Below are positions 1 through 64,000 of a DNA stretch of 64,000 nt, piece by piece. The notes under the pieces are model-generated. The model was not told the DNA's origin. It made no database searches and saw only the letters and a list, made by a program, of their open reading frames with translations. A program made the position numbers and the translations under genes. Within the stretch, counting starts at the first letter, position 1; every line of letters begins with the position of its first letter. This DNA is from Shinella sp. SUS2 (GTDB taxonomy: Bacteria; Pseudomonadota; Alphaproteobacteria; Rhizobiales; Rhizobiaceae): contig NZ_KQ410727.1 of assembly GCF_001262505.1 (NCBI RefSeq), positions 62,001 through 126,000 of the forward strand. Direction: 5' to 3'.

Positions 1-2058
1 GACGAAGCCGGCGACCGTCAGCTCCTTCGGCAGCGTTGCCGTCAGACGCTCGGCATAGGCGACGATGTTGTCATGCAGGTAGCGGGTGTTGGTGTTGAGC
101 GTTTCCGCCTGCTTCGCCATCGCCTCCACCACGACCGGATGGGCATGGCCGATGTGGCAGACATTGTTGAAGCAGTCGAGATAGGCCCGGCCGCTGTCGT
201 CGATCAGGAAGACGCCTTCGCCGCGTACGAACTTGATCGGCTTGTCATAGGAGATGGACAGGTTCGGCAGCAGCAATTCGCGCCTGAGCTTGACGATCTC
301 CTCATGCGAGCGGCCGTGGCGTTCGTAGAATTCCCCGGCGATGCCGGCAAAGGTGCTGGCATCGGGGAAAAGCTCTGCCCAAACGTCGAGATAGCGCGGC
401 TCGCCGACGCCGAGGATTTCGGTGGCGGAGAGGTTGGTGTCGGCGGAGAGCTGGAGATGGAGATGCGGCGCCCAGCCGCCGTTTTCCGTCGGTGCGCCCA
501 TTTCGCCGACGAGCGCGCCGGCTTCCAGCCGCTCCCCTGCCTTGAGCCGCCCCAGGGCTTCATGTGCGAGGTGACCCCAGAGGCTGACGAAGGGCGGGCA
601 ATCCTCCGGCTCGTGGCGAAGCGCGATCAGGCAGCCGTAACCGAGCGGGTCCTTCTCGATCTCGACGCTGACGACAGTCGCCGGCAGGGGCGTGTAGAGC
701 TTCGTGCCGGAGGCCATGAAGAGGTCAAGGCCGAGATGGCGGGTGCGGCGCGTCTTTTCGATGAAGCGCGAGACGAACATATCGCCGGCATAGACGGTGC
801 GCTCCTCGCCGAACGGGCCGATGCCGAGCTCGATGCCGTTCTCGCGGCAATATGCTTCCCAGATCGCCTGCGCCTCGTCCGGCTGCTCGGCGGCGGACTT
901 GACGGTCATCGGGTGGGCTGGGTCGCCGTAGGGGACAAGGGCTGCCGGATAGGTCGCGGCCGGGCGCTCCAGCAGGGGGGCGAGTGTCTTGCAGTTCTTC
1001 GCGATCCAGCCGGCGACGGTGCGGGCGCCCGGTGCGGCCTCGAAACCACAGGCCTTGCGCAGGATGGCGGTGGCGAAACGCGGGTTCATGCGGTCGAGCT
1101 TGCGCAGCAACGTCCAGGCCGGACGCTCGCTGATCGCGAGATAGGGGTTGTCCTCCGCATGGCTGCGGCGGGAGGCGGAGATGGTCACCGAGGTGACGAG
1201 GCGGATGGCGATGAGGTCGTAGAGCAGATCGACCTCTTCTTCCTGCAGCGGATATTCGGCATGAAAACCGCTGACAATGGCGGCAGCCGCGCCGATCGGG
1301 TCGCCGTGGTCGAGGCCGGCATAGGCGGCTGCGATGGCAACTTCGGCGATGACGGGTGCATGCAGCGCATCGCCGAAATCGATCAGGCCGGAAATGCGGT
1401 CGGCATCGGCTGCGTCGACGAGCACGTTCCAGTCGTTGGCGTCATTGTGGATCACCGCGGCGCGCAGCGTTGCAAGGCGCGGGGCGATGGCGGTGAAGCG
1501 CTTGAGGAAACGCTCGATCAATGCCCGGTCCTCGGCGGCGGCGACATGCTGCAGGCGTGCGGCGGAGCGGCTGGCATGGCGGATGTCCCAGTCGAGATCG
1601 CGCAGGGCACCCGGATGCATGAAGCCCTTCAGCGCGGCATCGAAGCGGCCAAGCATCCGGCCGAGGGACTGAAGCGCGGCATCGCTGCGCTCCGTCTCGG
1701 CGAGCGGCCTGCCTTCGACCCAGCTCACCAGCCGGATACGATGCTGGACGCCGTGCGGGCTGGTGGTGGAGGCAAGGCTTCCGCCCGACAGTGTCGGCCG
1801 GATATGGGGTACCGGCAGGTCGCCGGCATGGGTGCCGAGATGGGCGAGCAGCGCTGTCTGGAAGTCGCTCTCGATCTCCGGCTCCGCGGCGTTGATGATC
1901 TTCAGGATGAAGGTGCCTTCCGTCGTCTCCACCTTGAAGTTCTGGTCCCGTTCGCTGGCCAGCGGCGAAAGCGTGCCGGAGAGACCGTAATGCTCTGCAA
2001 GCAGCGCTGCGGCGGCGTCGATGGAGAAATCCGGGGTCGTCTTCAGCATGTCGTTCAT
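1..2058 (-). CDS. Aminoglycoside-phosphotransferase-like / LytM (M23) / class III aminotransferase fusion, C-terminus cut by window edge
   Basis: The first 686 codons of a multidomain protein are present and the frame stays open to base 1. Residues 1-340 are an APH/choline-kinase-like domain with the HNDANDWN catalytic loop near residue 200 and an IDFGD metal motif about 25 residues later. Residues 430-570 are a LytM/M23-like domain with HLGLD and HLHLQL zinc-site motifs. From about residue 600 the protein begins a class III PLP aminotransferase (CFNNVCHIGHAHP); the PLP lysine would lie outside the window. Fusions of this order, about 1000 residues long, occur in rhizobia, but I know of no assigned substrate. 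The start at 2058 has GAGG six bases upstream; an ATG at 2064 is the alternative. The divergent Lrp gene 126 bp away suggests amino-acid-responsive control. Domain identity is firm; the reaction is unknown. Confidence 0.85.
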   Translation of the reverse strand, partial: MNDMLKTTPDFSIDAAAALLAEHYGLSGTLSPLASERDQNFKVETTEGTFILKIINAAEPEIESDFQTALLAHLGTHAGDLPVPHIRPTLSGGSLASTTSPHGVQHRIRLVSWVEGRPLAETERSDAALQSLGRMLGRFDAALKGFMHPGALRDLDWDIRHASRSAARLQHVAAAEDRALIERFLKRFTAIAPRLATLRAAVIHNDANDWNVLVDAADADRISGLIDFGDALHAPVIAEVAIAAAYAGLDHGDPIGAAAAIVSGFHAEYPLQEEEVDLLYDLIAIRLVTSVTISASRRSHAEDNPYLAISERPAWTLLRKLDRMNPRFATAILRKACGFEAAPGARTVAGWIAKNCKTLAPLLERPAATYPAALVPYGDPAHPMTVKSAAEQPDEAQAIWEAYCRENGIELGIGPFGEERTVYAGDMFVSRFIEKTRRTRHLGLDLFMASGTKLYTPLPATVVSVEIEKDPLGYGCLIALRHEPEDCPPFVSLWGHLAHEALGRLKAGERLEAGALVGEMGAPTENGGWAPHLHLQLSADTNLSATEILGVGEPRYLDVWAELFPDASTFAGIAGEFYERHGRSHEEIVKLRRELLLPNLSISYDKPIKFVRGEGVFLIDDSGRAYLDCFNNVCHIGHAHPVVVEAMAKQAETLNTNTRYLHDNIVAYAERLTATLPKELTVAGFV

Positions 2059-2109
2059 GGTCATCCTCGTTCCTGCCGAAAGAGTTGCATGGACGACGCG
2101 GCGGCGCAT

Positions 2110-2124
2110 CCGGCATTATGCCGG
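2110..2124. promoter_or_regulatory. Candidate Lrp/AsnC operator in the divergent promoter region
   Basis: This is a perfect 15-base palindrome, CCGGCAT-T-ATGCCGG, midway between the fusion gene and the Lrp-family gene. A second GCCGG/CCGGC pair follows directly, and a TATAAT hexamer lies at 2143-2148 facing the lrp gene. Fifteen-base palindromes are the usual size of Lrp/AsnC sites. That the neighbouring regulator binds here is inferred from position only. Confidence 0.5.
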
Positions 2125-2184
2125 TTGTGCCGGCACTCTGTTTATAATAACCGTCATCTTGTCGGCGCGAATTGGGAAGGGGCC

Positions 2185-2619
2185 ATGCAGGATACGGACG
2201 CCATCGACCGCATGATCCTCAGCATTCTCTCCCGCGAGGCGCGCATTCCAATGAAGTCGCTGGCGGGGCGGATCGGCCTGTCGCGCAGCGCCACCACCGA
2301 GCGTGTCAGCCGGCTGGAAAAGGCCGGCATCATCCGCGGCTACCGGGCGGACATCGGCCAACTCGATGACGGGCAGATCCAGGCCTTCCTGCTCGTCACC
2401 CTCAAGCGCACGCCCTCGATCGGCGTGCTGGATCGCCTTGCCGGCTTTTCCGCGGTGCGCAAGGTCTCCTCCGTCAGCGGCCAGCTTGATCTCGTGGTGG
2501 AGGTGGAGGTCGGCTCGATCAACGCGCTCAACGAGCTGCGAAACGAGGTCTCGACTATGGACAATGTCGAAGACCTGACGACCTCCATCGTGCTCAGGCG
2601 GGATATCGAGCGCAGCTGA
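2185..2619 (+). CDS. Lrp/AsnC family transcriptional regulator
   Basis: A 144-residue protein of typical family length. It has an N-terminal AsnC helix-turn-helix (about residues 4-50; key stretch SLAGRIGLSRSATTERV) and a C-terminal RAM/ligand domain (about 65-140). Such proteins bind DNA as dimers or octamers and sense small molecules, usually amino acids. The open frame extends far upstream, but that part is antisense to the fusion gene. The ATG at 2185 is preceded by GGGAAGGGG and gives the standard N-terminus (DAIDRMIL). It is divergent from the aminotransferase fusion, so it most likely controls that gene and itself. The ligand cannot be told from sequence. Confidence 0.9.
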   Translation: MQDTDAIDRMILSILSREARIPMKSLAGRIGLSRSATTERVSRLEKAGIIRGYRADIGQLDDGQIQAFLLVTLKRTPSIGVLDRLAGFSAVRKVSSVSGQLDLVVEVEVGSINALNELRNEVSTMDNVEDLTTSIVLRRDIERS

Positions 2620-2746
2620 GCCGAAAGGGCCTCTCTTGGCGGGTACCTGCGTGCCGCGGGAAGACGCGGGGGCAACGTGAATAGGCGGGGCGGCTGATGC
2701 GTTCCCTCTCGTGCGAACCATCGTGCTCGGGGCGGGGGAGAGGCAG

Positions 2747-3370
2747 TTGAACATCAGGGTCGCTTTTCTGGTGGGGGTCCTTCTGGTTTCGACAGGACAG
2801 GATGGCTGGGCCGACTGCCTTTCGGATTTCACCGGGATCAACCGGCACCGTCCGGATGCGGTGCGCTATGGGGTCGAAGTGGTGGCCGACGTGCTGGCAT
2901 CGGATGGAGCGGTGGTGCGGCGCATGGCTTCGTCCTCGCTTTTCGACATGACGCAAGGCCTGCGCATGAAGACGTCGGGGCTCAATACCCAGGCAGATTT
3001 CATCATTATCGGCGAGGAGGGGTGGACCCTGGCGAAGGGGGCCTGGGTTCCGATGCCGGTGGAGCAGTTGCAGCAGTCGCTCGAGAGCGTGGTGGCCGAT
3101 CGTTATGTTTACGATCAAAATGCACGGGAATTCGAGTGCCCCGGCGAGGTGACCTTCGAGGGCAAGTCCTACCGTGGTTTCGTCTTCCGTCAGAAGATCG
3201 GCACGCTGGATACGCGTGTCACGGCCTATTTCGACCCTGCCAGCTACCGTCCGGTGGCGACCGTCTCGGATGCCGATGTCAACGGCTACCGGCTCGCCAT
3301 AACGACGCGCTACCGGTTCGATCCGGCCATCCGCATCGAGCAGCCGGAGGAAAAGGCATCATCGCCCTGA
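2747..3370 (+). CDS. Predicted exported protein of unknown function
   Basis: I do not recognise this family. The protein is about 207 residues if it starts at the TTG at 2747, which has GGGGGAGAGG just upstream. A GTG at 2711 is possible but lacks such a site and would put 12 residues ahead of the signal peptide. A hydrophobic stretch (VAFLVGVLLV) ends near GWADC, a plausible signal peptidase I site, so the mature protein is probably periplasmic. There are no transmembrane segments after the signal and no obvious catalytic motif; the rest looks like a soluble beta-rich domain. It stands alone, after the lrp gene and convergent with the GntR regulator. Confidence 0.6.
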   Translation: MNIRVAFLVGVLLVSTGQDGWADCLSDFTGINRHRPDAVRYGVEVVADVLASDGAVVRRMASSSLFDMTQGLRMKTSGLNTQADFIIIGEEGWTLAKGAWVPMPVEQLQQSLESVVADRYVYDQNAREFECPGEVTFEGKSYRGFVFRQKIGTLDTRVTAYFDPASYRPVATVSDADVNGYRLAITTRYRFDPAIRIEQPEEKASSP

Positions 3371-3457
3371 CGTTTCGTCTGTGTCCTCCCTGCGCATCGC
3401 CGGCAGGCACGGCCGAGGACTGACGCGGGCCATGCTACCTGCTGGAGACCCGGCGGA

Positions 3458-4174
3458 TCACGCCTTACCGAACAGGGCCATGAGATCGACGCTGTCGGAG
3501 GTCTTTGCGCCCGCTTCCAGGTGCTCCTGGATGTGGCGCAGATGCAGGGTCATCATCCAGGCTGCCTTTTCCGCATCGCGCGTGTGGAAGGCGCCAACGA
3601 TGGCGGCGTGGTCGTCGTCGCGACAATTGCTGACGCCGGGTGCCCCGAACAGGCCGATGATCAGCGAAGTACGGGTCACCAGTTCCTTCATCGTGCGGAT
3701 GAGGATGGCATTGCCGGCGATCTGCGCCAGCAGCGTGTGAAACTGGCCGGACAGGCGAATCGCGTCGTGGCGGTGGCGCTCCTTGTGCGCCACATATTCC
3801 ATTTCCAGATGGCGGGTCAGTGCGGCAATGTCCGCCGCGTTTGCGCGCTGGACGGCAAGACGGGCGATGTTCGGCTCCAGCGCGAGGCGGGCTTCGAAGA
3901 CTTCGCGGGCCTGCTCGGGCGTCGGCGAGGCGACGAAGGCGCCGCGATTGGCATGCAGTTCCACGACTTCGCGGCTCGCCAGCAGGAGCAGGCTGCGGCG
4001 GATGCGCATGCGCCCGACGCCGAAAGCGTCGCACAGGGCCGATTCCGAAAGCTTCGTGCCCGGCGGCAATCGCTGTTCGATGACCGCTTCGAAAATGCGA
4101 TCGACGATATCGCTCTCGTCGATCTCTTCCGCCTCAACCAGGTTTTCCCTGCCTACATCAACCACCGAATTCAC
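3458..4174 (-). CDS. GntR family (FadR/FCD subfamily) transcriptional regulator
   Basis: About 238 residues: an N-terminal winged helix (about 20-85; KLSESALCDAFGVGRMRIRRSL) and a C-terminal FCD helical domain (about 95-220) with the metal/ligand histidines expected for this subfamily (for example FHTLL and the later HTRDAE region). The frame is open to an ATG at 4279. I prefer a GTG at 4174, because the extra 35 residues look non-native and would bury the palindrome at 4219. It is divergent from the ABC transporter/racemase operon that begins at 4392 and is the natural candidate to repress it. The start is uncertain; the family is not. Confidence 0.82.
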   Translation of the reverse strand: MNSVVDVGRENLVEAEEIDESDIVDRIFEAVIEQRLPPGTKLSESALCDAFGVGRMRIRRSLLLLASREVVELHANRGAFVASPTPEQAREVFEARLALEPNIARLAVQRANAADIAALTRHLEMEYVAHKERHRHDAIRLSGQFHTLLAQIAGNAILIRTMKELVTRTSLIIGLFGAPGVSNCRDDDHAAIVGAFHTRDAEKAAWMMTLHLRHIQEHLEAGAKTSDSVDLMALFGKA

Positions 4175-4218
4175 CCTGACACGCGCAGTCTGTTGCACAG
4201 CCCCTAAATAAGACCGAT

Positions 4219-4230
4219 TTGGTTGACCAA
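4219..4230. promoter_or_regulatory. Candidate GntR operator, TTGGT-TG-ACCAA
   Basis: A perfect inverted repeat with 5-base arms lies between the GntR gene and the transporter operon. It matches the TGGT-N-ACCA pattern typical of FadR-subfamily GntR operators. TTGACA hexamers at 4246 and 4280 are possible -35 elements, but I see no convincing -10 at 16-18 bases from either. Binding by the adjacent regulator is inferred. Confidence 0.5.
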
Positions 4231-4391
4231 CAAGCGCCGATTTCGTTGACACGGAATAGTATCGCGTGTTCACAACCACTTGACAAGATCGTTAACAATG
4301 CGCTCAATGCCTCTGCCAAGGCCGATTGGGGCCGCCGCTTGCGACCCATGCGCCTATCAAAAACAGATCAATGGCCCAGAGGAAGAACATC

Positions 4392-5579
4392 ATGCACAAG
4401 CGCACATTTCTGAAGATCTCCGCCCTTGCCGCCGCGACCATGCTGTCGATGCCGATGGTGGCTTATGCCGAGAACGCCACGCTGAAGGTCGGTTTCGTCG
4501 GCGTCACCTCCGGCCCGGCCGCGTCCTGGGGTGTTTCGAATCAGCGCTCGATGGAAGCGCGTGCGGCCTGGCTGAACGAGCTTGGCGGCGTCAAGATCGG
4601 TGACAAGACCTACAATATCGAGATCGTGCCCTTCGACGACCAGAAGGACCCCAAGCGTGCCATTGCAGGCATGGAGAAGATGGCGCAGGACGGCGTGCAC
4701 TATGTCGTCGGCCCGAACGTCGATGACGGCGCCGCCGCCGTGCGCCCGGTCGCCGAGCAGAACGGCATCATGTATTTCCCCTATGCCTTCCCGAAGGAAC
4801 TCTTCACCGCGCCGGCATCGAACGCGATCCTTGGCATGGTGGCGAACTACCAGTCCGGTCCTGCCATCTACAAGTTCCTGAAGGAAACCAAGGGCGTGAA
4901 GAAGGTGGCCTTCGTTGCCGCCAACGAATCCGATCCGCTGAGCCAGCGGGAATCCGGTATTGCCGCCGCCGAGGCGCTCGGGCTTGAAGTCGTGTCGGGC
5001 AACGTGACCTATCAGGTGGACACCACCGATTTCACCCCGGTGCTGCTGCCCGTTATTCAGGCTTCGCCAGACCTGCTGGTGCTCTCCGGTGTTTCGCCGG
5101 CCAATGCCCCGCAGCTGATCCGCTCGGCACGCGAACTCGGCTATACCGGCCTCATCTCGACGGAAACCGGGCAGGATGCCAGCGTTCTGCAGGAAGGTGC
5201 GGGAGAACTCGCGGACGGCTTCATTTCTGTTGGTGGCGCGTCCACGCCGGAGCTTGCGAGCGACGCGATGCGGGAATTCGTCGAGCGCTATACGAAGATG
5301 TTCGGTGAGTATAACGATGAGTCGAACACCAAGGTCTATGCGCTCGAATACATCATCGAGACGCTCAAGGCGAACCCCGCTGCGATCGACAATGTCGATG
5401 AATTCAAGAAGACGATGGACACGTTCGAAGCCGCCAACCCCTTCATGAAGGGCGACGCCAAGCTGAAATATGTCGGCATGACGTCCTTTGGCCAGAAGCG
5501 GCAGATCTCCGTCCCGCTCGTCGTGAACGAGTACAAGGGCGGCAAGTTCGAGACGTTGTTCGTCGGTCAGGTCGACTGA
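4392..5579 (+). CDS. ABC transporter substrate-binding protein, Peripla_BP_6 (LivK/AmiC/UrtA type)
   Basis: A 395-residue periplasmic protein. A Sec signal peptide (MHKRTFLKISALAAATML) is cleaved near AYAEN. The mature part is a type I periplasmic-binding fold beginning TLKVGFVGVTSG, with the two-lobed layout seen in amino-acid, amide and urea receptors. AGAGGAAG lies seven bases before the ATG at 4392, so the upstream in-frame ATG at 4326 is less likely. It is the first gene of a six-gene operon with two permeases, two ATPases and a hydantoin-racemase-like enzyme. That context points to a nitrogen-containing ligand such as a hydantoin, amide or amino acid, but the ligand is not readable from sequence. 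Confidence 0.9.
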   Translation: MHKRTFLKISALAAATMLSMPMVAYAENATLKVGFVGVTSGPAASWGVSNQRSMEARAAWLNELGGVKIGDKTYNIEIVPFDDQKDPKRAIAGMEKMAQDGVHYVVGPNVDDGAAAVRPVAEQNGIMYFPYAFPKELFTAPASNAILGMVANYQSGPAIYKFLKETKGVKKVAFVAANESDPLSQRESGIAAAEALGLEVVSGNVTYQVDTTDFTPVLLPVIQASPDLLVLSGVSPANAPQLIRSARELGYTGLISTETGQDASVLQEGAGELADGFISVGGASTPELASDAMREFVERYTKMFGEYNDESNTKVYALEYIIETLKANPAAIDNVDEFKKTMDTFEAANPFMKGDAKLKYVGMTSFGQKRQISVPLVVNEYKGGKFETLFVGQVD

Positions 5580-5603
5580 TCGGAGCCTAGGCATTGATAA
5601 GAT

Positions 5604-5644
5604 GGGGGATCCGGACGGCGCGTCGTCCGGCCGGGTCCCTTTTT
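5604..5644 (+). terminator. Intra-operon hairpin followed by a T run (attenuator)
   Basis: A GC-rich stem (CCGGACG at 5611-5617 pairing with CGTCCGG at 5624-5630, extended imperfectly by flanking GGGG/CCC) is followed by TTTTT. It sits between the binding-protein gene and the first permease. Partial termination here would give more binding protein than membrane components, a common arrangement. Confidence 0.55.
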
Positions 5645-5675
5645 GCCTGAACCTTCTTTCCATTGGAGGCTCACG

Positions 5676-6545
5676 ATGGAACAGATAATTGCCAACGGTC
5701 TCTACCTTGGTGCGCAATATGCGTTGATCGCCCTCGGGCTGACGCTGATCTTCTCGCTGATGAACGTGCTGAACTTCGCCCACGGGCAGATGTACGTCTT
5801 CGGCGGCTTCGTCACCTACACCGTCGTCGTTCAGCTCGGCCTGCCTTTCATTGTCGGCCTTTTCGCCTCGGCGATCGTACTGGCGGTCATGGGCGCGGCC
5901 ATCGAGAAGTTCCTCTTCGCGCCGGTCGTGCGCCGCTCGAAGCGGGATGAATCGACCATGCTGCTTGCAGCGGGCGTCGCTTTCTTCCTCGATGCCGTCA
6001 TCCTGCTGCTCTTCGGGGAAAAGCAGCGCGGCGTGCCGAAGATCGTCAACGGCGTGCTCAATCTCGATATGCGTATCATCATGCCCTACGACCGCATCCT
6101 GATCGGCGTGCTCGCCATCCTGCTCATCGTGGCCTTCATCGGCTTCATGAACTACTCCAAGACCGGCCGCGCCATGCGGGCACTCGCGCAGGACAAGATG
6201 GCCGCCCAGCTCATGGGCGTGAACGTCTCGCGCTATTCGATGATCGGCTTTGCGCTCGGCGCGATGCTGGCTGGCCTCGTCGGGGGCCTCCTCGTCACCA
6301 TCACCGGCGTCAATCTCGGCATGGGCGGCCCGACCTCGGTCAAGGCCTTCCTGATGATCATGATCGGCGGCGCGGGCGTGATCTCCGGAGCGATTGCCGG
6401 CGGTTTCATCCTCGGCATGATGGAGAGCGTCGGCCTCACCGTGCTCTCGGCCTATGGCGACGTCACCTATCTCGTGATCTTCGCCTCGCTGATGGTGTTC
6501 CTGGCCATCCGCCCGCAGGGGCTGATGGGCAAGCCGTGGGGTTGA
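5676..6545 (+). CDS. Branched-chain-type ABC transporter permease (LivH family)
   Basis: A 289-residue inner-membrane protein with about eight hydrophobic segments. It carries the LivH signature N-terminus (ANGLYLGAQYALIALGLTLIFS), the NFAHGQMYVFGG motif, and the C-terminal EAA-like loop that contacts the ATPase (GRAMRALAQDKMAAQLMGVN). TTGGAGG lies eight bases before the ATG at 5676. It pairs with the next gene to form the membrane channel for the binding protein at 4392. Length and motifs are normal for the family. Confidence 0.92.
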   Translation: MEQIIANGLYLGAQYALIALGLTLIFSLMNVLNFAHGQMYVFGGFVTYTVVVQLGLPFIVGLFASAIVLAVMGAAIEKFLFAPVVRRSKRDESTMLLAAGVAFFLDAVILLLFGEKQRGVPKIVNGVLNLDMRIIMPYDRILIGVLAILLIVAFIGFMNYSKTGRAMRALAQDKMAAQLMGVNVSRYSMIGFALGAMLAGLVGGLLVTITGVNLGMGGPTSVKAFLMIMIGGAGVISGAIAGGFILGMMESVGLTVLSAYGDVTYLVIFASLMVFLAIRPQGLMGKPWG

Positions 6546-6549
6546 GATC

Positions 6550-7521
6550 ATGAACACGAAAAACCTTGTCGGCTTCGCCGTCTTCCTTCTCGCCGTCTTC
6601 GTGCTCGTGCCGCTGTTCATCAGCGCCACCGGACGCGTGGATTTCTTCTACACGCTGACCTCGGTCGCGCTGCTCTCCGTTGGTGCTGCCGGCGTCTGGC
6701 TCACCTTCTACATCGGCCGCATCAATATCGGTCAGGGCGCCTACGCGCTGGTCGGCGGCTATGTCTCGGCGATCCTGGTCACCCAGGCCGGCGTCTCCTT
6801 CTGGCTGACGCTGCCGCTGGCGGGCCTGTTCTGCGCCGTCATCTCCGTGCTGATCGGCTTTCCGATCCTCAGGCTCCGCGGCGTCTACTTCGCCATGGTG
6901 ACGCTCGTCCTGACCGAGGTCGCACGCCTTTCCGCGCTTGCCTTGCCCGTCACCAACGGCGCCAAGGGCATCACCTCGATCCCGCTGCCCGGCGAGCTCT
7001 CCATCTTCGGCCTGACGATCATCCCGGCCTTCGGCACGCTCTCCAACCCGCGCTTCGGTTTCTACCTCATGGCCGTGGTGCTGATGGTCATCACCTACCT
7101 GGTGCTGTGGCGCATCGTGAATTCGCGGCTTGGGCATCTCTGCCGCAGCCTCCAGCAGAACGAGGAGCTTTCGGCCTCGATCGGCGTCAACACCGCCTAT
7201 CTCCGGGTGCTCGCCTATGCGATTTCCTCGTTCTTCGGCGGCATTGCGGGCGCCATGTTCGCCTCCATCGCCCAGTCGATCTATCCGTCCTCCTTCGTGG
7301 TCGCCGACAGCGTGAACTTCATGCTCTACTGCTTCCTCGGCGGCCTCGGTTATGTCTTCGGCCCGATGCTCGGCACGCTCCTGCTCTATTTCGGCTGGGA
7401 CCTCCTGTCGATCGCCCGGGAATATCAGCTCCTCATCTATTCCGGCGTCATGATCCTGCTCATGCTGGTCCTGCCGAACGGGGTTTTGAGCCTTCTCGAC
7501 AAGAAGGAGGGACGCGCATGA
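6550..7521 (+). CDS. Branched-chain-type ABC transporter permease (LivM family)
   Basis: A 323-residue membrane protein and partner of the LivH-type permease four bases upstream. It has about nine hydrophobic segments, the LivM N-terminal region (FYIGRINIGQGAYALVGGYV) and the cytoplasmic coupling loop (GHLCRSLQQNEELSASIGVN). The stop codon overlaps the start of the ATPase gene (ATGA at 7518), indicating translational coupling. The substrate is as uncertain as for the rest of the operon. Confidence 0.92.
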   Translation: MNTKNLVGFAVFLLAVFVLVPLFISATGRVDFFYTLTSVALLSVGAAGVWLTFYIGRINIGQGAYALVGGYVSAILVTQAGVSFWLTLPLAGLFCAVISVLIGFPILRLRGVYFAMVTLVLTEVARLSALALPVTNGAKGITSIPLPGELSIFGLTIIPAFGTLSNPRFGFYLMAVVLMVITYLVLWRIVNSRLGHLCRSLQQNEELSASIGVNTAYLRVLAYAISSFFGGIAGAMFASIAQSIYPSSFVVADSVNFMLYCFLGGLGYVFGPMLGTLLLYFGWDLLSIAREYQLLIYSGVMILLMLVLPNGVLSLLDKKEGRA

Positions 7522-8300
7522 GCACCATCCTGCAAATCCGCAACATCACCAAGCGCTACGGTGGTCTGACGGCTGTCAACGACGTCTCCTTCGACGTCAA
7601 CAAGGGCGAGATCCTCTCGGTGATCGGCCCGAACGGCGCGGGGAAATCGACGCTGTTCAAGCTGATCTCCTCCTTCGTGCCGGCGACCAGCGGGGAGGTG
7701 CTGTTCAACGGCACGCGCATCTCCAGCCTCGCCCCGCACAAGGTTGCCCGCATGGGCGTGGTGCGCACCTTCCAGGAAACGACGATCTTCCGCTCCATGA
7801 CGGTGCGCGAAAACATCATCGTCTCCCATCACCTGCGCTCCAAGGCGAGCCTCTTCGGCTTCTTCCTCGGCACGAGCCAAGCGAAGGATGACGAGGCGGC
7901 ATTTGCGGCCTCGGCGGACGACATCGTCGATTTCCTCGGCCTGCAGGCGATCCGCAACGAACTCGCCTCGAACCTGCCGCAGGGGCATCTGCGCGCGCTC
8001 GGCATGGCGATCGGCCTTGCCACCGATCCGAAGGTCATCCTGCTCGACGAACCCTTCGCCGGCATGAACCATGACGAGACGATGAAGATGGTCGGCCTCG
8101 TGCGGCGCCTGCGTGACGAGCGCGGCGTCACCGTGCTTCTCGTCGAGCACGACATGCCCGCTGTCATGAAGATCAGCGACCGCATCGTGTGCATCAACTT
8201 CGGCCAGAAGCTGGCCGAGGGCACCCCCCAGGAAATCCGCGAGAACGAGAAGGTCATCGAGGCCTATCTCGGCTCCGAAGATGCGGCGATCGGGATGTAA
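7518..8300 (+). CDS. Branched-chain-type ABC transporter ATP-binding protein (LivG family)
   Basis: A 260-residue cytoplasmic ATPase. Walker A is GPNGAGKST (about residue 40), Walker B is VILLDEPFAGMN (about 175), and the switch histidine is in LLVEHDM (about 212). The ABC signature is unusual: where LSxGQ is expected the protein reads LPQGHLRALG, a variant known in part of this transporter group. The C-terminal LivG tail (IEAYLGSEDA) is present. It starts inside the stop of the permease gene and is followed three bases later by the LivF-type ATPase. Confidence 0.92.
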   Translation: MSTILQIRNITKRYGGLTAVNDVSFDVNKGEILSVIGPNGAGKSTLFKLISSFVPATSGEVLFNGTRISSLAPHKVARMGVVRTFQETTIFRSMTVRENIIVSHHLRSKASLFGFFLGTSQAKDDEAAFAASADDIVDFLGLQAIRNELASNLPQGHLRALGMAIGLATDPKVILLDEPFAGMNHDETMKMVGLVRRLRDERGVTVLLVEHDMPAVMKISDRIVCINFGQKLAEGTPQEIRENEKVIEAYLGSEDAAIGM

Positions 8301-8303
8301 GCC

Positions 8304-9026
8304 ATGACGAAGATATTGAGCGTTGAGAATATCCAACTCTACTACGACCACATCTATGCGCTGAAGGGCGTTTCCATCGATGTGGACGAAGGCGAAACCG
8401 TCGCGCTGATCGGCGCGAACGGGGCGGGCAAGTCCTCGATCCTCAGGGCGATCACCGGTCTTCGGCCGGTGAAGTCCGGCCAGATCTTTTACCAGGGGGC
8501 GCGCCTTGACGGCACCTCCGCCGCCGATGTGGTGCGCAAGGGCATCTCCATGGTGCCCGAGGGACGTCGTGCCTTTCCGCTGATGTCGGTGAAGGACAAC
8601 CTCCTGATGGGAGCGTTCACCCGCACCGACAAGGCGGAGATCGAGCAGACGCTGGAAAACGTGCTGACGCGTTTCCCGCGCCTGCGCGAACGCTACCATC
8701 AGCAGGCCAACACCATGTCGGGCGGCGAGCAGCAGATGATGGTGATCGGCCGCGCGCTGATGGCCCGTCCGAAACTGTTGCTCCTCGACGAACCGTCGCT
8801 CGGCATCGCGCCGAAACTGGTGCAGGACATCGCCCGCGCCATCGTCGCCATCAGCCGCGACGAGAAGGTTTCGATCCTCCTCGTCGAGCAGAACAGCCGC
8901 ATGGCGCTGTCCATCTCCAACCGCGCTTACGCGCTTTCCACCGGGTCGATCGCGCTGTCAGGCAATTCCAAGGATCTGATGAACGACGACCGCATCAAGG
9001 CTGCCTACCTCGGAGGCGAACTCTAA
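8304..9026 (+). CDS. Branched-chain-type ABC transporter ATP-binding protein (LivF family)
   Basis: A 240-residue ATPase that would form a heterodimer with the LivG-type subunit. It shows Walker A (GANGAGKSS, about residue 36), a canonical signature (MSGGEQQMM, about 137), Walker B (LLLLDEPSLGIAP, about 156) and an H-loop region read as LLVEQNSRMA, with the glutamine that LivF proteins normally carry in place of histidine. It ends one base before the racemase gene, so all six genes are probably one transcript. Confidence 0.92.
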   Translation: MTKILSVENIQLYYDHIYALKGVSIDVDEGETVALIGANGAGKSSILRAITGLRPVKSGQIFYQGARLDGTSAADVVRKGISMVPEGRRAFPLMSVKDNLLMGAFTRTDKAEIEQTLENVLTRFPRLRERYHQQANTMSGGEQQMMVIGRALMARPKLLLLDEPSLGIAPKLVQDIARAIVAISRDEKVSILLVEQNSRMALSISNRAYALSTGSIALSGNSKDLMNDDRIKAAYLGGEL

Positions 9027-9027
9027 A

Positions 9028-9744
9028 ATGAAAATCCTCGTCATCAACCCCAACACGACAGCATCGATGACGGACCATATCGGTAAGGCGGCGCTTGGCG
9101 CCGCCTCTGCCGGGACCGAGATCGTCGCGGTCAATCCGGCGAATGGTCCGGTCTCCATCGAAGGCTATTTCGACGAGGCGATGAGCCTCGCCGGCCTGCT
9201 CGGCGTCATCAAGGACAATCCGGATTGCGACGCTGTCGTCATCGCCTGTTTCGACGACACGGGGCTCGATGCTGCGCGCTGCCTGACAGACAAACCCGTC
9301 ATCGGCATCGGCGAGGCGGCCTATCATTTTGCCTCGATGATCTCGAACAAGTTCTCCGTCGTCACGACGCTGGCCCGTTCCGTGCCGGCACTGGAGCACA
9401 ATCTTGCGCGCTACGGCCTTGCGGCGCGTTGCGCGCGGGTGCGCTCCTCGGAAGTTGCAGTGCTGGAACTGGAGCAGCCCGGTTCCAATGCGCGCCAGAA
9501 GATCAGCGCGGAGATCGGGATCGCCGTCGCCGAGGACCGGGCGGAGGCGATCGTGCTCGGCTGCGCCGGCATGGCCGGCCTTGCCAATGATCTCGCACAG
9601 GAACACGGCCTGCCCGTGCTCGATGGCGTGACCTGTGCCGTGAAACTCGCCGAGGCCATGGGCGCCCTCAACATGCGCACCTCGCGCCTTGGCGGCTATG
9701 CCCCGCCGCCGGCCAGCAAGCTCGCGACGGCATTCGGTTCGTAA
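9028..9744 (+). CDS. Asp/Glu/hydantoin racemase family protein
   Basis: A 238-residue cytoplasmic protein of the cofactor-independent Asp/Glu racemase superfamily, closest in appearance to hydantoin/allantoin racemases (HyuE-like). It starts KILVINPNTTASM, the hallmark N-terminus. The two catalytic cysteines are in VIACFDDTG (about residue 75) and VLGCAGM (about 180). The family inverts the stereocentre of 5-substituted hydantoins or related compounds by two-base proton transfer. As the last gene of the transporter operon it suggests import of a chiral hydantoin-like compound. No hydantoinase or carbamoylase is in the window, so the pathway would be completed elsewhere. Substrate inferred only. 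Confidence 0.85.
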   Translation: MKILVINPNTTASMTDHIGKAALGAASAGTEIVAVNPANGPVSIEGYFDEAMSLAGLLGVIKDNPDCDAVVIACFDDTGLDAARCLTDKPVIGIGEAAYHFASMISNKFSVVTTLARSVPALEHNLARYGLAARCARVRSSEVAVLELEQPGSNARQKISAEIGIAVAEDRAEAIVLGCAGMAGLANDLAQEHGLPVLDGVTCAVKLAEAMGALNMRTSRLGGYAPPPASKLATAFGS

Positions 9745-9754
9745 GCTCTTACGA

Positions 9755-9786
9755 AAAGCGGAATGCTGGAGATCGCATTCCGCTTT
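9755..9786. terminator. Terminator between convergent genes
   Basis: A 12-base-pair perfect stem (AAAGCGGAATGC / GCATTCCGCTTT) with an 8-base loop lies between the racemase gene and the oppositely oriented eryI. The A/T ends of the stem give a short T run in both directions, so it can serve both operons. Confidence 0.8.
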
Positions 9787-9797
9787 CGCGACCGGGT

Positions 9798-10256
9798 TTA
9801 TTTGCCCGCGTTGTATTTGGCGTCGACGTCGTTGATCGCCTGAACGTTACCGGCCGAGCGGCCGTTTTCGTCAAAGGTCTGCGCGAGGAAGGCGTCGGCG
9901 ATGGCCTTTGCCAGTTCCGAGCCGATGACGCGCGCGCCCATCGTGATGATCTGCGCGTTGTTGGACAGCGCGGCGCGTTCGGCCGAATAGGTGTCGTGCG
10001 TCAGCGCGGCGCGGATGCCCGGCACCTTGTTTGCCGAGATGCACACGCCGATGCCGGTGCCGCAAACAAGGATCGCGCGATCGTATTCGCCGGCGATGAC
10101 GGCGGAGCCGACCCTGTCGGAAAGATTGGCGTAGAAGGCGTCCGGGCCGGCATCGGTGCGCGAGACTTCGTGCACCTCGTGGCGGTCCTTCAGATGATCG
10201 GCGAGAACCTTTGCGAGGCCTTCGCCCGCGCTGTCACCGGCAATGGCGAGTTTCAT
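9798..10256 (-). CDS. eryI: D-erythrulose-4-phosphate isomerase, RpiB family
   Basis: A 152-residue member of the RpiB/LacA sugar-phosphate isomerase family. It has the catalytic cysteine in [14 protein letters not shown] (about residues 64-77) and the HDTYSAERA and [11 protein letters not shown] motifs. In Brucella, the RpiB homologue of the erythritol cluster converts D-erythrulose 4-phosphate to D-erythrose 4-phosphate and was renamed EryI. It is the last gene of the minus-strand operon, 14 bases after eryH. The assignment rests on family plus exact operon order; an ordinary ribose-5-phosphate isomerase B would look similar in isolation. Confidence 0.9.
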
Positions 10257-10270
10257 GGGAGATCTCCTTT

Positions 10271-11035
10271 TCAGATCTTGGCGGCGCAGCGCGCCAGAAT
10301 GTCGAGATAGCCTTCAACCTTCCAGGCTGAGCGGCCGATGAAGAGCCCGTCGATATCGGGGCAGGCGATCAGTTCCTCGCAGTTCTGCGGATTGACCGAA
10401 CCGCCATAGAGGCAGGGAATGCGCCGACCGAGCATGTTTTCCGCAACTTCGGCGATCTCGGCGTGGCGTGCATTGGCGTAGTCGGCGGTGGCCGGGATGC
10501 CCTTTTCGCCGATCGCCCAGACGGGCTCGTAGGCGAGCAGGATTGTTGCCTGCTTCTGCGTAGCGTCGAGCCGCGAGAGCGCGCCGCGCACCTGCTGGGC
10601 AAGCACTTCGGTTGCATGGCCGCCCTCGCGATCGGCGAGTGTTTCGCCGATGCAGATCAGCGGCACGAGACCATGACGCACCGCCGCCTCGGTCTTGAGG
10701 CCGACCGTCTCGTCGGTCTCGCCGAAATGCTCGCGGCGCTCGGAATGGCCGAGTTCGACGAGGTCGAGATTGCAGTCCCTCAGCATGACGGGCGAGATTT
10801 CGCCGGTCCAGGCGCCGTCGTTCGCCCAGTGCATGTTCTGTGCGCCAACCTTCACGGAGGTGTCGGCAAGCAGTGATTTGACCTCGCGCACGGCAGTGAA
10901 GGGCGGGATGACGAAGCGCTGGATGCGGGCATCGCGGTTGCCGTCAGCCGCCTTGAGGCCTTCGGCAAAGAGCTTTGCCTCGGCCAGCGTCTTGTTCATC
11001 TTCCAACTCGTGCCGACCCAGAATTTCCGGCTCAT
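10271..11035 (-). CDS. eryH: L-erythrulose-1-phosphate isomerase, triose-phosphate isomerase family (TpiA2)
   Basis: A 254-residue TIM-barrel protein of normal TpiA length. It shows the lysine motif GTSWKMNKT (about residue 12), the catalytic histidine in ELGHSERR (about 97), the catalytic glutamate in [10 protein letters not shown] (about 170) and the phosphate-binding GGSVNPQN. In Brucella and Rhizobium the TpiA copy in this operon does not serve glycolysis but interconverts L-erythrulose 1-phosphate and D-erythrulose 4-phosphate. AGGAG lies nine bases before the ATG at 11035, which overlaps the stop of the DeoR gene (ATGA), so the two are translationally coupled. Confidence 0.92.
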
Positions 11036-11805
11036 GGCGTTTTCTCCTGTGTGATCCTGACCGTCGTTTTTCCGCCGATGAGTTCCGCGGTTGTGTCGTG
11101 TGGCAGGGGTTTGTCTGAAACGACCGTGTCGAATTCGGAAAGATCGGCGAGCACATGCAGCGCCGTATGGCCGAAGCGACGGCTGTTGATCATCAGGCAT
11201 TTCTGGCGGCTCGCAGCCATCATCGCCCGCTTGGTGCGCACCACCGCCTCGTCCATGTGATAGGCAAGGCGCCCCGACGCCGCCGGCGCGGAGATGAAGG
11301 CGATGTCGGCCCTGAGGCGCGATAGTGCCTCCTCTGTCACGATGCCGGAATAGGCGTTGAATTTTGCGGAATAGACGCCGCCGAGACCGATCAACGTCAC
11401 GCCGGACAGGCCCTTGGCACGCTCCAGGATCGCGGCGTTGTTGGTGATGAGGGTGATCGGCTTCTTCTCGCACAACACGTCGCCGAGCACGGAGGCCATG
11501 GAGCCGTCGTTGATCATGACGGTCATGCCGGGCTCGACCAGTTCGGCGGCTGTTTCGGCGAGTTCCCGCTTGACGTCGGCCTCCTGCAATTCACGGAACC
11601 GGAAATCGCTTTCGAACTGGGTGCCCGCGTCGATCGTTGCGCCGCCGCGCACTTTTCGAAGCACGCCGGCCTTCTCGAGATCGTCGAGGTCGCGGTGGAT
11701 GGTCATCTTGGAGACGCCGAAGCGCGCCGCGATGTCGTCGAGCTCGACGGCCCGACTTTCGACCAGCAGATTGATGATTTCCTGCCTGCGCTCTTCCCGT
11801 TTCAA
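11032..11805 (-). CDS. DeoR family transcriptional regulator of the erythritol operon
   Basis: A 257-residue DeoR/GlpR-type regulator: a helix-turn-helix at about residues 5-55 (RFGVSKMTIHRDLDDLEK) and a sugar-phosphate-sensing DeoRC domain (about 75-235). The same position, between eryD and eryH, is occupied by a DeoR gene in Brucella and rhizobial erythritol clusters. It has its own upstream region with a TATAAT -10 and two direct repeats that probably bind this protein or EryD. A phosphorylated tetrulose is the likely effector, by family analogy. Confidence 0.88.
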   Translation of the reverse strand: MKREERRQEIINLLVESRAVELDDIAARFGVSKMTIHRDLDDLEKAGVLRKVRGGATIDAGTQFESDFRFRELQEADVKRELAETAAELVEPGMTVMINDGSMASVLGDVLCEKKPITLITNNAAILERAKGLSGVTLIGLGGVYSAKFNAYSGIVTEEALSRLRADIAFISAPAASGRLAYHMDEAVVRTKRAMMAASRQKCLMINSRRFGHTALHVLADLSEFDTVVSDKPLPHDTTAELIGGKTTVRITQEKTP

Positions 11806-11828
11806 GGCGTCCTCCGTCGAATGGCGGC

Positions 11829-11859
11829 TTATAACATCGCTTCTTCCGGATTATAACAT
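11829..11859 (-). promoter_or_regulatory. Promoter of the DeoR gene with duplicated TTATAACAT operator motif
   Basis: The 9-base sequence TTATAACAT occurs exactly twice (11829-11837 and 11851-11859), 22 bases apart, about two helical turns. Read on the minus strand, the upstream copy overlaps a perfect TATAAT -10 (11850-11855) facing the deoR gene, while the -35 region is poor. This looks like a regulated promoter with a tandem operator. Related TGTTA/TAACA elements appear in the eryA/transporter intergenic region. Confidence 0.55.
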
Positions 11860-11884
11860 TAAAAATGTGATTTTGAGATTTTTC

Positions 11885-12829
11885 TCATGTTGAGTTTTGC
11901 AGGAGCTGCCGGGCCGTCCGCTCGTCCGTGATGAGCCCATACAGCTTGTGGCTGTAGAGCACGGCGCGGATGGCCTCGGTTTTGACAGGACCGCCGGCGA
12001 TGGCGACGATCCGGTCGCCGCCCGCCTCGGAGAAGGAAGCGGCCAGCGTGCGCGCTGTCACGGCTGTCTCAAGGATGCGGCCCTTGGCGTCGAAGAAATG
12101 GCCTAAAAGTTCGCCGACGCCGCCGAGCGCCGCGATCTCCTCCAGCTCATCCGGCTGCAACATGCCGGATTTGACGAGATGGGCCTGATTGTCGACCGTT
12201 CCGATGCCGACGATTTTCAGATCGGCGCTGCGGGCGAGGTCGAACACCTCGCTGACGCCGCGCTGGGAGAGCAGCACCTCGCGGTCCTCTTCCGTGTTGG
12301 CGAAGAAGGGCACGGGCATCACATAGGCCTGCGTGCCGGTTTTTTCCGCGAGGCGATGCATCACGTCATAGGGATTGGCGGCGTAGTTGCGGGTGAGGCC
12401 GCCGAGCAGCGAGACGAAGCGGGTGCCGCTCGCGCCGATCCGCGGCAGGTGACGGACGGCGGCGGAGAGCGTGCGGCCATGGCCGAGACCGATGACGGCG
12501 GCTTCGCCTCGTTCGATCTCGCGGCGTAGGAAGTTCGCGCCGGCATGGCCGAGCGTCGTCAGCGCCAGCGAATCGTCGTCGATATCGGGCGAGACTTCGC
12601 AGTAATCGAGCCCATAGCGGGTCGAAAGCTCCATCTCCAGATTGGCACATTCGGCGATGTCACCATCGATGCTGACCTTCACCACGCCCTCGGCGACCGC
12701 GCGCGCGATCAGCCGATGCGCCTTGACCGAGGGGATGCCCAGCCGTTTGGCGACGGCGGACTGGGTGAAGCCGCCGACATAGTGCAGCCAGGCGGCGCGG
12801 ACGGCGAGGGAATCTTCATTGTCGGTCAT
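11885..12829 (-). CDS. eryD: Erythritol operon repressor, SorC/DeoR-like sugar-binding family
   Basis: A 314-residue SorC-family regulator. An N-terminal helix-turn-helix (about residues 8-50; GGFTQSAVAKRLGIPSVKAHRL) is followed by a large sugar-binding domain (about 60-310) with the IGLGHGRTLSAAV and IAGGPVKTEAI motifs typical of the family. EryD represses the ery operon in Brucella and is relieved by erythritol. It is the fourth gene of the operon, 73 bases after eryC, in the standard order. Length is normal (about 315). Confidence 0.92.
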   Translation of the reverse strand: MTDNEDSLAVRAAWLHYVGGFTQSAVAKRLGIPSVKAHRLIARAVAEGVVKVSIDGDIAECANLEMELSTRYGLDYCEVSPDIDDDSLALTTLGHAGANFLRREIERGEAAVIGLGHGRTLSAAVRHLPRIGASGTRFVSLLGGLTRNYAANPYDVMHRLAEKTGTQAYVMPVPFFANTEEDREVLLSQRGVSEVFDLARSADLKIVGIGTVDNQAHLVKSGMLQPDELEEIAALGGVGELLGHFFDAKGRILETAVTARTLAASFSEAGGDRIVAIAGGPVKTEAIRAVLYSHKLYGLITDERTARQLLQNST

Positions 12830-12902
12830 CAGCGATGTCCTGTCGTGCCTTGCAACCGGAAGCGGTCTTCAGGCCCAGTCTTAGCAAGCACTTACAAAAT
12901 GG

Positions 12903-13838
12903 TCAGCCCAGCTTGAGGTCCGACGCACCGGTATCGATGTGCGGGGCCCAGAAGGCGATGCTTTCGGCGATCTGCGCAATGACCTCGCGATCGTTCGGCT
13001 CGCGCTCCTTGAAGGAAAGTTCGAGGCAGATTTCGTTGTCGGCGGCCCCGCCGTCCGCGAAGGCTTTCAGCAGCGGTTCGGGCTGGATGCGGCCCTTGGC
13101 ATTGAACTCGGCGGTGAAAGGTCGGTGCCCGCCCTTGTCCATCAGGCTCTGCTTGATGTGGATGATCGGCGACACTTTCGGTACCGCGCGTGCCCAGGCG
13201 TAGGGATTGAAGTCGTCGGGGTTTTCCGAGGTGACGTCGCCGTGGTCGATGTCGGCCATCATCCACATGGGGATCGCCATGTTCGCGGCGGTCAGCCGGT
13301 CCTGCAGCGACAGGCAGGCGTCGATCGTCTCGCCGAATTCGCGGCCGATGCTCATCGGCTCCCAGAAGACATAGGAAAGACCGGCGCGTTTCGCATGCTC
13401 CGCAACTTCGGTCCAACAGTCGATGGCGATCCGGATCAGGTCCTCGCGGCGGACTGGGTCGTCGTAATCCTTGTAGGTGAAAATGGCGAACTGGGTGCCG
13501 ACGGAGGTGCCGCCGAGATCGCCGATAATATCGGCAAAGGTCTTGAACCAGTCGACATAGTAGTGGCGCACATCCGCATCCGGGTGGCCGAAATGGTTGA
13601 GGCGGCCGTAGGGGCCGGTCATGCCCGAGGTGACGCGCACGCCGGTGCGCTCCAGCGCCCGGTCCATCTGCCGCGTCAGCCGGCGGATGGTCGCGGCGTT
13701 CCAGCTCGGATTGATGAATTCATGGGTCAATTGGAGGTCGCGCAGCTTGAGATCGCGCGCGACGGTGTCGATCAGGTCGTCGGGATCGGCGAAACGGTTG
13801 ACCAGCGGATTGGTGTTGAGCGAGAGCGTCAGCGGCAT
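12903..13838 (-). CDS. eryC: D-erythrulose-1-phosphate 3-epimerase (tetrulose-phosphate racemase), AP endonuclease 2/xylose isomerase-like
   Basis: A 311-residue TIM-barrel sugar-phosphate isomerase/epimerase. Metal-binding candidates are visible in VFWEPMS (Glu, about residue 155), MMADIDHGD (Asp/His, about 195) and LELSF (Glu, about 275). EryC was long called a dehydrogenase, but Brucella work showed it is a xylose-isomerase-superfamily enzyme converting D- to L-erythrulose 1-phosphate (L- to D-3-tetrulose 4-phosphate in the older naming). The start ATG at 13838 gives the usual N-terminus PLTLSLNTNPLVNRF; the longer open frame is antisense to eryB. It begins 8 bases after eryB. Confidence 0.93.
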   Translation of the reverse strand: MPLTLSLNTNPLVNRFADPDDLIDTVARDLKLRDLQLTHEFINPSWNAATIRRLTRQMDRALERTGVRVTSGMTGPYGRLNHFGHPDADVRHYYVDWFKTFADIIGDLGGTSVGTQFAIFTYKDYDDPVRREDLIRIAIDCWTEVAEHAKRAGLSYVFWEPMSIGREFGETIDACLSLQDRLTAANMAIPMWMMADIDHGDVTSENPDDFNPYAWARAVPKVSPIIHIKQSLMDKGGHRPFTAEFNAKGRIQPEPLLKAFADGGAADNEICLELSFKEREPNDREVIAQIAESIAFWAPHIDTGASDLKLG

Positions 13839-13846
13839 AACAATCC

Positions 13847-15358
13847 TCAGGCCGCGGCGAGGCGAGCGGCGTTGAACCAGTCGGCGAAGGCCGCGCGTTC
13901 GGCTTCCGTCAGATGCAGGTAGTGTTTGGTGCGGCGGTAGAGGATGTCCTCTGGCGTCTCCGCCCATTCGCTGGCGACGAGATAGCGCGCCTCTGCCTCA
14001 TAAAATTGCCCGCCGAAATGCCGGCCGAGACCGTCGAGGCCGCTCGCGCCGGCGACGACGGCTTTCGTGCGCGTGCCATAGAGGCGGCCGTAGTGGTGCA
14101 CCAGCTTGCGCGGCATCCAGGGATAGGTGTCGCGCAGGCTGTTGGCGAAGGCTTCGTAGTCGGCGTTCGGCATGTCGCCGCCGGGAAGAGGCGCCTTTTC
14201 GGTCCAGTCGCCTCCCATGTTCGGGAAAACATGCTTGAGACGCTGCATGCCGCGTTCGGCAAGCTCGCGGAAGGTGGTGATCTTGCCACCGAAGACGTTC
14301 AGCAGTGGCGCACCGCCGGTCTCGTCGAGGTCGAAGACATAGTCACGCGTGACGGCGGAAGGGTTGCCCTTGCCGTCGTCGAAGAGCGGGCGCACGCCGG
14401 AGAAGGAATGCAGCACATCCTGCCGGCGCAGCTTCTCCTTGAAGTAGCGGTTCACCGCCTTCAGCAGATAGTCGATCTCACCCTCGTCGGCAGAGACATC
14501 CTCTGCGCGGCCCTCGTAGGCGATGTCGGTGGTGCCGATCAGCGCCTTGTCGCCCTCGTAGGGGTTGATGAAGATGACGCGCTTGTCGTGGTTCTGCACG
14601 AGATAGGCATTCGATCCCGCCCAGAATTTGGGCACGATGATGTGGCTGCCCTTGACGAGGCGCACGTTGCGCGTCGAGTTGGAGCCGGCAACGCGGTTGA
14701 TGACGTCTGAAACCCAGGGACCGGCACAATTCACGAGGCATCTGGCGCGGAAGCTGCGGCTTTCGCCGGTCAGGCTGTTCTTTGTCGTGACGATCCAGGC
14801 GCCATTTTCGCGGCGGGCCGAGACGGCGGGCGAGCGGGTCAAGACAACCGCTCCCTTTTCGGCGGCGCCGATGGCGTTGAGGGTGACGAGGCGGGCGTCG
14901 TCCACCCAGCAGTCGGAATATTCGAAGCCGCGGGTGTACTGGTCGAGGATCGGCGTGCCCTCGGGATCGCGTGCGAGGTCGAGCGTGCGTGTTCCCGGCA
15001 GTTTCTTGCGGCCGCCGAGATGATCATAGAGGAAGAGGCCGAGGCGGACGAGCCAGGCGGGGCGATCCTGCGGGCTGTGCGGCAGCACGAAGCGCATCGG
15101 CCAGATGATGTGCGGCGCGGCGTTGAGCAGCACCTCACGCTCGATCAGCGCCTCGCGCACCAGGCGGAACTCGTAATATTCGAGATAGCGCAGGCCACCG
15201 TGCACCAGTTTTCCCGAGCGGGAAGAGGTGCCTTCTGCCAGGTCGTCCTTTTCGCAGAGCACGACCTTCAGCCCGCGGCCGGCCGCATCGCGCGCGATAC
15301 CCGCGCCGTTGATACCGCCGCCGATCACGAAGAGGTCAATAAGCTCAGGCTCGTTCAT
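13847..15358 (-). CDS. eryB: Erythritol phosphate dehydrogenase, GlpD-like flavoprotein
   Basis: A 503-residue FAD-dependent oxidoreductase of the glycerol-3-phosphate dehydrogenase family. The dinucleotide-binding motif DLFVIGGGINGAGIARDAAGRG starts near residue 8, followed by the GTSSRSGKLVHGGLRYLE motif (about 43-60); the C-terminal DAO_C-like domain runs from about residue 385. It oxidises D-erythritol 1-phosphate (L-erythritol 4-phosphate) to D-erythrulose 1-phosphate, passing electrons to the membrane quinone pool by analogy with GlpD. It lies 15 bases after eryA. Operon position separates it from true GlpD. Confidence 0.93.
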   Translation of the reverse strand: MNEPELIDLFVIGGGINGAGIARDAAGRGLKVVLCEKDDLAEGTSSRSGKLVHGGLRYLEYYEFRLVREALIEREVLLNAAPHIIWPMRFVLPHSPQDRPAWLVRLGLFLYDHLGGRKKLPGTRTLDLARDPEGTPILDQYTRGFEYSDCWVDDARLVTLNAIGAAEKGAVVLTRSPAVSARRENGAWIVTTKNSLTGESRSFRARCLVNCAGPWVSDVINRVAGSNSTRNVRLVKGSHIIVPKFWAGSNAYLVQNHDKRVIFINPYEGDKALIGTTDIAYEGRAEDVSADEGEIDYLLKAVNRYFKEKLRRQDVLHSFSGVRPLFDDGKGNPSAVTRDYVFDLDETGGAPLLNVFGGKITTFRELAERGMQRLKHVFPNMGGDWTEKAPLPGGDMPNADYEAFANSLRDTYPWMPRKLVHHYGRLYGTRTKAVVAGASGLDGLGRHFGGQFYEAEARYLVASEWAETPEDILYRRTKHYLHLTEAERAAFADWFNAARLAAA

Positions 15359-15373
15359 CTCAATCTCCTAGCT

Positions 15374-16924
15374 TCAGCGCGCCGCCAGAATGTCCCAGGC
15401 GGGCGCGATGCCTCGACGCGCGTCCGAATAGGCGGCGAAGAGGCGCGTCATGCGTTCGGTGTCTTCAGGCTTCGGGGGCTCGGCGGCGCCGAGCTCAGGC
15501 GTCACCCAATCGGCGATGCAGTCGTCCATCGTGCGATACGCGCCGATGGCAACGGCCGCCATCATCGATGCGCCCGCGGCGCCCGCCTCCTCGCGCGTCG
15601 AGACGCGCACCGGCGCGCCCAGCGCTGCGCCGAGCGTGCCGCGCAGCGAGGCCGACCGGGCGGCGCCACCGGAAACGCGAAGCTCCGAGGGAAGCGTGCC
15701 CATGGCGGCATAACAATCGCGCGTCGCCATGCCGAGGCCTTCGACGACGGCGCGCACGAGGTCGGGATAGCGGTGGCGGCTGGAAAGCCCGGTGAAATTC
15801 GCGCGGGCACGGGCGTTGACGAAGGGGCCACGCTCGCCCGCCTCGGAAATATAGGGATGGTAAAGGATATTGCCGGGTTTGCTTGCCGCGAACCATTGGT
15901 CGACGCGGCCGATCATCTCGTTGAGGCTGGCGGTGACGCCGAATTCGCCCAGGAGATCGGCACCAAGCTGGAGCAGCCAGTCGAGGTTGATCGTCGCGCC
16001 CATATTGGTCTGGACCTGGGTGACGACGCCGGGGATCGGCAGGGCGATGACATAGCCGGTGCGCTCGGCGTTGAGCACGACCTCGGAAACCGGTTTTGCC
16101 AGCAGGTGCACACCCGTGGAGCCGATGGCGGAGCAGGCGGCGTTGCGGCCCTCGCTGCGCACGCCCGCGCCAAGCGCCGTCATGCACATGTCGACATAAC
16201 CGAGGCAGACGGGTGTTCCAGGTTTCAGGCCGGCTGCCGCGGCAGCTTCCGCCGTCAAAGGGTGAACGGTTTCCGTGCCCTCGATTACCTCCGGCAGCAG
16301 TTTGCGACGATGGGTAAGGCCGAGGGCGGCGAGCACGTCGCTGTCATAGGCGCGGGTGCGGAAATTGCCGAAGGTGAAGCTCACTTCCGACGGGTCGGTG
16401 GCGCGCACGCCGGTCAGGTTCAGGTAGAGCCAGTCCTTGCAGTGCATCGCCGTTTCGGCGCCGGCTAGCAGGTCCGGAAAATACCGGTCCATATGGGCGA
16501 GTTGCGCGCCCTGCTGGCAGGTGTTGAGGCCGGTGCCGGTCGCCGCAAAACGCGCATGGTCGGCATCAGAGGCGGCAAGGCGCTCGACGGTCGGCGCGGC
16601 GCGGGCGTCGAGCCACAACCAGGCGTCGCCGGCCGGGCGGTTTCCGGCGCCGACGAGCCAGGTGCCGTCACCCTGGCCGGTCACGGCGATGGCGGCGGTG
16701 CGGTCTGCAAGGTTTTCGACCTTCTCCGCAAGGCCGCGCAGCGCGCGGGTGCAGTCGAGCCAGGTCTGGTCGAGTGATTGGGTCACGGCGCCGTCATCGG
16801 CGGTCGTGTAGGTGTTGCGCACGGAGGCGCTGGCGATCTGGCGTCCGGAGAGTGTGAAGGCGACGGCCTTCATGACGGATGTGCCGGCATCGACGCCGAT
16901 GATCAGATCCGCCGCGTCAGCCAT
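15374..16924 (-). CDS. eryA: Erythritol kinase, FGGY family
   Basis: A 516-residue carbohydrate kinase with the two actin-like FGGY lobes. The N-terminal ATP/phosphate motif is LIIGVDAGTSVMKAV (about residue 8), a catalytic-base region is TGQGDGTWLV (about 70), and the C-terminal FGGY signature region includes VSGGAARSASL (about 405). It phosphorylates erythritol to D-erythritol 1-phosphate, the first step of the pathway, in the cytoplasm. It is the promoter-proximal gene of the minus-strand operon. The ribosome-binding site before ATG 16924 is weak, but the N-terminus fits the family. The operon faces away from its transporter across a 770-bp region. Confidence 0.94.
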   Translation of the reverse strand: MADAADLIIGVDAGTSVMKAVAFTLSGRQIASASVRNTYTTADDGAVTQSLDQTWLDCTRALRGLAEKVENLADRTAAIAVTGQGDGTWLVGAGNRPAGDAWLWLDARAAPTVERLAASDADHARFAATGTGLNTCQQGAQLAHMDRYFPDLLAGAETAMHCKDWLYLNLTGVRATDPSEVSFTFGNFRTRAYDSDVLAALGLTHRRKLLPEVIEGTETVHPLTAEAAAAAGLKPGTPVCLGYVDMCMTALGAGVRSEGRNAACSAIGSTGVHLLAKPVSEVVLNAERTGYVIALPIPGVVTQVQTNMGATINLDWLLQLGADLLGEFGVTASLNEMIGRVDQWFAASKPGNILYHPYISEAGERGPFVNARARANFTGLSSRHRYPDLVRAVVEGLGMATRDCYAAMGTLPSELRVSGGAARSASLRGTLGAALGAPVRVSTREEAGAAGASMMAAVAIGAYRTMDDCIADWVTPELGAAEPPKPEDTERMTRLFAAYSDARRGIAPAWDILAAR

Positions 16925-17695
16925 GGGAAAGGCCCGCAGCGCCCGCGGTTGCCCGCGTCGTCTCGCCTGATCCGATTGAGAGCATTCGATCCTCCCGACA
17001 GTCTCTCTGGAAATGTGTGTGGGTTCCCAAATCGAATTCTTTCGACTTGCCTCAAGAACCTACCACGGGCCGCCCGAATTTCACACAGGAACATAACACA
17101 AAGTTATCATCTGTCTCGTAAAATTTTTCGAACAACGAATTTTTTTTCAGTTATGATGGGTAGCTATCGGGGAATTCGTTGCGGCTCGCTTTTTATGGGG
17201 CGGCGCTGTCGCGTAGCGTGCTTTTGTTGCCCGAAGGCTGTCGATCGGGCTTCCTTGCTATTCGATAAGTTCCATTTTTCTCGTTTAATATCAATATTTT
17301 AGTTTATTTTCCGATATGCACTGGCGGTGACGGTGATCTGCGATCGTGTGGGTGAGAAGGACGCGTCGATGCCCATTCCTTTGCCGCCGAACTATCGCTC
17401 AGGACCAGGGCTGTACACGATGTTGTTAAAAAACGCCGATTGACAGCCTGTGTTAATTTAACATATATACTGCGACATATAACACGCATATATCGCAATT
17501 GCGAAATTGTGTGCACTGCAGCGCAAGGCAGGTGAGGAGGCCGGGCCGGCGCCGTTCATGGGGAGGACATCGTGACATGTTCTGTTCGAAAGAATTCGAC
17601 CTGCGGCCGCAACGCTTTGGGCTTGTCCCTTTTGCCGTCGCCCTATCGACGTGTCCGCCCGGAAAATCCCTCGTTCAACTGCAAGGCCAACCGAC
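16925..17695. promoter_or_regulatory. Divergent regulatory region between eryA and the erythritol transporter operon (no gene seen)
   Basis: About 770 bases, more A/T-rich than the flanking genes, with no convincing coding sequence on either strand. It holds several palindromes: ATAAC-ACAAA-GTTAT (17093-17107), TGTTAA-T-TTAACA (17451-17463) and TCGCAATTGCGA (17493-17504). TGTTA/TAACA elements recur (also near 17421 and 17478). These are candidate sites for EryD and the DeoR regulators, which would control both divergent transcripts. The region is long enough for a small RNA, but none can be supported. Confidence 0.6.
17440..17469 (+). promoter_or_regulatory. Sigma70-type promoter of the transporter operon with an embedded palindrome
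   Basis: TTGACA (17440-17445) and TATATA (17464-17469) are separated by 18 bases. The spacer ends with the palindrome TGTTAATTTAACA (17451-17463), placed exactly where a repressor would block RNA polymerase. It resembles the TGTTAGAA-TTCTAACA operator of DeoR in E. coli, which fits the two DeoR-family genes nearby. The mRNA leader would be about 220 bases long. Confidence 0.55.
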
Positions 17696-18346
17696 ATGAC
17701 TGACGCTGCGCTCGCAAAATCGCCCCAGCCTGCGAAAAGCTATCGCTGGATCGGTGTCGCCGCCGCCGTCGTGCTGCTCGGCGCCATGGTCTTCGACACG
17801 ACGATCGTGCGCATCGGCTCGGAGGCCGACGTGCAGGTCCAGAAGTTTTCGCCGGAAGCGTATGGCGCGGAACAGTTCCCGCTGATCAAGCAGAGCGTCG
17901 AGACGCGGGCTGTCGACGCCGTCGAGCTGTCGCAGGCGGTCGCCGCGGACAAGAAGGCGGCGGGTGAGAAATACGGCGTCGCCACCTCCGTCGGTCCGGT
18001 CATTCCGGTGAAATTCACCGGCGTCGTCGGCGAGCGCAAGGCGAATTACAACGTCGTCGCGGTCGAGGGGCTGCCCGCCGAATTGACCGTGCGTGTGCAG
18101 ACCGGCCCGGCGCTCAACGGCACGGATCTGCGCGATGCCACCGGCCAGATCGAATTCGGCCAGTTCAAGAACCAGATCGAATACCAGGATGCCGGTTCGG
18201 CCATCAACAACGAGGTCAAGAAGGTCGTGCTGTCGGGCATCGATCCGGCGGCGCTGAGCGGCAAGACGGTCTCGGTGATCGGCGTCATCAAGCTCGTCAA
18301 CCCGAAGAGCTGGATCGTCACCCCGGTGAGGCTCGACGTCCAATGA
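17696..18346 (+). CDS. DUF2291 family protein, membrane-anchored periplasmic accessory of the transporter
   Basis: A 216-residue protein with a single N-terminal hydrophobic segment (about residues 17-35, IGVAAAVVLLGAMVF), no lipobox cysteine, and a periplasmic domain with the DUF2291 stretch IEFGQFKNQIEYQDAG. DUF2291 genes sit next to polyol/sugar ABC transporters in rhizobia, but no biochemical role is known to me. It overlaps the ATPase gene by ATGA. A paralogous gene (27068-27706) occupies the same position in the second transporter of this window, and there it is a lipoprotein. Confidence 0.85.
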   Translation: MTDAALAKSPQPAKSYRWIGVAAAVVLLGAMVFDTTIVRIGSEADVQVQKFSPEAYGAEQFPLIKQSVETRAVDAVELSQAVAADKKAAGEKYGVATSVGPVIPVKFTGVVGERKANYNVVAVEGLPAELTVRVQTGPALNGTDLRDATGQIEFGQFKNQIEYQDAGSAINNEVKKVVLSGIDPAALSGKTVSVIGVIKLVNPKSWIVTPVRLDVQ

Positions 18347-19884
18347 GCGCGCTCGCGGAAACCGGCCGGAAGGGTGAAGTCGTGCTTGCCGCGCGCAACG
18401 TGGCGAAATCCTACGGCAATGTGCATGCCCTCAAGGGCGTCAACTTCGACATCCATCGCGGCCAGGTGACGACGTTGTTCGGCGAGAACGGCGCCGGCAA
18501 GTCGACACTGATGAAAATCCTCTCCGGCGTGGTGCAGCCGACGTCGGGCGAAATCATTCTCGATGGAGAACCTATCGTTTTCGCGTCATCCTCCCAAGCA
18601 CGTGACCGCGGTATCTCCATCATCCATCAGGAGCTCAGCCTCGCGCCGAACATGAACGTTCGCGACAATATCTTCATGGGTCGCGAAATCATGACGGCGA
18701 CGGGTGTCGACTTCGCCGAAGAAGAGCGCCAGACGCGGCTCCTGATGGAGGAACTCGAAGAGGATATCGATCCTCTGACCCCGGTCGAGGACCTGCGCCT
18801 CGGCCAGCAGCAGATCGTCGAGATCGCGCGCGCTCTCTCGGTCAATTCGCGCATCCTGATCATGGACGAGCCGACCTCGGCGCTCTCGGCCTCGGAAGTC
18901 GACGTCCTGTTCAAGGTGATCCGCGACCTGATGAACCGCGGTGTCTCGATCGTCTATATCTCGCACCATCTCGAAGAGGCGCTGCAGATCACCAACCATG
19001 CGGTGGTGCTGCGCGACGGGGCGATGACCGCCTATGCCGAGCGCAAGGACATCGATCTCGAATGGATCGTGCGGCACATGGTCGGCGACAATTTCGACCT
19101 CGGCTCGCCGCCGTCAGGCTACGACAAGGGCGACGTTGCGCTCTCCATCGAAGGGCTGACGGTGCCGGATCCGGGCGGCGCGGGCTATTCCGTGGTTGAC
19201 GGCATGTCGCTTTCGGTGCGCGCGGGCGAGATCGTCTGCATCTACGGCCTGATGGGCGCGGGACGCACCGAGCTGCTCGAAACCGTTGCCGGCCGCCTCA
19301 AGGCGACGGCCGGCAAGGTCAAGCTGAAGGGCCGGGACGTCACCGGCCAGTCGATCGCGGCCTGCATTCGCGACGGCCTCGTGCTCGTGCCGGAGGACCG
19401 GCAGCGCGATGGCCTTGTGCAGACGATGACGGTCGGCCGCAACCTGTCGCTCGCCAGCCTCGGCGCGTTCACCCGCGGCCTCTTCACCTCGACCGCGCGG
19501 GAGACGGGCCTTGTCGGCGAGGCGATCCGCAAGGTGCATATCAAGACCGATGGCGGCGGGGCGGCGATCGGCTCGCTCTCCGGCGGCAACCAGCAGAAGG
19601 TGGTGATCGGCAAGATGCTGGCGACCGATCCGGAGGTGATCCTGCTCGACGAGCCGAGCCGCGGCATTGACATCGGCGCGAAGGCCGAGGTGTTCAAGCT
19701 GCTCGCCGAGCGCGCGAAGCAGGGCCTTGCCGTTGTCTACACCACGTCGGAAGTCGGCGAATGCCTCAGCATCGCCCACCGCATCATCGTCATGCGGCGC
19801 GGCCGCATTTCGGCAGAATTCGGTCCTGACGTGACCAAGGAACAGATCATGGCCGCCTCGGGCGAAGCCGTGCACGCCCACTAG
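18343..19884 (+). CDS. eryE: Erythritol ABC transporter, duplicated ATP-binding subunit
   Basis: A 513-residue sugar-importer ATPase of the RbsA/MglA type with two nucleotide-binding domains. The first has Walker A GENGAGKST (about residue 47), signature LRLGQQQIVEIAR (about 152) and Walker B ILIMDEPTSALS (about 172). In the second, as usual for the family, the Walker A region is degenerate (IYGLMGAGRTEL) and the signature is SLSGGNQQKVVIGK. It lies between DUF2291 and the permease, divergent from eryA. The gene name follows rhizobial eryEFG; substrate is inferred from linkage. Confidence 0.88.
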   Translation: MSALAETGRKGEVVLAARNVAKSYGNVHALKGVNFDIHRGQVTTLFGENGAGKSTLMKILSGVVQPTSGEIILDGEPIVFASSSQARDRGISIIHQELSLAPNMNVRDNIFMGREIMTATGVDFAEEERQTRLLMEELEEDIDPLTPVEDLRLGQQQIVEIARALSVNSRILIMDEPTSALSASEVDVLFKVIRDLMNRGVSIVYISHHLEEALQITNHAVVLRDGAMTAYAERKDIDLEWIVRHMVGDNFDLGSPPSGYDKGDVALSIEGLTVPDPGGAGYSVVDGMSLSVRAGEIVCIYGLMGAGRTELLETVAGRLKATAGKVKLKGRDVTGQSIAACIRDGLVLVPEDRQRDGLVQTMTVGRNLSLASLGAFTRGLFTSTARETGLVGEAIRKVHIKTDGGGAAIGSLSGGNQQKVVIGKMLATDPEVILLDEPSRGIDIGAKAEVFKLLAERAKQGLAVVYTTSEVGECLSIAHRIIVMRRGRISAEFGPDVTKEQIMAASGEAVHAH

Positions 19885-19910
19885 AACGAACCCAGCCGGG
19901 TTCATTCTAG
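19881..19910 (+). terminator. Intra-operon hairpin overlapping the end of the ATPase gene
   Basis: A 13-base-pair stem with one mismatch (CTAGAACGAACCC / GGGTTCATTCTAG) and a 4-base loop contains the ATPase stop codon. About 70 noncoding bases follow before the permease gene, with sequence like the short dispersed elements common between rhizobial genes. It may stabilise the upstream message or attenuate. Confidence 0.4.
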
Positions 19911-19982
19911 ATACTTGTTTTACCGCATTCTCCGAGGCCGAGGCGATGCTCCGGCTGGAAATGCTCTAGGAGCGCTGAAGCA

Positions 19983-21023
19983 ATGTCAGTCACACCTGCA
20001 ATCCAGACAAAGGCGGCGGCGAGCGGCGGCAAGCGCAAGAAGAGCTTTATCGAGCTCCTGTTCGAGGGCCGCGCCTTCTTCGCGCTCATCGCGATCGTCG
20101 TCGTCTTCTCGTTGATGTCGCCGAACTATTTCACCGTCAGCAATTTCCTGATCATGGCCTCGCATGTCGCGATCTTCGGCCTGCTCGCCATCGGCATGCT
20201 GCTCGTCATCCTCAATGGCGGTATCGACCTTTCCGTCGGATCGACGCTCGGGCTTGCCGGCGTCGTCGCGGGCTTCCTCATGCAGGGCGTAACGCTGCCA
20301 CAGCTCGGCATCATCCTCTATCCCTCGGTCTGGGTCGTGGTCGTGCTGACCTGCCTGCTCGGCGCCGTCGTCGGCGCAGTCAACGGCGTGCTCATCGCCT
20401 ATCTGCGGGTGCCGGCCTTCGTTGCGACGCTCGGCGTGCTCTATGTCGCCCGCGGCATCGCGCTCCTGATGACCAACGGCCTCACCTACAACAATCTCGG
20501 CGGGCGCCCGGAACTCGGCAATACCGGCTTCGACTGGCTCGGCTTCAACCGTCTCGCCGGCGTGCCGATCGGCGTCCTCGTGCTCCTCGTCTTCGCCGTC
20601 GTCTGCCACGTCCTGCTTGCCCGCACGGCGTTCGGCCGCTGGCTCTATTCCTCCGGCGGCAACGAGCGTGCGGCGGAACTGTCGGGCGTGCCGGTCAAGC
20701 GCGTGAAAATCACCGTCTATGTGCTGTCGGGCGTCTGCGCCGCCGTTGCCGGCCTGGTGCTGTCCTCGCAGCTCACATCCGCAGGCCCGACGGCCGGCAC
20801 GACCTACGAACTGACGGCGATCGCCGCCGTCGTGATCGGCGGGGCGGCGCTGACGGGCGGTCGCGGCACGGTCATCGGCACCATGCTCGGCGCTTTCGTG
20901 ATCGGCTTCCTGTCGGATGGTCTCGTGATCATCGGCGTCTCGGCCTACTGGCAGACGGTTTTCACCGGCGCCGTCATCGTCACCGCCGTTCTGTTGAACA
21001 GCATCAAATACGGTCGCCGCTAG
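19983..21023 (+). CDS. eryF: Erythritol ABC transporter permease (RbsC family)
   Basis: A 346-residue inner-membrane permease of the ribose/xylose type with 8-10 hydrophobic segments. It shows the family motif LVILNGGIDLSVGSTLGLAG (about residue 70) and the coupling-loop region SSGGNERAAELSGVPVKRVK (about 225). The N-terminal 25 residues are charged and cytoplasmic. It lies 98 bases after the ATPase and 117 before the binding protein, spacing larger than elsewhere in the operon. Confidence 0.88.
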   Translation: MSVTPAIQTKAAASGGKRKKSFIELLFEGRAFFALIAIVVVFSLMSPNYFTVSNFLIMASHVAIFGLLAIGMLLVILNGGIDLSVGSTLGLAGVVAGFLMQGVTLPQLGIILYPSVWVVVVLTCLLGAVVGAVNGVLIAYLRVPAFVATLGVLYVARGIALLMTNGLTYNNLGGRPELGNTGFDWLGFNRLAGVPIGVLVLLVFAVVCHVLLARTAFGRWLYSSGGNERAAELSGVPVKRVKITVYVLSGVCAAVAGLVLSSQLTSAGPTAGTTYELTAIAAVVIGGAALTGGRGTVIGTMLGAFVIGFLSDGLVIIGVSAYWQTVFTGAVIVTAVLLNSIKYGRR

Positions 21024-21140
21024 GGAAAGCGGCGACTGACAGGAACTGACTGCGGCTGGGGGAGGCGGACCATCGAAGCCCCGGCAGTGGAAAGTATTGC
21101 CGAAAATCGGCGCAACCGGACTCAACAAGGGAGTGAGACC

Positions 21141-22088
21141 ATGTTCAAAAAAGGAATGCGTGTACTTTTCGCTGCGACCGCCGCACTGCCGCTGCTGTTC
21201 AGCACGGCCTGGGCTGAAGGTCTGATCACCGTCATCGTCAACGATCCGTCCAACCCCTACTGGTTCACGGAAGGCGAAGTGGCGAAGAAGACGGCGGAAG
21301 GCCTCGGCTACACGGCCAATGTCGGCGCGCACAAGGGCGATACCAACACCGAGAGCAACCTGATCGACACGGCCATCACCAACAAGTCCGTCGCCATCAT
21401 CCTCGACCCGGCAAACGCCGACGGTTCGGTTGGTGCGGTCAAGAAGGCGGTTGCCGCCGGCATCCCGGTCATCCTCGTCAATGCCGAGATCAACCAGGAA
21501 GGCCTCGCCAAGGCGCAGCTCGTTTCGAACAACGCCCAGGGCGCCGCTCTCGGCGCCCAGCAGTGGGTCGAAGCGGTCGGCGACAAGGGCAAGTATGTCG
21601 AACTCTTCGGTGCACCCTCCGACAACAACGCCGCAACCCGTTCGAACGGTTACGAAACCGTCCTGACGCAGTATCCGGATCTCGAAAAGTCCGGCAAGGA
21701 AGTCGCCGATTGGGATCGCACCAAGGGCCACGCCAAGATGCAGTCGCTGCTTCAGGCCAATCCCGACATCATCGGCGTGATCAGCGGCAATGACGAAATG
21801 GCCCTCGGCGCCATCGCGGCGCTCAAGGAAGCCGGCAAGCTGGAACAGGTGAAGGTCGGCGGCTTCGACGGCTCGCCGGATGCCGTCGCGGCCATCAAGG
21901 CGGGAGAGCTGCAGTACACCGTCCTCCAGCCGGTCGCCGTCTTCTCGGAAGCGGCCGTCAAGCAGGCTGACAACGTGATCAAGACCGGCTCCACCGGTGT
22001 CGATACCGAAAAGCAGCTCTTCGATTGCCTGCTGATCACCAAGGACAATGTCGACAAGTACACCGCTCCCTTCGTTCTGAGCGAGTAA
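21141..22088 (+). CDS. eryG: Erythritol ABC transporter substrate-binding protein (RbsB-like, Peripla_BP_4)
   Basis: A 315-residue periplasmic sugar receptor. A signal peptide (MFKKGMRVLFAATAALPLLF) is cleaved after AWA. The mature fold begins LITVIVNDPSNPYW, where the aromatic residue commonly stacks on the sugar, and ends with the usual hinge motifs (GNDEMALGAIAAL, VGGFDGSPDA). AAGGGAGTGAGACC precedes the ATG at 21141. A strong terminator follows, so this is probably the last gene of the transporter operon. Erythritol as ligand is inferred from the divergent eryABCD. Confidence 0.88.
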   Translation: MFKKGMRVLFAATAALPLLFSTAWAEGLITVIVNDPSNPYWFTEGEVAKKTAEGLGYTANVGAHKGDTNTESNLIDTAITNKSVAIILDPANADGSVGAVKKAVAAGIPVILVNAEINQEGLAKAQLVSNNAQGAALGAQQWVEAVGDKGKYVELFGAPSDNNAATRSNGYETVLTQYPDLEKSGKEVADWDRTKGHAKMQSLLQANPDIIGVISGNDEMALGAIAALKEAGKLEQVKVGGFDGSPDAVAAIKAGELQYTVLQPVAVFSEAAVKQADNVIKTGSTGVDTEKQLFDCLLITKDNVDKYTAPFVLSE

Positions 22089-22096
22089 TCGACACG

Positions 22097-22121
22097 GGGG
22101 CGCCCGTCGCGGGCGCCCCTT
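22097..22121 (+). terminator. Rho-independent terminator after the erythritol transporter operon
   Basis: A perfect 10-base-pair GC stem (GGGGCGCCCG / CGGGCGCCCC) with a 3-base loop is followed by a short T run. Confidence 0.75.
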
Positions 22122-22178
22122 TCCGCTTGGCATTTCCCTTGCCGCCCGAAACGAGATACGACACGCTATCCTCGAAGC

Positions 22179-23033
22179 ATGGCAGGGCCTCCGGTGAACA
22201 AGAAAGTCGACGTCAAGGATTTGCTTTCGGAAGAGCTGCCGAGCGACAGCCGGCATGCGCGCCAGCTCGTGCGCCGCCAGATGATCGCCGAGACGGTCAT
22301 CGCCGAAGGCTCCATCCGCATCGAAGACCTGACCGAACGCTTCGGCATCAGCCTGATGACGGCGCATCGCGACGTCGATGAACTCGTCAGCCGCGGCCTT
22401 TTCCGCAAGACGCGCGGCATCGTCTCTGCTGCGCCCACCAGCCTGATCGAATCCTCCGACGTCTACCGCGCGACGAAGCAGGCGAAGGAAAAGAAGGCGA
22501 TCGCCAGGGCGGCGATGCGCTTCGTGGAGCCGGGCCAGGCGATCTTCCTCGACGACGCCACCACCGTGCACGAGATGACCGCTTTCCTGCCGGCCAAGGT
22601 GCCGCTCACGGTCATCACCAATTCGCTCGTGCTCATCAACGAGTTGAAGGACGTCAACGACGTCAACCTGATCTGTCTCGGCGGCCAGTTCTACAATTGG
22701 TGCAACGCCTTCATGGGCCACATCACCACCAACGAGATCCGCCGCCTGCGGGCCGATACGGTGTTCATGTCGCTCTCGGCCATCGTCGGTGATGCGGTCT
22801 ATCACCAGTCGCCAGAGACGGTGGAAACAAAACGGGCGATGTTCGAAAGCTCCGCCAAGCGGGTGCTTCTTGCAGATCACACCAAGTTCGAGCGGCGCGC
22901 GCTGCATCACTTTGCGACGCTTCAGGAATTCGATGCCGTCGTTGTCGACGAGGACATTCCGATCTCGCATCTGTCGCGCATGCGCTCGGCGGGCATCAAC
23001 GTCATCGTGGCGGATGCCGAACGGGTGGCCTGA
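22179..23033 (+). CDS. DeoR family transcriptional regulator
   Basis: A 284-residue DeoR/GlpR-type regulator with about 25 extra N-terminal residues before the helix-turn-helix (about 45-95; DLTERFGISLMTAHRDVDEL). The DeoRC effector domain (about 115-270) has the usual IFLDDATTV and ITNSLVLINEL motifs. It stands between the erythritol transporter and the DAK-family kinase, 66 bases from the latter, so it probably controls the kinase and perhaps the polyol genes on either side. The ATG at 22179 has a weak ribosome-binding site; a GTG at 22194 with AGGG upstream is a possible alternative start. Confidence 0.85.
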   Translation: MAGPPVNKKVDVKDLLSEELPSDSRHARQLVRRQMIAETVIAEGSIRIEDLTERFGISLMTAHRDVDELVSRGLFRKTRGIVSAAPTSLIESSDVYRATKQAKEKKAIARAAMRFVEPGQAIFLDDATTVHEMTAFLPAKVPLTVITNSLVLINELKDVNDVNLICLGGQFYNWCNAFMGHITTNEIRRLRADTVFMSLSAIVGDAVYHQSPETVETKRAMFESSAKRVLLADHTKFERRALHHFATLQEFDAVVVDEDIPISHLSRMRSAGINVIVADAERVA

Positions 23034-23099
23034 GACCTCTTTCTTCTCTCCGGTCGATGTTGCATCCTCGCGGCCCGATTGCCTGCGGAGAGGAAACCC

Positions 23100-24800
23100 A
23101 TGACAAAAATTGTCGATGATCCGGAACGGTTTGCGTCTTCGGCGCTGGTGGGTTTTTCAAGGGTCTATGGGCGATATGTGCGGCTGGTGAAAGGCGGCGT
23201 GGTTCGCGCCACGGCGGTGCCGCGCGGAAAAGTCTCCGTTATCGTCGGCGGCGGATCGGGGCACTATCCGGCCTTTGCCGGTTATGTCGGGCCTGGCATG
23301 GCGGATGCGGCGGTGGCGGGCGAGATTTTCGCCTCCCCCTCGACGGCGGCGGTCGCCCGCGTCTGCCGCGATGCCAACCATGGCGGCGGCATTCTGCTCG
23401 GCTTCGGCAACTATGCCGGCGACGTCCTGAATTTCGGCGTGGCGGCGGAGCGGTTGAGGGCTGAGGGCATCGATGTGCGCATCGTCACCGTGACGGATGA
23501 CGTGGCGAGCGCACCGGCGGACCGGCATCTGCAACGGCGTGGCATCGCCGGCGACTTCCTCGTCTTCAAGGTGGCGGGCGCGGCAGCGGAGGCGGGGCTT
23601 TCCCTCGATGAGGTCGAGCGCGTGACGCGGCTTGCCAATGCCCGCACCTTCTCCTTTGGTGTCGCCTTCGGCGGTTGCACGCTGCCGGGCGCGACGGAGC
23701 CGCTCTTCACCGTGCCCAAGGGCATGATGGCGCTCGGCCTCGGCATCCATGGCGAGCCGGGTATCCGTGATGCGAAAATCGTGCCGGCGGGCGATCTTGC
23801 AACCTTGCTGGTGGAGACCGTGCTCGCCGAGCGCCCGGCGGGCGCGCGCCGCGCCGCCGTGCTGCTCAACGGCCTCGGCGCGACCAAGTATGAGGAGCTG
23901 TTCGTGCTCTGGGGCGCGGTGGAGAGCCGGCTTCAGGCGGCGGGTGTCGAGCTTGTCGCGCCGGAGGCCGGCGAATATGTCACCAGCCTCGATATGCAGG
24001 GATGTTCGCTGACGGTGATGTGGCTCGACGCGGAGCTGGAGCGTTTCTGGCTCGCCCCTTGCGATACGCCGGTCTTCCGGCGCGGCGCGGGGTTCGAGAC
24101 GCAGCCGGCCGACTTTGCGGAAAATGCCGAGGACGCGGGGCCGACCTTCGGGCCGGCCTCCGGCACTGCGCGGGAGAGCGCCCGCTGCCTCGCCGGTCTC
24201 CTCGATGCCATGGTGGCGGCTCTGACCGAGGCGGAGGCCGAGCTTGGGCGCATCGATGCCTTTGCCGGCGATGGCGACCACGGCCAGGGCATGCGCCGCG
24301 GCGCGACTGCGGCCCGCGACGCCCTCCATCAGGCAGTGGCGGATGGTGCCGGTGCGAAAAGCGCGCTTGCCGCGGCCGGCGATGCCTGGGCGGATCGGGC
24401 CGGCGGAACCTCCGGCGCCATCTGGGGCCTGCTACTGCGCTCCTGGAGCTCGGCTTTTTCCGATGAGGCGGCCTTGCAGGACGCGGATGTCGTGCGCGGC
24501 GCCCGTCTCGCGCTGGAGGACGTGATGCGCCTCGGCGGGGCGAAGCCGGGCGACAAGACGCTTGTCGATGCCTTCGTTCCCTTCGTTGCCGCGCTCGAAA
24601 CGGCGAAAGCGGATGGCCTTACCCTGAAAGCGGGCTGGAAGAAGGCCGCCGCCACCTGTGAGGCTGCGGCTGAGGCCACCGCGCCGCTGTCGCCGCGGCT
24701 CGGGCGCGCACGCCCGCTCGCCGCGCGCAGCATCGGCCATCCGGATGCCGGCGCGGTGTCGCTGGCGTTGATCGCAAGGACGGTCGCCGGCCGTCTCTGA
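23100..24800 (+). CDS. Dihydroxyacetone/erythrulose kinase family protein (DhaK-DhaL fusion)
   Basis: A 566-residue single-chain ATP-dependent kinase. The N-terminal DhaK domain (1-330) contains GGGSGHYPAFAGYVG (about residue 44) and the substrate-binding histidine in LGLGIHGEPG (about 217). The C-terminal DhaL domain (about 365-565) contains the Mg-ADP motif FAGDGDHGQGM. Fused DAK proteins phosphorylate dihydroxyacetone; close relatives phosphorylate D- or L-erythrulose. Placement between an erythritol transporter and the apiose locus favours a tetrulose substrate giving L-erythrulose 1-phosphate, which EryH could use. That specificity is inferred, not shown. AGAGGAAACCC precedes the ATG at 23100. 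Confidence 0.88.
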   Translation: MTKIVDDPERFASSALVGFSRVYGRYVRLVKGGVVRATAVPRGKVSVIVGGGSGHYPAFAGYVGPGMADAAVAGEIFASPSTAAVARVCRDANHGGGILLGFGNYAGDVLNFGVAAERLRAEGIDVRIVTVTDDVASAPADRHLQRRGIAGDFLVFKVAGAAAEAGLSLDEVERVTRLANARTFSFGVAFGGCTLPGATEPLFTVPKGMMALGLGIHGEPGIRDAKIVPAGDLATLLVETVLAERPAGARRAAVLLNGLGATKYEELFVLWGAVESRLQAAGVELVAPEAGEYVTSLDMQGCSLTVMWLDAELERFWLAPCDTPVFRRGAGFETQPADFAENAEDAGPTFGPASGTARESARCLAGLLDAMVAALTEAEAELGRIDAFAGDGDHGQGMRRGATAARDALHQAVADGAGAKSALAAAGDAWADRAGGTSGAIWGLLLRSWSSAFSDEAALQDADVVRGARLALEDVMRLGGAKPGDKTLVDAFVPFVAALETAKADGLTLKAGWKKAAATCEAAAEATAPLSPRLGRARPLAARSIGHPDAGAVSLALIARTVAGRL

Positions 24801-24863
24801 CGGCTTTTAACGGGTTTTCTTTGGATCGGAAGCGGTCTGCGTCCCATCGCCTGTGTGATTATG

Positions 24864-24893
24864 AGCCGAACGTCGTGTGACGTTCGGCTTTTT
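24864..24893 (+). terminator. Rho-independent terminator after the DAK kinase
   Basis: A perfect 11-base-pair stem (AGCCGAACGTC / GACGTTCGGCT), 4-base loop, then TTTTT. This is the clearest intrinsic terminator in the window and separates the kinase from the apiose locus. Confidence 0.9.
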
Positions 24894-25017
24894 CGCGTGT
24901 CCGGCTTCGTCAAGAACCGACGGTTTTTCAAATGGTTGGGGTTGAGCTCCGTTCTCCATCGCCGTCAAGACGCGATGTTATGTTCATCGTGTGATCGCAT
25001 ATTCTAAGATATAGTTG

Positions 25018-25046
25018 TTGACATATTATACCAGTTGAGAAATATA
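25018..25046 (+). promoter_or_regulatory. Promoter of the apnO-transporter operon with embedded operator motif
   Basis: TTGACA (25018-25023) is followed 17 bases later by AATATA (25041-25046). The spacer carries ATTATACCAGTTGA at 25025-25038. The identical 14 bases occur in front of the RuBisCO-like gene (34036-34049). Its position between -35 and -10 fits a repressor site, probably for the GntR protein at 33225. Confidence 0.6.
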
Positions 25047-25124
25047 GGATCACGCCGGACGCCCGGTGGAGGAAATTCCGGCTGGAGCCCAAATCTCCGG
25101 CCGCTGCATTCAGGGAGGTCTTCG

Positions 25125-25952
25125 ATGACATCGATCGCGTTGTTCGGCGCCGGTGGCAAAATGGGCTATCGGCTCGCCAAGAATCTCAAGGGTTCGCGCT
25201 TCGATGTCCGTCATATCGAGGTGAGCGAGGCCGGAAAGGCGCGCCTTTCCAATGAACTGGGCCTCGCCTGCGTTTCCGCCGACGAAGGCCTCGATGGTGC
25301 CGACGTCGTCATCCTCGCGGTTCCGGATACGGCGATCGGCAAGGTCGCAGCCGACATCGCCGACAAGCTGAAGCCGGGCACGATGGTCGTCGCGCTCGAC
25401 GCCGCCGCCCCCTTCGCCGGCCATCTGCCGGATCGTGCGGACCTTACCTATTTCGTCACGCATCCCTGCCATCCGCCAATCTTCAACGACGAGACGGATC
25501 CGGCCGCCAAGCGCGATTTCTTCGGCGGCATCGCGGCCAAGCAGCACATCGTTTCCGCCCTGATGCAGGGGCCGGAGGAGGTGTATGCGCTCGGTGAGGA
25601 GATCGCGAAGGTCATCTGGGCGCCGGTCATGCGCTCGCACCGTGTCACCGTCGAGCAGATGGCGCTGCTGGAGCCCGGGCTTTCCGAAACCGTTTGCGCT
25701 TCGTTGCTCGTCGTCATGCGGGAAGCCATGGACGAATGCGTCAGGCGGGGCGTTGCCAAGGAGGCCGCCCGCGACTTCCTGCTCGGCCATATGAACGTGC
25801 TCGGCGCGGTCATCTTCGAAGAGACGCCCGGCGTCTTTTCCGACGCGTGCAACAAGGCGATCGAGTTCGGCAAGCCCGTGCTGATGAAGGACGACTGGAA
25901 GCGTGTGTTCGAGCCCGAGGAAATCGCGGCCAGTATCCACCGCATCACCTGA
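25125..25952 (+). CDS. apnO: D-apionate oxidoisomerase
   Basis: A 275-residue protein of the 6-phosphogluconate-dehydrogenase-like superfamily. It has an N-terminal NAD-binding Rossmann fold (SIALFGAGGKMGYRLAKNL, residues 3-21; VVILAVPDTAIGKV about 62) and a helical C-terminal domain. In the D-apiose pathways ApnO oxidises D-apionate and shifts a hydroxymethyl group to give 3-oxo-isoapionate. The match is based on fold, length and the full set of partner genes here (apsD, apnL, RuBisCO-like protein, DUF1537 kinase). CAGGGAGG lies seven bases before the ATG at 25125. It is the first gene of the plus-strand operon. Confidence 0.85.
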   Translation: MTSIALFGAGGKMGYRLAKNLKGSRFDVRHIEVSEAGKARLSNELGLACVSADEGLDGADVVILAVPDTAIGKVAADIADKLKPGTMVVALDAAAPFAGHLPDRADLTYFVTHPCHPPIFNDETDPAAKRDFFGGIAAKQHIVSALMQGPEEVYALGEEIAKVIWAPVMRSHRVTVEQMALLEPGLSETVCASLLVVMREAMDECVRRGVAKEAARDFLLGHMNVLGAVIFEETPGVFSDACNKAIEFGKPVLMKDDWKRVFEPEEIAASIHRIT

Positions 25953-25978
25953 TATCCGGCGGGTTCGCCCGCCGATGA

Positions 25979-26998
<1,020 letters not shown>

Positions 26999-27014
26999 TC
27001 CTCCCCCGCGACGG

Positions 27015-27046
27015 TGCGAGGCGGGGTACGGTCCCGCCTCGCATTT
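27015..27046 (+). terminator. Intra-operon attenuator hairpin after the binding-protein gene
   Basis: A perfect 11-base-pair stem (TGCGAGGCGGG / CCCGCCTCGCA) with a 7-base loop is followed by TTT. As in the other transporter operons of the window, it would leave the receptor as the most abundant product. Confidence 0.6.
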
Positions 27047-27067
27047 CATTCATGACGGAGAATGGGA

Positions 27068-27706
27068 ATGCTGAGGTTTCAGGCTGCCTTTCCGGTTCTG
27101 CTGGCCGGCGCGCTGGCGCTTAGCGGCTGCAAGTTCGTCAAGACGGAAGACGAACAGAAACAGGCGGCGGCCGGGGCCTTCAATCCGGACAAGCTGGTCG
27201 CCGATATCTGGGACGCCAAGGTCGTGCCCTATCTCGACGAGCGTGCCGGTGCGTTTCAGGCGGTTTCCGCTCTCGCGGCAAGCGACCTGAATGCGGCTGC
27301 CGAAAAATACGGTCACAAGGAAAAGCAGGGCAATGCGCCCTGGACGTTTGCGGCCAAGGTCGACGGGGTGATCGTTGCTGAAGAAACGAAATCGCGCGCA
27401 GCCTATGTCGATGTGGACGTCGACGGCGACCAGAAGGCGGATGTGCGCGTCTCGATCGGCCCGGCCATCCGCGGCACGGCGATCCGTGACAGCCTGAAAT
27501 TCGTGAACTTCAACGAGTTCAAGAACCAGATCGAGTGGGCGCAATACGGCAAGTCGTTCAACACGCATGTGAATGGCCTGCTGCTGGAAAAGCTGCCCCG
27601 CGAAAGCCTGAACGGCAAGACGATCAAGGCGACGGGCGCCTATCCGCTGCCGGCCAAAGGGCAGTTGCCGCAATTCGTGCCCGTTACAATCACCGTCGGA
27701 GGCTGA
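27068..27706 (+). CDS. DUF2291 family lipoprotein
   Basis: A 212-residue protein. The N-terminal signal (FQAAFPVLLAGALAL) ends in the lipobox LSGC, so it should be a lipoprotein, with the lipidated cysteine at residue 21 from ATG 27068. That ATG has GGAG at good spacing; the ATG at 27062 is too close to it. The mature domain carries the DUF2291 stretch FNEFKNQIEWAQYG. It is the paralogue of the membrane-anchored protein at 17696 and occupies the same place directly before the transporter ATPase. Role unknown; a periplasmic accessory to the transporter is the simplest idea. Confidence 0.85.
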   Translation: MLRFQAAFPVLLAGALALSGCKFVKTEDEQKQAAAGAFNPDKLVADIWDAKVVPYLDERAGAFQAVSALAASDLNAAAEKYGHKEKQGNAPWTFAAKVDGVIVAEETKSRAAYVDVDVDGDQKADVRVSIGPAIRGTAIRDSLKFVNFNEFKNQIEWAQYGKSFNTHVNGLLLEKLPRESLNGKTIKATGAYPLPAKGQLPQFVPVTITVGG

Positions 27707-27707
27707 G

Positions 27708-29252
27708 ATGAGCGGCATCGACGACGGCGACGTCATTCTCGAATTGAAGGACATCACGAAGGCCTATTCCGGCATCGTGGCGTTGAAGAGGGCGGACCTG
27801 AAGCTCAGGCGCGGCGCGGTCAATGTGCTCGTCGGCGAAAACGGCGCCGGCAAGTCGACTATGATGCGCATCATTGCCGGCGTGGAGCGGCCGACCCTCG
27901 GCGAGATCTGGATGGACGGCGTGCGCATTCATCTGAACAGCCCTGCCGATGCGGTGCGCCACGGCATCGGCATCGTCTTCCAGGAGCTGAACCTCTTCGG
28001 CAACCTCTCCGTTGCCGAAAACATCTTTGCGACGCGCGAGATCACCCGCGGTATCCGCGGCATCGATCACAAGGCGCAGGTCGAAAAGGCGAACGAATTC
28101 CTCAACCGCCTGGAAGCCGGCATTTCCGCCGATACGCTGGCGGAAGACCTGCCGATCGGCCAGCAGCAGCTCGTCGAGATCGCCCGCGCCGTCTCGCTCG
28201 ACACGCGCATCCTCATCATGGACGAACCGACGTCGGCCCTCAGTGCCGCGGAAGTCGACGTGCTTTTCCGCGTCATCGCCGACCTCAAGGCGCGGGGCGT
28301 CGCCATCGTCTATATCTCGCACCGGCTGGAAGAGCTGATGCGCATCGGAGACTACATCACCGTCTTGAAGGACGGCCAGATCACCGGTCACGCCATGGTC
28401 AAGGACATCGACACGCGCTGGATCGTGCGTTCGATGATCGGCTCGGACGCCAAGGATTTTGCCAAGCAGGTCGATCACGAGCCGGGCGCGGAGCTGTTTC
28501 GCACCGAAGACATCTGCCTGCCGCGCGCGCAGGGCGGCTATGCCGTCGATCATGTCTCGATCGGCGTGCGCAAGGGCGAAATCCTCGGCATTTATGGTTT
28601 GATGGGCGCCGGGCGTTCGGAGCTTTTCGAATGCATCATGGGCCGGCACGAGCATTATACGGGAAAAATCTTCGTCGAGGGCGAGGAGCTGAAGGGTCGC
28701 GATACGACCCGGCGCATCCGCGAGGGCCTGGCGTTGATCCCGGAGGACCGCCAGCGCGAGGGGCTTGTGCAGTCCATGTCGATTGCTGACAACCTCTCGA
28801 TGGCAAGCCTCGGCCAGTTCCTGAAGGGCGGCTTCCATATCGATCTGAAGCTCGAGAAGAAGGCGATCCTGGAGGCGATCCGCAGCCTCTCGATCAAGGC
28901 GAAGAACCCCGAATTCGACGTTACCTCGATGTCCGGCGGCAACCAGCAGAAGGTCGTCATCGGCAAGGCGCTGATGACCGGCCCAAAAGTGCTTTTGATG
29001 GACGAGCCGAGCCGCGGCATCGATGTCGGGGCCAAGGCAGACGTCTTCCGCACCATGCGGCGGCTGGCGGGCGAGGGGCTCGCCATCCTCTTCTCCACTT
29101 CCGACCTCGAAGAGGTCATGGCGCTGTCCGATCGTATCGCCGTGATGAGCAACGGCCGGCTGGTGACCGTGGTGGATCGAAAGGACGCCACCGAGGAGAT
29201 GATCGTTTCGGCCTCCGCGGAGGGACATAAAACCAAAAGGATGCACGCGTGA
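27708..29252 (+). CDS. ABC transporter duplicated ATP-binding subunit, probable D-apiose importer
   Basis: A 514-residue RbsA/MglA-type ATPase with two nucleotide-binding domains. The first shows Walker A GENGAGKST (about residue 45), signature LPIGQQQLVEIAR and Walker B ILIMDEPTSALS. The second has the degenerate Walker A IYGLMGAGRSEL and signature MSGGNQQKVVIGK. It starts one base after the DUF2291 stop. Overall layout parallels the erythritol ATPase at 18343. Confidence 0.88.
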   Translation: MSGIDDGDVILELKDITKAYSGIVALKRADLKLRRGAVNVLVGENGAGKSTMMRIIAGVERPTLGEIWMDGVRIHLNSPADAVRHGIGIVFQELNLFGNLSVAENIFATREITRGIRGIDHKAQVEKANEFLNRLEAGISADTLAEDLPIGQQQLVEIARAVSLDTRILIMDEPTSALSAAEVDVLFRVIADLKARGVAIVYISHRLEELMRIGDYITVLKDGQITGHAMVKDIDTRWIVRSMIGSDAKDFAKQVDHEPGAELFRTEDICLPRAQGGYAVDHVSIGVRKGEILGIYGLMGAGRSELFECIMGRHEHYTGKIFVEGEELKGRDTTRRIREGLALIPEDRQREGLVQSMSIADNLSMASLGQFLKGGFHIDLKLEKKAILEAIRSLSIKAKNPEFDVTSMSGGNQQKVVIGKALMTGPKVLLMDEPSRGIDVGAKADVFRTMRRLAGEGLAILFSTSDLEEVMALSDRIAVMSNGRLVTVVDRKDATEEMIVSASAEGHKTKRMHA

Positions 29253-30319
29253 TGACGACAGCAACGCAAACTGCCGCCGCCGGCAACCACCTTTCCACGG
29301 GCGCCGCCCTGCTCACGATCATGAAGCTCAGGACCTTCATCGCGCTCTTCGCGGTGATCATCTTCTTCTCGATCTTCGCGCCGAACTTTTTGTCGACTGC
29401 GAATATGATCCTGATGTCGAAACACGCGACGCAGAACGCGTTCCTTGCCATCGGCATGACCTTCGTCATCATCACCGGCGGCATCGACCTTTCGGTCGGC
29501 TCGATCGTCGGCCTGTGCGGCATGATCGCCGGCGGGCTCATCATGTATGGCGTGGCGCTGCCGCTCGGCTACACGGTCTATTTCAACATCGTCGAGGTCG
29601 CCGTCATCGTCATGGCGGTCGGCATCCTGATCGGTGCGATCAACGGCCTGCTCATCACCCGCCTCAACGTCGCGCCCTTCATCGCGACGCTTGGCACGCT
29701 CTATGTGGCGCGCGGCATGGCGCTGCTCTATTCCGATGGCCAGACGCTGCCCAATCTCACGGGCCGCGAAGACCTCGGCAATCAGGGCTTTTCCTATCTC
29801 GGCTCCGGCTCGATCCTCGGCCTGCCGGTTTCCGTCTGGATTTTGATCGTCGTCGCGCTGGGGGCCGCCTACTTCGCCCGCTTCGTGCCCCTCGGCCGGC
29901 ACATCTTCGCGGTCGGTGGCAATGAACGTGCCTCCCGCATGTCCGGCATCCGTGTCAACCGCGTCAAGATGTTCGTTTACATGTTCTCCGGCTTCTGCGC
30001 GGCGATCGTCGGCCTCATCATCTCCTCCGAACTGATGGCCTCGCACCCGGCGACCGGCACCAATTTGGAGCTTAACGCCATTGCGGCGGCCGTTCTCGGT
30101 GGTACATCCATGTCGGGCGGACGCGGCACGATCGGCGGCACGATCATCGGCGCCTTCGTGATCGGCATTCTCTCGGACGGGTTGGTGATGATGGGTGTCA
30201 GTTCCTTCTGGCAGATGCTGATCAAGGGGCTCGTGATCATCGTCGCCGTCGTGGTGGACCAGGCGCAGCGCCGGCTCCAGCAGCGCGTCACCCTGATGCA
30301 GATGGCAAAGGCGGGTTGA
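29252..30319 (+). CDS. ABC transporter permease (RbsC family), probable D-apiose importer
   Basis: A 355-residue membrane protein with 8-10 hydrophobic segments, the family motif ITGGIDLSVGSIVGLCG (about residue 75) and the coupling-loop region VGGNERASRMSGIRVNRVK (about 225). The ATG at 29252 shares a base with the ATPase stop; a GTG at 29249 is also possible. Together with the products at 26057 and 27708 it completes the importer. It is followed two bases later by apsD, so uptake and catabolism are cotranscribed. Confidence 0.88.
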   Translation: MTTATQTAAAGNHLSTGAALLTIMKLRTFIALFAVIIFFSIFAPNFLSTANMILMSKHATQNAFLAIGMTFVIITGGIDLSVGSIVGLCGMIAGGLIMYGVALPLGYTVYFNIVEVAVIVMAVGILIGAINGLLITRLNVAPFIATLGTLYVARGMALLYSDGQTLPNLTGREDLGNQGFSYLGSGSILGLPVSVWILIVVALGAAYFARFVPLGRHIFAVGGNERASRMSGIRVNRVKMFVYMFSGFCAAIVGLIISSELMASHPATGTNLELNAIAAAVLGGTSMSGGRGTIGGTIIGAFVIGILSDGLVMMGVSSFWQMLIKGLVIIVAVVVDQAQRRLQQRVTLMQMAKAG

Positions 30320-30321
30320 GC

Positions 30322-31356
30322 ATGGCGCGGTTCAAGGGTGCGTTGATCGGTTGCGGCTTCTTCGCCGTCAACCAGATGCATGGCTGGCGGGACTTGGCCG
30401 ACGTGGACATCGTGGCGATCTGCGACCGCGATCCGGAGCGGCTGCGTATCGTCGGTGACGACTTCGGCGTCGAAAGGCGCTATCAGTCGGCGGGAGCGAT
30501 GTTTGCCGATGGCGGCTTCGATTTCGTTGATATCGCCACGACGGTCGGCAGTCATCGCGCACTGGTCGAGCTTGCCGCAAGCCACTCGATCCCGGCAATC
30601 TGCCAGAAACCGTTCGCGCCGACGCTTGAGGATGCCAAAGCCATGGTCGCCGCCGCGCAGACGGCGGGCATCCCCCTGATGATCCACGAGAATTTTCGCT
30701 GGCAGACGCCTATCTTAGCCGTAAAGGCGGTGCTCGATAGTGGCGCGATCGGTGATCCCTTCTGGGGTCGCGTCTCCTTCCGTTCCGGCTTCGATGTGTT
30801 CTCCGGTCAGCCCTATCTCGCCAAGGGCAATCGCTTCATCATCGAGGACCTCGGCATCCACTCGCTCGACATCGCCCGCTTCCTCTTCGGCGATGCCAGC
30901 CACATGACCGCCCGCACACGCCGCATCAACCCTGACATCGCCGGCGAGGACGTGGCGACGATGCTGCTCGACCATGACAACGGCATCACCTCGATTGTCG
31001 ATGTCAGCTATGCGACGAAGCTGCCGCAGGAACCCTTTCCGGAAACCTTCGTCGAGATCGACGGCAGCAAGGGCACGCTGCGGCTCGGCAAGGACTACAA
31101 GCTCATCGTTCATGGTCCAGATGGCACGACGGACACGGTCGTCGCGCCGAACCTGCTGCCCTGGGCCTCGCGGCCCTGGCACAATATCCAGGAGAGTGTT
31201 GCGCTCATCCAGAAACACTGGATCGAGCGGCTGGCGACGGGACACGAACCGGACACCTCCGGCCACGACAACCTGAAAACCTTTGCCTTGGTGGAGGCTG
31301 CCTATCTCAGTGCCAAGCGCGGCGAGACCGTCGCGCTGGGAGATCTTTTGGGATGA
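30322..31356 (+). CDS. apsD: D-apiose dehydrogenase, Gfo/Idh/MocA family
   Basis: A 344-residue NAD(P)-dependent oxidoreductase. The N-terminal Rossmann fold starts GALIGCGFFAVNQMHGW. The family EKP motif appears as CQKPFAP (about residue 95), and the catalytic region reads IIEDLGIHSLDIARF (about 173-187), with the Asp/His pair expected of the family. In the D-apiose pathway ApsD oxidises D-apiose to the lactone that ApnL opens. It is coupled to the permease upstream and overlaps apnL by ATGA. Specificity is assigned by gene context. Confidence 0.83.
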   Translation: MARFKGALIGCGFFAVNQMHGWRDLADVDIVAICDRDPERLRIVGDDFGVERRYQSAGAMFADGGFDFVDIATTVGSHRALVELAASHSIPAICQKPFAPTLEDAKAMVAAAQTAGIPLMIHENFRWQTPILAVKAVLDSGAIGDPFWGRVSFRSGFDVFSGQPYLAKGNRFIIEDLGIHSLDIARFLFGDASHMTARTRRINPDIAGEDVATMLLDHDNGITSIVDVSYATKLPQEPFPETFVEIDGSKGTLRLGKDYKLIVHGPDGTTDTVVAPNLLPWASRPWHNIQESVALIQKHWIERLATGHEPDTSGHDNLKTFALVEAAYLSAKRGETVALGDLLG

Positions 31357-33221
31357 GCGGGGACCTGCTCCGGCTCTACGGCACAAGCGAGCGCGAGCCG
31401 GAAAGCCGAACGCTTTCGGCCGGTGACCTGAGTGTGGACCTTCAGGACGGCAACCTGCGCACACTGCGGTTTCGTGGCCATGAGGTGCTGCGCGCCATTG
31501 CATTTCTCGTGCGCGACAGGGATTGGGGTACTTGCGGCGCCGCTATCGCCAATCTTGCGCTCGAAGAAACGGCAACGGGTTTTTCTGTTTGCTATGATGC
31601 ACGTTTCAGCGCGCCTTCCGGCGCCAACCTCGACTGCACCATCACGATCACCGGCAACGCCGAGAGCGTGACCTTCTCTGCCGATTGCGTCAGCGATGCG
31701 GATTTTGAAACTGCGCGCGCGGGCTTCGTCGTGCTGCATCCGGTTGTCGGCGTTGCAGGCGAACCGGTCGAGGTGCAGCACAGTGACGGCAGCGTCGAAC
31801 AGGCGCGTTGGCCGGACCGGATAGAGCCCTGGCAGCCCTTCAAGGATATCGCTGCCATTACCCATCACGTTGCCTCCGGTATCGCGGCAACGACGGAATT
31901 CCTGGGCGATGTCTTCGAGATGGAGGACCAGCGCAACTGGACCGACGGCTCCTACAAAACCTATGTGCGGCCGCTGGCGCTGCCCTGGCCCTATCGCGTG
32001 CCGAAGAGCAAACCGTTCAGCCAGCGGGTTTCTGTTGCGATCGAGGCGGATGGGGATGCGGCGCCTGCGGCCGGTGCCGGGGATGCCGTTTCGCTGCTGA
32101 TGGTGCCGACGACATACCGGCTTCCCGAGATCGGCGTCGGACTGAGGCCGGAATGCCTTGCTGGCGAGCGGGCCGCACTCGATGCCTTGAGCGTTGTGGG
32201 CGCCCGGCATTTGATCGCCCATTTCGATCCTGCCGCCGGCCATGGCATCGAAGCGCTGGCTGGCTATGCTGAGATCGCAGCACGGTCCGGCCTGAAGGTG
32301 ACGCTGGAATTTGCCGTGCCGTGCCAACGTCCGCTCAATGATGAAATGTCTGATATCGCGTCACTCGTCGGTAAGGCAGGGCTGGTGCTCGATACGCTGT
32401 TCGTCTGTCCTGCGGTGGACCGGCAGTCGACGCCGCCCGGCAGCGTCTGGCCGGAGTGTCCGCCGCTGGAGGCGGTTTATGCCGCAGCGCGGGCAGCCTT
32501 TCCGGGCGTGCGGCTCGGTGGCGGCATGATGAGTTATTTCACCGAGCTCAACCGTAAGCGTGTGCCGGGCGCGTTGCTGGATTATGTCAGTCATTGCACC
32601 AATCCGATCGTGCACGCGGCCGATGACCTCTCAGTCATGCAGACCTTCGAGGCGCTGCGTTTTGTCACGCGTTCGGTTCGCACGCTCTACGGCGACAAGC
32701 CGTACCGTATCGGCCCTTCGACAATCGCCATGCGGCAAAATCCCTATGGCAGCGCGACGAAGGCCAATCCAGCGGGCGGCCGCATTCCGATGGCCAATGT
32801 GGATCTTCGTCATAACGGGGCGTTCGGTGCAGCCTGGACGCTGGCCTATGCCGCTACGGTTGCCTCGACCGGGCTTGAGGTCCTGACGTTGTCGACGCTG
32901 GCGGGGCCGTTCGGGCTTGTGGCAAGCGAGGGGGAGGCAACGCCCGAAGGGGCGCTTCGGCCGCTCGCCCATGTGCTGGCGCGGCTCGGCAGCCTTTCGG
33001 GTGCGGCGCTGGTCGCCGTCGAGACGTCCCGCCCGGATGCGGTGCTGGGCCTTGCTGCAGAAAGCCGGTTGTTTTTGGCGAACATCACGCGAGAGGCGCA
33101 GGTTGTGGTTCTTCCGGCAATGCCGCGCACGGTTTCGCTGATCGGTGGCGGCGGCGTGGAGATGCCGGCGGCCCAAAGGATCAGCCTGCCGCCCTACGGC
33201 ACGGTCGAGGTCCTGCTGTGA
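31353..33221 (+). CDS. apnL: D-apionate lactonase
   Basis: A 622-residue cytoplasmic protein with no signal peptide. I recognise it mainly from its size and its invariable companionship with apsD, apnO and a RuBisCO-like protein in D-apiose loci. The middle part (about 230-500) looks like a glycosidase-type TIM barrel (for example LKVTLEFAVPC and VRLGGGMMSYFTELNRKR), flanked by beta-rich regions. ApnL opens D-apionolactone to D-apionate. The gene overlaps apsD and is the last of the operon; it ends three bases before the convergent GntR gene with no visible terminator. Which residues are catalytic is not clear to me. Confidence 0.75.
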   Translation: MSGDLLRLYGTSEREPESRTLSAGDLSVDLQDGNLRTLRFRGHEVLRAIAFLVRDRDWGTCGAAIANLALEETATGFSVCYDARFSAPSGANLDCTITITGNAESVTFSADCVSDADFETARAGFVVLHPVVGVAGEPVEVQHSDGSVEQARWPDRIEPWQPFKDIAAITHHVASGIAATTEFLGDVFEMEDQRNWTDGSYKTYVRPLALPWPYRVPKSKPFSQRVSVAIEADGDAAPAAGAGDAVSLLMVPTTYRLPEIGVGLRPECLAGERAALDALSVVGARHLIAHFDPAAGHGIEALAGYAEIAARSGLKVTLEFAVPCQRPLNDEMSDIASLVGKAGLVLDTLFVCPAVDRQSTPPGSVWPECPPLEAVYAAARAAFPGVRLGGGMMSYFTELNRKRVPGALLDYVSHCTNPIVHAADDLSVMQTFEALRFVTRSVRTLYGDKPYRIGPSTIAMRQNPYGSATKANPAGGRIPMANVDLRHNGAFGAAWTLAYAATVASTGLEVLTLSTLAGPFGLVASEGEATPEGALRPLAHVLARLGSLSGAALVAVETSRPDAVLGLAAESRLFLANITREAQVVVLPAMPRTVSLIGGGGVEMPAAQRISLPPYGTVEVLL

Positions 33222-33224
33222 ACC

Positions 33225-33941
33225 TTATTTCTGCCCCTTGAGCGCATAGAGCGCGCGGGAGCGTTCGAGGTGCTTGATCATCGCCTTTTCGGAAAGGTCG
33301 GCGTCACCCTTCTCGATGGCGCGGATGATTTCCTCGTGTTCGGCCAGCGTGAAATTCTCGCGGCCCGTCCAGATGAGCATTTCCGTATGATAGGACTTCA
33401 ACCATCCCAGCATCGCACCGCTGACGGCCGCGAAGATCGGATTGCCGGAGATCCGCGCAATGCATTGGTGGAACTCCATGTCCGCTTCGATGAAGGCATC
33501 CGCATCGCCGAGGCTTTGTTTCTGCGTGTCGAGCAGGGCGCGCAGTTCGGCAATCTGGGTGGGGCTCGCCTTGGTGGCGGCCTCGCGGATCATGCCGCGC
33601 TCGAAGAAGATGCGGGCGCTTTTCAGATGCTCCAGCGTGTCGGAGGAGCCGGAGAGCATGAGTTTTGCCGGCAGGTCGACCTGGCGGATGATGGATTCGG
33701 CGGTGATGCGCAGCACCTTGGCGCGCTCGCCCTGCGAAATCTCCACCAGCCCCTTGCCGGCGAGCGCCTGCATCGCCTCGCGGATGGCCGGGCGGCCGAC
33801 ACCGTAGCGCTCCATCAGCTCGCGTTCGGAGGGCATGTCGTCGCCGGCTTTCAGTTCGCCGGTCTCGATCATGTGCTTCAGCCGGGCGAAGACTTCGTCG
33901 GAGAGTTTCTTGCGGACGATCGGTTCGGAAACGACGTTCAT
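33225..33941 (-). CDS. GntR family (FadR/FCD) regulator of the apiose locus
   Basis: A 238-residue regulator: winged helix at about residues 12-75 (MPSERELMERYGVGRPAIREAMQAL) and FCD ligand domain at about 95-225 with metal-site residues in EFHQCIA and HEEIIRAI. It looks most like NanR/LldR-type repressors that sense sugar acids. It lies between the two plus-strand apiose operons, divergent from the RuBisCO-like gene. The 14-base motif found in both promoters (25025, 34036) is its most likely operator. An apiose-pathway acid or phosphate is a reasonable effector, by inference. Confidence 0.85.
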   Translation of the reverse strand: MNVVSEPIVRKKLSDEVFARLKHMIETGELKAGDDMPSERELMERYGVGRPAIREAMQALAGKGLVEISQGERAKVLRITAESIIRQVDLPAKLMLSGSSDTLEHLKSARIFFERGMIREAATKASPTQIAELRALLDTQKQSLGDADAFIEADMEFHQCIARISGNPIFAAVSGAMLGWLKSYHTEMLIWTGRENFTLAEHEEIIRAIEKGDADLSEKAMIKHLERSRALYALKGQK

Positions 33942-34035
33942 GGGGCACCTGGTTTCGACAGGTTTGAATATGCATCAAGTTTCATTGCCGCAACAGCTTT
34001 CACGAGAAAGTCGGCTTGCAATAACATAAATACTC

Positions 34036-34049
34036 ATTATACCAGTTGA
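34036..34049 (+). promoter_or_regulatory. Shared operator motif in the RuBisCO-like gene promoter
   Basis: ATTATACCAGTTGA, identical to 25025-25038. Here it overlaps a possible -10 (TATACC, 34038-34043) placed 16 bases after TTGCAA (34016-34021). The half-site TACCAG resembles the TGGTA/TACCA arms of FadR-subfamily operators. It lies between the divergent GntR gene and the kinase operon. Confidence 0.6.
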
Positions 34050-34083
34050 TGGATTTTCACAAGCGCGTGCGGGAGGAGAAAAC

Positions 34084-35340
34084 GTGATCCGTCTGACCTA
34101 TCGGATAGAGACGGCGGGTTCGCCCGAGGCCATGGCGGCGAAGATCGCCAGCGACCAGTCGACCGGCACCTTCGTGGCCCTTCCCGGGGAGACGGAGGAG
34201 CTGAAGGCCCGTGTTGCAGCGCGCGTTGCTGCCATTCGCCCCCTGCCGCCCGCCGAGCGGGCCTCCTTTCCGGATGAAGCCGTTGGGGCGCACCTCTTTC
34301 ACCGGGCGGATGTCGATATCGATTTTCCGCTGGATGCTGTCGGGACCGATCTTTCGGCGCTGATGACCATCGCGATCGGCGGTGTGTTCTCCATCAAGGG
34401 TATGACGGGCATCCGCGTCGTCGGCATGAAGCTGCCGCCGGAGTTCGCTGACGCGCATCCCGGCCCGCAATTTGGCGTTTCCGGAAGCTTCGCGCTGACG
34501 GGTGTGAAAGACAGGCCGATCATCGGCACCATCGTCAAGCCGGCACTCGGCCTTCGGCCGCACGAGACGGCCGAGATGGTCGGAGAGTTGATCGCTGCGG
34601 GCGTCGACTTCATCAAGGACGACGAGAAGCTGATGAGCCCGGCCTATTCGCCGCTGAAGGACCGCGTGGCGACGATCATGCCGAGGATCCTCGACCACGA
34701 GCAGAAGACCGGCAAGAAGGTCATGTATGCGTTCGGCATCAGCCACGCCGATCCCGACGAGATGATGCGCAACCATGATCTGGTACTGGCAGCCGGCGGC
34801 AACTGTGCGGTCGTCAACATCAACTCCATCGGCTTCGGCGGCCTTTCCTTTCTGCGCAAGCGCTCGGGTCTCGTGCTGCATGCCCACCGCAACGGGTGGG
34901 ATATCCTGACCCGCCATGCCGGTCTCGGCTTCGAGTTTTCCGTCTGGCAGCAGTTCTGGCGGCTGCTCGGTGTCGACCAGTTCCAGATCAACGGCATCCG
35001 CGTGAAATACTGGGAGCCCGACGAGAGTTTCGTGCGCTCCTACAAGGCCGTCAGCACGCCGCTGTTTTCGACGAAGGACGTGGCGCTCCCGGTCATCGGC
35101 TCCGGCCAGTGGGGCGGGCAGGCGCCGGAAACGATCGCGGCGACGCAGGGTTCGACGGATTTGCTGTACTTGTGCGGCGGTGGCATCGTCAGTCATCCGG
35201 GCGGGCCGGGGGCGGGCGTCAAGGCCATACGGCAGGCCTGGGAAGCGGCCGTCGCGGGCGTGCCGCTCGAAGCCTATGCGAAGGACCATGCGGAACTTGC
35301 GCAGTCCATCGAAAAGTTTGCCGATGGCAAGGGAGCCTAG
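34084..35340 (+). CDS. oiaC: RuBisCO-like protein, probable 3-oxo-isoapionate-4-phosphate decarboxylase
   Basis: A 418-residue protein of the RuBisCO large-subunit superfamily (N-terminal domain about 1-130, C-terminal barrel about 140-415). The carbamylation-site motif KDDE is intact (Lys178, Asp180, Glu181), and the general-base lysine corresponds to Lys152 in GTIVKPALGL. The carboxylase loop-6 GKxEG motif is absent, so it should not fix CO2. RuBisCO-like proteins in D-apiose loci either decarboxylate 3-oxo-isoapionate 4-phosphate to L-erythrulose 1-phosphate (OiaC) or cleave it to glycolate and 3-phosphoglycerate (OiaX). Neighbouring eryH/eryI favour OiaC. The GTG start at 34084 has GGGAGGAG upstream. 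Family certain; subtype inferred. Confidence 0.82.
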   Translation: MIRLTYRIETAGSPEAMAAKIASDQSTGTFVALPGETEELKARVAARVAAIRPLPPAERASFPDEAVGAHLFHRADVDIDFPLDAVGTDLSALMTIAIGGVFSIKGMTGIRVVGMKLPPEFADAHPGPQFGVSGSFALTGVKDRPIIGTIVKPALGLRPHETAEMVGELIAAGVDFIKDDEKLMSPAYSPLKDRVATIMPRILDHEQKTGKKVMYAFGISHADPDEMMRNHDLVLAAGGNCAVVNINSIGFGGLSFLRKRSGLVLHAHRNGWDILTRHAGLGFEFSVWQQFWRLLGVDQFQINGIRVKYWEPDESFVRSYKAVSTPLFSTKDVALPVIGSGQWGGQAPETIAATQGSTDLLYLCGGGIVSHPGGPGAGVKAIRQAWEAAVAGVPLEAYAKDHAELAQSIEKFADGKGA

Positions 35341-35343
35341 ACG

Positions 35344-36645
35344 ATGACGCGTCCCCTGATCAGCTACTACGGCGACGATTTCACCGGCTCGACGGACGTC
35401 ATGGAGGCCCTCGCGTCCAATGGCGTGGAGACCGTGCTTTTCCTCGATGTGCCGGATGCGGACCTCCTGTCGCGGTTTGCCGGTGCGCGGGCCTTCGGCC
35501 TGGCGGGCACCAGCCGCAGCGAGACACCGGGCTGGATGGACGTGCATCTTCGTGCGGCCTTCGGCTGGCTGAAGACGCTCGATGCCGAGCTTTGCCACTA
35601 CAAGATCTGCTCGACCTTCGATTCCGCCCCCCATGTCGGCAACATCGGCCGTGCAATAGAGATCGGCCGTGCCGTCTTCGGCGAGGCGACGGTGCCGCTC
35701 ATCGTCGGTGCGCCGCAGATCCGGCGCTACACGGCCTTTGGCGACCTTTTTGCGGCCTATCAGGGGCGTAACTACCGCATCGATCGCCATCCGGTCATGG
35801 CACGTCACCCGGTGACGCCGATGAACGAGGCCAATCTCCTGTTGCATCTCTCGCGGCAGACGACGCTCTCCTCCACCCTCATCGACATGGTTGCGCTGCT
35901 GGCCGATCAGCAGCCGGAAAACGCCGATATCCTTCTCGTCGACGTGCTCGATGCGGCGACGCAGGTTGCGGCCGGTGCCCTGCTCTGGAACCGGCTGCGG
36001 GAGAGGAGCCGCTTTGTCTGCGGCTCCTCCGGTCTGGAATACGCCCTGATCCCGACATGGCGGGACCAGGGCCTGGTCGGCGAGAAGCCCGCCTTTCCCG
36101 CAGCCGGGCCGGTGGATCGCATCGCTGTCGTTTCGGGCAGCGTCTCGCCCACCACCGAACGGCAGATCCGCCATGCGCTGGAAAACGGCTTTGGTGGCGT
36201 CACGCTCGATCCGCTTGTGCTGTCGGGCGAGAACAACGCGACGGCGGTTGCTGCGGCCGTCGAGGCTGGTCTCAGGATCTTGCAGGAAGGGCGCAGCGTC
36301 GTGCTCTATACCGCGCTCGGGCCTGCGGCGGACCGCGGCGGTGAACTCGATTCTGCGGCAGGCGCCCGTCATCGTCTCGGGCGTGCCTTGGGGCGTATCC
36401 AGTCGGAGATCGTCGCACGTGCCGGTCTTGTTCGCGCGGTCGTCGCCGGTGGCGACACATCAAGCCATGCGCTTGGTGAAATGGGGATCGCGGCACTCAC
36501 GCTGAAAATGCCCTTGCCGCAGACGCCGGGTTCGCCGCTCTGCATTGCCCATGGCGGGGCGGCGGATGGCCTCGAGATCGCGCTGAAGGGCGGGCAGGTT
36601 GGCGGCGACGACTATTTCTCGATGATCCGCGCCGGCCGGGCCTGA
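35344..36645 (+). CDS. oiaK: 3-oxo-isoapionate kinase, DUF1537 (four-carbon acid sugar kinase) family
   Basis: A 433-residue kinase of the DUF1537 family. The N-terminal substrate domain begins LISYYGDDFTGSTDVMEAL, where the Asp-Asp pair is the family hallmark. The C-terminal nucleotide-binding domain contains VVAGGDTSSHAL (about residue 370). Family members phosphorylate tetronates and oxo-tetronates; OiaK makes 3-oxo-isoapionate 4-phosphate, the substrate of the RuBisCO-like protein three bases upstream. Adjacency to that gene and to apsD/apnL/apnO selects OiaK over LtnK/OtnK-type activities. Confidence 0.85.
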   Translation: MTRPLISYYGDDFTGSTDVMEALASNGVETVLFLDVPDADLLSRFAGARAFGLAGTSRSETPGWMDVHLRAAFGWLKTLDAELCHYKICSTFDSAPHVGNIGRAIEIGRAVFGEATVPLIVGAPQIRRYTAFGDLFAAYQGRNYRIDRHPVMARHPVTPMNEANLLLHLSRQTTLSSTLIDMVALLADQQPENADILLVDVLDAATQVAAGALLWNRLRERSRFVCGSSGLEYALIPTWRDQGLVGEKPAFPAAGPVDRIAVVSGSVSPTTERQIRHALENGFGGVTLDPLVLSGENNATAVAAAVEAGLRILQEGRSVVLYTALGPAADRGGELDSAAGARHRLGRALGRIQSEIVARAGLVRAVVAGGDTSSHALGEMGIAALTLKMPLPQTPGSPLCIAHGGAADGLEIALKGGQVGGDDYFSMIRAGRA

Positions 36646-36652
36646 GCGGTTT

Positions 36653-37441
36653 TCACCGGCCCGGATGCTCTGTCGCGCCCATCTCGGCAAGGGCGCCCGG
36701 CGTTACGCCGAAAGCCTTGCGGAAGGCGGAAACGAAGGCACTGGCCGAGCCATAGCCGGCATCGGCCGCCACCACTTTTACCGGTAGGCCACGCATCAGC
36801 GGATCGAAACCCGCAGCCAGCACCACCCGTTGCCGCCAGGCACGGAAGGAGAGCCCGGTGGTGGTGGTAATGCGCCTTTGCAGGCTGCGCGGCGACAGTG
36901 CCAGCCTGTTGGCCCAATCGGAAAGCTCCAGCAGGCGTTCTTCGCCGGCATGCCATTGGCGCTGCATGGCGGCGAGTGCGGGATCGGCGGGAATTGCCAG
37001 CGTCGCGACAGGTCGGGCCGGGCGCAGCCGGTCGAAGAACACGTCGATGAGACGCTCATGCGCCGGTTGGCCGGAAGCCCTGCGATCGCTGGAGGCGAGT
37101 GTGTGCACGAGCTCCCGTTCCAGTCCACCGATCCGGAAAAGCATCGGCCGGTCGCCGAGAAGCACCGTTGCGCCCGGCTCGACATAGAGATTGTGCGCCG
37201 TGCGGGCGCTGCGCGCGCTCAGAGCATGCGGCAGGCCGCCGGGTATCCAGATCGCCTCGCCGGGACCGAGCACGACGAAACGCTCTGCGGCCTGCACCAA
37301 GAGAGGCGCATCCGGGCAATAGGCGAATTGCCCGCGGCGATGGCGGTGTGGCGGCGGCTCGCGCGCCGTCTCGAAGCGGGTGGAAAGGCCGATGAGCCGT
37401 GCTGCGCCGTCCTCGTATCCCGCGACCGGATCGACCTGCAT
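36653..37441 (-). CDS. AraC family transcriptional regulator
   Basis: A 262-residue regulator with an N-terminal cupin-like sensing domain (about residues 10-110; PHRHRRGQFAYC and GEAIWIPGGLPHAL) and a C-terminal AraC double helix-turn-helix (about 165-255; WANRLALSPRSLQRRI, ADAGYGSASAFVSAFRKAFG). AraC/cupin regulators of this type sense small molecules. The start ATG at 37441 is the first one compatible with the domain; the longer frame is antisense. It is divergent, 81 bases away, from the TauE/SafE permease gene and probably activates it. It ends 7 bases from the convergent oiaK. Confidence 0.88.
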   Translation of the reverse strand: MQVDPVAGYEDGAARLIGLSTRFETAREPPPHRHRRGQFAYCPDAPLLVQAAERFVVLGPGEAIWIPGGLPHALSARSARTAHNLYVEPGATVLLGDRPMLFRIGGLERELVHTLASSDRRASGQPAHERLIDVFFDRLRPARPVATLAIPADPALAAMQRQWHAGEERLLELSDWANRLALSPRSLQRRITTTTGLSFRAWRQRVVLAAGFDPLMRGLPVKVVAADAGYGSASAFVSAFRKAFGVTPGALAEMGATEHPGR

Positions 37442-37522
37442 TCTGGCACCTCCGCGATGGCACTTGGCATCTTCGCGACACTGCCCGCCGGCTGCAAGTC
37501 TATTCTTGCCGCAGAGGTGACG

Positions 37523-38251
37523 ATGATCCTGACAGATTTCCTTCTTCTCGCAGGGGCCGGCCTGATCGGCGGCCTCTGCAATGCCATCGCCGGCGGTGGC
37601 ACCTTCTTCACGCTGCCTGCCCTCATCGCAGTGGGTGTGCCGCCCGTTTCGGCCGCGGCGACGAGCGCGGTCGCCATCTGGCCGGGCCACGCGCTGGCAG
37701 TCGTCGGGGCACCGGAGCGGCTGCCGGCAGAAGAGAGCGACAGCATGCCCTGGGTGGCAGGAGGTGCACTTGCGGGTGCGGCCTTGCTGCTCCTTGGCGG
37801 AAACGATGTGTTTCGCGTGCTCGTGCCCTGGCTCATCCTGACGGCGACGCTGCTCTTTACCTTTGCCGCACCGTTGCATCGGCTCGTGGGGCGCCTTGCC
37901 GGAGGGAAAGGGCCGCGGTGCCGGTTTCTCGATTTCGCTGCGGCGCTGTATGGCGGCTATTTCGGCGCCGGGCTCGGTGTCGTGCTGATGGCGCTGATCA
38001 TGCTGGAGGGGGAGGCGGCGCTCCGGCGTGCCAATCTGCGCAAGAATTTTCGGGCGGCGGTGGTGACCTCGCTTGCGGCGGCGGTGTTCATCGCAAGCGG
38101 CAGCATTGCCTGGCGGCAGGGTTTGCCCGTTTTTGCCGGTGCCTTGGCCGGCGGGTTCCTCGGCGGGCGGCTTGCGGCCCATGTGCCAGCCATCGCCCTC
38201 CGGCTCGCCGTCATTGCAACGGGGATCGTGCTGTTCCTGTCCTATCTCTAG
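37523..38251 (+). CDS. TauE/SafE family permease (sulfite/anion exporter type)
   Basis: A 242-residue inner-membrane protein with seven or eight hydrophobic segments and the two internally related halves typical of the family. The N-terminal half carries GLIGGLCNAIAGGGTFFTLPAL and the second half GGYFGAGLGVVLMALIML, both characteristic. Members export sulfite, sulfoacetate or other organic anions; the substrate here is unknown. GCAGAGGTG precedes the ATG at 37523. It is divergent from the AraC regulator, a common pairing. Confidence 0.87.
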   Translation: MILTDFLLLAGAGLIGGLCNAIAGGGTFFTLPALIAVGVPPVSAAATSAVAIWPGHALAVVGAPERLPAEESDSMPWVAGGALAGAALLLLGGNDVFRVLVPWLILTATLLFTFAAPLHRLVGRLAGGKGPRCRFLDFAAALYGGYFGAGLGVVLMALIMLEGEAALRRANLRKNFRAAVVTSLAAAVFIASGSIAWRQGLPVFAGALAGGFLGGRLAAHVPAIALRLAVIATGIVLFLSYL

Positions 38252-38284
38252 AACCGCCGGGTCCTGGCCCGACCTGTGACGGCC

Positions 38285-39064
38285 TTATGTCGGGAACTGC
38301 CGGTAGCATTCCTCCGCGATCTGTTGGAGCCGTTCGCGGGAAATGTCGCCGGTCACCGCATAGCCGAGATCGCCATCGATCCAGTAGGAGGTTTCCACGC
38401 CGCTGGTAGAAGCAAAGCGGAAGCTGGTCGTCCGGTTTTCCTCGTTGCGGGCAACGAGGACCGTGACGCGGCGCCCGGTTTCGTCCTCGTACATGAACAG
38501 GGCGCCGGGCTTGTCGGTGACGGGCAAGAGGCGACCGCCCACCAGCTTGAAGCCGAGCGTCGTGAGGTCCGGGACCTTCAGGTCGTCGATGGCAAGGCGT
38601 TTTCCGAGCCATCGTGCCAGATGCGCCTCCTGGTCGGCAAAGACCTCGACGGGATGGCGCACCTCGCTCGCATAGATGAGATAGGCATTGCGCGCCTCGT
38701 GCGGGAGGGCATCCATGGCCGTCATCGTCGGCGCCCTTTCAAGGAGCATCGGGCCGAAATGGCCGGCAAGGCCGCCGAGCATGAAGACGAGCATTGCCGC
38801 GGCGGCCATTGCAAGGTGCGGCGTTGCGACCCTTTTAGCGGCACGATGTCCGGTGATGAGCTGGAGATCGGAGGGGCGGGCGGTGGCATAGGCGGCAAAG
38901 GCGTCTCTCAGGCCATCGTTCTGCGCCTGCCAGTCGGCCACCAGTCGTGCGGCTTCCGGGTTGTCGGCGAGATGGGCTTCCACACGTTCGTGTTCAGCTC
39001 CCTTCAGAAAGCCGTCGGCAAAGGCGTGTAGGTCCGTTTCGGTCACGGGGCGGCTCTCGCTCAT
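38285..39064 (-). CDS. Anti-sigma factor (transmembrane, RsiW/RskA-like)
   Basis: A 259-residue protein. A cytoplasmic N-terminal anti-sigma domain (about 1-80; LHAFADGFLKGAEHERVEAHLADNP) precedes one transmembrane helix (about 88-108, LAMAAAAMLVFMLGGLAGHFG) and a periplasmic domain (about 110-259). The N-terminal domain lacks a clear HxxxCxxC zinc motif. It should hold the ECF sigma factor at the membrane until a periplasmic signal arrives. The start overlaps the sigma gene stop by ATGA (39061-39064), giving coupled synthesis. Confidence 0.88.
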   Translation of the reverse strand: MSESRPVTETDLHAFADGFLKGAEHERVEAHLADNPEAARLVADWQAQNDGLRDAFAAYATARPSDLQLITGHRAAKRVATPHLAMAAAAMLVFMLGGLAGHFGPMLLERAPTMTAMDALPHEARNAYLIYASEVRHPVEVFADQEAHLARWLGKRLAIDDLKVPDLTTLGFKLVGGRLLPVTDKPGALFMYEDETGRRVTVLVARNEENRTTSFRFASTSGVETSYWIDGDLGYAVTGDISRERLQQIAEECYRQFPT

Positions 39065-39627
39065 CGGGGGCTCCGCAGGTGAATGACGTTTTCGGCTGCC
39101 AATTTCTCCCGCAGCATCTGCCGGGCGCGGGAGAGGCGCGACATGACGGTGCCGGCCGGGACATCCAGGATGTCGGCAACTTCCTGATAGGTGTGGCCTT
39201 CGACCGCAACCAGCATCAGCACGGCCCGCGCCTCCTTCGGCAGGGCGTCGAGCGCCTGAACGAGCCGGTTCCGCGCCAGCGGATCGGAGGGCGGGGCGCC
39301 TTCGGCGATGCTCTCGGCCGCCTCGATGCCGACGGACGGGCGGCGCGCGACGGCGCGGCGGGCGTTGAAATGCAGGTTGGTCATGATCCGGTAGGCCCAG
39401 GCGCGAATGTTTGCGCCGCGCCATTGCCCCCGGTGGCTCAGCGCCTTTTCGACACAGTCCTGCAGCAGATCCTCGCTTTCCGCATCCGATCGCGTCAGGC
39501 TACGGGAGTAGCGCCGGAGCTGTGGCAAGAGGGCCAGGATCTCGGCGTCGAAAGAGACGGGCGAGGAGGATACGCCCTCCCGCCCGCTGCCCATCCCGAC
39601 GCCGTGCGGGTCAGGGCTTTGCGACAT
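39061..39627 (-). CDS. ECF-type RNA polymerase sigma factor
   Basis: A 188-residue sigma-70 family protein. Region 2 is at about 40-100 (LTRSDAESEDLLQDCVEKAL, WAYRIMTNLHFNARR) and region 4 at about 125-180 (LPKEARAVLMLVAVEGHTYQEVADIL). It directs transcription to a small regulon, normally including its own operon, in response to envelope stress. The start at 39627 lies inside the 3' end of the upstream exported-protein gene (17-base overlap). An alternative ATG at residue 12 would remove the overlap. The specific stimulus is unknown. Confidence 0.9.
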   Translation of the reverse strand: MSQSPDPHGVGMGSGREGVSSSPVSFDAEILALLPQLRRYSRSLTRSDAESEDLLQDCVEKALSHRGQWRGANIRAWAYRIMTNLHFNARRAVARRPSVGIEAAESIAEGAPPSDPLARNRLVQALDALPKEARAVLMLVAVEGHTYQEVADILDVPAGTVMSRLSRARQMLREKLAAENVIHLRSPR

Positions 39628-39985
39628 CCCAGACGCCGTTCACACCGTCGCCGGTCGTATCGCCTTCCTTCTTGTCCTTGACCCAGTAGTAGAGCGGCAT
39701 GCCGTCCTTGGCCCATTGTTTCGCCCCGTCCTTGCGGGTGACGAGGGAGTATGCACCCTCTGCGGCCGCATCGGAAGCGGCGATGGCCGGCGGCCAGTTC
39801 GCCGCGCATTTGTCGTAGCAGTTCGAGGTGCCGGGCTTGTCTTTCTTGAAGGTATAGAGGGTCATGCCCTTCTCGCCGGCAAGCACCTCGCCCTTGTCGG
39901 TCTTGACGGTCGTGAACGGTTCGGCAGCGAAAGCCGTGCCCGCAAGGACCGCGACGGCGAATGGCACGAGGACTAGGAACTTCAT
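39611..39985 (-). CDS. Exported protein with two YxFxxD/YxWxxD repeats (Lipoprotein_15 / COG4315 family)
   Basis: A 124-residue secreted protein. The signal peptide (LVLVPFAVAVLAG) is cleaved near AFAAE; no lipobox cysteine is present, so it is probably a soluble periplasmic protein despite the family name. Two copies of the family motif are visible: LYTFKKD (about residue 43) and LYYWVKD (about 100). Two cysteines (SNCYDKC) may form a disulfide. Family function is not known. It is the first gene of the sigma/anti-sigma operon and overlaps the sigma gene, suggesting it is part of the same envelope response. Confidence 0.85.
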   Translation of the reverse strand: MKFLVLVPFAVAVLAGTAFAAEPFTTVKTDKGEVLAGEKGMTLYTFKKDKPGTSNCYDKCAANWPPAIAASDAAAEGAYSLVTRKDGAKQWAKDGMPLYYWVKDKKEGDTTGDGVNGVWDVAKP

Positions 39986-40031
39986 GGTCGTCTCCCATCG
40001 TTACGGCGACTTTCCTGAGCCGCCCCTGCCA

Positions 40032-40059
40032 AGACACCGATGCCTGCCGGATTATTCCC
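40032..40059 (-). promoter_or_regulatory. Candidate ECF-type promoter for the exported protein/sigma operon
   Basis: On the minus strand, GGGAATAA (complement of 40052-40059) is followed about 11 bases later by GCATCGGTGT (complement of 40032-40041), 46 bases before the start codon. GGAA-type -35 boxes are the hallmark of ECF promoters, and such operons are usually autoregulated. Assigned on pattern alone. Confidence 0.3.
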
Positions 40060-40100
40060 TGCCGCTTTGAAAAAATACGCGGCGGACTGGAAAACGCATC

Positions 40101-40116
40101 TTTATCTTTTCCTTAC
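40101..40116 (+). promoter_or_regulatory. Candidate KdpE-binding box upstream of kdpF
   Basis: TTTATCTTTTCCTTAC, preceded by GCATC, resembles the T-rich KdpE site of the E. coli kdp promoter as I remember it (TTTATAC-T-run-TTAC). It lies about 80 bases before the first small membrane-protein gene, a position suited to an activator site. The resemblance may be fortuitous in T-rich sequence. Confidence 0.35.
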
Positions 40117-40193
40117 GTCGCTTCCCTGCCTTCCCAATCGAAACCTGACCCCGTCCGCTCCTAGTGTGCCGCCAGCATAAACAGGAGACGGAC

Positions 40194-40277
40194 ATGTCCG
40201 ATTTCATATTCCTCGCGCTCGGCTGCGCCACGTTCGTCGTGTTCGCAGCCTATGCCCGCGCGCTCGACCGGCTTTGA
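40194..40277 (+). CDS. 27-residue single-span membrane peptide upstream of kdpF
   Basis: ATG at 40194 follows AGGAGACGGAC and encodes a 27-residue peptide: one hydrophobic helix (IFLALGCATFVVFAAYA) and a short basic/acidic C-terminus (RALDRL). It is separated by 10 bases from kdpF. Similar peptides sit before kdpF in other alphaproteobacteria, by my recollection. It could be a second KdpF-like stabiliser of the Kdp complex or a leader peptide. The good ribosome-binding site and clean membrane-helix composition argue that it is translated. Confidence 0.65.
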   Translation: MSDFIFLALGCATFVVFAAYARALDRL

Positions 40278-40287
40278 GGAGACGACA

Positions 40288-40374
40288 GTGCTTGAACCCC
40301 TTTTCGGCCTTTTCGTCGCGCTTGCCCTTGGCGCCTATCTCGTGGTCACGCTGCTGCGGCCCGAACGCTTCTGA
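40288..40374 (+). CDS. kdpF: K+-transporting ATPase small subunit KdpF
   Basis: A 28-residue peptide starting at GTG 40288, with GAGGAGACGAC upstream. It is one transmembrane helix (LFGLFVALALGAYLVVTLL) ending RPERF, the same organisation as KdpF in other bacteria, where the final residues resemble AEAF/PERF. KdpF stabilises the KdpABC complex in the membrane. It lies 18 bases before kdpA. Small size is normal for this subunit. Confidence 0.88.
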   Translation: MLEPLFGLFVALALGAYLVVTLLRPERF

Positions 40375-40392
40375 GTTTTCTGGAGAATTTTG

Positions 40393-42102
40393 ATGACCAC
40401 GATCGGGTGGCTGCAAATCGCCCTCTTCTTCCTCGCGGTGCTCGTCACGATCAAGCCGCTCGGATTGTACATGGCCCGCGTCTTTGCCGGCGAGCGCACT
40501 GCGCTGTCGCCGGTTCTCGGACGTCTGGAAACGGACCTCTATCGCGTTTCCGGCATAAACCCCGGCAAAGAGCAGGGCTGGCTCGCCTATACGGCCTCGA
40601 TGCTGGCCTTCTCCATCGCCGGCTTTGTCGCGCTCTATGCGATCCTGCGCCTGCAGGCGTATTTGCCGCTCAACCCGCAGGGTTTTGCCGGCATGGCACC
40701 GGACCTCGCCTTCAACACGACGGTGTCCTTCGTCACCAACACCAACTGGCAGAACTATGGCGGCGAAACCACGCTCAGCCATTTCAGCCAGATGGCCGGC
40801 CTGACGGTGCAGAACTTCTTGTCCGCCGCAACGGGCATCGCGCTCGCCATGGCGCTGACGCGGGCTTTCGTCCGTTCGAAGGTCGCAACGCTCGGCAATT
40901 TCTGGGTGGATATGACGCGGGCGGTGCTCTATGTGCTGCTGCCGATGGCGATCGTCGTCGCGCTTGCTTTCGTCGCCATGGGCTTGCCGCAGACGCTGGA
41001 CGGTGCCGTGACGGCGACCACGCTCGAGGGCGCGAGCCAGACGATCTCGCTCGGCCCGGTCGCCTCGCAGGAGGCGATCAAGCAGCTCGGCACCAATGGT
41101 GGCGGCTTCTTCAACGTCAACGCCGCCCATCCCTTTGAGAACCCCACGACGTTCTCCAACTATCTCAACATCTTCGCCATGCTGTCGATCTCGGCCGCGC
41201 TGGTCTACACGTTCGGCCAGCTCGTCGGTAACCGCCGCCAGGGCTGGGCGATCATCAGCGCCATGGCGATCCTGCTGATATCAGGCGTCGCCGTCGTCTA
41301 CTGGGCGGAGGCCGCGGGCAATCCGATCCTGACCGCTCTTGGCGTCGATGCTTCCGCCGGCAATATGGAAGGCAAGGAAGTGCGCTTCGGCCAGGCGATG
41401 ACCGCGCTCTATGCCGCCGTCACGACCGGCCTTTCAGACGGTGGCGTCAACGGCATGCACGGCTCCTTCACCGGTCTCGGCGGTCTTGTGCCGATGTTCC
41501 TGATGCAGCTCGGTGAGGTTTTGCCGGGTGGTGTCGGGTCCGGTCTGTACGGCATGCTCGTCTTCGCGCTGCTTTCCGTCTTCGTGTCCGGCCTGATGGT
41601 CGGCCGCACGCCGGAATTCCTCGGCAAGAAGATCGAGGGCCGCGAGATGAAATATGCCATGCTCGCCGTGCTCGTCCTGCCGCTCACCATCCTCGGCTTC
41701 ACCGCAGTTTCCGCCATGCTGCCCTTCGCCGTCGCCAGCATCGGCACGGCCGGCCCGCACGGCCTGTCGGAAATCCTCTATGCCTATACGTCCGCGGCCG
41801 GCAACAACGGCTCGGCCTTCGGCGGGCTGACGGGCAACACCGTCTGGTACAACACGACGCTCGGCATCGCCATGCTGCTCGGCCGCTTCGCCTATATGAT
41901 ACCCGTCATGGCGATCGCCGGTTCGCTGGCGGCCAAGGTGAAGGTGCCCCCGTCCTCCGGCACCTTCCCGACGGACGGGCCGCTCTTCGTCGGCCTCCTC
42001 ATCGGCATCATCCTCATTCTCGGCGGCCTGCAGTTCTTCCCTGCGCTTGCCCTCGGCCCCATCGTCGAACATCTGGCGATGCTTGCCGGCCAGACCTTCT
42101 GA
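40393..42102 (+). CDS. kdpA: K+-transporting ATPase subunit A, potassium-binding channel-like subunit
   Basis: A 569-residue inner-membrane protein with about ten transmembrane segments, related to Trk/Ktr potassium channels. The four selectivity-filter loops are visible: [39 protein letters not shown] and [10 protein letters not shown]. It binds periplasmic K+ for high-affinity uptake coupled to ATP hydrolysis by KdpB. The ATG at 40393 follows TGGAGAAT. Full length, with all four filters intact, so expected to work. Confidence 0.96.
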
Positions 42103-42113
42103 AGGAACAGATC

Positions 42114-44150
42114 ATGTCAAAGGACCACCACGCGCCGGGCCTTCTCGACCCAGCCATCCTCCTGCCGGCCGCGCGCGATGCTTTCGTCAAGCTCGACCCG
42201 CGCCAGCTGGTGCGCAATCCGGTGATCTTCGTCACCGAGGCTGTCGCCGCCGTCGTCACCGTGCTTTTCCTGCGCGATCTTTTTACCGGCAGCGCGCAGG
42301 CGGGCTTTTCCGGCCAGATTGCGGCCTGGCTCTGGTTTACCGTGCTCTTTGCGACCTTTGCAGAGGCCGTCGCCGAAGGGCGCGGCCGCGCCCAGGCCGA
42401 CAGCCTGAAGCGGACCAAGTCGGAACTCGTCGCAAGGCGGCGGTCGGCCTCCGGCGCGGTCGAAACGATCCCGGCAACCAGCCTTGCCATCGGCGATGTC
42501 GTGCTTGTTGCCGCCGGCGAACTCATTCCCGGCGACGGCGAGGTGATCGAAGGGGTCGCTTCGGTCAATGAAAGCGCAATCACCGGCGAATCCGCTCCCG
42601 TCATCCGCGAATCCGGCGGCGACCGCTCTGCCGTTACCGGCGGCACGCAGGTGCTTTCCGACGAGATCACGGTGAAGATCACCGTTGCGCCCGGCTCCTC
42701 CTTCGTCGATCGCATGATCGCGCTCATCGAGGGCGCGCAGCGGCAGAAAACGCCGAACGAGATCGCGCTGTCGATCCTGCTTTCGGGCCTGACGCTGATC
42801 TTCCTCTTCGTCTGCGTCGCCATCTGGGGCCTGGCCGGCTATTCCGGCACGATCCTGACGGTCACGGTGCTTGCCGCGCTTCTCGTCACGCTCATCCCGA
42901 CGACCATCGGCGGCCTTCTCTCGGCCATCGGCATTGCCGGCATGGATCGCCTCGTCCGCTTCAACGTCATTGCCACCTCCGGCCGGGCGGTGGAGGCGGC
43001 CGGCGACGTCGATACGCTGCTGCTCGACAAGACGGGCACCATCACCTTCGGCAACCGCATGGCGAGCGATTTCCTGCCGGCGCCGGGCGTGAGCCCCTCG
43101 GAACTCGCGGAAGCCGCGCTTCTCGCCAGCCTGTCCGACGAGACGCCCGAAGGCCGTTCGATCGTGGCTCTTGCAATGGGTGAGTTTTCGGTAGCGATGC
43201 CGCAGGTGCGCTTCGATGCCGTGATCGAGTTCACCGCCGAGACCCGCCTTTCCGGCGTCGATCTCGGTGACCGCCGGCTGCGCAAAGGCGCGGTCGATGC
43301 CGTGCTGCGTTTTGCCGGCGTTCAGGAGGGTGATGCGCCCGCCGAATTCCGTCGTGCCGTCGAGACGATCGCGCGCAGCGGCGGCACGCCGCTCGCCGTT
43401 GCCGACGGTTCGCGCCTGCTCGGCGTCATCCACCTCAAGGACATCGTCAAGCCGGGTATCAAGGAGCGCTTTGCGGCACTGCGCGCCATGGGCATCCGCA
43501 CCGTCATGGTGACAGGCGACAATCCGGTGACGGCCGCAGCCATCGCCTCGGAAGCCGGCGTCGACGATTTCCTTGCCCAGGCGACGCCGGAGGACAAGCT
43601 GGCCTATATCCGCCGCGAACAGCAGGGCGGCCGCCTGATCGCCATGTGCGGCGACGGCACCAACGACGCTCCTGCACTCGCCCAGGCAGATGTCGGCGTT
43701 GCCATGCAGACGGGCACGCAGGCGGCCCGCGAGGCGGCCAACATGGTGGACCTCGATTCGAGCCCGACCAAGCTCATCGAGATCGTCGAGATCGGCAAGC
43801 AATTGCTGATGACGCGCGGTTCGCTGACCACCTTCTCGATCGCCAACGATGTCGCCAAATATTTCGCGATCATCCCGGCCCTCTTCGTCGCGACCTATCC
43901 GGCGCTCGATGCACTCAACATCATGCAACTCGCCTCGCCGCAATCGGCCATCCTTTCGGCCGTCATCTTCAATGCGCTGATCATCGTGGCGCTCATTCCG
44001 CTGGCGCTGCGCGGTGTCGCCTATCGTCCGGCGGGAGCGGCCGCCCTGTTGCGCCGTAACCTTCTCGTCTACGGTCTCGGTGGTCTCGTCCTGCCTTTTG
44101 CAGGCATCAAGGCTATCGATCTTGCCGTCAGCGCCCTAAATCTGGTGTGA
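42114..44150 (+). CDS. kdpB: K+-transporting ATPase subunit B, P-type ATPase
   Basis: A 678-residue P-type ATPase catalytic subunit. The phosphorylated aspartate is in [13 protein letters not shown] (about residue 306). The actuator-domain motif is [11 protein letters not shown] (about 157) and the hinge motif [10 protein letters not shown] (about 514). It has about seven transmembrane helices, normal for KdpB. It hydrolyses ATP and receives K+ from KdpA through the intersubunit tunnel. It starts 11 bases after kdpA, and its stop is 2 bases before the kdpC start. Confidence 0.96.
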
Positions 44151-44152
44151 TC

Positions 44153-44722
44153 ATGCTGAAACAACTTCGCCCGGCCCTCACTCTCGTCTTCGCCCTGACG
44201 GCGCTTCTCGGCCTTGCCTATCCGCTCGCCGTGACCGGCATCGCGCAGGTCGTGATGCCGTCCGCCGCCAATGGTTCTCTCATCGAAAGGAACGGAGCCG
44301 TCGTCGGCTCCGACCTCATCGGGCAGGCCTTTGCCTCGGACAAGTATTTCTGGCCGCGTCCTTCGGCCACCGGACCGGACGCCTACAACGCGGCCGCCTC
44401 GTCCGGCTCGAACCTGGGCACGACCTCCGTCAAGCTTCGGGATCGTGTCGAGGCGGATGTCGCCCGGCTGACGGCGGCGGGCATGGCGACGCCGATCCCG
44501 GCCGACGCGGTGACGACCTCCGGTTCCGGCCTCGATCCGCATATCTCGCCCGCTTTCGCGCGGGCGCAGGTCGCGCGGGTTGCAAAGGCGCGTGGTATGG
44601 AGGAAACGACGGTCGAGGCCCTTGTCGGGCGGCAGGTCGAAGGCCGGCTCCTGGGTGTGTTCGGCGAACCGCAAGTGAACGTGCTACAGCTCAACATGGC
44701 GCTCGACACGCTCGGATCATGA
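44153..44722 (+). CDS. kdpC: K+-transporting ATPase subunit C
   Basis: A 189-residue protein with one N-terminal transmembrane helix ([24 protein letters not shown]) and a periplasmic domain carrying [14 protein letters not shown] and the C-terminal [16 protein letters not shown] motif. KdpC is part of the KdpFABC complex and supports affinity for K+/ATP. The ATG at 44153 is chosen over a GTG at 44147 that overlaps kdpB. The stop overlaps a possible kdpD start (ATGA at 44719). Confidence 0.95.
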
Positions 44723-44730
44723 GAGGACGA

Positions 44731-47415
44731 ATGGCGGACGACGACAGCCGCAGACCGGATCCCGACACATTGCTTGCCCTGGCGGAGAAAGACCGCCGGG
44801 GCAAATTGACTGTTTTTCTGGGCGCTGCTCCCGGCGTCGGAAAGACCTATGCCATGCTGTCGCGTGCCGGCCGTCTCAAGGCAGAGGGCGTGGATGTCGT
44901 CGTCGGCCTCGTCGAGACCCACGGGCGCGGGGAAACCGCCGCACTGCTTGCCGGTCTGGAGGTTTTGCCGCGCAAACAGATCACCCATCGCGGCCGTGCA
45001 CTGGAGGAGTTCGACCTCGATGGTGCGCTCGCCCGCCGTCCGCGCATCGTGCTCGTCGATGAACTGGCCCATTCCAATCCCGAAGGTAGCCGGCATCCCA
45101 AGCGCTACCAGGATATCGAGGAGCTGATCGCGGCCGGCATCGATGTCTGGACGGCGCTGAACATCCAGCATCTTGAAAGCCTCGCCGATCTCGTCGCGGA
45201 GATCACTGGTGTCACGGTGCGCGAGCGCGTGCCCGATGTCATGCTGAAGAAGGCGGACGAGGTCCTGCTCGTCGATCTGCCGCCGACGGAGCTGATCGAG
45301 CGGCTGAAGGAGGGCAAGGTCTATCTGCCGGACAGCGCCAGCCGCGCGATTGACCGCTTCTTCCGGCTCGGCAACCTGACGGCGCTGCGCGAGCTTGCGC
45401 TGCGGCGCACGGCAGACCGGGTCGACGACCAGATGGTCGACTATCTCAAGCAGCATGCGATCGAAGGGCCCTGGGCGGCCGGCGAACGCCTGCTTGTCTG
45501 TGTCGGGCCGGACGAATTGTCGGAAAAGGTGGTTCGTGTGGCGAGCCGGCTCGCCTCCGGCCTCAACGCGCCGTGGATCGTCGTGTCGATAGAGCGGGCG
45601 GACCGGGAGGTCGGCACGACCGAACATCTGCACCGCATCGAGGCGCTGTTCCGGCTCGCCGAGCAGCTGGGCGCGGAAACGCGCCGGGTGGTCGGCAACG
45701 ATTTCGTCGAGGAAATCCTGAAGCTGGCGCGCCGCGAGCACGCGACGCAGATCGTCATCGGCGCCCGGCGCAACCGCGGCTGGCGACGGCTCGTCTCGCC
45801 GTCGCTGCCCGATGCGCTCTCGCGCAACGCGGCAGGCCTTGGTGTCTATTTCGTTACGCCCGACAGGAAGGAAAAGTCGGCCGCCCCCGCACGCCCCGCT
45901 ATGCCGGCGATCGCCTCCTACCGGCAGTCGGCGCTTGTCGCGCTCGCGCTCGTGGCCGCCACGGCGGCGTTGGGCAAGCTTGTCTATCTCTTTGCCGAAT
46001 TGCCGAACATCTCGCTGCTCTTCCTGCTTGCGGTTCTCGGTGCCGCGGTGCTGGGCGGTTATGCCTCCGCCTTCATTGCCGCCTTCCTTTCGGCGCTCGC
46101 CTACAATTTTCTCTTCATCGATCCGGTGCACACCTTCACGATCACCGCGCCGCACGAGGTTTTCGCGCTCTTCGTCTTCCTGACGGTGGCAATCATCGCC
46201 GGCGGTTTCGCCTCGCGTATCAAGGAGCAGGCGAAAGTTGCCCGTGTGCGCGCCACGGCTTTGCAATCGCTCTACGATTTTTCGCGAAAGCTCTCGACGG
46301 CAGGCAAGGCCGACGATGCGAACTGGGTGGCGGTGTCGCATCTGCAGGCAAGCCTCAAGCGCAACATCGTGTTGCTTCTGCCCGACAAGAACGATCTCAA
46401 GGTCGCCGCGGTCTGGCCGCCGGATACCGAGCTCGACGTCACCGATTTCACGGCGGCACGCTGGACCTGCGACAAGCAGGAGAAGGCCGGCTTGGGCACG
46501 GGCACGCTGCCCAATAGCCGCTTCGAGTTCCGCCCGTTGATGGGGCCGCACGGCCTGGTCGGCGTGTGCGGCATTCAGCTGGGAGACGAACGCCTCGACC
46601 TCAATGCGGAGCGTGCGCTGTCCGCCATCCTCGATCAGACGGCGATTGCGCTCGACAGGGCGCGGCTTTCGGAAGAAAGCGTGATGCAGGCGGCCAAGCT
46701 CGAGGGCGAGCGCTACCGGGAGGCTCTGCTCTCCTCGATCTCGCACGACCTCAGGACGCCGCTCGCCACCATCATGGGGGCCGTCACAAGCCTGCGCCAG
46801 CTCGGCGGGCGCATGACTGCCGAAAGTCGCGACGATCTTCTCCAGTCGATCGAGGAGGAGGGCAGCCGCATGAGCCGCTTCGTCGCCAACCTGCTCGACA
46901 TGACGCGCATCGAATCCGGCACGTTGAAGCCCAAGGGTGACTGGGTGGACGTTTCCGATGTCGTGCAGTCCGCCGTCGAGCGGGCGCGCAAGTATTTCCC
47001 GGGCAAGGTGATCGAGACCGGCATTGCGACCGACCTGCCACTCATCGAGGGCGACAGCGTGCTGCTTGGCCAGGTGCTGTTCAACCTGCTCGACAATGCG
47101 GTGAAATATGGTGGCGAGGAGCCGGTCAATGTCTATGCGCGGCGGGATGGACAGGATGTCCTCATCTCCGTCACCGACCTCGGCAGGGGCATTCCGCCCT
47201 CGGAGATCGACCGCGTCTTCGAAAAATTCTATCGTCGCGGCAAGCCGGACGGCCGCTCGCCCGGAACAGGTCTCGGCCTATCCATCGCCCGTGGTTTCAT
47301 CGAGGCGATGGGCGGCAAGATCCATGTAGAGAGCCCGGCAGTGAAGAAGAAGGGCACCCGCATCGTCATCCGCTTCCCGGTGGGTGAAAAGGCAAGGACG
47401 GGCAAGGCGACATGA
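44731..47415 (+). CDS. kdpD: Sensor histidine kinase KdpD
   Basis: An 894-residue membrane sensor kinase. The N-terminal KdpD domain (about 20-230) has a Walker A-like GAAPGVGKTY, followed by a universal-stress-protein domain (about 245-375), four transmembrane helices (about 395-495), a GAF-type region, a HisKA domain with the phospho-accepting histidine in SSISHDLRTPLA (about residue 672), and a HATPase domain (FNLLDNAVKYGG, GTGLGLSIARG). It senses K+ limitation/osmotic stress and phosphorylates KdpE. ATG 44731 has AGAGGA upstream; ATG 44719, overlapping kdpC, is the alternative. Confidence 0.95.
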   Translation: MADDDSRRPDPDTLLALAEKDRRGKLTVFLGAAPGVGKTYAMLSRAGRLKAEGVDVVVGLVETHGRGETAALLAGLEVLPRKQITHRGRALEEFDLDGALARRPRIVLVDELAHSNPEGSRHPKRYQDIEELIAAGIDVWTALNIQHLESLADLVAEITGVTVRERVPDVMLKKADEVLLVDLPPTELIERLKEGKVYLPDSASRAIDRFFRLGNLTALRELALRRTADRVDDQMVDYLKQHAIEGPWAAGERLLVCVGPDELSEKVVRVASRLASGLNAPWIVVSIERADREVGTTEHLHRIEALFRLAEQLGAETRRVVGNDFVEEILKLARREHATQIVIGARRNRGWRRLVSPSLPDALSRNAAGLGVYFVTPDRKEKSAAPARPAMPAIASYRQSALVALALVAATAALGKLVYLFAELPNISLLFLLAVLGAAVLGGYASAFIAAFLSALAYNFLFIDPVHTFTITAPHEVFALFVFLTVAIIAGGFASRIKEQAKVARVRATALQSLYDFSRKLSTAGKADDANWVAVSHLQASLKRNIVLLLPDKNDLKVAAVWPPDTELDVTDFTAARWTCDKQEKAGLGTGTLPNSRFEFRPLMGPHGLVGVCGIQLGDERLDLNAERALSAILDQTAIALDRARLSEESVMQAAKLEGERYREALLSSISHDLRTPLATIMGAVTSLRQLGGRMTAESRDDLLQSIEEEGSRMSRFVANLLDMTRIESGTLKPKGDWVDVSDVVQSAVERARKYFPGKVIETGIATDLPLIEGDSVLLGQVLFNLLDNAVKYGGEEPVNVYARRDGQDVLISVTDLGRGIPPSEIDRVFEKFYRRGKPDGRSPGTGLGLSIARGFIEAMGGKIHVESPAVKKKGTRIVIRFPVGEKARTGKAT

Positions 47416-48104
47416 TGAACGAGCGCATTCTGGTGGTGGACGACGAGCCGCAGATCCAGCGGTTCCTCAAGCCTGCCCTCAAGGCGGCGGGGTATGACGT
47501 GGTGGAGGCGGCAACCGGCGGCGAGGCACTGAAGGCCGTGGCAACGGCAGCGCCCGACCTCGTCATTCTCGATCTCGGCCTGCCGGACATGGACGGCAAG
47601 GACGTCGTTACCAGTCTTCGCGGCTGGACGCAGATTCCGATCATCATCCTCTCCGCCCGCGAGCGGGAGAGCGAGAAGATCGCCGCCCTCGACCTCGGCG
47701 CCGACGACTATATCGAAAAACCCTTCGGCATCGGCGAGCTTACCGCCCGCATCCGCAATGCGCTGCGTCACCGCGAGCGGTCTGAGGCGCCTCCGGCAAC
47801 GCTCGTCACCGACGGCCTCGTCATCGACACGGTGCGCCGGCTGGTATCGCGAGACGAGGAAGCGATCCGCCTGACGCCGAAGGAATACGATCTCCTGACG
47901 TTGCTGGCGCGCCACGCCGGGCGGGTCGTCACACACAAGACGCTGCTTACCTCCGTCTGGGGCCCGGCCCATGGCGAGGACCTGCATTACCTCCGGGTCT
48001 TCATCGGCCAGCTTCGCCAGAAGATCGAGCGCGACCCGACCCATCCGGCCGTCGTGCGCACGGAGCCGGGTGTCGGATACCGGCTCGTCGTCGAGGCGGA
48101 TTGA
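47412..48104 (+). CDS. kdpE: Response regulator KdpE, OmpR family
   Basis: A 230-residue response regulator: receiver domain (about 1-120; acidic pocket VVDDE, phospho-acceptor in LVILDLGLPDMDG at about residue 55, Lys in YIEKPFG) and an OmpR-type winged helix (about 130-228; RLTPKEYDLLTLLARHAG, LRVFIGQLRQKIE). It activates kdpFABC when phosphorylated by KdpD. It overlaps the kdpD stop; the second ATG at 47415 is equally possible. kdpE ends 14 bases from the convergent LacI gene. Confidence 0.95.
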   Translation: MMNERILVVDDEPQIQRFLKPALKAAGYDVVEAATGGEALKAVATAAPDLVILDLGLPDMDGKDVVTSLRGWTQIPIIILSARERESEKIAALDLGADDYIEKPFGIGELTARIRNALRHRERSEAPPATLVTDGLVIDTVRRLVSRDEEAIRLTPKEYDLLTLLARHAGRVVTHKTLLTSVWGPAHGEDLHYLRVFIGQLRQKIERDPTHPAVVRTEPGVGYRLVVEAD

Positions 48105-48117
48105 GCTTTCCGCTGCC

Positions 48118-49137
48118 TCAGCCGATCTTTTCGACGATGGGAGGGATTTGCACCACGGTGCGGTCCGTCGCGCCGGAATCGATGATGCCGAACACGGCTT
48201 CCAGCATTTTGGGGACGTCCTGGCGGACCATCTCGATATGGTCGCCCAGCATGGCGACGAAGGGGTCCCAGTCGAAGCAGCCGAGCTGCGGCACCCGGTC
48301 GGCATAGCGGCCGGAGCGGCGGATCCAGCGCATGACGCCTTCCAGCGAGATGGTGGAGTTGACGAACATGCCGCGTGGCAGCGGCTCTTTGCGCTCGGCG
48401 AGCTGCTTCATGGCGTTTTCCGCCTTTTCGGGCGCATAGCCGCAGGTCATCACCAGTGTCTCATCCACCGTCACGCCCGCCTCGGCATGCGCATCGCGAA
48501 AACCGCGTACGCGCTCCATCGTGTTGTGGTCGCTGCCGCGGCCGCCGACGAAGAGCAGGGGGCTTTTTTCACCGAATTCCCGCTCGCAGTTGGCGAGCAC
48601 CCGGCGTGTGAGTTCCAAGGCGCCGCCGTAATTGTCGGAGATGACGGATGGCGCGCGCGTGCCTGGAAGATCGAGATTGATGGTGCGTACGCCCGCGGCA
48701 GCGCAGAGGTCGACGATATGGTCCGGGTCGGTGGCGCCCGTAGCGATCAGGCAGTCGACCTGGTAGGAGAGCATGGCACGCGCCGCCTCCACCTCCAGCG
48801 CCGGATCGCGCTGCGTGCAGGTGATGATGGGAAAGAGGCCGCGCGCGCGGGCCAGCATCTCGAATTGCTCGACGATCGAGGCGAAGTAGCGGTTGTCGTA
48901 TTTCGGCACGATCATGCCGATGATCTTGGATCGCTCGCGGCGCAGCACGCTCGCCTGCATGTTGAGCGCATAGCCCTGTTCCTCGGCGAGTTTCGTGATC
49001 TTTTCGGCGAGCTTTGCGCTGATGCGCCGCTTCTTCCAGTTGCCGTTCAAAACCGCGCTGACGGCGCTTGCCGAGGTGCCTGCCAGCTCCGCCAGATCGT
49101 AGATCGTCGTCCTTTTCGTCTGCGTCGTTCTATTCAC
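48118..49137 (-). CDS. LacI family regulator of the ribitol operon
   Basis: A 339-residue LacI/GalR repressor: helix-turn-helix and hinge at about residues 9-65 (IYDLAELAGTSASAVSAVLNGNWKKRRIS) and a periplasmic-binding-like effector domain (about 65-335; IIGMIVPKYDNRYFASIVEQ). It is divergent from the ribitol ABC transporter/dehydrogenase/kinase operon across 272 bases that contain two inverted repeats suitable as operators. A pathway sugar such as D-ribulose or ribitol is the probable inducer (inference). The basic N-terminal tail before the DNA-binding domain is short and normal. Confidence 0.88.
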   Translation of the reverse strand: MNRTTQTKRTTIYDLAELAGTSASAVSAVLNGNWKKRRISAKLAEKITKLAEEQGYALNMQASVLRRERSKIIGMIVPKYDNRYFASIVEQFEMLARARGLFPIITCTQRDPALEVEAARAMLSYQVDCLIATGATDPDHIVDLCAAAGVRTINLDLPGTRAPSVISDNYGGALELTRRVLANCEREFGEKSPLLFVGGRGSDHNTMERVRGFRDAHAEAGVTVDETLVMTCGYAPEKAENAMKQLAERKEPLPRGMFVNSTISLEGVMRWIRRSGRYADRVPQLGCFDWDPFVAMLGDHIEMVRQDVPKMLEAVFGIIDSGATDRTVVQIPPIVEKIG

Positions 49138-49163
49138 ACGTCATCTCCGTTTCGTGAGCCACC

Positions 49164-49231
49164 TTGACACCAATGGTGTTTGGTGGCAATTCTTGCTTCA
49201 TCGATTGAGCAGGTATGCTCCATCGATGAAG
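49164..49231. promoter_or_regulatory. Two candidate LacI-type operators upstream of the ribitol operon
   Basis: ACACC-AAT-GGTGT (49167-49179) overlaps a TTGACA (49164-49169). A longer interrupted palindrome follows: CTTCATCGAT (49196-49205) and ATCGATGAAG (49222-49231), with a nested GAGC/GCTC pair inside (49207-49210 and 49217-49220). LacI-family repressors bind such symmetric sites, often in pairs. The region is otherwise without genes. Confidence 0.5.
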
Positions 49232-49409
49232 TTGCCTGAACAGCAAGGCTGACCCAAGGGAGGAGTCAGACGGAGCATCGACGAACCGGACGTTGTGGCC
49301 TCGCCGCAGCGAACGATGTTCTGTGCCCATTCGGTGCGCGGAGATTGTCGGTCCTGTCGCCCTGGACGGCTTGAGGGAACTGGCGAAATATCAACCGTGG
49401 AGGAACCCA

Positions 49410-50456
49410 ATGAAGACGCTTACCCATTTGCTCGCCTCGACCGGCCTCGTCCTGTCGCTCGGCAGCGCCGCCTTTGCCCAGGAGGGCGCGACCGTTGCCT
49501 TCCTGATGCCCGACCAGGCTTCGACCCGTTACGAGCAGCATGACTATCCCGGCTTCAAGGCCGAGATGGAAAAGCTGTGCCCGAGCTGCACGGTGATCTA
49601 CCAGAACGCCAATGCCGACGTCGCGCTCCAGCAGCAGCAATTCAACTCGGTGATCGCGCAGGGTGCCAAGGTCGTCGTGCTCGACCCTGTTGATTCCGCC
49701 GCTGCCGCTGCCCTCGTCGAGATCGCCCAGTCGCAGGACGTCAAGGTCATCGCCTATGACCGCCCGATCCCGGACAAGCCGGCCGACTATTACGTCTCCT
49801 TCGACAATGAAGGCATCGGCAAGGCCATTGCGCAATCGCTTGTCGATCACCTGAAGGCGAAGGGTGTTCCCGATGGTGCCGGCGTGCTGCAGATCAACGG
49901 CTCGCCGACCGATGCGGCCGCCGGGCTCATCCGCGACGGCATCGATTCCGCCCTCGACGCCTCGCCCTACAAGACGCTCGCCGAATTCGACACGCCGGAC
50001 TGGGCGCCGCCGAAGGCGCAGGAATGGGCGGCTGGCCAGATCACTCGCTTCGGCGAGGAGATCAAGGGCATCGTCGCGGCCAATGACGGCACGGGCGGCG
50101 GCGCGATCGCGGCGCTGAAGGCGGCCGGTGTCAAGGAAATGCCGCCGGTGACGGGCAACGACGCGACCATCGCGGCGCTCCAGCTCATCATCTCCGGCGA
50201 CCAGTACAACACGATCTCCAAGCCGTCGGAAATCGTTGCGGCAGCGGCGGCGAATGTCGCCGTCAAGCTCCTCAAGGGCGAGACGCCGGAAGCGACGCAC
50301 AAGCTCTACGAAACGCCCTCACAGCTTTTCGTTCCGGCGGTCGTGACGGCGGAGAACATCAAGGCCGAGATCTTCGACAAGGGCGTCAACAAGCCGGAAG
50401 AGGTCTGCACCGGCGAGTATGTTGAAGGTTGCCGCAAACTGGGCATCATCCAGTAA
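49410..50456 (+). CDS. ABC transporter substrate-binding protein, XylF/FrcB-like (probable ribitol receptor)
   Basis: A 348-residue periplasmic sugar receptor. The signal peptide (MKTLTHLLASTGLVLSLGSA) is cleaved after AFA. The mature fold (TVAFLMPDQASTRYEQHDYPGF) follows the D-xylose-binding type, with hinge motifs IVAANDGTGGGAIAAL and PPVTGNDA. A C-terminal pair of cysteines (EVCTGEYVEGC) may form a disulfide. GTGGAGGAAC precedes the ATG at 49410. Ribitol or a related pentitol is inferred from rbtD and the ribulokinase in the same operon. Confidence 0.85.
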   Translation: MKTLTHLLASTGLVLSLGSAAFAQEGATVAFLMPDQASTRYEQHDYPGFKAEMEKLCPSCTVIYQNANADVALQQQQFNSVIAQGAKVVVLDPVDSAAAAALVEIAQSQDVKVIAYDRPIPDKPADYYVSFDNEGIGKAIAQSLVDHLKAKGVPDGAGVLQINGSPTDAAAGLIRDGIDSALDASPYKTLAEFDTPDWAPPKAQEWAAGQITRFGEEIKGIVAANDGTGGGAIAALKAAGVKEMPPVTGNDATIAALQLIISGDQYNTISKPSEIVAAAAANVAVKLLKGETPEATHKLYETPSQLFVPAVVTAENIKAEIFDKGVNKPEEVCTGEYVEGCRKLGIIQ

Positions 50457-50469
50457 GCGCCGCCATCTG

Positions 50470-50499
50470 TGTCCGGCCGCACAAGGCGGCCGGACATTT
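50470..50499 (+). terminator. Intra-operon attenuator hairpin after the receptor gene
   Basis: A perfect 11-base-pair stem (TGTCCGGCCGC / GCGGCCGGACA) with a 5-base loop, followed by TTT, between the binding-protein and ATPase genes. It is the third example of this arrangement in the window. Confidence 0.6.
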
Positions 50500-50535
50500 C
50501 CTGCCGTCGAAAGGTCAGTCTGAAGGTTCCGGGCC

Positions 50536-51354
50536 ATGACAGCCACGCTTCAAAATGCTCCCTCCAAGGGGGAATCCGTGCTGCGTCTCAGCGGCGTATC
50601 GAAGAATTTCGGGGCCGTTTCCGCATTGACGGACATCGAGCTCGACGTGAAGGCCGGCGAAGTGGTCGCGCTGGTTGGCGACAATGGCGCCGGCAAGTCG
50701 ACACTGGTCAAGGTGCTTGCCGGCGTGCATCAGCCGTCCTCGGGCACGATCGAATTCTGCGGCCGACAGGTGACGCTCGACAGCCCGGCCAAGGCGCTGG
50801 ACCTGGGCATCGCCACCGTCTTCCAGGACCTCGCACTGTGCGAAAACCTCGATGTCGTCGCCAATCTCTATCTCGGCCACGAGCTGTCGCCCTGGGCGCT
50901 CGACGAAGTGGCGATGGAAGTGCGCGCCTGGACGCTGCTGCGCGAGCTTGCCGCGCGCATCCCCTCGGTGCGTGAGCCGATCGCCTCGCTTTCCGGCGGC
51001 CAGCGCCAGACGGTCGCCATCGCCCGCTCGCTGCTGCTCAATCCGAAGCTCATCATGCTGGACGAGCCGACAGCCGCGCTCGGCGTCGCGCAGACGGCCG
51101 AGGTGCTGAACCTCATCGAGCGCGTGCGCGACCGCGGACTCGGCGTCATCATCATCAGCCACAACATGGAGGACGTGCGCGCCGTCGCCGACCGCATCGT
51201 CGTGCTCCGGCTCGGGCGCAACAACGGTGTCTTCACGCCCGACTCCTCCAATCAGGAGCTCGTTTCCGCCATCACAGGCGCGACTGACAATTCCGTCTCG
51301 CGCCGCGCCGAACGCAAGTCTCACGTCCAGGAAAATCACGGGGGCGCCGCATGA
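50536..51354 (+). CDS. ABC transporter ATP-binding protein (short, single-domain sugar importer type)
   Basis: A 272-residue ATPase with one nucleotide-binding domain, as in the fructose/xylose-type importers of rhizobia, unlike the duplicated ATPases at 18343 and 27708. Walker A is GDNGAGKST (about residue 52), signature LSGGQRQTVAIAR (about 152), Walker B LIMLDEPTAALG (about 173), H-loop IIISHNM (about 210). It would act as a homodimer. It overlaps the permease gene by ATGA. Confidence 0.88.
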   Translation: MTATLQNAPSKGESVLRLSGVSKNFGAVSALTDIELDVKAGEVVALVGDNGAGKSTLVKVLAGVHQPSSGTIEFCGRQVTLDSPAKALDLGIATVFQDLALCENLDVVANLYLGHELSPWALDEVAMEVRAWTLLRELAARIPSVREPIASLSGGQRQTVAIARSLLLNPKLIMLDEPTAALGVAQTAEVLNLIERVRDRGLGVIIISHNMEDVRAVADRIVVLRLGRNNGVFTPDSSNQELVSAITGATDNSVSRRAERKSHVQENHGGAA

Positions 51355-52595
51355 GCCAGAATTCCTCCCAGCCGACGCTCGACCGCAGCGACGAGCGCGT
51401 GCGCCACGACGACAGCCTGTCCGCCATGGCGCGCGGTTTCATCGACCGCGTACGCTCCGGCGATCTCGGCATGTTGCCGGTTGCCGTCGGCCTCGTCGTC
51501 ATCTCCGTCGTCTTTTCCGCCCTGAATCCGATTTTCCTCGCGCCGAACAATCTCGTGAACCTGTTGTTCGATTGCGCCACCGTCGGCGTCATCTCACTCG
51601 GCATCGTCTGCGTGCTCGTTCTTGGCGAGATCGATCTTTCGGTGGGCTCGATGAGCGGTCTTGCTTCCGCCATGGTGGGCGTCCTCTGGGTCAATCAGGG
51701 CTGGCCGATCGTCGGGGCCATCCTCGCCGCACTTGTCGTCGGTGCGGGCGTCGGCCTTCTTTATGCGACGCTCTACAACCGGCTGGGCATGCCGAGTTTC
51801 GTCGCCACGCTCGCAGGTCTGCTGGCGCTGCTCGGCCTGCAGCTCTTCATTCTCGGCCCGACCGGCTCGATCAATCTGCCCTATGCATCCTCGCTGGTGC
51901 GTTTCGGCCAGATCCTGATCATGCCCGACTGGCTGTCCTACACCCTGGCGCTGGTTCCCGGCCTGGTGATGATCGGCCGCGGCCTTCGCACCCGCACGCA
52001 GCGTCTTGCGGCGAACCTCTCCGCCCAGCCGATGCGGGCGCTGATCCTCAAGGCCGTCGTGCTGACGGCAGCGCTGGAGATCGCCGTCTTCTATCTCAAT
52101 CTCGGCCGCGGCATCCCGTGGATGTTCGCGCTCTTCATCGCGCTCGCCGTTGTCCTCAACTATGCGCTGACGCGCACCAAATGGGGCCGCTCGATGTTCG
52201 CCGTCGGCGGCAACAAGGAGGCGGCGCGCCGCTCGGGCATCAACGTGCGCCGCATCTATATGAGCGCCTTCATGCTCTGCTCGACGCTGGCCGCGCTCGG
52301 CGGCATCCTCTCGGCTTCGCGGCTTGCCTCCTCCAGCCAGCAGGCCGGCACGGGCGACGTCAACCTCAACGCGATCGCCGCGGCGGTTATCGGCGGTACC
52401 AGCCTCTTCGGTGGTCGCGGCAGCGCCTATTCGGCCCTGCTCGGCATCATCGTCATCCAGGCGATCTCGAATGGCCTGACGCTGCTCAATCTCTCGTCAT
52501 CGCTGCGCTACATGATCACCGGGGGCGTTCTCGCCATCGCCGTCATCGTCGATTCGCTCGCCCGACGCTCACGCGTCAGCCACGGCCGTGCATAA
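51351..52595 (+). CDS. ABC transporter permease, XylH/FrcC-like
   Basis: A 414-residue inner-membrane permease with 10 or more hydrophobic segments, longer than RbsC-type permeases and matching the XylH/FrcC size class. The motif LVLGEIDLSVGSMSGLASAM (about residue 86) and the coupling-loop region VGGNKEAARRSGINVRRIY (about 284) are present. The N-terminal 40 residues are hydrophilic and cytoplasmic. It completes the probable ribitol importer. Confidence 0.88.
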   Translation: MSQNSSQPTLDRSDERVRHDDSLSAMARGFIDRVRSGDLGMLPVAVGLVVISVVFSALNPIFLAPNNLVNLLFDCATVGVISLGIVCVLVLGEIDLSVGSMSGLASAMVGVLWVNQGWPIVGAILAALVVGAGVGLLYATLYNRLGMPSFVATLAGLLALLGLQLFILGPTGSINLPYASSLVRFGQILIMPDWLSYTLALVPGLVMIGRGLRTRTQRLAANLSAQPMRALILKAVVLTAALEIAVFYLNLGRGIPWMFALFIALAVVLNYALTRTKWGRSMFAVGGNKEAARRSGINVRRIYMSAFMLCSTLAALGGILSASRLASSSQQAGTGDVNLNAIAAAVIGGTSLFGGRGSAYSALLGIIVIQAISNGLTLLNLSSSLRYMITGGVLAIAVIVDSLARRSRVSHGRA

Positions 52596-52616
52596 TTTTG
52601 GAATGGAGTTTTCGAT

Positions 52617-53345
52617 ATGGCTGACCTCATGAAGGGCAAGATTGCCGCCATCACCGGTGCCGCCTCCGGCATCGGCCTGGAATGCGCCAGGACCCTCCTT
52701 GCCGAAGGCGCGAAGGTGGTGCTCGTCGACCGCGCGAAGGACAAGCTGGAACAGCTCTGCAAGGAGCTCGGCCCCAATGCCCTGCCGCTCGTCGTCGATC
52801 TCCTGGATCCCGCCGACGTTTCGGGCATGATGCCTCGTATCCTGGAGATTGCCGGCGGGCTCGACATCTTCCACGCCAATGCCGGTGCCTATATCGGCGG
52901 GCCGGTGGTAGAGGGTGACCCCGACGCCTGGGACCGCATGCTGAACCTCAACATCAACGCGGCCTTCCGCTCGGTCCACGCAGTTCTGCCCTACATGATC
53001 GGGAAGAAGACCGGTGATATCCTCTTCACCTCGTCGATTGCAGGTGTCGTGCCCGTCGTCTGGGAGCCGATCTACACGGCCTCGAAATTCGCGGTACAGG
53101 CCTTCGTGCATTCGACGCGCCGGCAGGTGGCACAACATGGCGTGCGTGTCGGCGCGGTGCTACCGGGACCGGTCGTGACGGCGCTGCTCGACGACTGGCC
53201 GAAGGAGAAGATGGACGAAGCGCTCGCCAATGGCAGCCTGATGCAGCCGAAGGAGGTGGCCGATGCCGTGCTCTTCATGCTGACCCGGCCGCGCAATGTC
53301 ACGATCCGTGACCTGGTGATCCTGCCGAACAGCGTCGATCTCTGA
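52617..53345 (+). CDS. rbtD: Ribitol 2-dehydrogenase, short-chain dehydrogenase family
   Basis: A 242-residue classical SDR. The NAD motif is TGAASGIG (about residues 13-20). The active-site Tyr153 and Lys157 are in [10 protein letters not shown], and the NAG motif is in [11 protein letters not shown]. As I remember the Klebsiella ribitol dehydrogenase, long stretches agree almost exactly, including [13 protein letters not shown] and the C-terminal VILPNSVDL, so specificity is unusually well supported. It oxidises ribitol to D-ribulose with NAD+, in the cytoplasm. GGAG lies eight bases before the ATG. The next gene phosphorylates the product. Confidence 0.92.
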
Positions 53346-53355
53346 AGCAAAACCC

Positions 53356-53378
53356 GCAGGCGGCTTGTGGCCGCCTGC
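53356..53378 (+). terminator. Intergenic hairpin between rbtD and the kinase gene
   Basis: A perfect 9-base-pair stem (GCAGGCGGC / GCCGCCTGC) with a 5-base loop. There is no T run, so it is more likely an mRNA-processing or stability element than a full terminator. Confidence 0.4.
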
Positions 53379-53410
53379 CCGAAGAATTTCCGATTGCAGG
53401 CGGTAGACCC

Positions 53411-55042
53411 ATGAACACTCCTTCCTCCGCACGTCCCGCGGGCGGCGAACGCTACCTTGTCGGCGTCGATGTCGGCACCGGAAGCGCCCGAGCCGGCCTC
53501 TTCGACATGACCGGGCGCATGCTGGCCTCGGGAAAACGCGACATTTCGCTGTTCCGCGAGCCGGGCGCGATGGTCGAGCAGTCGAGCACGGAGATCTGGG
53601 CCGCCGTCTGTGCTTCGGTGCGTGAAGCCGTCGCCAAGGCCGGCGTTGCGCCCGAGCAGATCATCAGCCTCGGCTTCGACGCGACGTGTTCGCTGGTCGT
53701 GCTCGGAGATGGGGGCAAGCCGCTACCCGTCGGCCCTTCGGAGGACCCGCAGCGCGACATCATCGTCTGGATGGACCACAGGGCGGTCGAACAGGTCGAG
53801 CGCATCAACGCCAAGGGTCACGAGGTGTTGCGCTATGTCGGCGGCATCATCTCACCGGAGATGGAAACGCCGAAGCTGTTGTGGCTCAAGGAAAATCGTC
53901 CGCAGGTCTTCGATGCTGCCTGGCAGTTTTTCGACCTTGCAGACTTCCTGACCTGGCGCGCGACGGACGACCTCGCGCGTTCTACCTGCACTGTGACCTG
54001 CAAATGGACCTATCTTGCGCATGAAAAGCGGTGGGATCCGAGCTATTTCCATGACATCGGCCTCGGTCTGCTCGCAGATGAGGATTTTGTCCGTATCGGC
54101 CAACGCGTCGTCGAGCCGGGCACGCCGCTTGGCAGCGGTCTGACGGCAAAGGCGGCGGCAGAGCTCGGTCTTGCCGCGGGTACGCCGGTCGGTGCCGGCA
54201 TGATCGATGCCCATGCGGGCGGCATCGGCACGGTTGGGGTCGAGGGCCCGCCGGAAAACAATCTCGGCTATGTCTTCGGCACGTCCTCCTGCACCATGAC
54301 CTCGACCCGAGAGCCGGTCTTCGTGCCGGGTGTCTGGGGGCCATATTATTCTGCCATGGTGCCGGGCATGTGGTTGAACGAGGGTGGGCAATCGGCGGCC
54401 GGCGCTGCCATCGAGCAGCTTCTCTCCTTCCACCCGGCGGCGGGCGAAGCCGCTGCGCTGGCGAAGGCACAGGGCCTTTCCTTGCCGGCCTTCCTGGCGG
54501 GGCTTGCTGCAGAGAACGTGCCGACGCTTTCGGCCGCGGCAGAGCTGGCGGATGGCGTACATGTCGTGCCCGAATTTCTCGGCAATCGCGCGCCCTTCGC
54601 CGATCCGCACGCCCGCGCGGCGATCGTCGGCCTCGGCATGGAGCGTGACCTTGCCAATCTCGTCTCGCTCTACATCGCCGGGCTTTGCGGCATTGGCTAT
54701 GGCTTGCGCCAGATCATCGACGCGCAGGCGGCGGCCGGTGCGCCCATTGACAGGATCGTGATCAGCGGTGGTGCGGGCCAGCTCGATCTCGTTCGCCAGC
54801 TCCTGTCCGATACAACCGGCAAGGCCTTGCTTGCGACACGGGCGGAGGAGCCGGTGCTGCTCGGTGCCGCCATTCTCGGAAGCGTCGCCGCGGGCGCCTT
54901 CCCGGATGTGCGAGCGGCAATGGCAGCCCTTTCGGCGACCGACCGCACCTACCAGCCGGCCGGTGCCGATATCGCGGCTCTGCACACGAAGCGTTACGAT
55001 GCCTTCACGCAGCTTCAGACGCTGGCGCGGGAGATCCGCTAG
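53411..55042 (+). CDS. rbtK: D-ribulokinase, FGGY family
   Basis: A 543-residue FGGY-family kinase of the ribulokinase subgroup. The N-terminal phosphate motif is YLVGVDVGTGSARAGLFD (about residues 17-34). The ribulokinase-type motifs IIVWMDHRAVEQVERIN (about 117) and MIDAHAGGIGTVG (about 265) and the C-terminal ISGGAGQLDLVRQL (about 453) are present. It phosphorylates D-ribulose from ribitol dehydrogenase to D-ribulose 5-phosphate, which enters the pentose phosphate pathway. Length matches bacterial D-ribulokinases (about 535-545). The symbol is by analogy with Klebsiella rbtK. Confidence 0.88.
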   Translation: MNTPSSARPAGGERYLVGVDVGTGSARAGLFDMTGRMLASGKRDISLFREPGAMVEQSSTEIWAAVCASVREAVAKAGVAPEQIISLGFDATCSLVVLGDGGKPLPVGPSEDPQRDIIVWMDHRAVEQVERINAKGHEVLRYVGGIISPEMETPKLLWLKENRPQVFDAAWQFFDLADFLTWRATDDLARSTCTVTCKWTYLAHEKRWDPSYFHDIGLGLLADEDFVRIGQRVVEPGTPLGSGLTAKAAAELGLAAGTPVGAGMIDAHAGGIGTVGVEGPPENNLGYVFGTSSCTMTSTREPVFVPGVWGPYYSAMVPGMWLNEGGQSAAGAAIEQLLSFHPAAGEAAALAKAQGLSLPAFLAGLAAENVPTLSAAAELADGVHVVPEFLGNRAPFADPHARAAIVGLGMERDLANLVSLYIAGLCGIGYGLRQIIDAQAAAGAPIDRIVISGGAGQLDLVRQLLSDTTGKALLATRAEEPVLLGAAILGSVAAGAFPDVRAAMAALSATDRTYQPAGADIAALHTKRYDAFTQLQTLAREIR

Positions 55043-55046
55043 GGTT

Positions 55047-55112
55047 TGTCAGGGAAAAGTGGAACCCGGTTTTCCCGAAAGGACAAGCGAAAACAAAGAA
55101 TCCTAGGGTCCT
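55047..55112. repeat. Rhizobial-type dispersed intergenic palindrome
   Basis: GGGAAAA (55052-55058) and TTTTCCC (55070-55076) flank GTGGAACCCGG, and are followed by an A-rich tract (GGACAAGCGAAAACAAAGAATCCTAG). Elements of this form are scattered between genes in Rhizobium and Agrobacterium relatives, as I remember. It follows the rbtK stop and may also terminate the ribitol transcript. Confidence 0.45.
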
Positions 55113-55180
55113 TCATACTCAGTATAAAGCTGACGGACTCCAAGTCTCTGTTCGCCCCTGGCCGCCTTGGCGAGAGTGCT

Positions 55181-57739
55181 TTAGGCGCTGACGAAGAGAG
55201 CGACAGGCTCCCCAGCAAGGGCTTCGGTGAGTGGCAGGTCGCCACCCAGAACCAATTTTCGGCCATCGAGTACGGATTGCACGGTGCGCCCGTAGAAGCG
55301 GTCGGGAATGGTGATGGAAATGCCGCGCATCGCGTCCTCCGTCAGGTGCAGGCTGCCGGGATGCGTCTTGCCGAAAGTGTGGCGCGGCGCCACGGTAATG
55401 GCAAACGCCTGTGGGGCGCCACGCAGGAAGGCGAGAGCTTGCGCGCCGCCATCCGAAAGGTCGAGTGGAAGGTAAGGGCCGGCGAACGGACCTTCGGGAT
55501 GTTTCATTCGTGTGGCGAGCACGGTTGCCACCAGCCATTGCTTGTAGGAGGCGAAGGCAGTCCTTGTCGCGGGCGGCTTTTCCGACAGGATGCCGGATGG
55601 CAGCATGAACACGCGGTGCCCAGCCTTCCGCAAGGAGAAGTCGCCGCGCTCGCTGCCCTGCCTTATATCCGGAACGCCCGGCATGGTCAGTTTGATCAGC
55701 GTCTGTGCAAGGGCGTTCATCAGCCCGGCATCGATAAAGGGCGGCAATGTCGCGTCTAGATCGCGCAGGAAAGCGTCATTACCGAACAGGCCTTCGATGA
55801 GACCGGCAAGCGCCCGCTCTGGATGGGTGCCCGGCAGCCGGCCTTGCGGGCTGACATGCCTCTGGCTTTGCACGAAAACCTTCAGATCGGCGGCAAGGGA
55901 CCGGATGGCCGCGCTGTCCTCAAGCCCCGCGACCGGCCAGATGGCTGCGATTGCATTGTAAAGCAGCCGTTCCGTATCCGGCTCCGGTGCGGTCCCGCCG
56001 GCCGGGTCGCGGATCACGGCGGCGCCGAGGGCAGACCAGCGCCCCGTCGCTGTGTGCCAGAGGTCCGGCGCCTCTGCGAGGGCGTGGAGCCGGGCTCTGG
56101 TGTCTCCGCCACAGGCAGCGCCGAACGGGGCGACAGCGGACAGGCCGTGCGGCATGGCTTCTGCGCGGGCCCGCATGGATGCGTGAAACGCCGCGGGGCC
56201 GTCCGGCAATCCGCCGCGCGCAGTGCTGCCGGTGTCCGTTGAGAGAAGCGCGTCGTCAGGCACTCTTGCCGCAACGCAGCCGCTCAATTGTTGGAAACGC
56301 GCGCGAAACTCGGTGCAGCCTGCAAGAGTAACCGCGATCCGGTCGTCGGCCAGCAGTTCCCAGATGAAGTCGATCGCCTCGCGGACCTCCGGTCGGTTTC
56401 CCTCCTGGGCCTGCTGTCGGGCCGTTGCGATGATCTCGCGGTCGCGTTCGCTGATATGCGTGGCGGTTGCGTATGTCCGTGCGACGGGGAGGGCGATGAT
56501 CAAGGCGCGGATCGCCTCGGCAAGCGAGCTGCGGGAGAGGTCGGCATGGGATCGGTCGGCGAGAGCCTTTGCAAGGAGGGTCAGCTGTGCCGTCTCGCTC
56601 TCCAGGTCCCTCGTGAGGATCTGCCGCTTGCAGGCCTCCCGGACCGTTTCCGTTCGCAGGCCATCGTTGCCGGGGCCGGATGCCTCGCCGGGACGGCAGG
56701 CCATCATGCCGGTGAGTGCGGTGATGATTTCGCCGCCGGTCGTGCCGTGAACCGGCCATTCCGCCGCCAGCCGCTCGCTTCCTGCAAGGCGCTTGTCGAC
56801 GATCAGATAGGCCGAACCGACGGCGGCGCGCAGCCGTTCCAGATAGGCACGCGGATCGCTGAACCCGTCGATGTGAAGGATCGCCAGCCCGTCCACCGTG
56901 CCTTCGCGCACGAGGTCGATGATCAGCCGGTGGCTGTCGTCAAAGACCCTGGTGTCGTCGAGGCGCAGTCCGACAAGGTCTGCGGATCGGGACAGTCGTC
57001 GGTAGCCGGCCTGTCGGCGCGCCGTCTTTCGTTCCACCAGCCGCCAGGGCTGCGCCTCGTGGATGGCCGTGATTCGCCCCGGATCGTGCGAGATTTCGGC
57101 AAGTATGCGCGCCACGACCTCCTTCTCGTCGATGACGGCACGCGTGCTGGCAGCGGCACCCTCGAAGGCTGCTGTCGGGGCGGCGATCAGCAAGAGGTCG
57201 TCGCCGCGTGCTGCGAGAGCTTGCGGGCCTGTCTCGGGATGCAGGGGATAGAAGTCGCCGCGGTAGCACAGCGACAGGACGCCTCGCTCCGGATCCAGCG
57301 CGAGGCGGATCCTGCCGCTCGCGGCTTCCGCCGCGAAATCCCTGTCGAGTATGGGCAGGGTCAGTTTTTCCGACCAGTCGATATCGAAATGCCCGGAAAA
57401 CGGACTTTCCTTTCCCCAGGTGAGGACGCTGTGCCACCAGGGGTTTTCAAGGCTTGCGGCCACGTGGTTCGGTGCGATGTCTAGGATGAGGCCTAGGCCT
57501 TTCGCCTTCAGATCGCCGGCAAGCTGGCGAAGGCCATCGAGGCCGCCGAGGGCAGGATCGACAGCATTGGGATCGATGACATCGCGGCCATGGGGCGATC
57601 CCTTCACCACCGTCATCACCGGCGAAGCGTGCAGATGACTGATGCCGAGATGCTGGAGATAGGGCACCAACTGACGTGCCCTCGCGAAGTCCATGCCGTT
57701 TCGGAACTGCAGGCGGTAGGTGGAGGAAGGGCGGGTCAT
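55181..57739 (-). CDS. TreY-like (malto-oligosyltrehalose synthase family) protein lacking catalytic residues
   Basis: An 852-residue glycoside hydrolase family 13 protein that aligns by eye with TreY throughout: STYRLQFRNGMDFARA at the start, ISHLHASPVM, GLGLILDIAPNHV (about residue 84), HFDIDWSEKLTLPILD, and a late FTLPGVPDI-like segment (LTMPGVPDIRQGSE). At the three places where TreY has its catalytic carboxylates the protein differs. The nucleophile motif RIDH reads AILH (Leu288). The acid/base VEK reads VDK (Asp315). The THDTKR motif reads PFGAAC (Gly540). The frame is intact, so it is not a decayed gene. Expected TreY activity is doubtful; role unknown. No treZ or treX is adjacent. Confidence 0.8.
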   Translation of the reverse strand: MTRPSSTYRLQFRNGMDFARARQLVPYLQHLGISHLHASPVMTVVKGSPHGRDVIDPNAVDPALGGLDGLRQLAGDLKAKGLGLILDIAPNHVAASLENPWWHSVLTWGKESPFSGHFDIDWSEKLTLPILDRDFAAEAASGRIRLALDPERGVLSLCYRGDFYPLHPETGPQALAARGDDLLLIAAPTAAFEGAAASTRAVIDEKEVVARILAEISHDPGRITAIHEAQPWRLVERKTARRQAGYRRLSRSADLVGLRLDDTRVFDDSHRLIIDLVREGTVDGLAILHIDGFSDPRAYLERLRAAVGSAYLIVDKRLAGSERLAAEWPVHGTTGGEIITALTGMMACRPGEASGPGNDGLRTETVREACKRQILTRDLESETAQLTLLAKALADRSHADLSRSSLAEAIRALIIALPVARTYATATHISERDREIIATARQQAQEGNRPEVREAIDFIWELLADDRIAVTLAGCTEFRARFQQLSGCVAARVPDDALLSTDTGSTARGGLPDGPAAFHASMRARAEAMPHGLSAVAPFGAACGGDTRARLHALAEAPDLWHTATGRWSALGAAVIRDPAGGTAPEPDTERLLYNAIAAIWPVAGLEDSAAIRSLAADLKVFVQSQRHVSPQGRLPGTHPERALAGLIEGLFGNDAFLRDLDATLPPFIDAGLMNALAQTLIKLTMPGVPDIRQGSERGDFSLRKAGHRVFMLPSGILSEKPPATRTAFASYKQWLVATVLATRMKHPEGPFAGPYLPLDLSDGGAQALAFLRGAPQAFAITVAPRHTFGKTHPGSLHLTEDAMRGISITIPDRFYGRTVQSVLDGRKLVLGGDLPLTEALAGEPVALFVSA

Positions 57740-57879
57740 GGGGTCCTGAAATGTGCGTTTTCTCGCTCAGAAAACGCAGATACCCCCGAATTGTTCCAAC
57801 GCAATTTTCAGAGCGTGCCGAATACCCGATCCGTTCTCCGCAGCAGATAAAAAACAGGCCGGGCAGCGAGCGCTTTCTG

Positions 57880-58743
57880 CTAGGCGATGGAGTTCCTTTC
57901 ACGGGCAAAATGCCGCTTGAGGATGTCGAGAACCTCGCTTGCGAGTTCACCGACGATGCCGTTCCGCTCCCAGGAATAAAGCGAGGCGACGACCGGTGGC
58001 TCAGGCGGGAAATCGGCAAAGCGTTTTACCCGCCAACCCTTCGCCGCATCGACGGGCAGCAGCGAGAGGCCGAGGCCGGCCTCGATAGCCATCAGCACGT
58101 TGCGCAGGCTGGCAGAGGTGAAGGCGACATACCAGCGCTGCCGCTCTCGCTCCAGCCTGTCGAACATGGCATCGCGATAGAGCCCGCCGGGCGGGAAGGT
58201 GACGAGCGGCACGGGATCGGGCAAGTCCGCTGGTGCGTCCAGCGCGGCGAACCAGGCGATCGGCTCTTCGAAACTCGCCCAGCTGTCGGCGCTCGGCGTG
58301 TCCTCCTTGAGCACGACGATATCGAGTTCACCGGAACGATAGCGCCGCGTGAGGTCCGCACGCAGTCCCGTGGTGACGTCGAGACGCGCCTCCTTGTGGC
58401 GCTTGGCGAAGGCCGCGAAGGCGTGGGCCATTTCGGGCGTTGCGATGTCGTCGGGCATGCCGATACGCACCGAAGTGGTGCCGGAGGTCTCGGCGACCAG
58501 TGCCAGCACCTCGGTCTGCAGCGCGAGGATGCGCCGGGCGTGGCCGAGCAGGCGCTCGCCGGTCACCGTCAGGCGCACCGGTCGCGCGGCGCGATCAACC
58601 AGCTCCCGGCCGATCGCCTCCTCGAGACGGGCGATCTGCTGGCTCATCGTCGATTGAGTCATGTGCAGACGGTCGGCCGCGGCAGTGAAGCTGCCGGCAT
58701 CGGCAATTGCCACGAAAGCCCGGAGCAGGCGCGGATCGAGCAC
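57880..58743 (-). CDS. LysR family transcriptional regulator
   Basis: A 287-residue LysR-type regulator: helix-turn-helix at about residues 3-62 (RLLRAFVAIADAGSFTAAADRLHMTQSTMSQQ) and a periplasmic-binding-like effector domain at about 90-285. It is divergent from the MFS transporter gene across 131 bases, the standard LysR arrangement, and probably controls that gene in response to the transported compound. The gene ends 141 bases before the TreY-like gene on the same strand. Confidence 0.9.
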   Translation of the reverse strand: MLDPRLLRAFVAIADAGSFTAAADRLHMTQSTMSQQIARLEEAIGRELVDRAARPVRLTVTGERLLGHARRILALQTEVLALVAETSGTTSVRIGMPDDIATPEMAHAFAAFAKRHKEARLDVTTGLRADLTRRYRSGELDIVVLKEDTPSADSWASFEEPIAWFAALDAPADLPDPVPLVTFPPGGLYRDAMFDRLERERQRWYVAFTSASLRNVLMAIEAGLGLSLLPVDAAKGWRVKRFADFPPEPPVVASLYSWERNGIVGELASEVLDILKRHFARERNSIA

Positions 58744-58874
58744 GGGGTCTCCATCGAAAATCGGAATGGCAGCTATCTAAACATCTAATTTGCGCATGAT
58801 TCAAGCCAGTGATAGCGATAGGCGAGGGTTGGTGCCTGTGCCTCGGCCTGTCTTTTCAGCACGAAAGTCGAACC

Positions 58875-60062
58875 ATGACGGATACGCGCTCCGGCCGCGA
58901 TTGGGCAATGCTTGCACTGGTGGTCCTGATCGGCCTCAATCTCAGGCCCTTCCTGGCGGCTCCGGCCCCGATCCTTGCGGAGATCGGTGCGGATACCGGC
59001 CTCGGTCTTGGCGGCATCGCTATGCTGACGCTTCTCCCCATGCTTCTGATGGGCCTCGGCGCCTTTGCCGCACCGGGTCTTCTGGTGCGGCTGGGTGCCC
59101 GGCGTGGCTTGCTGATTGCGCTGACCGTGCTTTTCGCTGGCTCGGCGCTGCGCCTCGTTGCAGGGGATGGCCCGTCGCTGATCGTGACGGCGGCGCTCTG
59201 TGGCGTCGGCGTCGCTTTCATCCAGGCTGCCTTTCCCGGCATCATCAAGGCACGCTTTCCGACGAGCGTGCCTGTCGTGACAGGGCTCTATTCGGCGATG
59301 ATCATGGCTGGCGGCGCTTTCGGGGCGCGGATGATGCCGGTGCTCGTGCATGCCGGCTATAGCTGGCGGGCGGCGCTTGCCTGGCTGGCGTTGCCGGTTG
59401 CCGTCGCGCTCGCCGCATCCTGGCGCATCCTGTCCGACGTGAAAGCGAGCCGGCCCGATGGGACGCTGACGCGTCGGCTCCTGTGCCGGCCGCGGACCTG
59501 GGTGCTGATGGGCGCCTTCGGGCTGATCAATGCCGGCTATTCCTCGCTGATCGCCTGGCTTGCACCCTATTACCAGGCACAGGGCTGGACGAGCGCCGAC
59601 AGCAGCAATCTCGTCGCGGTCATGGCGGTCTGCCAGGCCGTCGCGGCGCTTGGCCTTCCCATCCTGGCGCGCCGCAATGTCGACCGTCGCCGCTGGCTTT
59701 GGCTGACGATCTTTTTCCAGGCTGTCGGCTTCTTCGGCCTTGCCTGTCTTCCCGTCATGGCGCCGGCCATGTGGGCCGGGCTGTGTGGCGCGGGCCTTGG
59801 TGGCAGCTTCGCGCTTGCCATCGTCACGGCGCTCGACCACCTGCCGCGGCCCGAACAGGCCGGTGCGCTTGCCGCGCTGATGCAGGGCGGGGGCTTTCTC
59901 ATCGCCGCGCTCGGCCCCTATGCGATGGCGTTGCTGCATGACTGGACGGGTGGCTTTGCGGCGGGCTGGGGGCTGCATCTCGGCTGTGTGCTTGTAACGG
60001 CACTGCTCTATCTGCGCTTCGATCCTCGGCACTATCCGGCGGCGATGCCGTTCATGCCGTGA
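58875..60062 (+). CDS. MFS transporter, CynX/NimT family
   Basis: A 395-residue inner-membrane protein with 12 predicted helices, matching the cyanate/2-nitroimidazole (CynX-like) branch of the major facilitator superfamily. The family N-terminus GLNLRPFLAAPAPIL (about residues 20-35) is clear, as is the central cytoplasmic loop after helix 6. Members export or import small anionic or polar compounds; the substrate is unknown. The ATG at 58875 is preferred to one at 58809 because it begins the conserved region. Confidence 0.85.
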   Translation: MTDTRSGRDWAMLALVVLIGLNLRPFLAAPAPILAEIGADTGLGLGGIAMLTLLPMLLMGLGAFAAPGLLVRLGARRGLLIALTVLFAGSALRLVAGDGPSLIVTAALCGVGVAFIQAAFPGIIKARFPTSVPVVTGLYSAMIMAGGAFGARMMPVLVHAGYSWRAALAWLALPVAVALAASWRILSDVKASRPDGTLTRRLLCRPRTWVLMGAFGLINAGYSSLIAWLAPYYQAQGWTSADSSNLVAVMAVCQAVAALGLPILARRNVDRRRWLWLTIFFQAVGFFGLACLPVMAPAMWAGLCGAGLGGSFALAIVTALDHLPRPEQAGALAALMQGGGFLIAALGPYAMALLHDWTGGFAAGWGLHLGCVLVTALLYLRFDPRHYPAAMPFMP

Positions 60063-60067
60063 ACGAG

Positions 60068-60098
60068 AAAACCCGCGCCGGATGCAGCGCGGGTTTTT
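60068..60098. terminator. Terminator between the MFS gene and convergent ureidoglycine gene
   Basis: An 11-base-pair perfect stem (AAAACCCGCGC / GCGCGGGTTTT) with an 8-base loop and a T run on the plus strand; the A run on the other side makes it work for both directions. Confidence 0.88.
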
Positions 60099-60116
60099 CG
60101 TCGCGGGGCGTCGGAC

Positions 60117-60953
60117 TTAACGGCGGCTGCCGAACGGGCGCAGGTTCATGTGGCGGTTGACGTCCTTGTAGAGCAGGTAGCGGAATGGCTCGGGGCCGCC
60201 GGCATAGCAGGCCTGCGGGCAGAAGGCGCGCAGCCACATGAAGTCACCGGCTTCCACTTCCACCCAGTCCTGGTTGAGGCGGTAGACGGCCTTGCCCTGC
60301 AGCACATAGAGGCCGTGCTCCATGACATGGGTTTCCGCAAAAGGAATGACGGCGCCGGGCATCAGCGTGACGATCGTCACATGCATGTCGTGGCGCAGGT
60401 CGTTCGGATCGACGAAGCGCGTTGTCGCCCATCCCCCGTTTGTGCCGGGCATCGCGTTCGGGGTGATGTCCCTTTCGTTGAGGATCAGCGGCTCGGGATG
60501 AGCAAGGCCATCGACGGCCTCATAGGCCTTGCGGATCCAGTGGAAGCGGGCATGGGCGCCCGAGCGGTTGTGCAGCGACCATTTCAGGGCTGGCGGCAGG
60601 AAGGCGTAACCGCCTGGCTGCAGCGTGTGCTTGCCGGTCGGCAGCGTCAGTTCCACCTCGCCATCGACGACGAAGAGCACGCCCTCGGCCTCGGGATCCT
60701 GTTCCGGTCGGTCGCTGCCGCCACCCGGCGCCACTTCCATGACATATTGTGAGAAGGTCTCGGCAAAGCCGGAAAGCGGGCGAGCGATGACCCAGCAGCG
60801 CGTGTCGTTCCAGAAGGGCAGGAAGCTGGTGACGATGTCCTGCATCACCCCCTTGGGGATCACAGCATAGGCCTCGGTGAAGACGGCGCGGCCGGTCAGG
60901 AGGTCGCTCTGCGGGGGGTGGCCGCCGAGGGAGGAGTAATAGCTTCGTTGCAT
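60117..60953 (-). CDS. allE: (S)-ureidoglycine aminohydrolase, bicupin
   Basis: A 278-residue two-cupin protein of the AllE/UGlyAH family. The C-terminal cupin holds the metal-binding ETHVMEHGLYVLQG (about residues 208-221) followed by the WVEVEAGDFMWL stretch, and the final YLLYKDVNR matches the family end. The N-terminal cupin (about 70-130) contains VVDGEVEL. It converts (S)-ureidoglycine to (S)-ureidoglycolate and ammonia in purine (allantoin) breakdown. No other allantoin gene is in the window, but the Asp/Glu/hydantoin racemase at 9028 could belong to related metabolism. Confidence 0.88.
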   Translation of the reverse strand: MQRSYYSSLGGHPPQSDLLTGRAVFTEAYAVIPKGVMQDIVTSFLPFWNDTRCWVIARPLSGFAETFSQYVMEVAPGGGSDRPEQDPEAEGVLFVVDGEVELTLPTGKHTLQPGGYAFLPPALKWSLHNRSGAHARFHWIRKAYEAVDGLAHPEPLILNERDITPNAMPGTNGGWATTRFVDPNDLRHDMHVTIVTLMPGAVIPFAETHVMEHGLYVLQGKAVYRLNQDWVEVEAGDFMWLRAFCPQACYAGGPEPFRYLLYKDVNRHMNLRPFGSRR

Positions 60954-61010
60954 CGTCTCAGGCCCTTTGGTTGAGTGTTTCCGGTGGTCTCAGCGGGCGT
61001 TGGCCGCCCT

Positions 61011-61682
61011 TTATTTCTTCGCGCCGGCCTTTTCCAGCAGCGCGGCGATCTCGTCATAGCCGCGGCCGCGGGCGTGCTGCAGCGGGCTGACGCCGTCATT
61101 GTCGGCAAGCTCGATCTTGGCGCCGGCGGCGATCAGCAATGCGACGATCTTGACGTGGCGTGGGCCGCCATCGCCGAGGATGATTGCTTCTAGGAGCGCC
61201 GTCCAGCCGAGACGGTTGACGTGGTCGACGTCGGTGCCGGCCTTGATCAGCGTCTCGACGGTCTCGACATGGCCGCGTTCGGCAGCCGGAATGATGGCGG
61301 TGCCGCCATAGCGGTTGATGCTCTTGAGATCAGCGCCGTGGGCGAGCGTCAGCTTGAGAATTTCGAGATGGCCGCGTGCCCCGGCATAGAGATAGGGGCT
61401 GTCGCTGATGTCGTCCTTGGCGTTGACGTCGGCGCCGGCCTCGATCAGCGCGCGTGCGGCGTTCACCTTGTTGCCATGCGTGGCGACGAGCAGTGCCGTC
61501 GCACCGCTGGTGTCGCGCGCGTCGATGTCCGCACCCTTGGCGAGCAGTGTCTTGATGGCGGCGATGTCGTCTGCCGCGGCGGCCTTGTGCAGTTGCGTAT
61601 CCATGGTGTTTTCAGCGGCAAGAAGGGGAGGGCAGAGGGCCGCAAGGAAGAGCCAGGCCGACAGCAGGGCAAGTTTCAGCAT
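61011..61682 (-). CDS. Exported ankyrin-repeat protein
   Basis: A 223-residue protein with a signal peptide (LALLSAWLFLAALCPPLLAA, cleaved about residue 23) followed by about five to six ankyrin repeats from residue 28 to the end. Consensus pieces recur, such as DARDTSGATALLVATHGN, ALIEAGADVNAKD, IKAGTDVDHVNRLGWTALLEA and GVSPLQHARGRGY. It is probably periplasmic. Bacterial periplasmic ankyrin proteins sometimes support catalases or other enzymes, but no partner is adjacent. It lies 57 bases before the ureidoglycine gene on the same strand. Confidence 0.88.
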   Translation of the reverse strand: MLKLALLSAWLFLAALCPPLLAAENTMDTQLHKAAAADDIAAIKTLLAKGADIDARDTSGATALLVATHGNKVNAARALIEAGADVNAKDDISDSPYLYAGARGHLEILKLTLAHGADLKSINRYGGTAIIPAAERGHVETVETLIKAGTDVDHVNRLGWTALLEAIILGDGGPRHVKIVALLIAAGAKIELADNDGVSPLQHARGRGYDEIAALLEKAGAKK

Positions 61683-61833
61683 GCGCGTTCCCGTTGGTTC
61701 ATGGCGGCAAACTAGCAGGGGCCGGGGGCATTAGAAAATTAAATGTGTAAATCCGGATCATGCAGAAGATGGAATTTGTCCGGGGTGCCGGCTATAAGCC
61801 GCAGGCACCCTCGAACAATGGAAAGGACCGGCC

Positions 61834-62760
61834 ATGAAGACGGAACAGGGGCTTCTGCGCATTTCCATCCTGGTCACCATCCTCCTGGCCGGCGTCGGCA
61901 TCCTTTTCGGCATTCTCTCAGGCTCCTTCGCCATCATTTTCGATGGTGTCTATGCGTTGACGGATGCTGTCATGACGGTGATCGCCCTGCTCGTCTCGAA
62001 CCTGATCGCTGCCTCGGCGGCCGGTGGGGCCGGCAAGGGCCGGCTGGTCAAGCATTTCACCATGGGCTTCTGGCACCTCGAACCCATGGTGCTCGGCCTC
62101 AACGGCATCCTGCTGACGGGCGCGGCGATCTACGCACTAATCAATGCCGTCAGCAGCCTTCTGGACGGTGGCCGGCCGCTCGACTTCGACCAGGCGATCC
62201 TCTATGCCGTCGTCACGCTTGCCGTCACCACCGCTATGGCGATCATCGCCAGTCGGGCCAACCGCACGATCCAGTCCGATTTCGTCGCCCTCGACGCCAA
62301 GGCCTGGATGATGTCGGCGGGACTGACCGGCGCGCTGCTCATCGCCTTCGTCTTCGGTTTTCTCATCCAGGGCTCGGCCTATGAGTGGCTATCGCCCTAT
62401 ATCGACCCCTTGGCGCTGGCGCTCGTCTGCCTCGTCATCATCCCCATTCCGGCCGGCACGATCCGCCAGGCTTTGGCCGATATCCTGCTGGTGACCCCGT
62501 CCGACCTGAAGAGCCACGTCGATACGGTCGCGAAGACCATCGTCGAGCGGTATGGCTTTCTGTCCCATCGGGCCTATGTCGCAAGGGTCGGCCGCGGCCG
62601 ACAGATCGAGCTCTTTTTCATCGTTCCGGAGGATTTTCCGGCCAAGAAGCTGCAGGAATGGGATGATATCCGCGACGAGGTCGGCGCGGCGATCGGCGAC
62701 GAGGGGCCGGATCGCTGGTTGACCATCGCCTTCACCACCGATCCGGAATGGGCCGATTGA
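61834..62760 (+). CDS. Cation diffusion facilitator (CDF) family transporter
   Basis: A 308-residue inner-membrane protein with six hydrophobic segments (about 10-215) and a C-terminal cytoplasmic domain (about 220-305). The metal-site aspartates expected in helices 2 and 5 are in DGVYALTDAV (about residue 36) and SDFVALDAKAW (about 150). CDF proteins export divalent metals in exchange for protons; metal identity cannot be told. AAAGGACC precedes the ATG. The window shows no metal-responsive regulator nearby. Confidence 0.85.
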   Translation: MKTEQGLLRISILVTILLAGVGILFGILSGSFAIIFDGVYALTDAVMTVIALLVSNLIAASAAGGAGKGRLVKHFTMGFWHLEPMVLGLNGILLTGAAIYALINAVSSLLDGGRPLDFDQAILYAVVTLAVTTAMAIIASRANRTIQSDFVALDAKAWMMSAGLTGALLIAFVFGFLIQGSAYEWLSPYIDPLALALVCLVIIPIPAGTIRQALADILLVTPSDLKSHVDTVAKTIVERYGFLSHRAYVARVGRGRQIELFFIVPEDFPAKKLQEWDDIRDEVGAAIGDEGPDRWLTIAFTTDPEWAD

Positions 62761-62773
62761 CGGGTGAAAAGAA

Positions 62774-62803
62774 AACCCGGTGCGGATCGCTCCGCCCCGG
62801 GTT
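62774..62803. terminator. Terminator between CDF and pseudoazurin genes (convergent)
   Basis: A 13-base-pair stem with one mismatch (AACCCGGTGCGGA / TCCGCCCCGGGTT) and a 4-base loop, with an A run before and no strong T run after; more effective for the minus-strand gene. Confidence 0.6.
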
Positions 62804-62830
62804 CCGCCCCCCGCCCCGAAGGGAGAGCCG

Positions 62831-63277
62831 TTACAGGCCTGCTGCCGCGATGGCGGCGTCCATGCGCTCGCGGGCCTTTTTCGGCAGCTTGCCCGTCTTG
62901 ACCGCATCGAGATTGGCCGGCGCGTCGCCGACGACCACCACGCCCACCATGCCCATGCCGACATGCGGCGTGCATTTGACGCCATAGGCGCCGGCCTTGT
63001 CGAAGGTGACCTTGAAGTTCTCGTTGATCTTGCTCTTGAAGGCTTCGGCGCCCTCGGGAATCATGCCCTTGATCGTCTCGACATTGTGGCCCTTGTCGGT
63101 GGGGATGAAGGTGATGGTATCGCCGGGTGCGACCTTCACGAAGGCGGGCTCGAACACCATGGCGCCCTCGGCGCCCTTGTTCAGCATATGCACTTCGAAA
63201 TCTGCCGCTGCTGCCGGAAGCGCAAGCGCCAGAATGACTGCTGCCGCGCCGACGATGCTCTTTGCCATGGTACGCAC
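62831..63277 (-). CDS. Pseudoazurin, periplasmic blue copper protein
   Basis: A 148-residue precursor of about 125 mature residues. The signal peptide ([15 protein letters not shown]) is cleaved after AAA. Copper ligands are visible: His in TDKGHNVET, and Cys, His and Met in [11 protein letters not shown]. Pseudoazurin carries electrons to nitrite or nitrous oxide reductase and other periplasmic oxidoreductases. AAGGAG lies seven bases before a GTG at 63277, but sixteen before the ATG at 63268, so the GTG is the better start. No denitrification gene is adjacent. Confidence 0.9.
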
Positions 63278-63405
63278 TGGAATTCTCCTTGCTGACGAAC
63301 GTCTTTCGTTCATGAGCAAGGAAGTAGACCCGCCGGAGGTCTCGCTCTTTGACTTTAATCAAACAACGCGGCGATGGTGCGTGGCGTCCTGTCGCAGGCC
63401 CAGAG

Positions 63406-63426
63406 GGCTCCCTGAACCAGGGAGCC
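63406..63426. repeat. Small hairpin after the FAH-family gene
   Basis: A perfect 9-base-pair stem, GGCTCCCTG / CAGGGAGCC, with a 3-base loop. It lies 30 bases beyond the stop of the minus-strand gene. There is no T run, so terminator function is uncertain. Confidence 0.35.
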
Positions 63427-63455
63427 GCGCCATCCTCCGGCTTGCGGTCCGTTGA

Positions 63456-64000
63456 TCAGGCGACGGTGAAGCGCACCTCGTCCAACCCGTCGATATGCGC
63501 GATCATCGTGTCGCCCTTTGCCACCGCGCCGACGCCGGCCGGCGTGCCCGCGAAGATCAGGTCGCCGGGCTTCAAGGTGAAGAGGCGCGAGAGATAGGCG
63601 ATCATCTCCGGCACTTTCCAGATCATCTGATTGAGGTTGCCGTCCTGGCGGATCGTGCCGTTGATCGTAAGCCGGATCGTGCCTTCTCCGGGATGGCCGA
63701 TCTCGGCGGCCGTGTGAACCGGGCCGCACGGCGCGGATTGCTCGAAGGCCTTTGCGATTTCCCAGGGCCGGCCGTGTTTCTTGGCCTCCGCCTGCAGGTC
63801 GCGGCGCGTCATGTCGAGGCCGACGGCATAGCCGTAGACGCAGTCGAGCGCGCGCTCGACGGGAATGTCCGTGCCGCCGCTCTGGAGGGCGACGACCAGC
63901 TCGACCTCGTGGTGGACATCGCGGCTGGCAGCAGGATAGGGAAAGGGGGTGCCGGGCAACACCACGGTGTCGGGGTTCTTCTGGAAGAAGAAGGGCGGCT
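63456..64000 (-). CDS. Fumarylacetoacetate hydrolase (FAH) family protein, N-terminus cut by window edge
   Basis: The last 181 residues of a FAH-family protein; the frame runs off the right edge. The metal-binding HHEVELVV (Glu-x-Glu) and the family motifs GYAVGLDMTRRDLQ and LKPGDLIFAGTPAGVG are clear, with the usual C-terminal ending. Members are hydrolases, decarboxylases or isomerases acting on beta-dicarbonyl or acylpyruvate compounds. The intact protein would be about 220-280 residues. Substrate not predictable. Confidence 0.88.
   Translation of the reverse strand, partial: PPFFFQKNPDTVVLPGTPFPYPAASRDVHHEVELVVALQSGGTDIPVERALDCVYGYAVGLDMTRRDLQAEAKKHGRPWEIAKAFEQSAPCGPVHTAAEIGHPGEGTIRLTINGTIRQDGNLNQMIWKVPEMIAYLSRLFTLKPGDLIFAGTPAGVGAVAKGDTMIAHIDGLDEVRFTVA

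What the first reader, a model, noticed from the sequence alone, without database searches (positions are those of the whole stretch)
9798..36645. L-erythrulose 1-phosphate as a shared hub for erythritol, apiose and erythrulose
Erythritol (EryA, B, C) and apiose through an OiaC-type RuBisCO-like decarboxylase both yield L-erythrulose 1-phosphate, and a DAK-family kinase located between the two clusters could form it from L-erythrulose. EryH and EryI, at the far end of the ery operon, then convert it to D-erythrose 4-phosphate. The physical fusion of these clusters suggests one pair of isomerases serves three inputs. I have not seen this island described.
Basis: inference. Interest (0 to 1): 0.85.

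Follow-up and report, generated by a model that had tools for sequence, protein, structure and literature searches.

The report
Shared isomerases for erythritol and apiose
In this soil bacterium (genus Shinella) the genes for eating the sugar alcohol erythritol and the plant sugar apiose lie side by side and appear to feed the same two finishing enzymes, a sharing that related genomes support although it was not tested in living cells here.

Summary
The gene content is confirmed. An ery operon ending in eryH-eryI, an ery-type transporter, a DAK kinase and an apiose/apionate cluster lie contiguously in a Shinella genome. One name is wrong: the RuBisCO-like gene is OiaX (3-oxo-isoapionate-4-phosphate decarboxylase, over its curated cut-off), not OiaC.

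The sharing idea is supported. Of 151 family genomes, 27 carry OiaX; all 27 carry EryI/DerI over cut-off and an EryH-like isomerase, against 18 and 19 of the 124 without OiaX. The three OiaX genomes lacking EryC are the ones with both isomerases in the apiose cluster and no eryABC beside them. In 50 named OiaX genomes, EryC was found in 38 of 38 with no isomerase within 10 kb of OiaX and was missing in 8 of 11 with isomerases there. Fused ery-apiose islands recur with at least four junctions.

This genome has one EryH and one EryI at the thresholds used. The DAK is best read as an L-erythrulose 1-kinase, from context. The reactions are known; the borrowing rule and recurrent fusion are the new part. 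No biochemistry was done.

The parts
9798..10256 (-). [quoted passage not shown]
   Evidence: NF051858 257.9 bits, cut-off 240; only match in the genome at E<=1e-20
10271..11035 (-). [quoted passage not shown] start set at the internal Met before the TIM match
   Evidence: TIM models begin at residues 145-156 of the ORF 10271-11473 in the leading matches, translation, trimmed; only match in the genome at E<=1e-50
11032..11805 (-). deoR1 (eryR candidate), DeoR-type regulator overlapping the start of eryH
   Evidence: DeoR-family matches, all below their cut-offs; beside EryH in many relatives
11851..11873 (-). candidate operator AAATCACA-N7-TGTTATAA in the gap between eryD and deoR1
   Evidence: only site in the window and in the 7.0-Mb genome with up to 2 mismatches; related form in 9 of 25 deoR1 upstream regions, window included
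11885..12829 (-). eryD, sugar-binding transcriptional regulator
   Evidence: DeoR/LsrR-type models, below their cut-offs; annotated in the same position in S. zoogloeoides
12903..13838 (-). eryC, D-erythrulose-1-phosphate 3-epimerase candidate; start set by the length of the S. zoogloeoides gene
   Evidence: TIM barrel protein of 936 bp in S. zoogloeoides; relatives in 36 of 151 genomes; no NCBIfam match
13847..15358 (-). eryB, FAD polyol-phosphate dehydrogenase (GlpD family)
   Evidence: NF009906 877 bits
15374..16924 (-). eryA, erythritol kinase candidate (FGGY family)
   Evidence: FGGY models below their cut-offs; operon context
17651..22088 (+). ery-type transporter: DUF2291 lipoprotein (17651-18346), ATPase (18343-19884), permease (19983-21023), SBP (21087-22088)
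22179..23033 (+). deoR2, DeoR-type regulator
23079..24800 (+). DAK-family kinase, L-erythrulose 1-kinase (lerK) candidate
   Evidence: Dak1 and Dak2 domains, PRK14479 742 bits; orthologues next to EryH-EryI or an XI-family protein
25035..25952 (+). apnO candidate, D-apionate oxidoisomerase (PGDH_C)
   Evidence: PF16896 252.6 bits; PDB 5t57 461.9 bits; homologue near OiaX in 24 of 26 family genomes and 71 of 80 named loci
25985..26998 (+). apiose-type ABC solute-binding protein
   Evidence: PDB 5ibq and 4ry0, 538 bits
27068..31356 (+). DUF2291 lipoprotein (27068-27706, read by eye), ATPase (27708-29252), permease (29249-30319), Gfo/Idh dehydrogenase, D-apiose dehydrogenase candidate (30316-31356)
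   Evidence: same order annotated
31353..33221 (+). apnL, D-apionate lactonase
   Evidence: NF049900 816.7 bits, cut-off 750
33225..33941 (-). GntR/NanR-type regulator
   Evidence: NF003011 348 bits, cut-off 260
34084..35340 (+). oiaX, 3-oxo-isoapionate-4-phosphate decarboxylase (RuBisCO-like)
   Evidence: NF042437 779.8 bits, cut-off 700
35344..36645 (+). oiaK candidate, 3-oxo-isoapionate kinase
   Evidence: NF042436 448.2 bits, below cut-off 700; SBD_N and NBD_C domains
36653..38182 (-). AraC-type regulator at the edge of the island

Best explanation
The island is a set of catabolic branches that meet at L-erythrulose 1-phosphate. Branch 1: erythritol is phosphorylated by EryA, oxidised by EryB and epimerised by EryC to L-erythrulose 1-phosphate. 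Branch 2: apiose is imported, oxidised (Gfo/Idh), hydrolysed by ApnL, rearranged by ApnO, phosphorylated by OiaK and decarboxylated by OiaX, also to L-erythrulose 1-phosphate. Branch 3 (less certain): the DAK, a LerK candidate, phosphorylates L-erythrulose. All three are then isomerised by the same pair, EryH and EryI, to D-erythrose 4-phosphate. The pair lies with the regulator deoR1 in a compact unit that has its own candidate operator, so it could be expressed without eryABC. Shown here: gene content, single copy of the pair, co-occurrence and context rules. Inferred: every reaction in this organism, and the regulation.
For: Curated-model matches over cut-off for OiaX, ApnL and EryI. One EryI (E<=1e-20) and one EryH (E<=1e-50) in the genome. 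OiaX with EryI 27 of 27 against 18 of 124, p=3e-18; with EryH 27 of 27 against 19 of 124 (relatedness not corrected). Of 42 genomes holding OiaX, EryC or a DAK of at least 60% identity, EryH is in 42 and EryI over cut-off in 40; outside these, EryI is in 5 of 109. The 3 OiaX genomes without EryC are the ones with both isomerases in the apiose cluster and no eryABC beside them. Named genomes: EryC in 38 of 38 with no isomerase within 10 kb of OiaX, missing in 8 of 11 with isomerases there, p=4e-7; EryI in 49 of 50. For the DAK, its 3 EryC-less genomes have EryH-EryI directly next to it, and a DAK-family homologue, mostly a distant one, lies at the apiose-ery junction in 12 of 13 fused named loci. 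Literature: order of EryC, LerI and DerI and in-vivo function of LerK, LerI and DerI in E. coli (PMC10733421, passages); eryA, B, C, H and I gave E. coli growth on erythritol (PMC10190533, passages).
Against: No enzyme or mutant data. OiaK scores 448 against a 700-bit cut-off. EryC and EryH rest on operon position and co-occurrence, not on an equivalog model for these activities. Genomes are related, so counts overstate independence: G029 and G128 are one genus, and the 8 EryC-less named genomes fall in two EryH lineages. Three of 11 clusters with local isomerases also have EryC. G083 has OiaX beside its ery genes but no ApnO, OiaK, ApnL or dehydrogenase homologue in the stretch fetched, so OiaX does not always come with its pathway. 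The deoR1 operator was not found near the DAK, apnO or oiaX, so no shared regulator was detected. No L-erythrulose transporter was identified. Five genomes have EryI with none of the three inputs.
Confidence: 0.85

Rival explanations
1. The RuBisCO-like protein is a transcarboxylase/hydrolase giving 3-phosphoglycerate and glycolate, so apiose never needs the isomerases and the two clusters are neighbours by accident.
For: The RuBisCO-like family is known to contain a transcarboxylase/hydrolase (PMC6302742 passage citing Carter 2018; its products are recalled). A sister RuBisCO-like protein with its own OiaK-like kinase exists in this genome.
Against: OiaX model over cut-off. Isomerases co-occur with OiaX in 27 of 27 genomes, but EryI over cut-off is in 1 of 17 genomes that hold the sister protein without OiaX. 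Isomerases sit in OiaX clusters of genomes where EryC is missing.
Confidence: 0.05
2. L-erythrulose 1-phosphate made from apiose is cleaved by an aldolase to dihydroxyacetone phosphate and formaldehyde, not isomerised.
For: Cleavage of erythrulose 1-phosphate has been suggested for erythritol catabolism in Sinorhizobium meliloti (PMC10733421 discussion passage).
Against: No aldolase gene was recognised among the island proteins scanned. It does not explain why OiaX came with EryH and EryI in all 27 genomes.
Confidence: 0.04
3. Sharing is real but the DAK is a dihydroxyacetone or D-erythrulose kinase, so there are only two inputs in this island.
For: DAK proteins are a broad family. The only curated cut-off passed is a subfamily model and the nearest solved structures are dihydroxyacetone kinases. 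In two Shinella relatives the DAK follows an FGGY kinase and a GlpD-type enzyme, so it may belong to another polyol route. Fourteen DAK rows of 60-74% identity (L044, L203, L205-L215 and L072, the last from G075) have no isomerase within 6 kb in the stretches read.
Against: Orthologues at 67-75% identity lie directly next to EryH-EryI in G015, G067, G045 and G138. All 19 genomes with a DAK of at least 60% have EryH. In G045 and in this genome's own paralogue the gene follows an XI-family protein.
Confidence: 0.25
4. The fusion is only transfer hitch-hiking of two catabolic islands on plasmids, with no metabolic reason.
For: OiaX and ery loci occur on plasmids, and 54 of 80 named OiaX loci have no isomerase within 10 kb.
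Against: Different junctions join the same two pathways. The dependence on EryC points to a functional link even when the loci are apart.
Confidence: 0.1

Closest known systems
D-apionate degradation by the RuBisCO-like decarboxylase (OiaX), Carter et al. 2018 Nat Chem Biol (paper not held; known from a PMC6302742 passage, the NCBIfam model and recall)
   Same: ApnL and OiaX over curated cut-offs; ApnO, OiaK and SBP relatives; product L-erythrulose 1-phosphate (recalled from enzyme nomenclature)
   Different: Here the downstream isomerases appear to be supplied by the neighbouring ery operon. I could not read whether the original paper comments on this.
Brucella / Ochrobactrum / R. leguminosarum-type ery locus (eryEFG, eryABCD, eryR, tpiB=eryH), Geddes 2013 PMC3599248 (abstract and first part of Results read); rpiB=eryI is recalled and named in PMC10190533
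   Same: Same gene set and divergent arrangement
   Different: Carries a DAK and an apiose cluster beyond the transporter; the parts of the 2013 survey that I read do not mention apiose
LerK-LerI-DerI tetritol module of Mycobacterium smegmatis (described in passages of PMC10733421 and PMC12780249; the gene names for that organism are recalled)
   Same: Kinase to L-erythrulose 1-phosphate followed by two isomerases
   Different: No tetritol dehydrogenase was recognised among the island proteins scanned; kinase identity is inferred from context
OiaC (xylose-isomerase-family) apionate route with LerK (recalled)
   Same: This genome has a separate PdxA-TctC-TctA-XI family-DAK cluster on C16 whose DAK is 74% identical to the window DAK
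   Different: Not in the window; the XI-family protein has no NCBIfam match at E<=1e-10, so OiaC is a position-based guess

Membership tests
3-oxo-isoapionate-4-phosphate decarboxylase OiaX | NF042437 curated score over 700 | tested here: met
   779.8 bits
3-oxo-isoapionate-4-phosphate decarboxylase OiaX | Conserved active-site lysines and KDDE metal motif | tested here: met
   K151, K177, D178, D179, E180 invariant in 27 sequences; their role is recalled from RuBisCO
3-oxo-isoapionate-4-phosphate decarboxylase OiaX | Releases CO2 and L-erythrulose 1-phosphate | not testable with these tools
   needs enzyme assay
D-apionate lactonase ApnL | NF049900 curated score over 750 | tested here: met
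   816.7 bits
3-oxo-isoapionate kinase OiaK | NF042436 curated score over 700 | tested here: not met
   448.2 bits; best hit and next to oiaX, so it may work like OiaK but is not filed as a certain member
D-apionate oxidoisomerase ApnO | curated family model | tested here: inconclusive
   no ApnO model matched; PF16896 and PDB 5t57 matches; homologue near OiaX in 24 of 26 family genomes and 71 of 80 named loci
D-erythrulose-4-phosphate isomerase EryI/DerI | NF051858 curated score over 240 | tested here: met
   257.9 bits
L-erythrulose-1-phosphate isomerase EryH/LerI | TIM family plus linkage to DerI | tested here: met
   TIM-family match; the model passed is the general triose-phosphate isomerase one; adjacent to eryI; 42 of 42 genomes with an input have a relative. 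Activity not tested
[quoted passage not shown]
   no match, 12.1 bits to D-psicose 3-epimerase; placed by operon order
L-erythrulose 1-kinase LerK | DAK family with L-erythrulose activity | tested here: inconclusive
   family met; context supports; activity not testable
   the window protein is RuBisCO-like (PF00016)

The most novel reading that the evidence does not exclude
deoR1-eryH-eryI is a self-regulated, portable 'tetrulose phosphate' module whose regulator answers to a hub metabolite such as L-erythrulose 1-phosphate rather than to any one food source. Erythritol, apiose through OiaX, and the Tct/XI-family/LerK route all plug into it. Selection for this sharing has fused ery and apiose loci several separate times in Rhizobiaceae, usually with a DAK-family kinase at the junction, and apiose clusters pick up their own isomerases when the erythritol pathway is absent.
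Probability: 0.45. Interest if true: 0.62.

Novelty: new variant of a known kind. Interest (0 to 1): 0.52.

Why it matters
It gives a simple genomic rule: in the genomes tested, an apiose (OiaX) cluster without isomerases went with an erythritol pathway elsewhere. The rule predicts that nutrients usually annotated apart depend on each other. It makes automatic pathway calls safer, since an apiose cluster that looks incomplete need not be broken. It also names a candidate for the tetrose-specific kinases that a 2025 study of tetrose-eating bacteria calls unreported (PMC12780249, discussion section), although an L-erythrulose 1-kinase (LerK) is already in use in engineered E. coli (PMC10733421, passages).

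Tried and rejected
The + strand ORF 33270-34049 between apnL and oiaX was considered as an unknown gene. It has no family match, and the - strand ORF 33225-33941 is a NanR-type GntR regulator, so the + ORF is taken as a shadow frame.

A shared operator joining deoR1 with the DAK, apnO or oiaX was looked for and not found. The operator form TCACA-N5-8-TGTTA (or its reverse) is present in 9 of 25 deoR1 upstream regions only; others show similar half-sites with other spacing by eye, which I did not model.

The DAK tree has very long branches for some rows and does not cleanly separate isomerase-linked DAKs from the others, so it is not used as proof of function. In the EryH tree some context labels are wrong because stretches were split or fetched apart (G075, G050 and G083 are not labelled fused), so its count of changes is a rough guide.

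Carter 2018 could not be read; its reactions are recalled or taken from the PMC6302742 passage. Literature searches of the open-access library for apiose, RuBisCO-like, isomerase and erythrulose together (0 papers), apionate with RuBisCO-like (0 papers), apiose with catabolic pathway and transport, apiose with erythritol, rhizobia and erythrose 4-phosphate, oiaX/oiaC/apionate terms (15 of 47 papers listed) and erythrulose 1-phosphate listed no paper that, by title and abstract start, describes this fusion. Subscription papers were not searched.


Full report
What is in the window. The window belongs to a 7.0-Mb genome of the genus Shinella: the ten Shinella loci among the 80 found have OiaX 89-94% identical to the window's, the best match being S. 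yambaruensis, and the ery operon is 83-88% identical to Shinella plasmids. From 9798 to 16924, on the minus strand, lie eryI, eryH, a DeoR regulator (deoR1), eryD, eryC, eryB and eryA. Divergent from eryA come a DUF2291 lipoprotein and an ABC transporter, then a DeoR regulator (deoR2), a DAK kinase, an apnO candidate, a second transporter, a Gfo/Idh dehydrogenase, apnL, a GntR regulator on the minus strand, oiaX and an oiaK candidate. A deposited S. zoogloeoides plasmid carries the same order, with oiaX annotated. That plasmid and G075 have an FGGY kinase and a GlpD-type enzyme between deoR2 and the DAK, which the window lacks.

Names. The RuBisCO-like protein passes the curated OiaX (3-oxo-isoapionate-4-phosphate decarboxylase) cut-off, 779.8 over 700. 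OiaC is, as I recall, a different, xylose-isomerase-type decarboxylase. The kinase next to it is only OiaK-like by score (448, cut-off 700). EryC has no NCBIfam match. The apiose solute-binding protein matches PDB 5ibq and 4ry0 at 538 bits; that 5ibq holds apiose is recalled. The apnO candidate matches PDB 5t57 at 462 bits.

Reaction logic. EryC converts D- to L-erythrulose 1-phosphate, and LerI (here EryH) and DerI (here EryI) turn that into D-erythrose 4-phosphate (PMC10733421, passages; the equation of EryH with LerI is recalled, that of EryI with DerI is in the NCBIfam name). That OiaX makes L-erythrulose 1-phosphate is recalled from enzyme nomenclature. [quoted passage not shown] I read the first activity as K84's from the word order.

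Test 1, co-occurrence. In 151 genomes of the family, OiaX over cut-off is in 27, EryI over cut-off in 45, EryH-like at E<=1e-50 in 46, EryC at E<=1e-60 in 36, and a DAK of at least 60% identity in 19, one of them a partial match. OiaX with EryI: 27 of 27 against 18 of 124. OiaX with EryH: 27 of 27 against 19 of 124. OiaX with EryC: 24 of 27 against 12 of 124. In three OiaX genomes the EryH-like protein is only 49-56% identical (G042, G079, G088). Seventeen genomes hold a sister RuBisCO-like protein (380-480 bits) without OiaX; 1 of 17 has EryI over cut-off, and three more have weak matches of 119-127 bits (G024, G070, G125). Of 42 genomes with OiaX, EryC or the DAK, EryH is in 42 and EryI over cut-off in 40; the other two, G116 and G002, have EryI matches below it (203 and 147 bits). 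Outside these 42, EryI is in 5 of 109. The Fisher values ignore relatedness; the 27 OiaX genomes cover 23 genera.

Test 2, natural knock-outs. The three OiaX genomes without EryC (G029, G038, G128; two genera) carry eryH and eryI within or at the edge of the apiose cluster with no eryABC beside them. In 80 named OiaX loci with up to 10-kb flanks, 13 are fused with ery genes, 13 have isomerases without eryABC, and 54 have neither. The last class hides some islands longer than the flank: L122, L123, L126 and L137 (Shinella) have the window's DAK-apnO order. I searched 50 of these 80 genomes for EryC: 11 of the 13 with isomerases and 39 of the 54, one of which, L189, is a contig-end case with a partial EryH that I count apart. 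EryC was missing in 8 of 11 and present in 38 of 38 and in L189 (Fisher 4e-7). EryI over cut-off was found in 49 of 50, the miss being L189's genome, where the contig with the ery genes begins at eryD. Of the 38, 36 have one EryI match at E<=1e-50. Against a strict rule: L146, L147 and L148 have local isomerases and also EryC.

Test 3, recurrence of the fusion. Four junctions are seen: Shinella (ery transporter, deoR2, DAK, apnO); Rhizobium-type (eryI end to gntR/oiaX: L142, L159, L166, L180, L190, and G050); Mesorhizobium-type (oiaK, a DAK homologue, then eryI: L169, L176, L178, L193, L195, L196, L197); and a MAG (L134: oiaK, a 70% DAK, eryI). G083 is a possible fifth, but there no ApnO, OiaK, ApnL or dehydrogenase homologue was found in the fetched stretch. 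In 12 of the 13 fused named loci (all but L180) a DAK-family homologue lies at the junction: 70% in L134, and 36-43% in its best segment in the other 11. In the EryH tree the apiose-embedded and fused labels need at least 4 and 5 changes on supported branches, with the label errors told under Tried and rejected.

The DAK. Orthologues of 67-75% identity lie next to EryH-EryI in G015, G067, G045 and G138, and a 70% one in L134. In G045 the order is PdxA-like, TctC, TctA, XI-family protein, DAK, EryH, EryI. This genome has the same PdxA-TctC-TctA-XI-DAK group on contig C16, its DAK 74% identical to the window's, and one match to that XI-family protein. Against this, the DAKs of 60-74% in L044, L203 and L205-L215 have no isomerase within 6 kb. 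The three DAK genomes without EryC (G045, G067, G138; two genera) are those with EryH-EryI beside the DAK and no ery genes there; the other 16 have EryC. So I read the DAK as a LerK. What makes L-erythrulose in this island is not known. One guess is loss of CO2 from unphosphorylated 3-oxo-isoapionate, a beta-keto acid, which would make the DAK a salvage kinase.

Regulation. deoR1 overlaps the start of eryH, and eryI follows eryH by 14 bases. In the gap between eryD and deoR1 is AAATCACA-N7-TGTTATAA (11851-11873, minus strand), the only such site in the window and in the genome with up to 2 mismatches. A looser form is in 9 of 25 deoR1 upstream regions (window included), with a shuffled mean of 0.03, while the 3.37 Mb of fetched stretches, some overlapping, hold 11 matches in all. 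None of 32 EryH genes without deoR1 has it in the 171 bases upstream. This suggests a separately regulated isomerase unit but not a shared regulon with apiose.

Verdict. The reactions are known; the borrowing rule and repeated fusion are new as far as the searches can show.

Noticed in passing
G000:C33:27531-28760 (locus L115:12284-13570): A second RuBisCO-like protein (477.7 bits to OiaX, cut-off 700) lies in a cluster with OiaK-like, ApnL-like and ApnO-like genes: a possible second branched-sugar-acid pathway of unknown substrate.
   Followed up: partly
G000:C16, 14000-33000 (locus L203): PdxA-like, TctC, TctA, xylose-isomerase-family protein and a DAK 74% identical to the window DAK form a likely fourth branch that would also need the window's isomerases.
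   Followed up: partly
window 22179-24800 against L202 and G075: Two relatives have an FGGY kinase and a GlpD-type enzyme between deoR2 and the DAK; the window lacks them and deoR2 lies 45 bases from the DAK frame.
   Followed up: no
L142, L159, L166, L190 and L169, L171, L176, L178, L193-L197: A different DAK subfamily (36-43% identical in its best segment) sits at the junction between the apiose and ery genes, perhaps an independent tetrulose kinase.
   Followed up: partly
G145:C6:195407-195835: This apiose cluster carries its own eryI but no eryH was found there, while an ery operon with both lies about 200 kb away on the same contig, so only one of the two isomerases is duplicated.
   Followed up: no
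G020, G036, G052, G089, G134: EryI is present over cut-off without EryC, OiaX or a DAK of at least 60% at the thresholds used, suggesting yet another input to the isomerases.
   Followed up: no
G083:C22:235134-242000: OiaX lies beside ery genes but no other apiose-pathway homologue was found in the fetched stretch.
   Followed up: no
window 9028-9744: An Asp/Glu/hydantoin racemase follows a branched-chain amino acid type transporter just outside the island.
   Followed up: no
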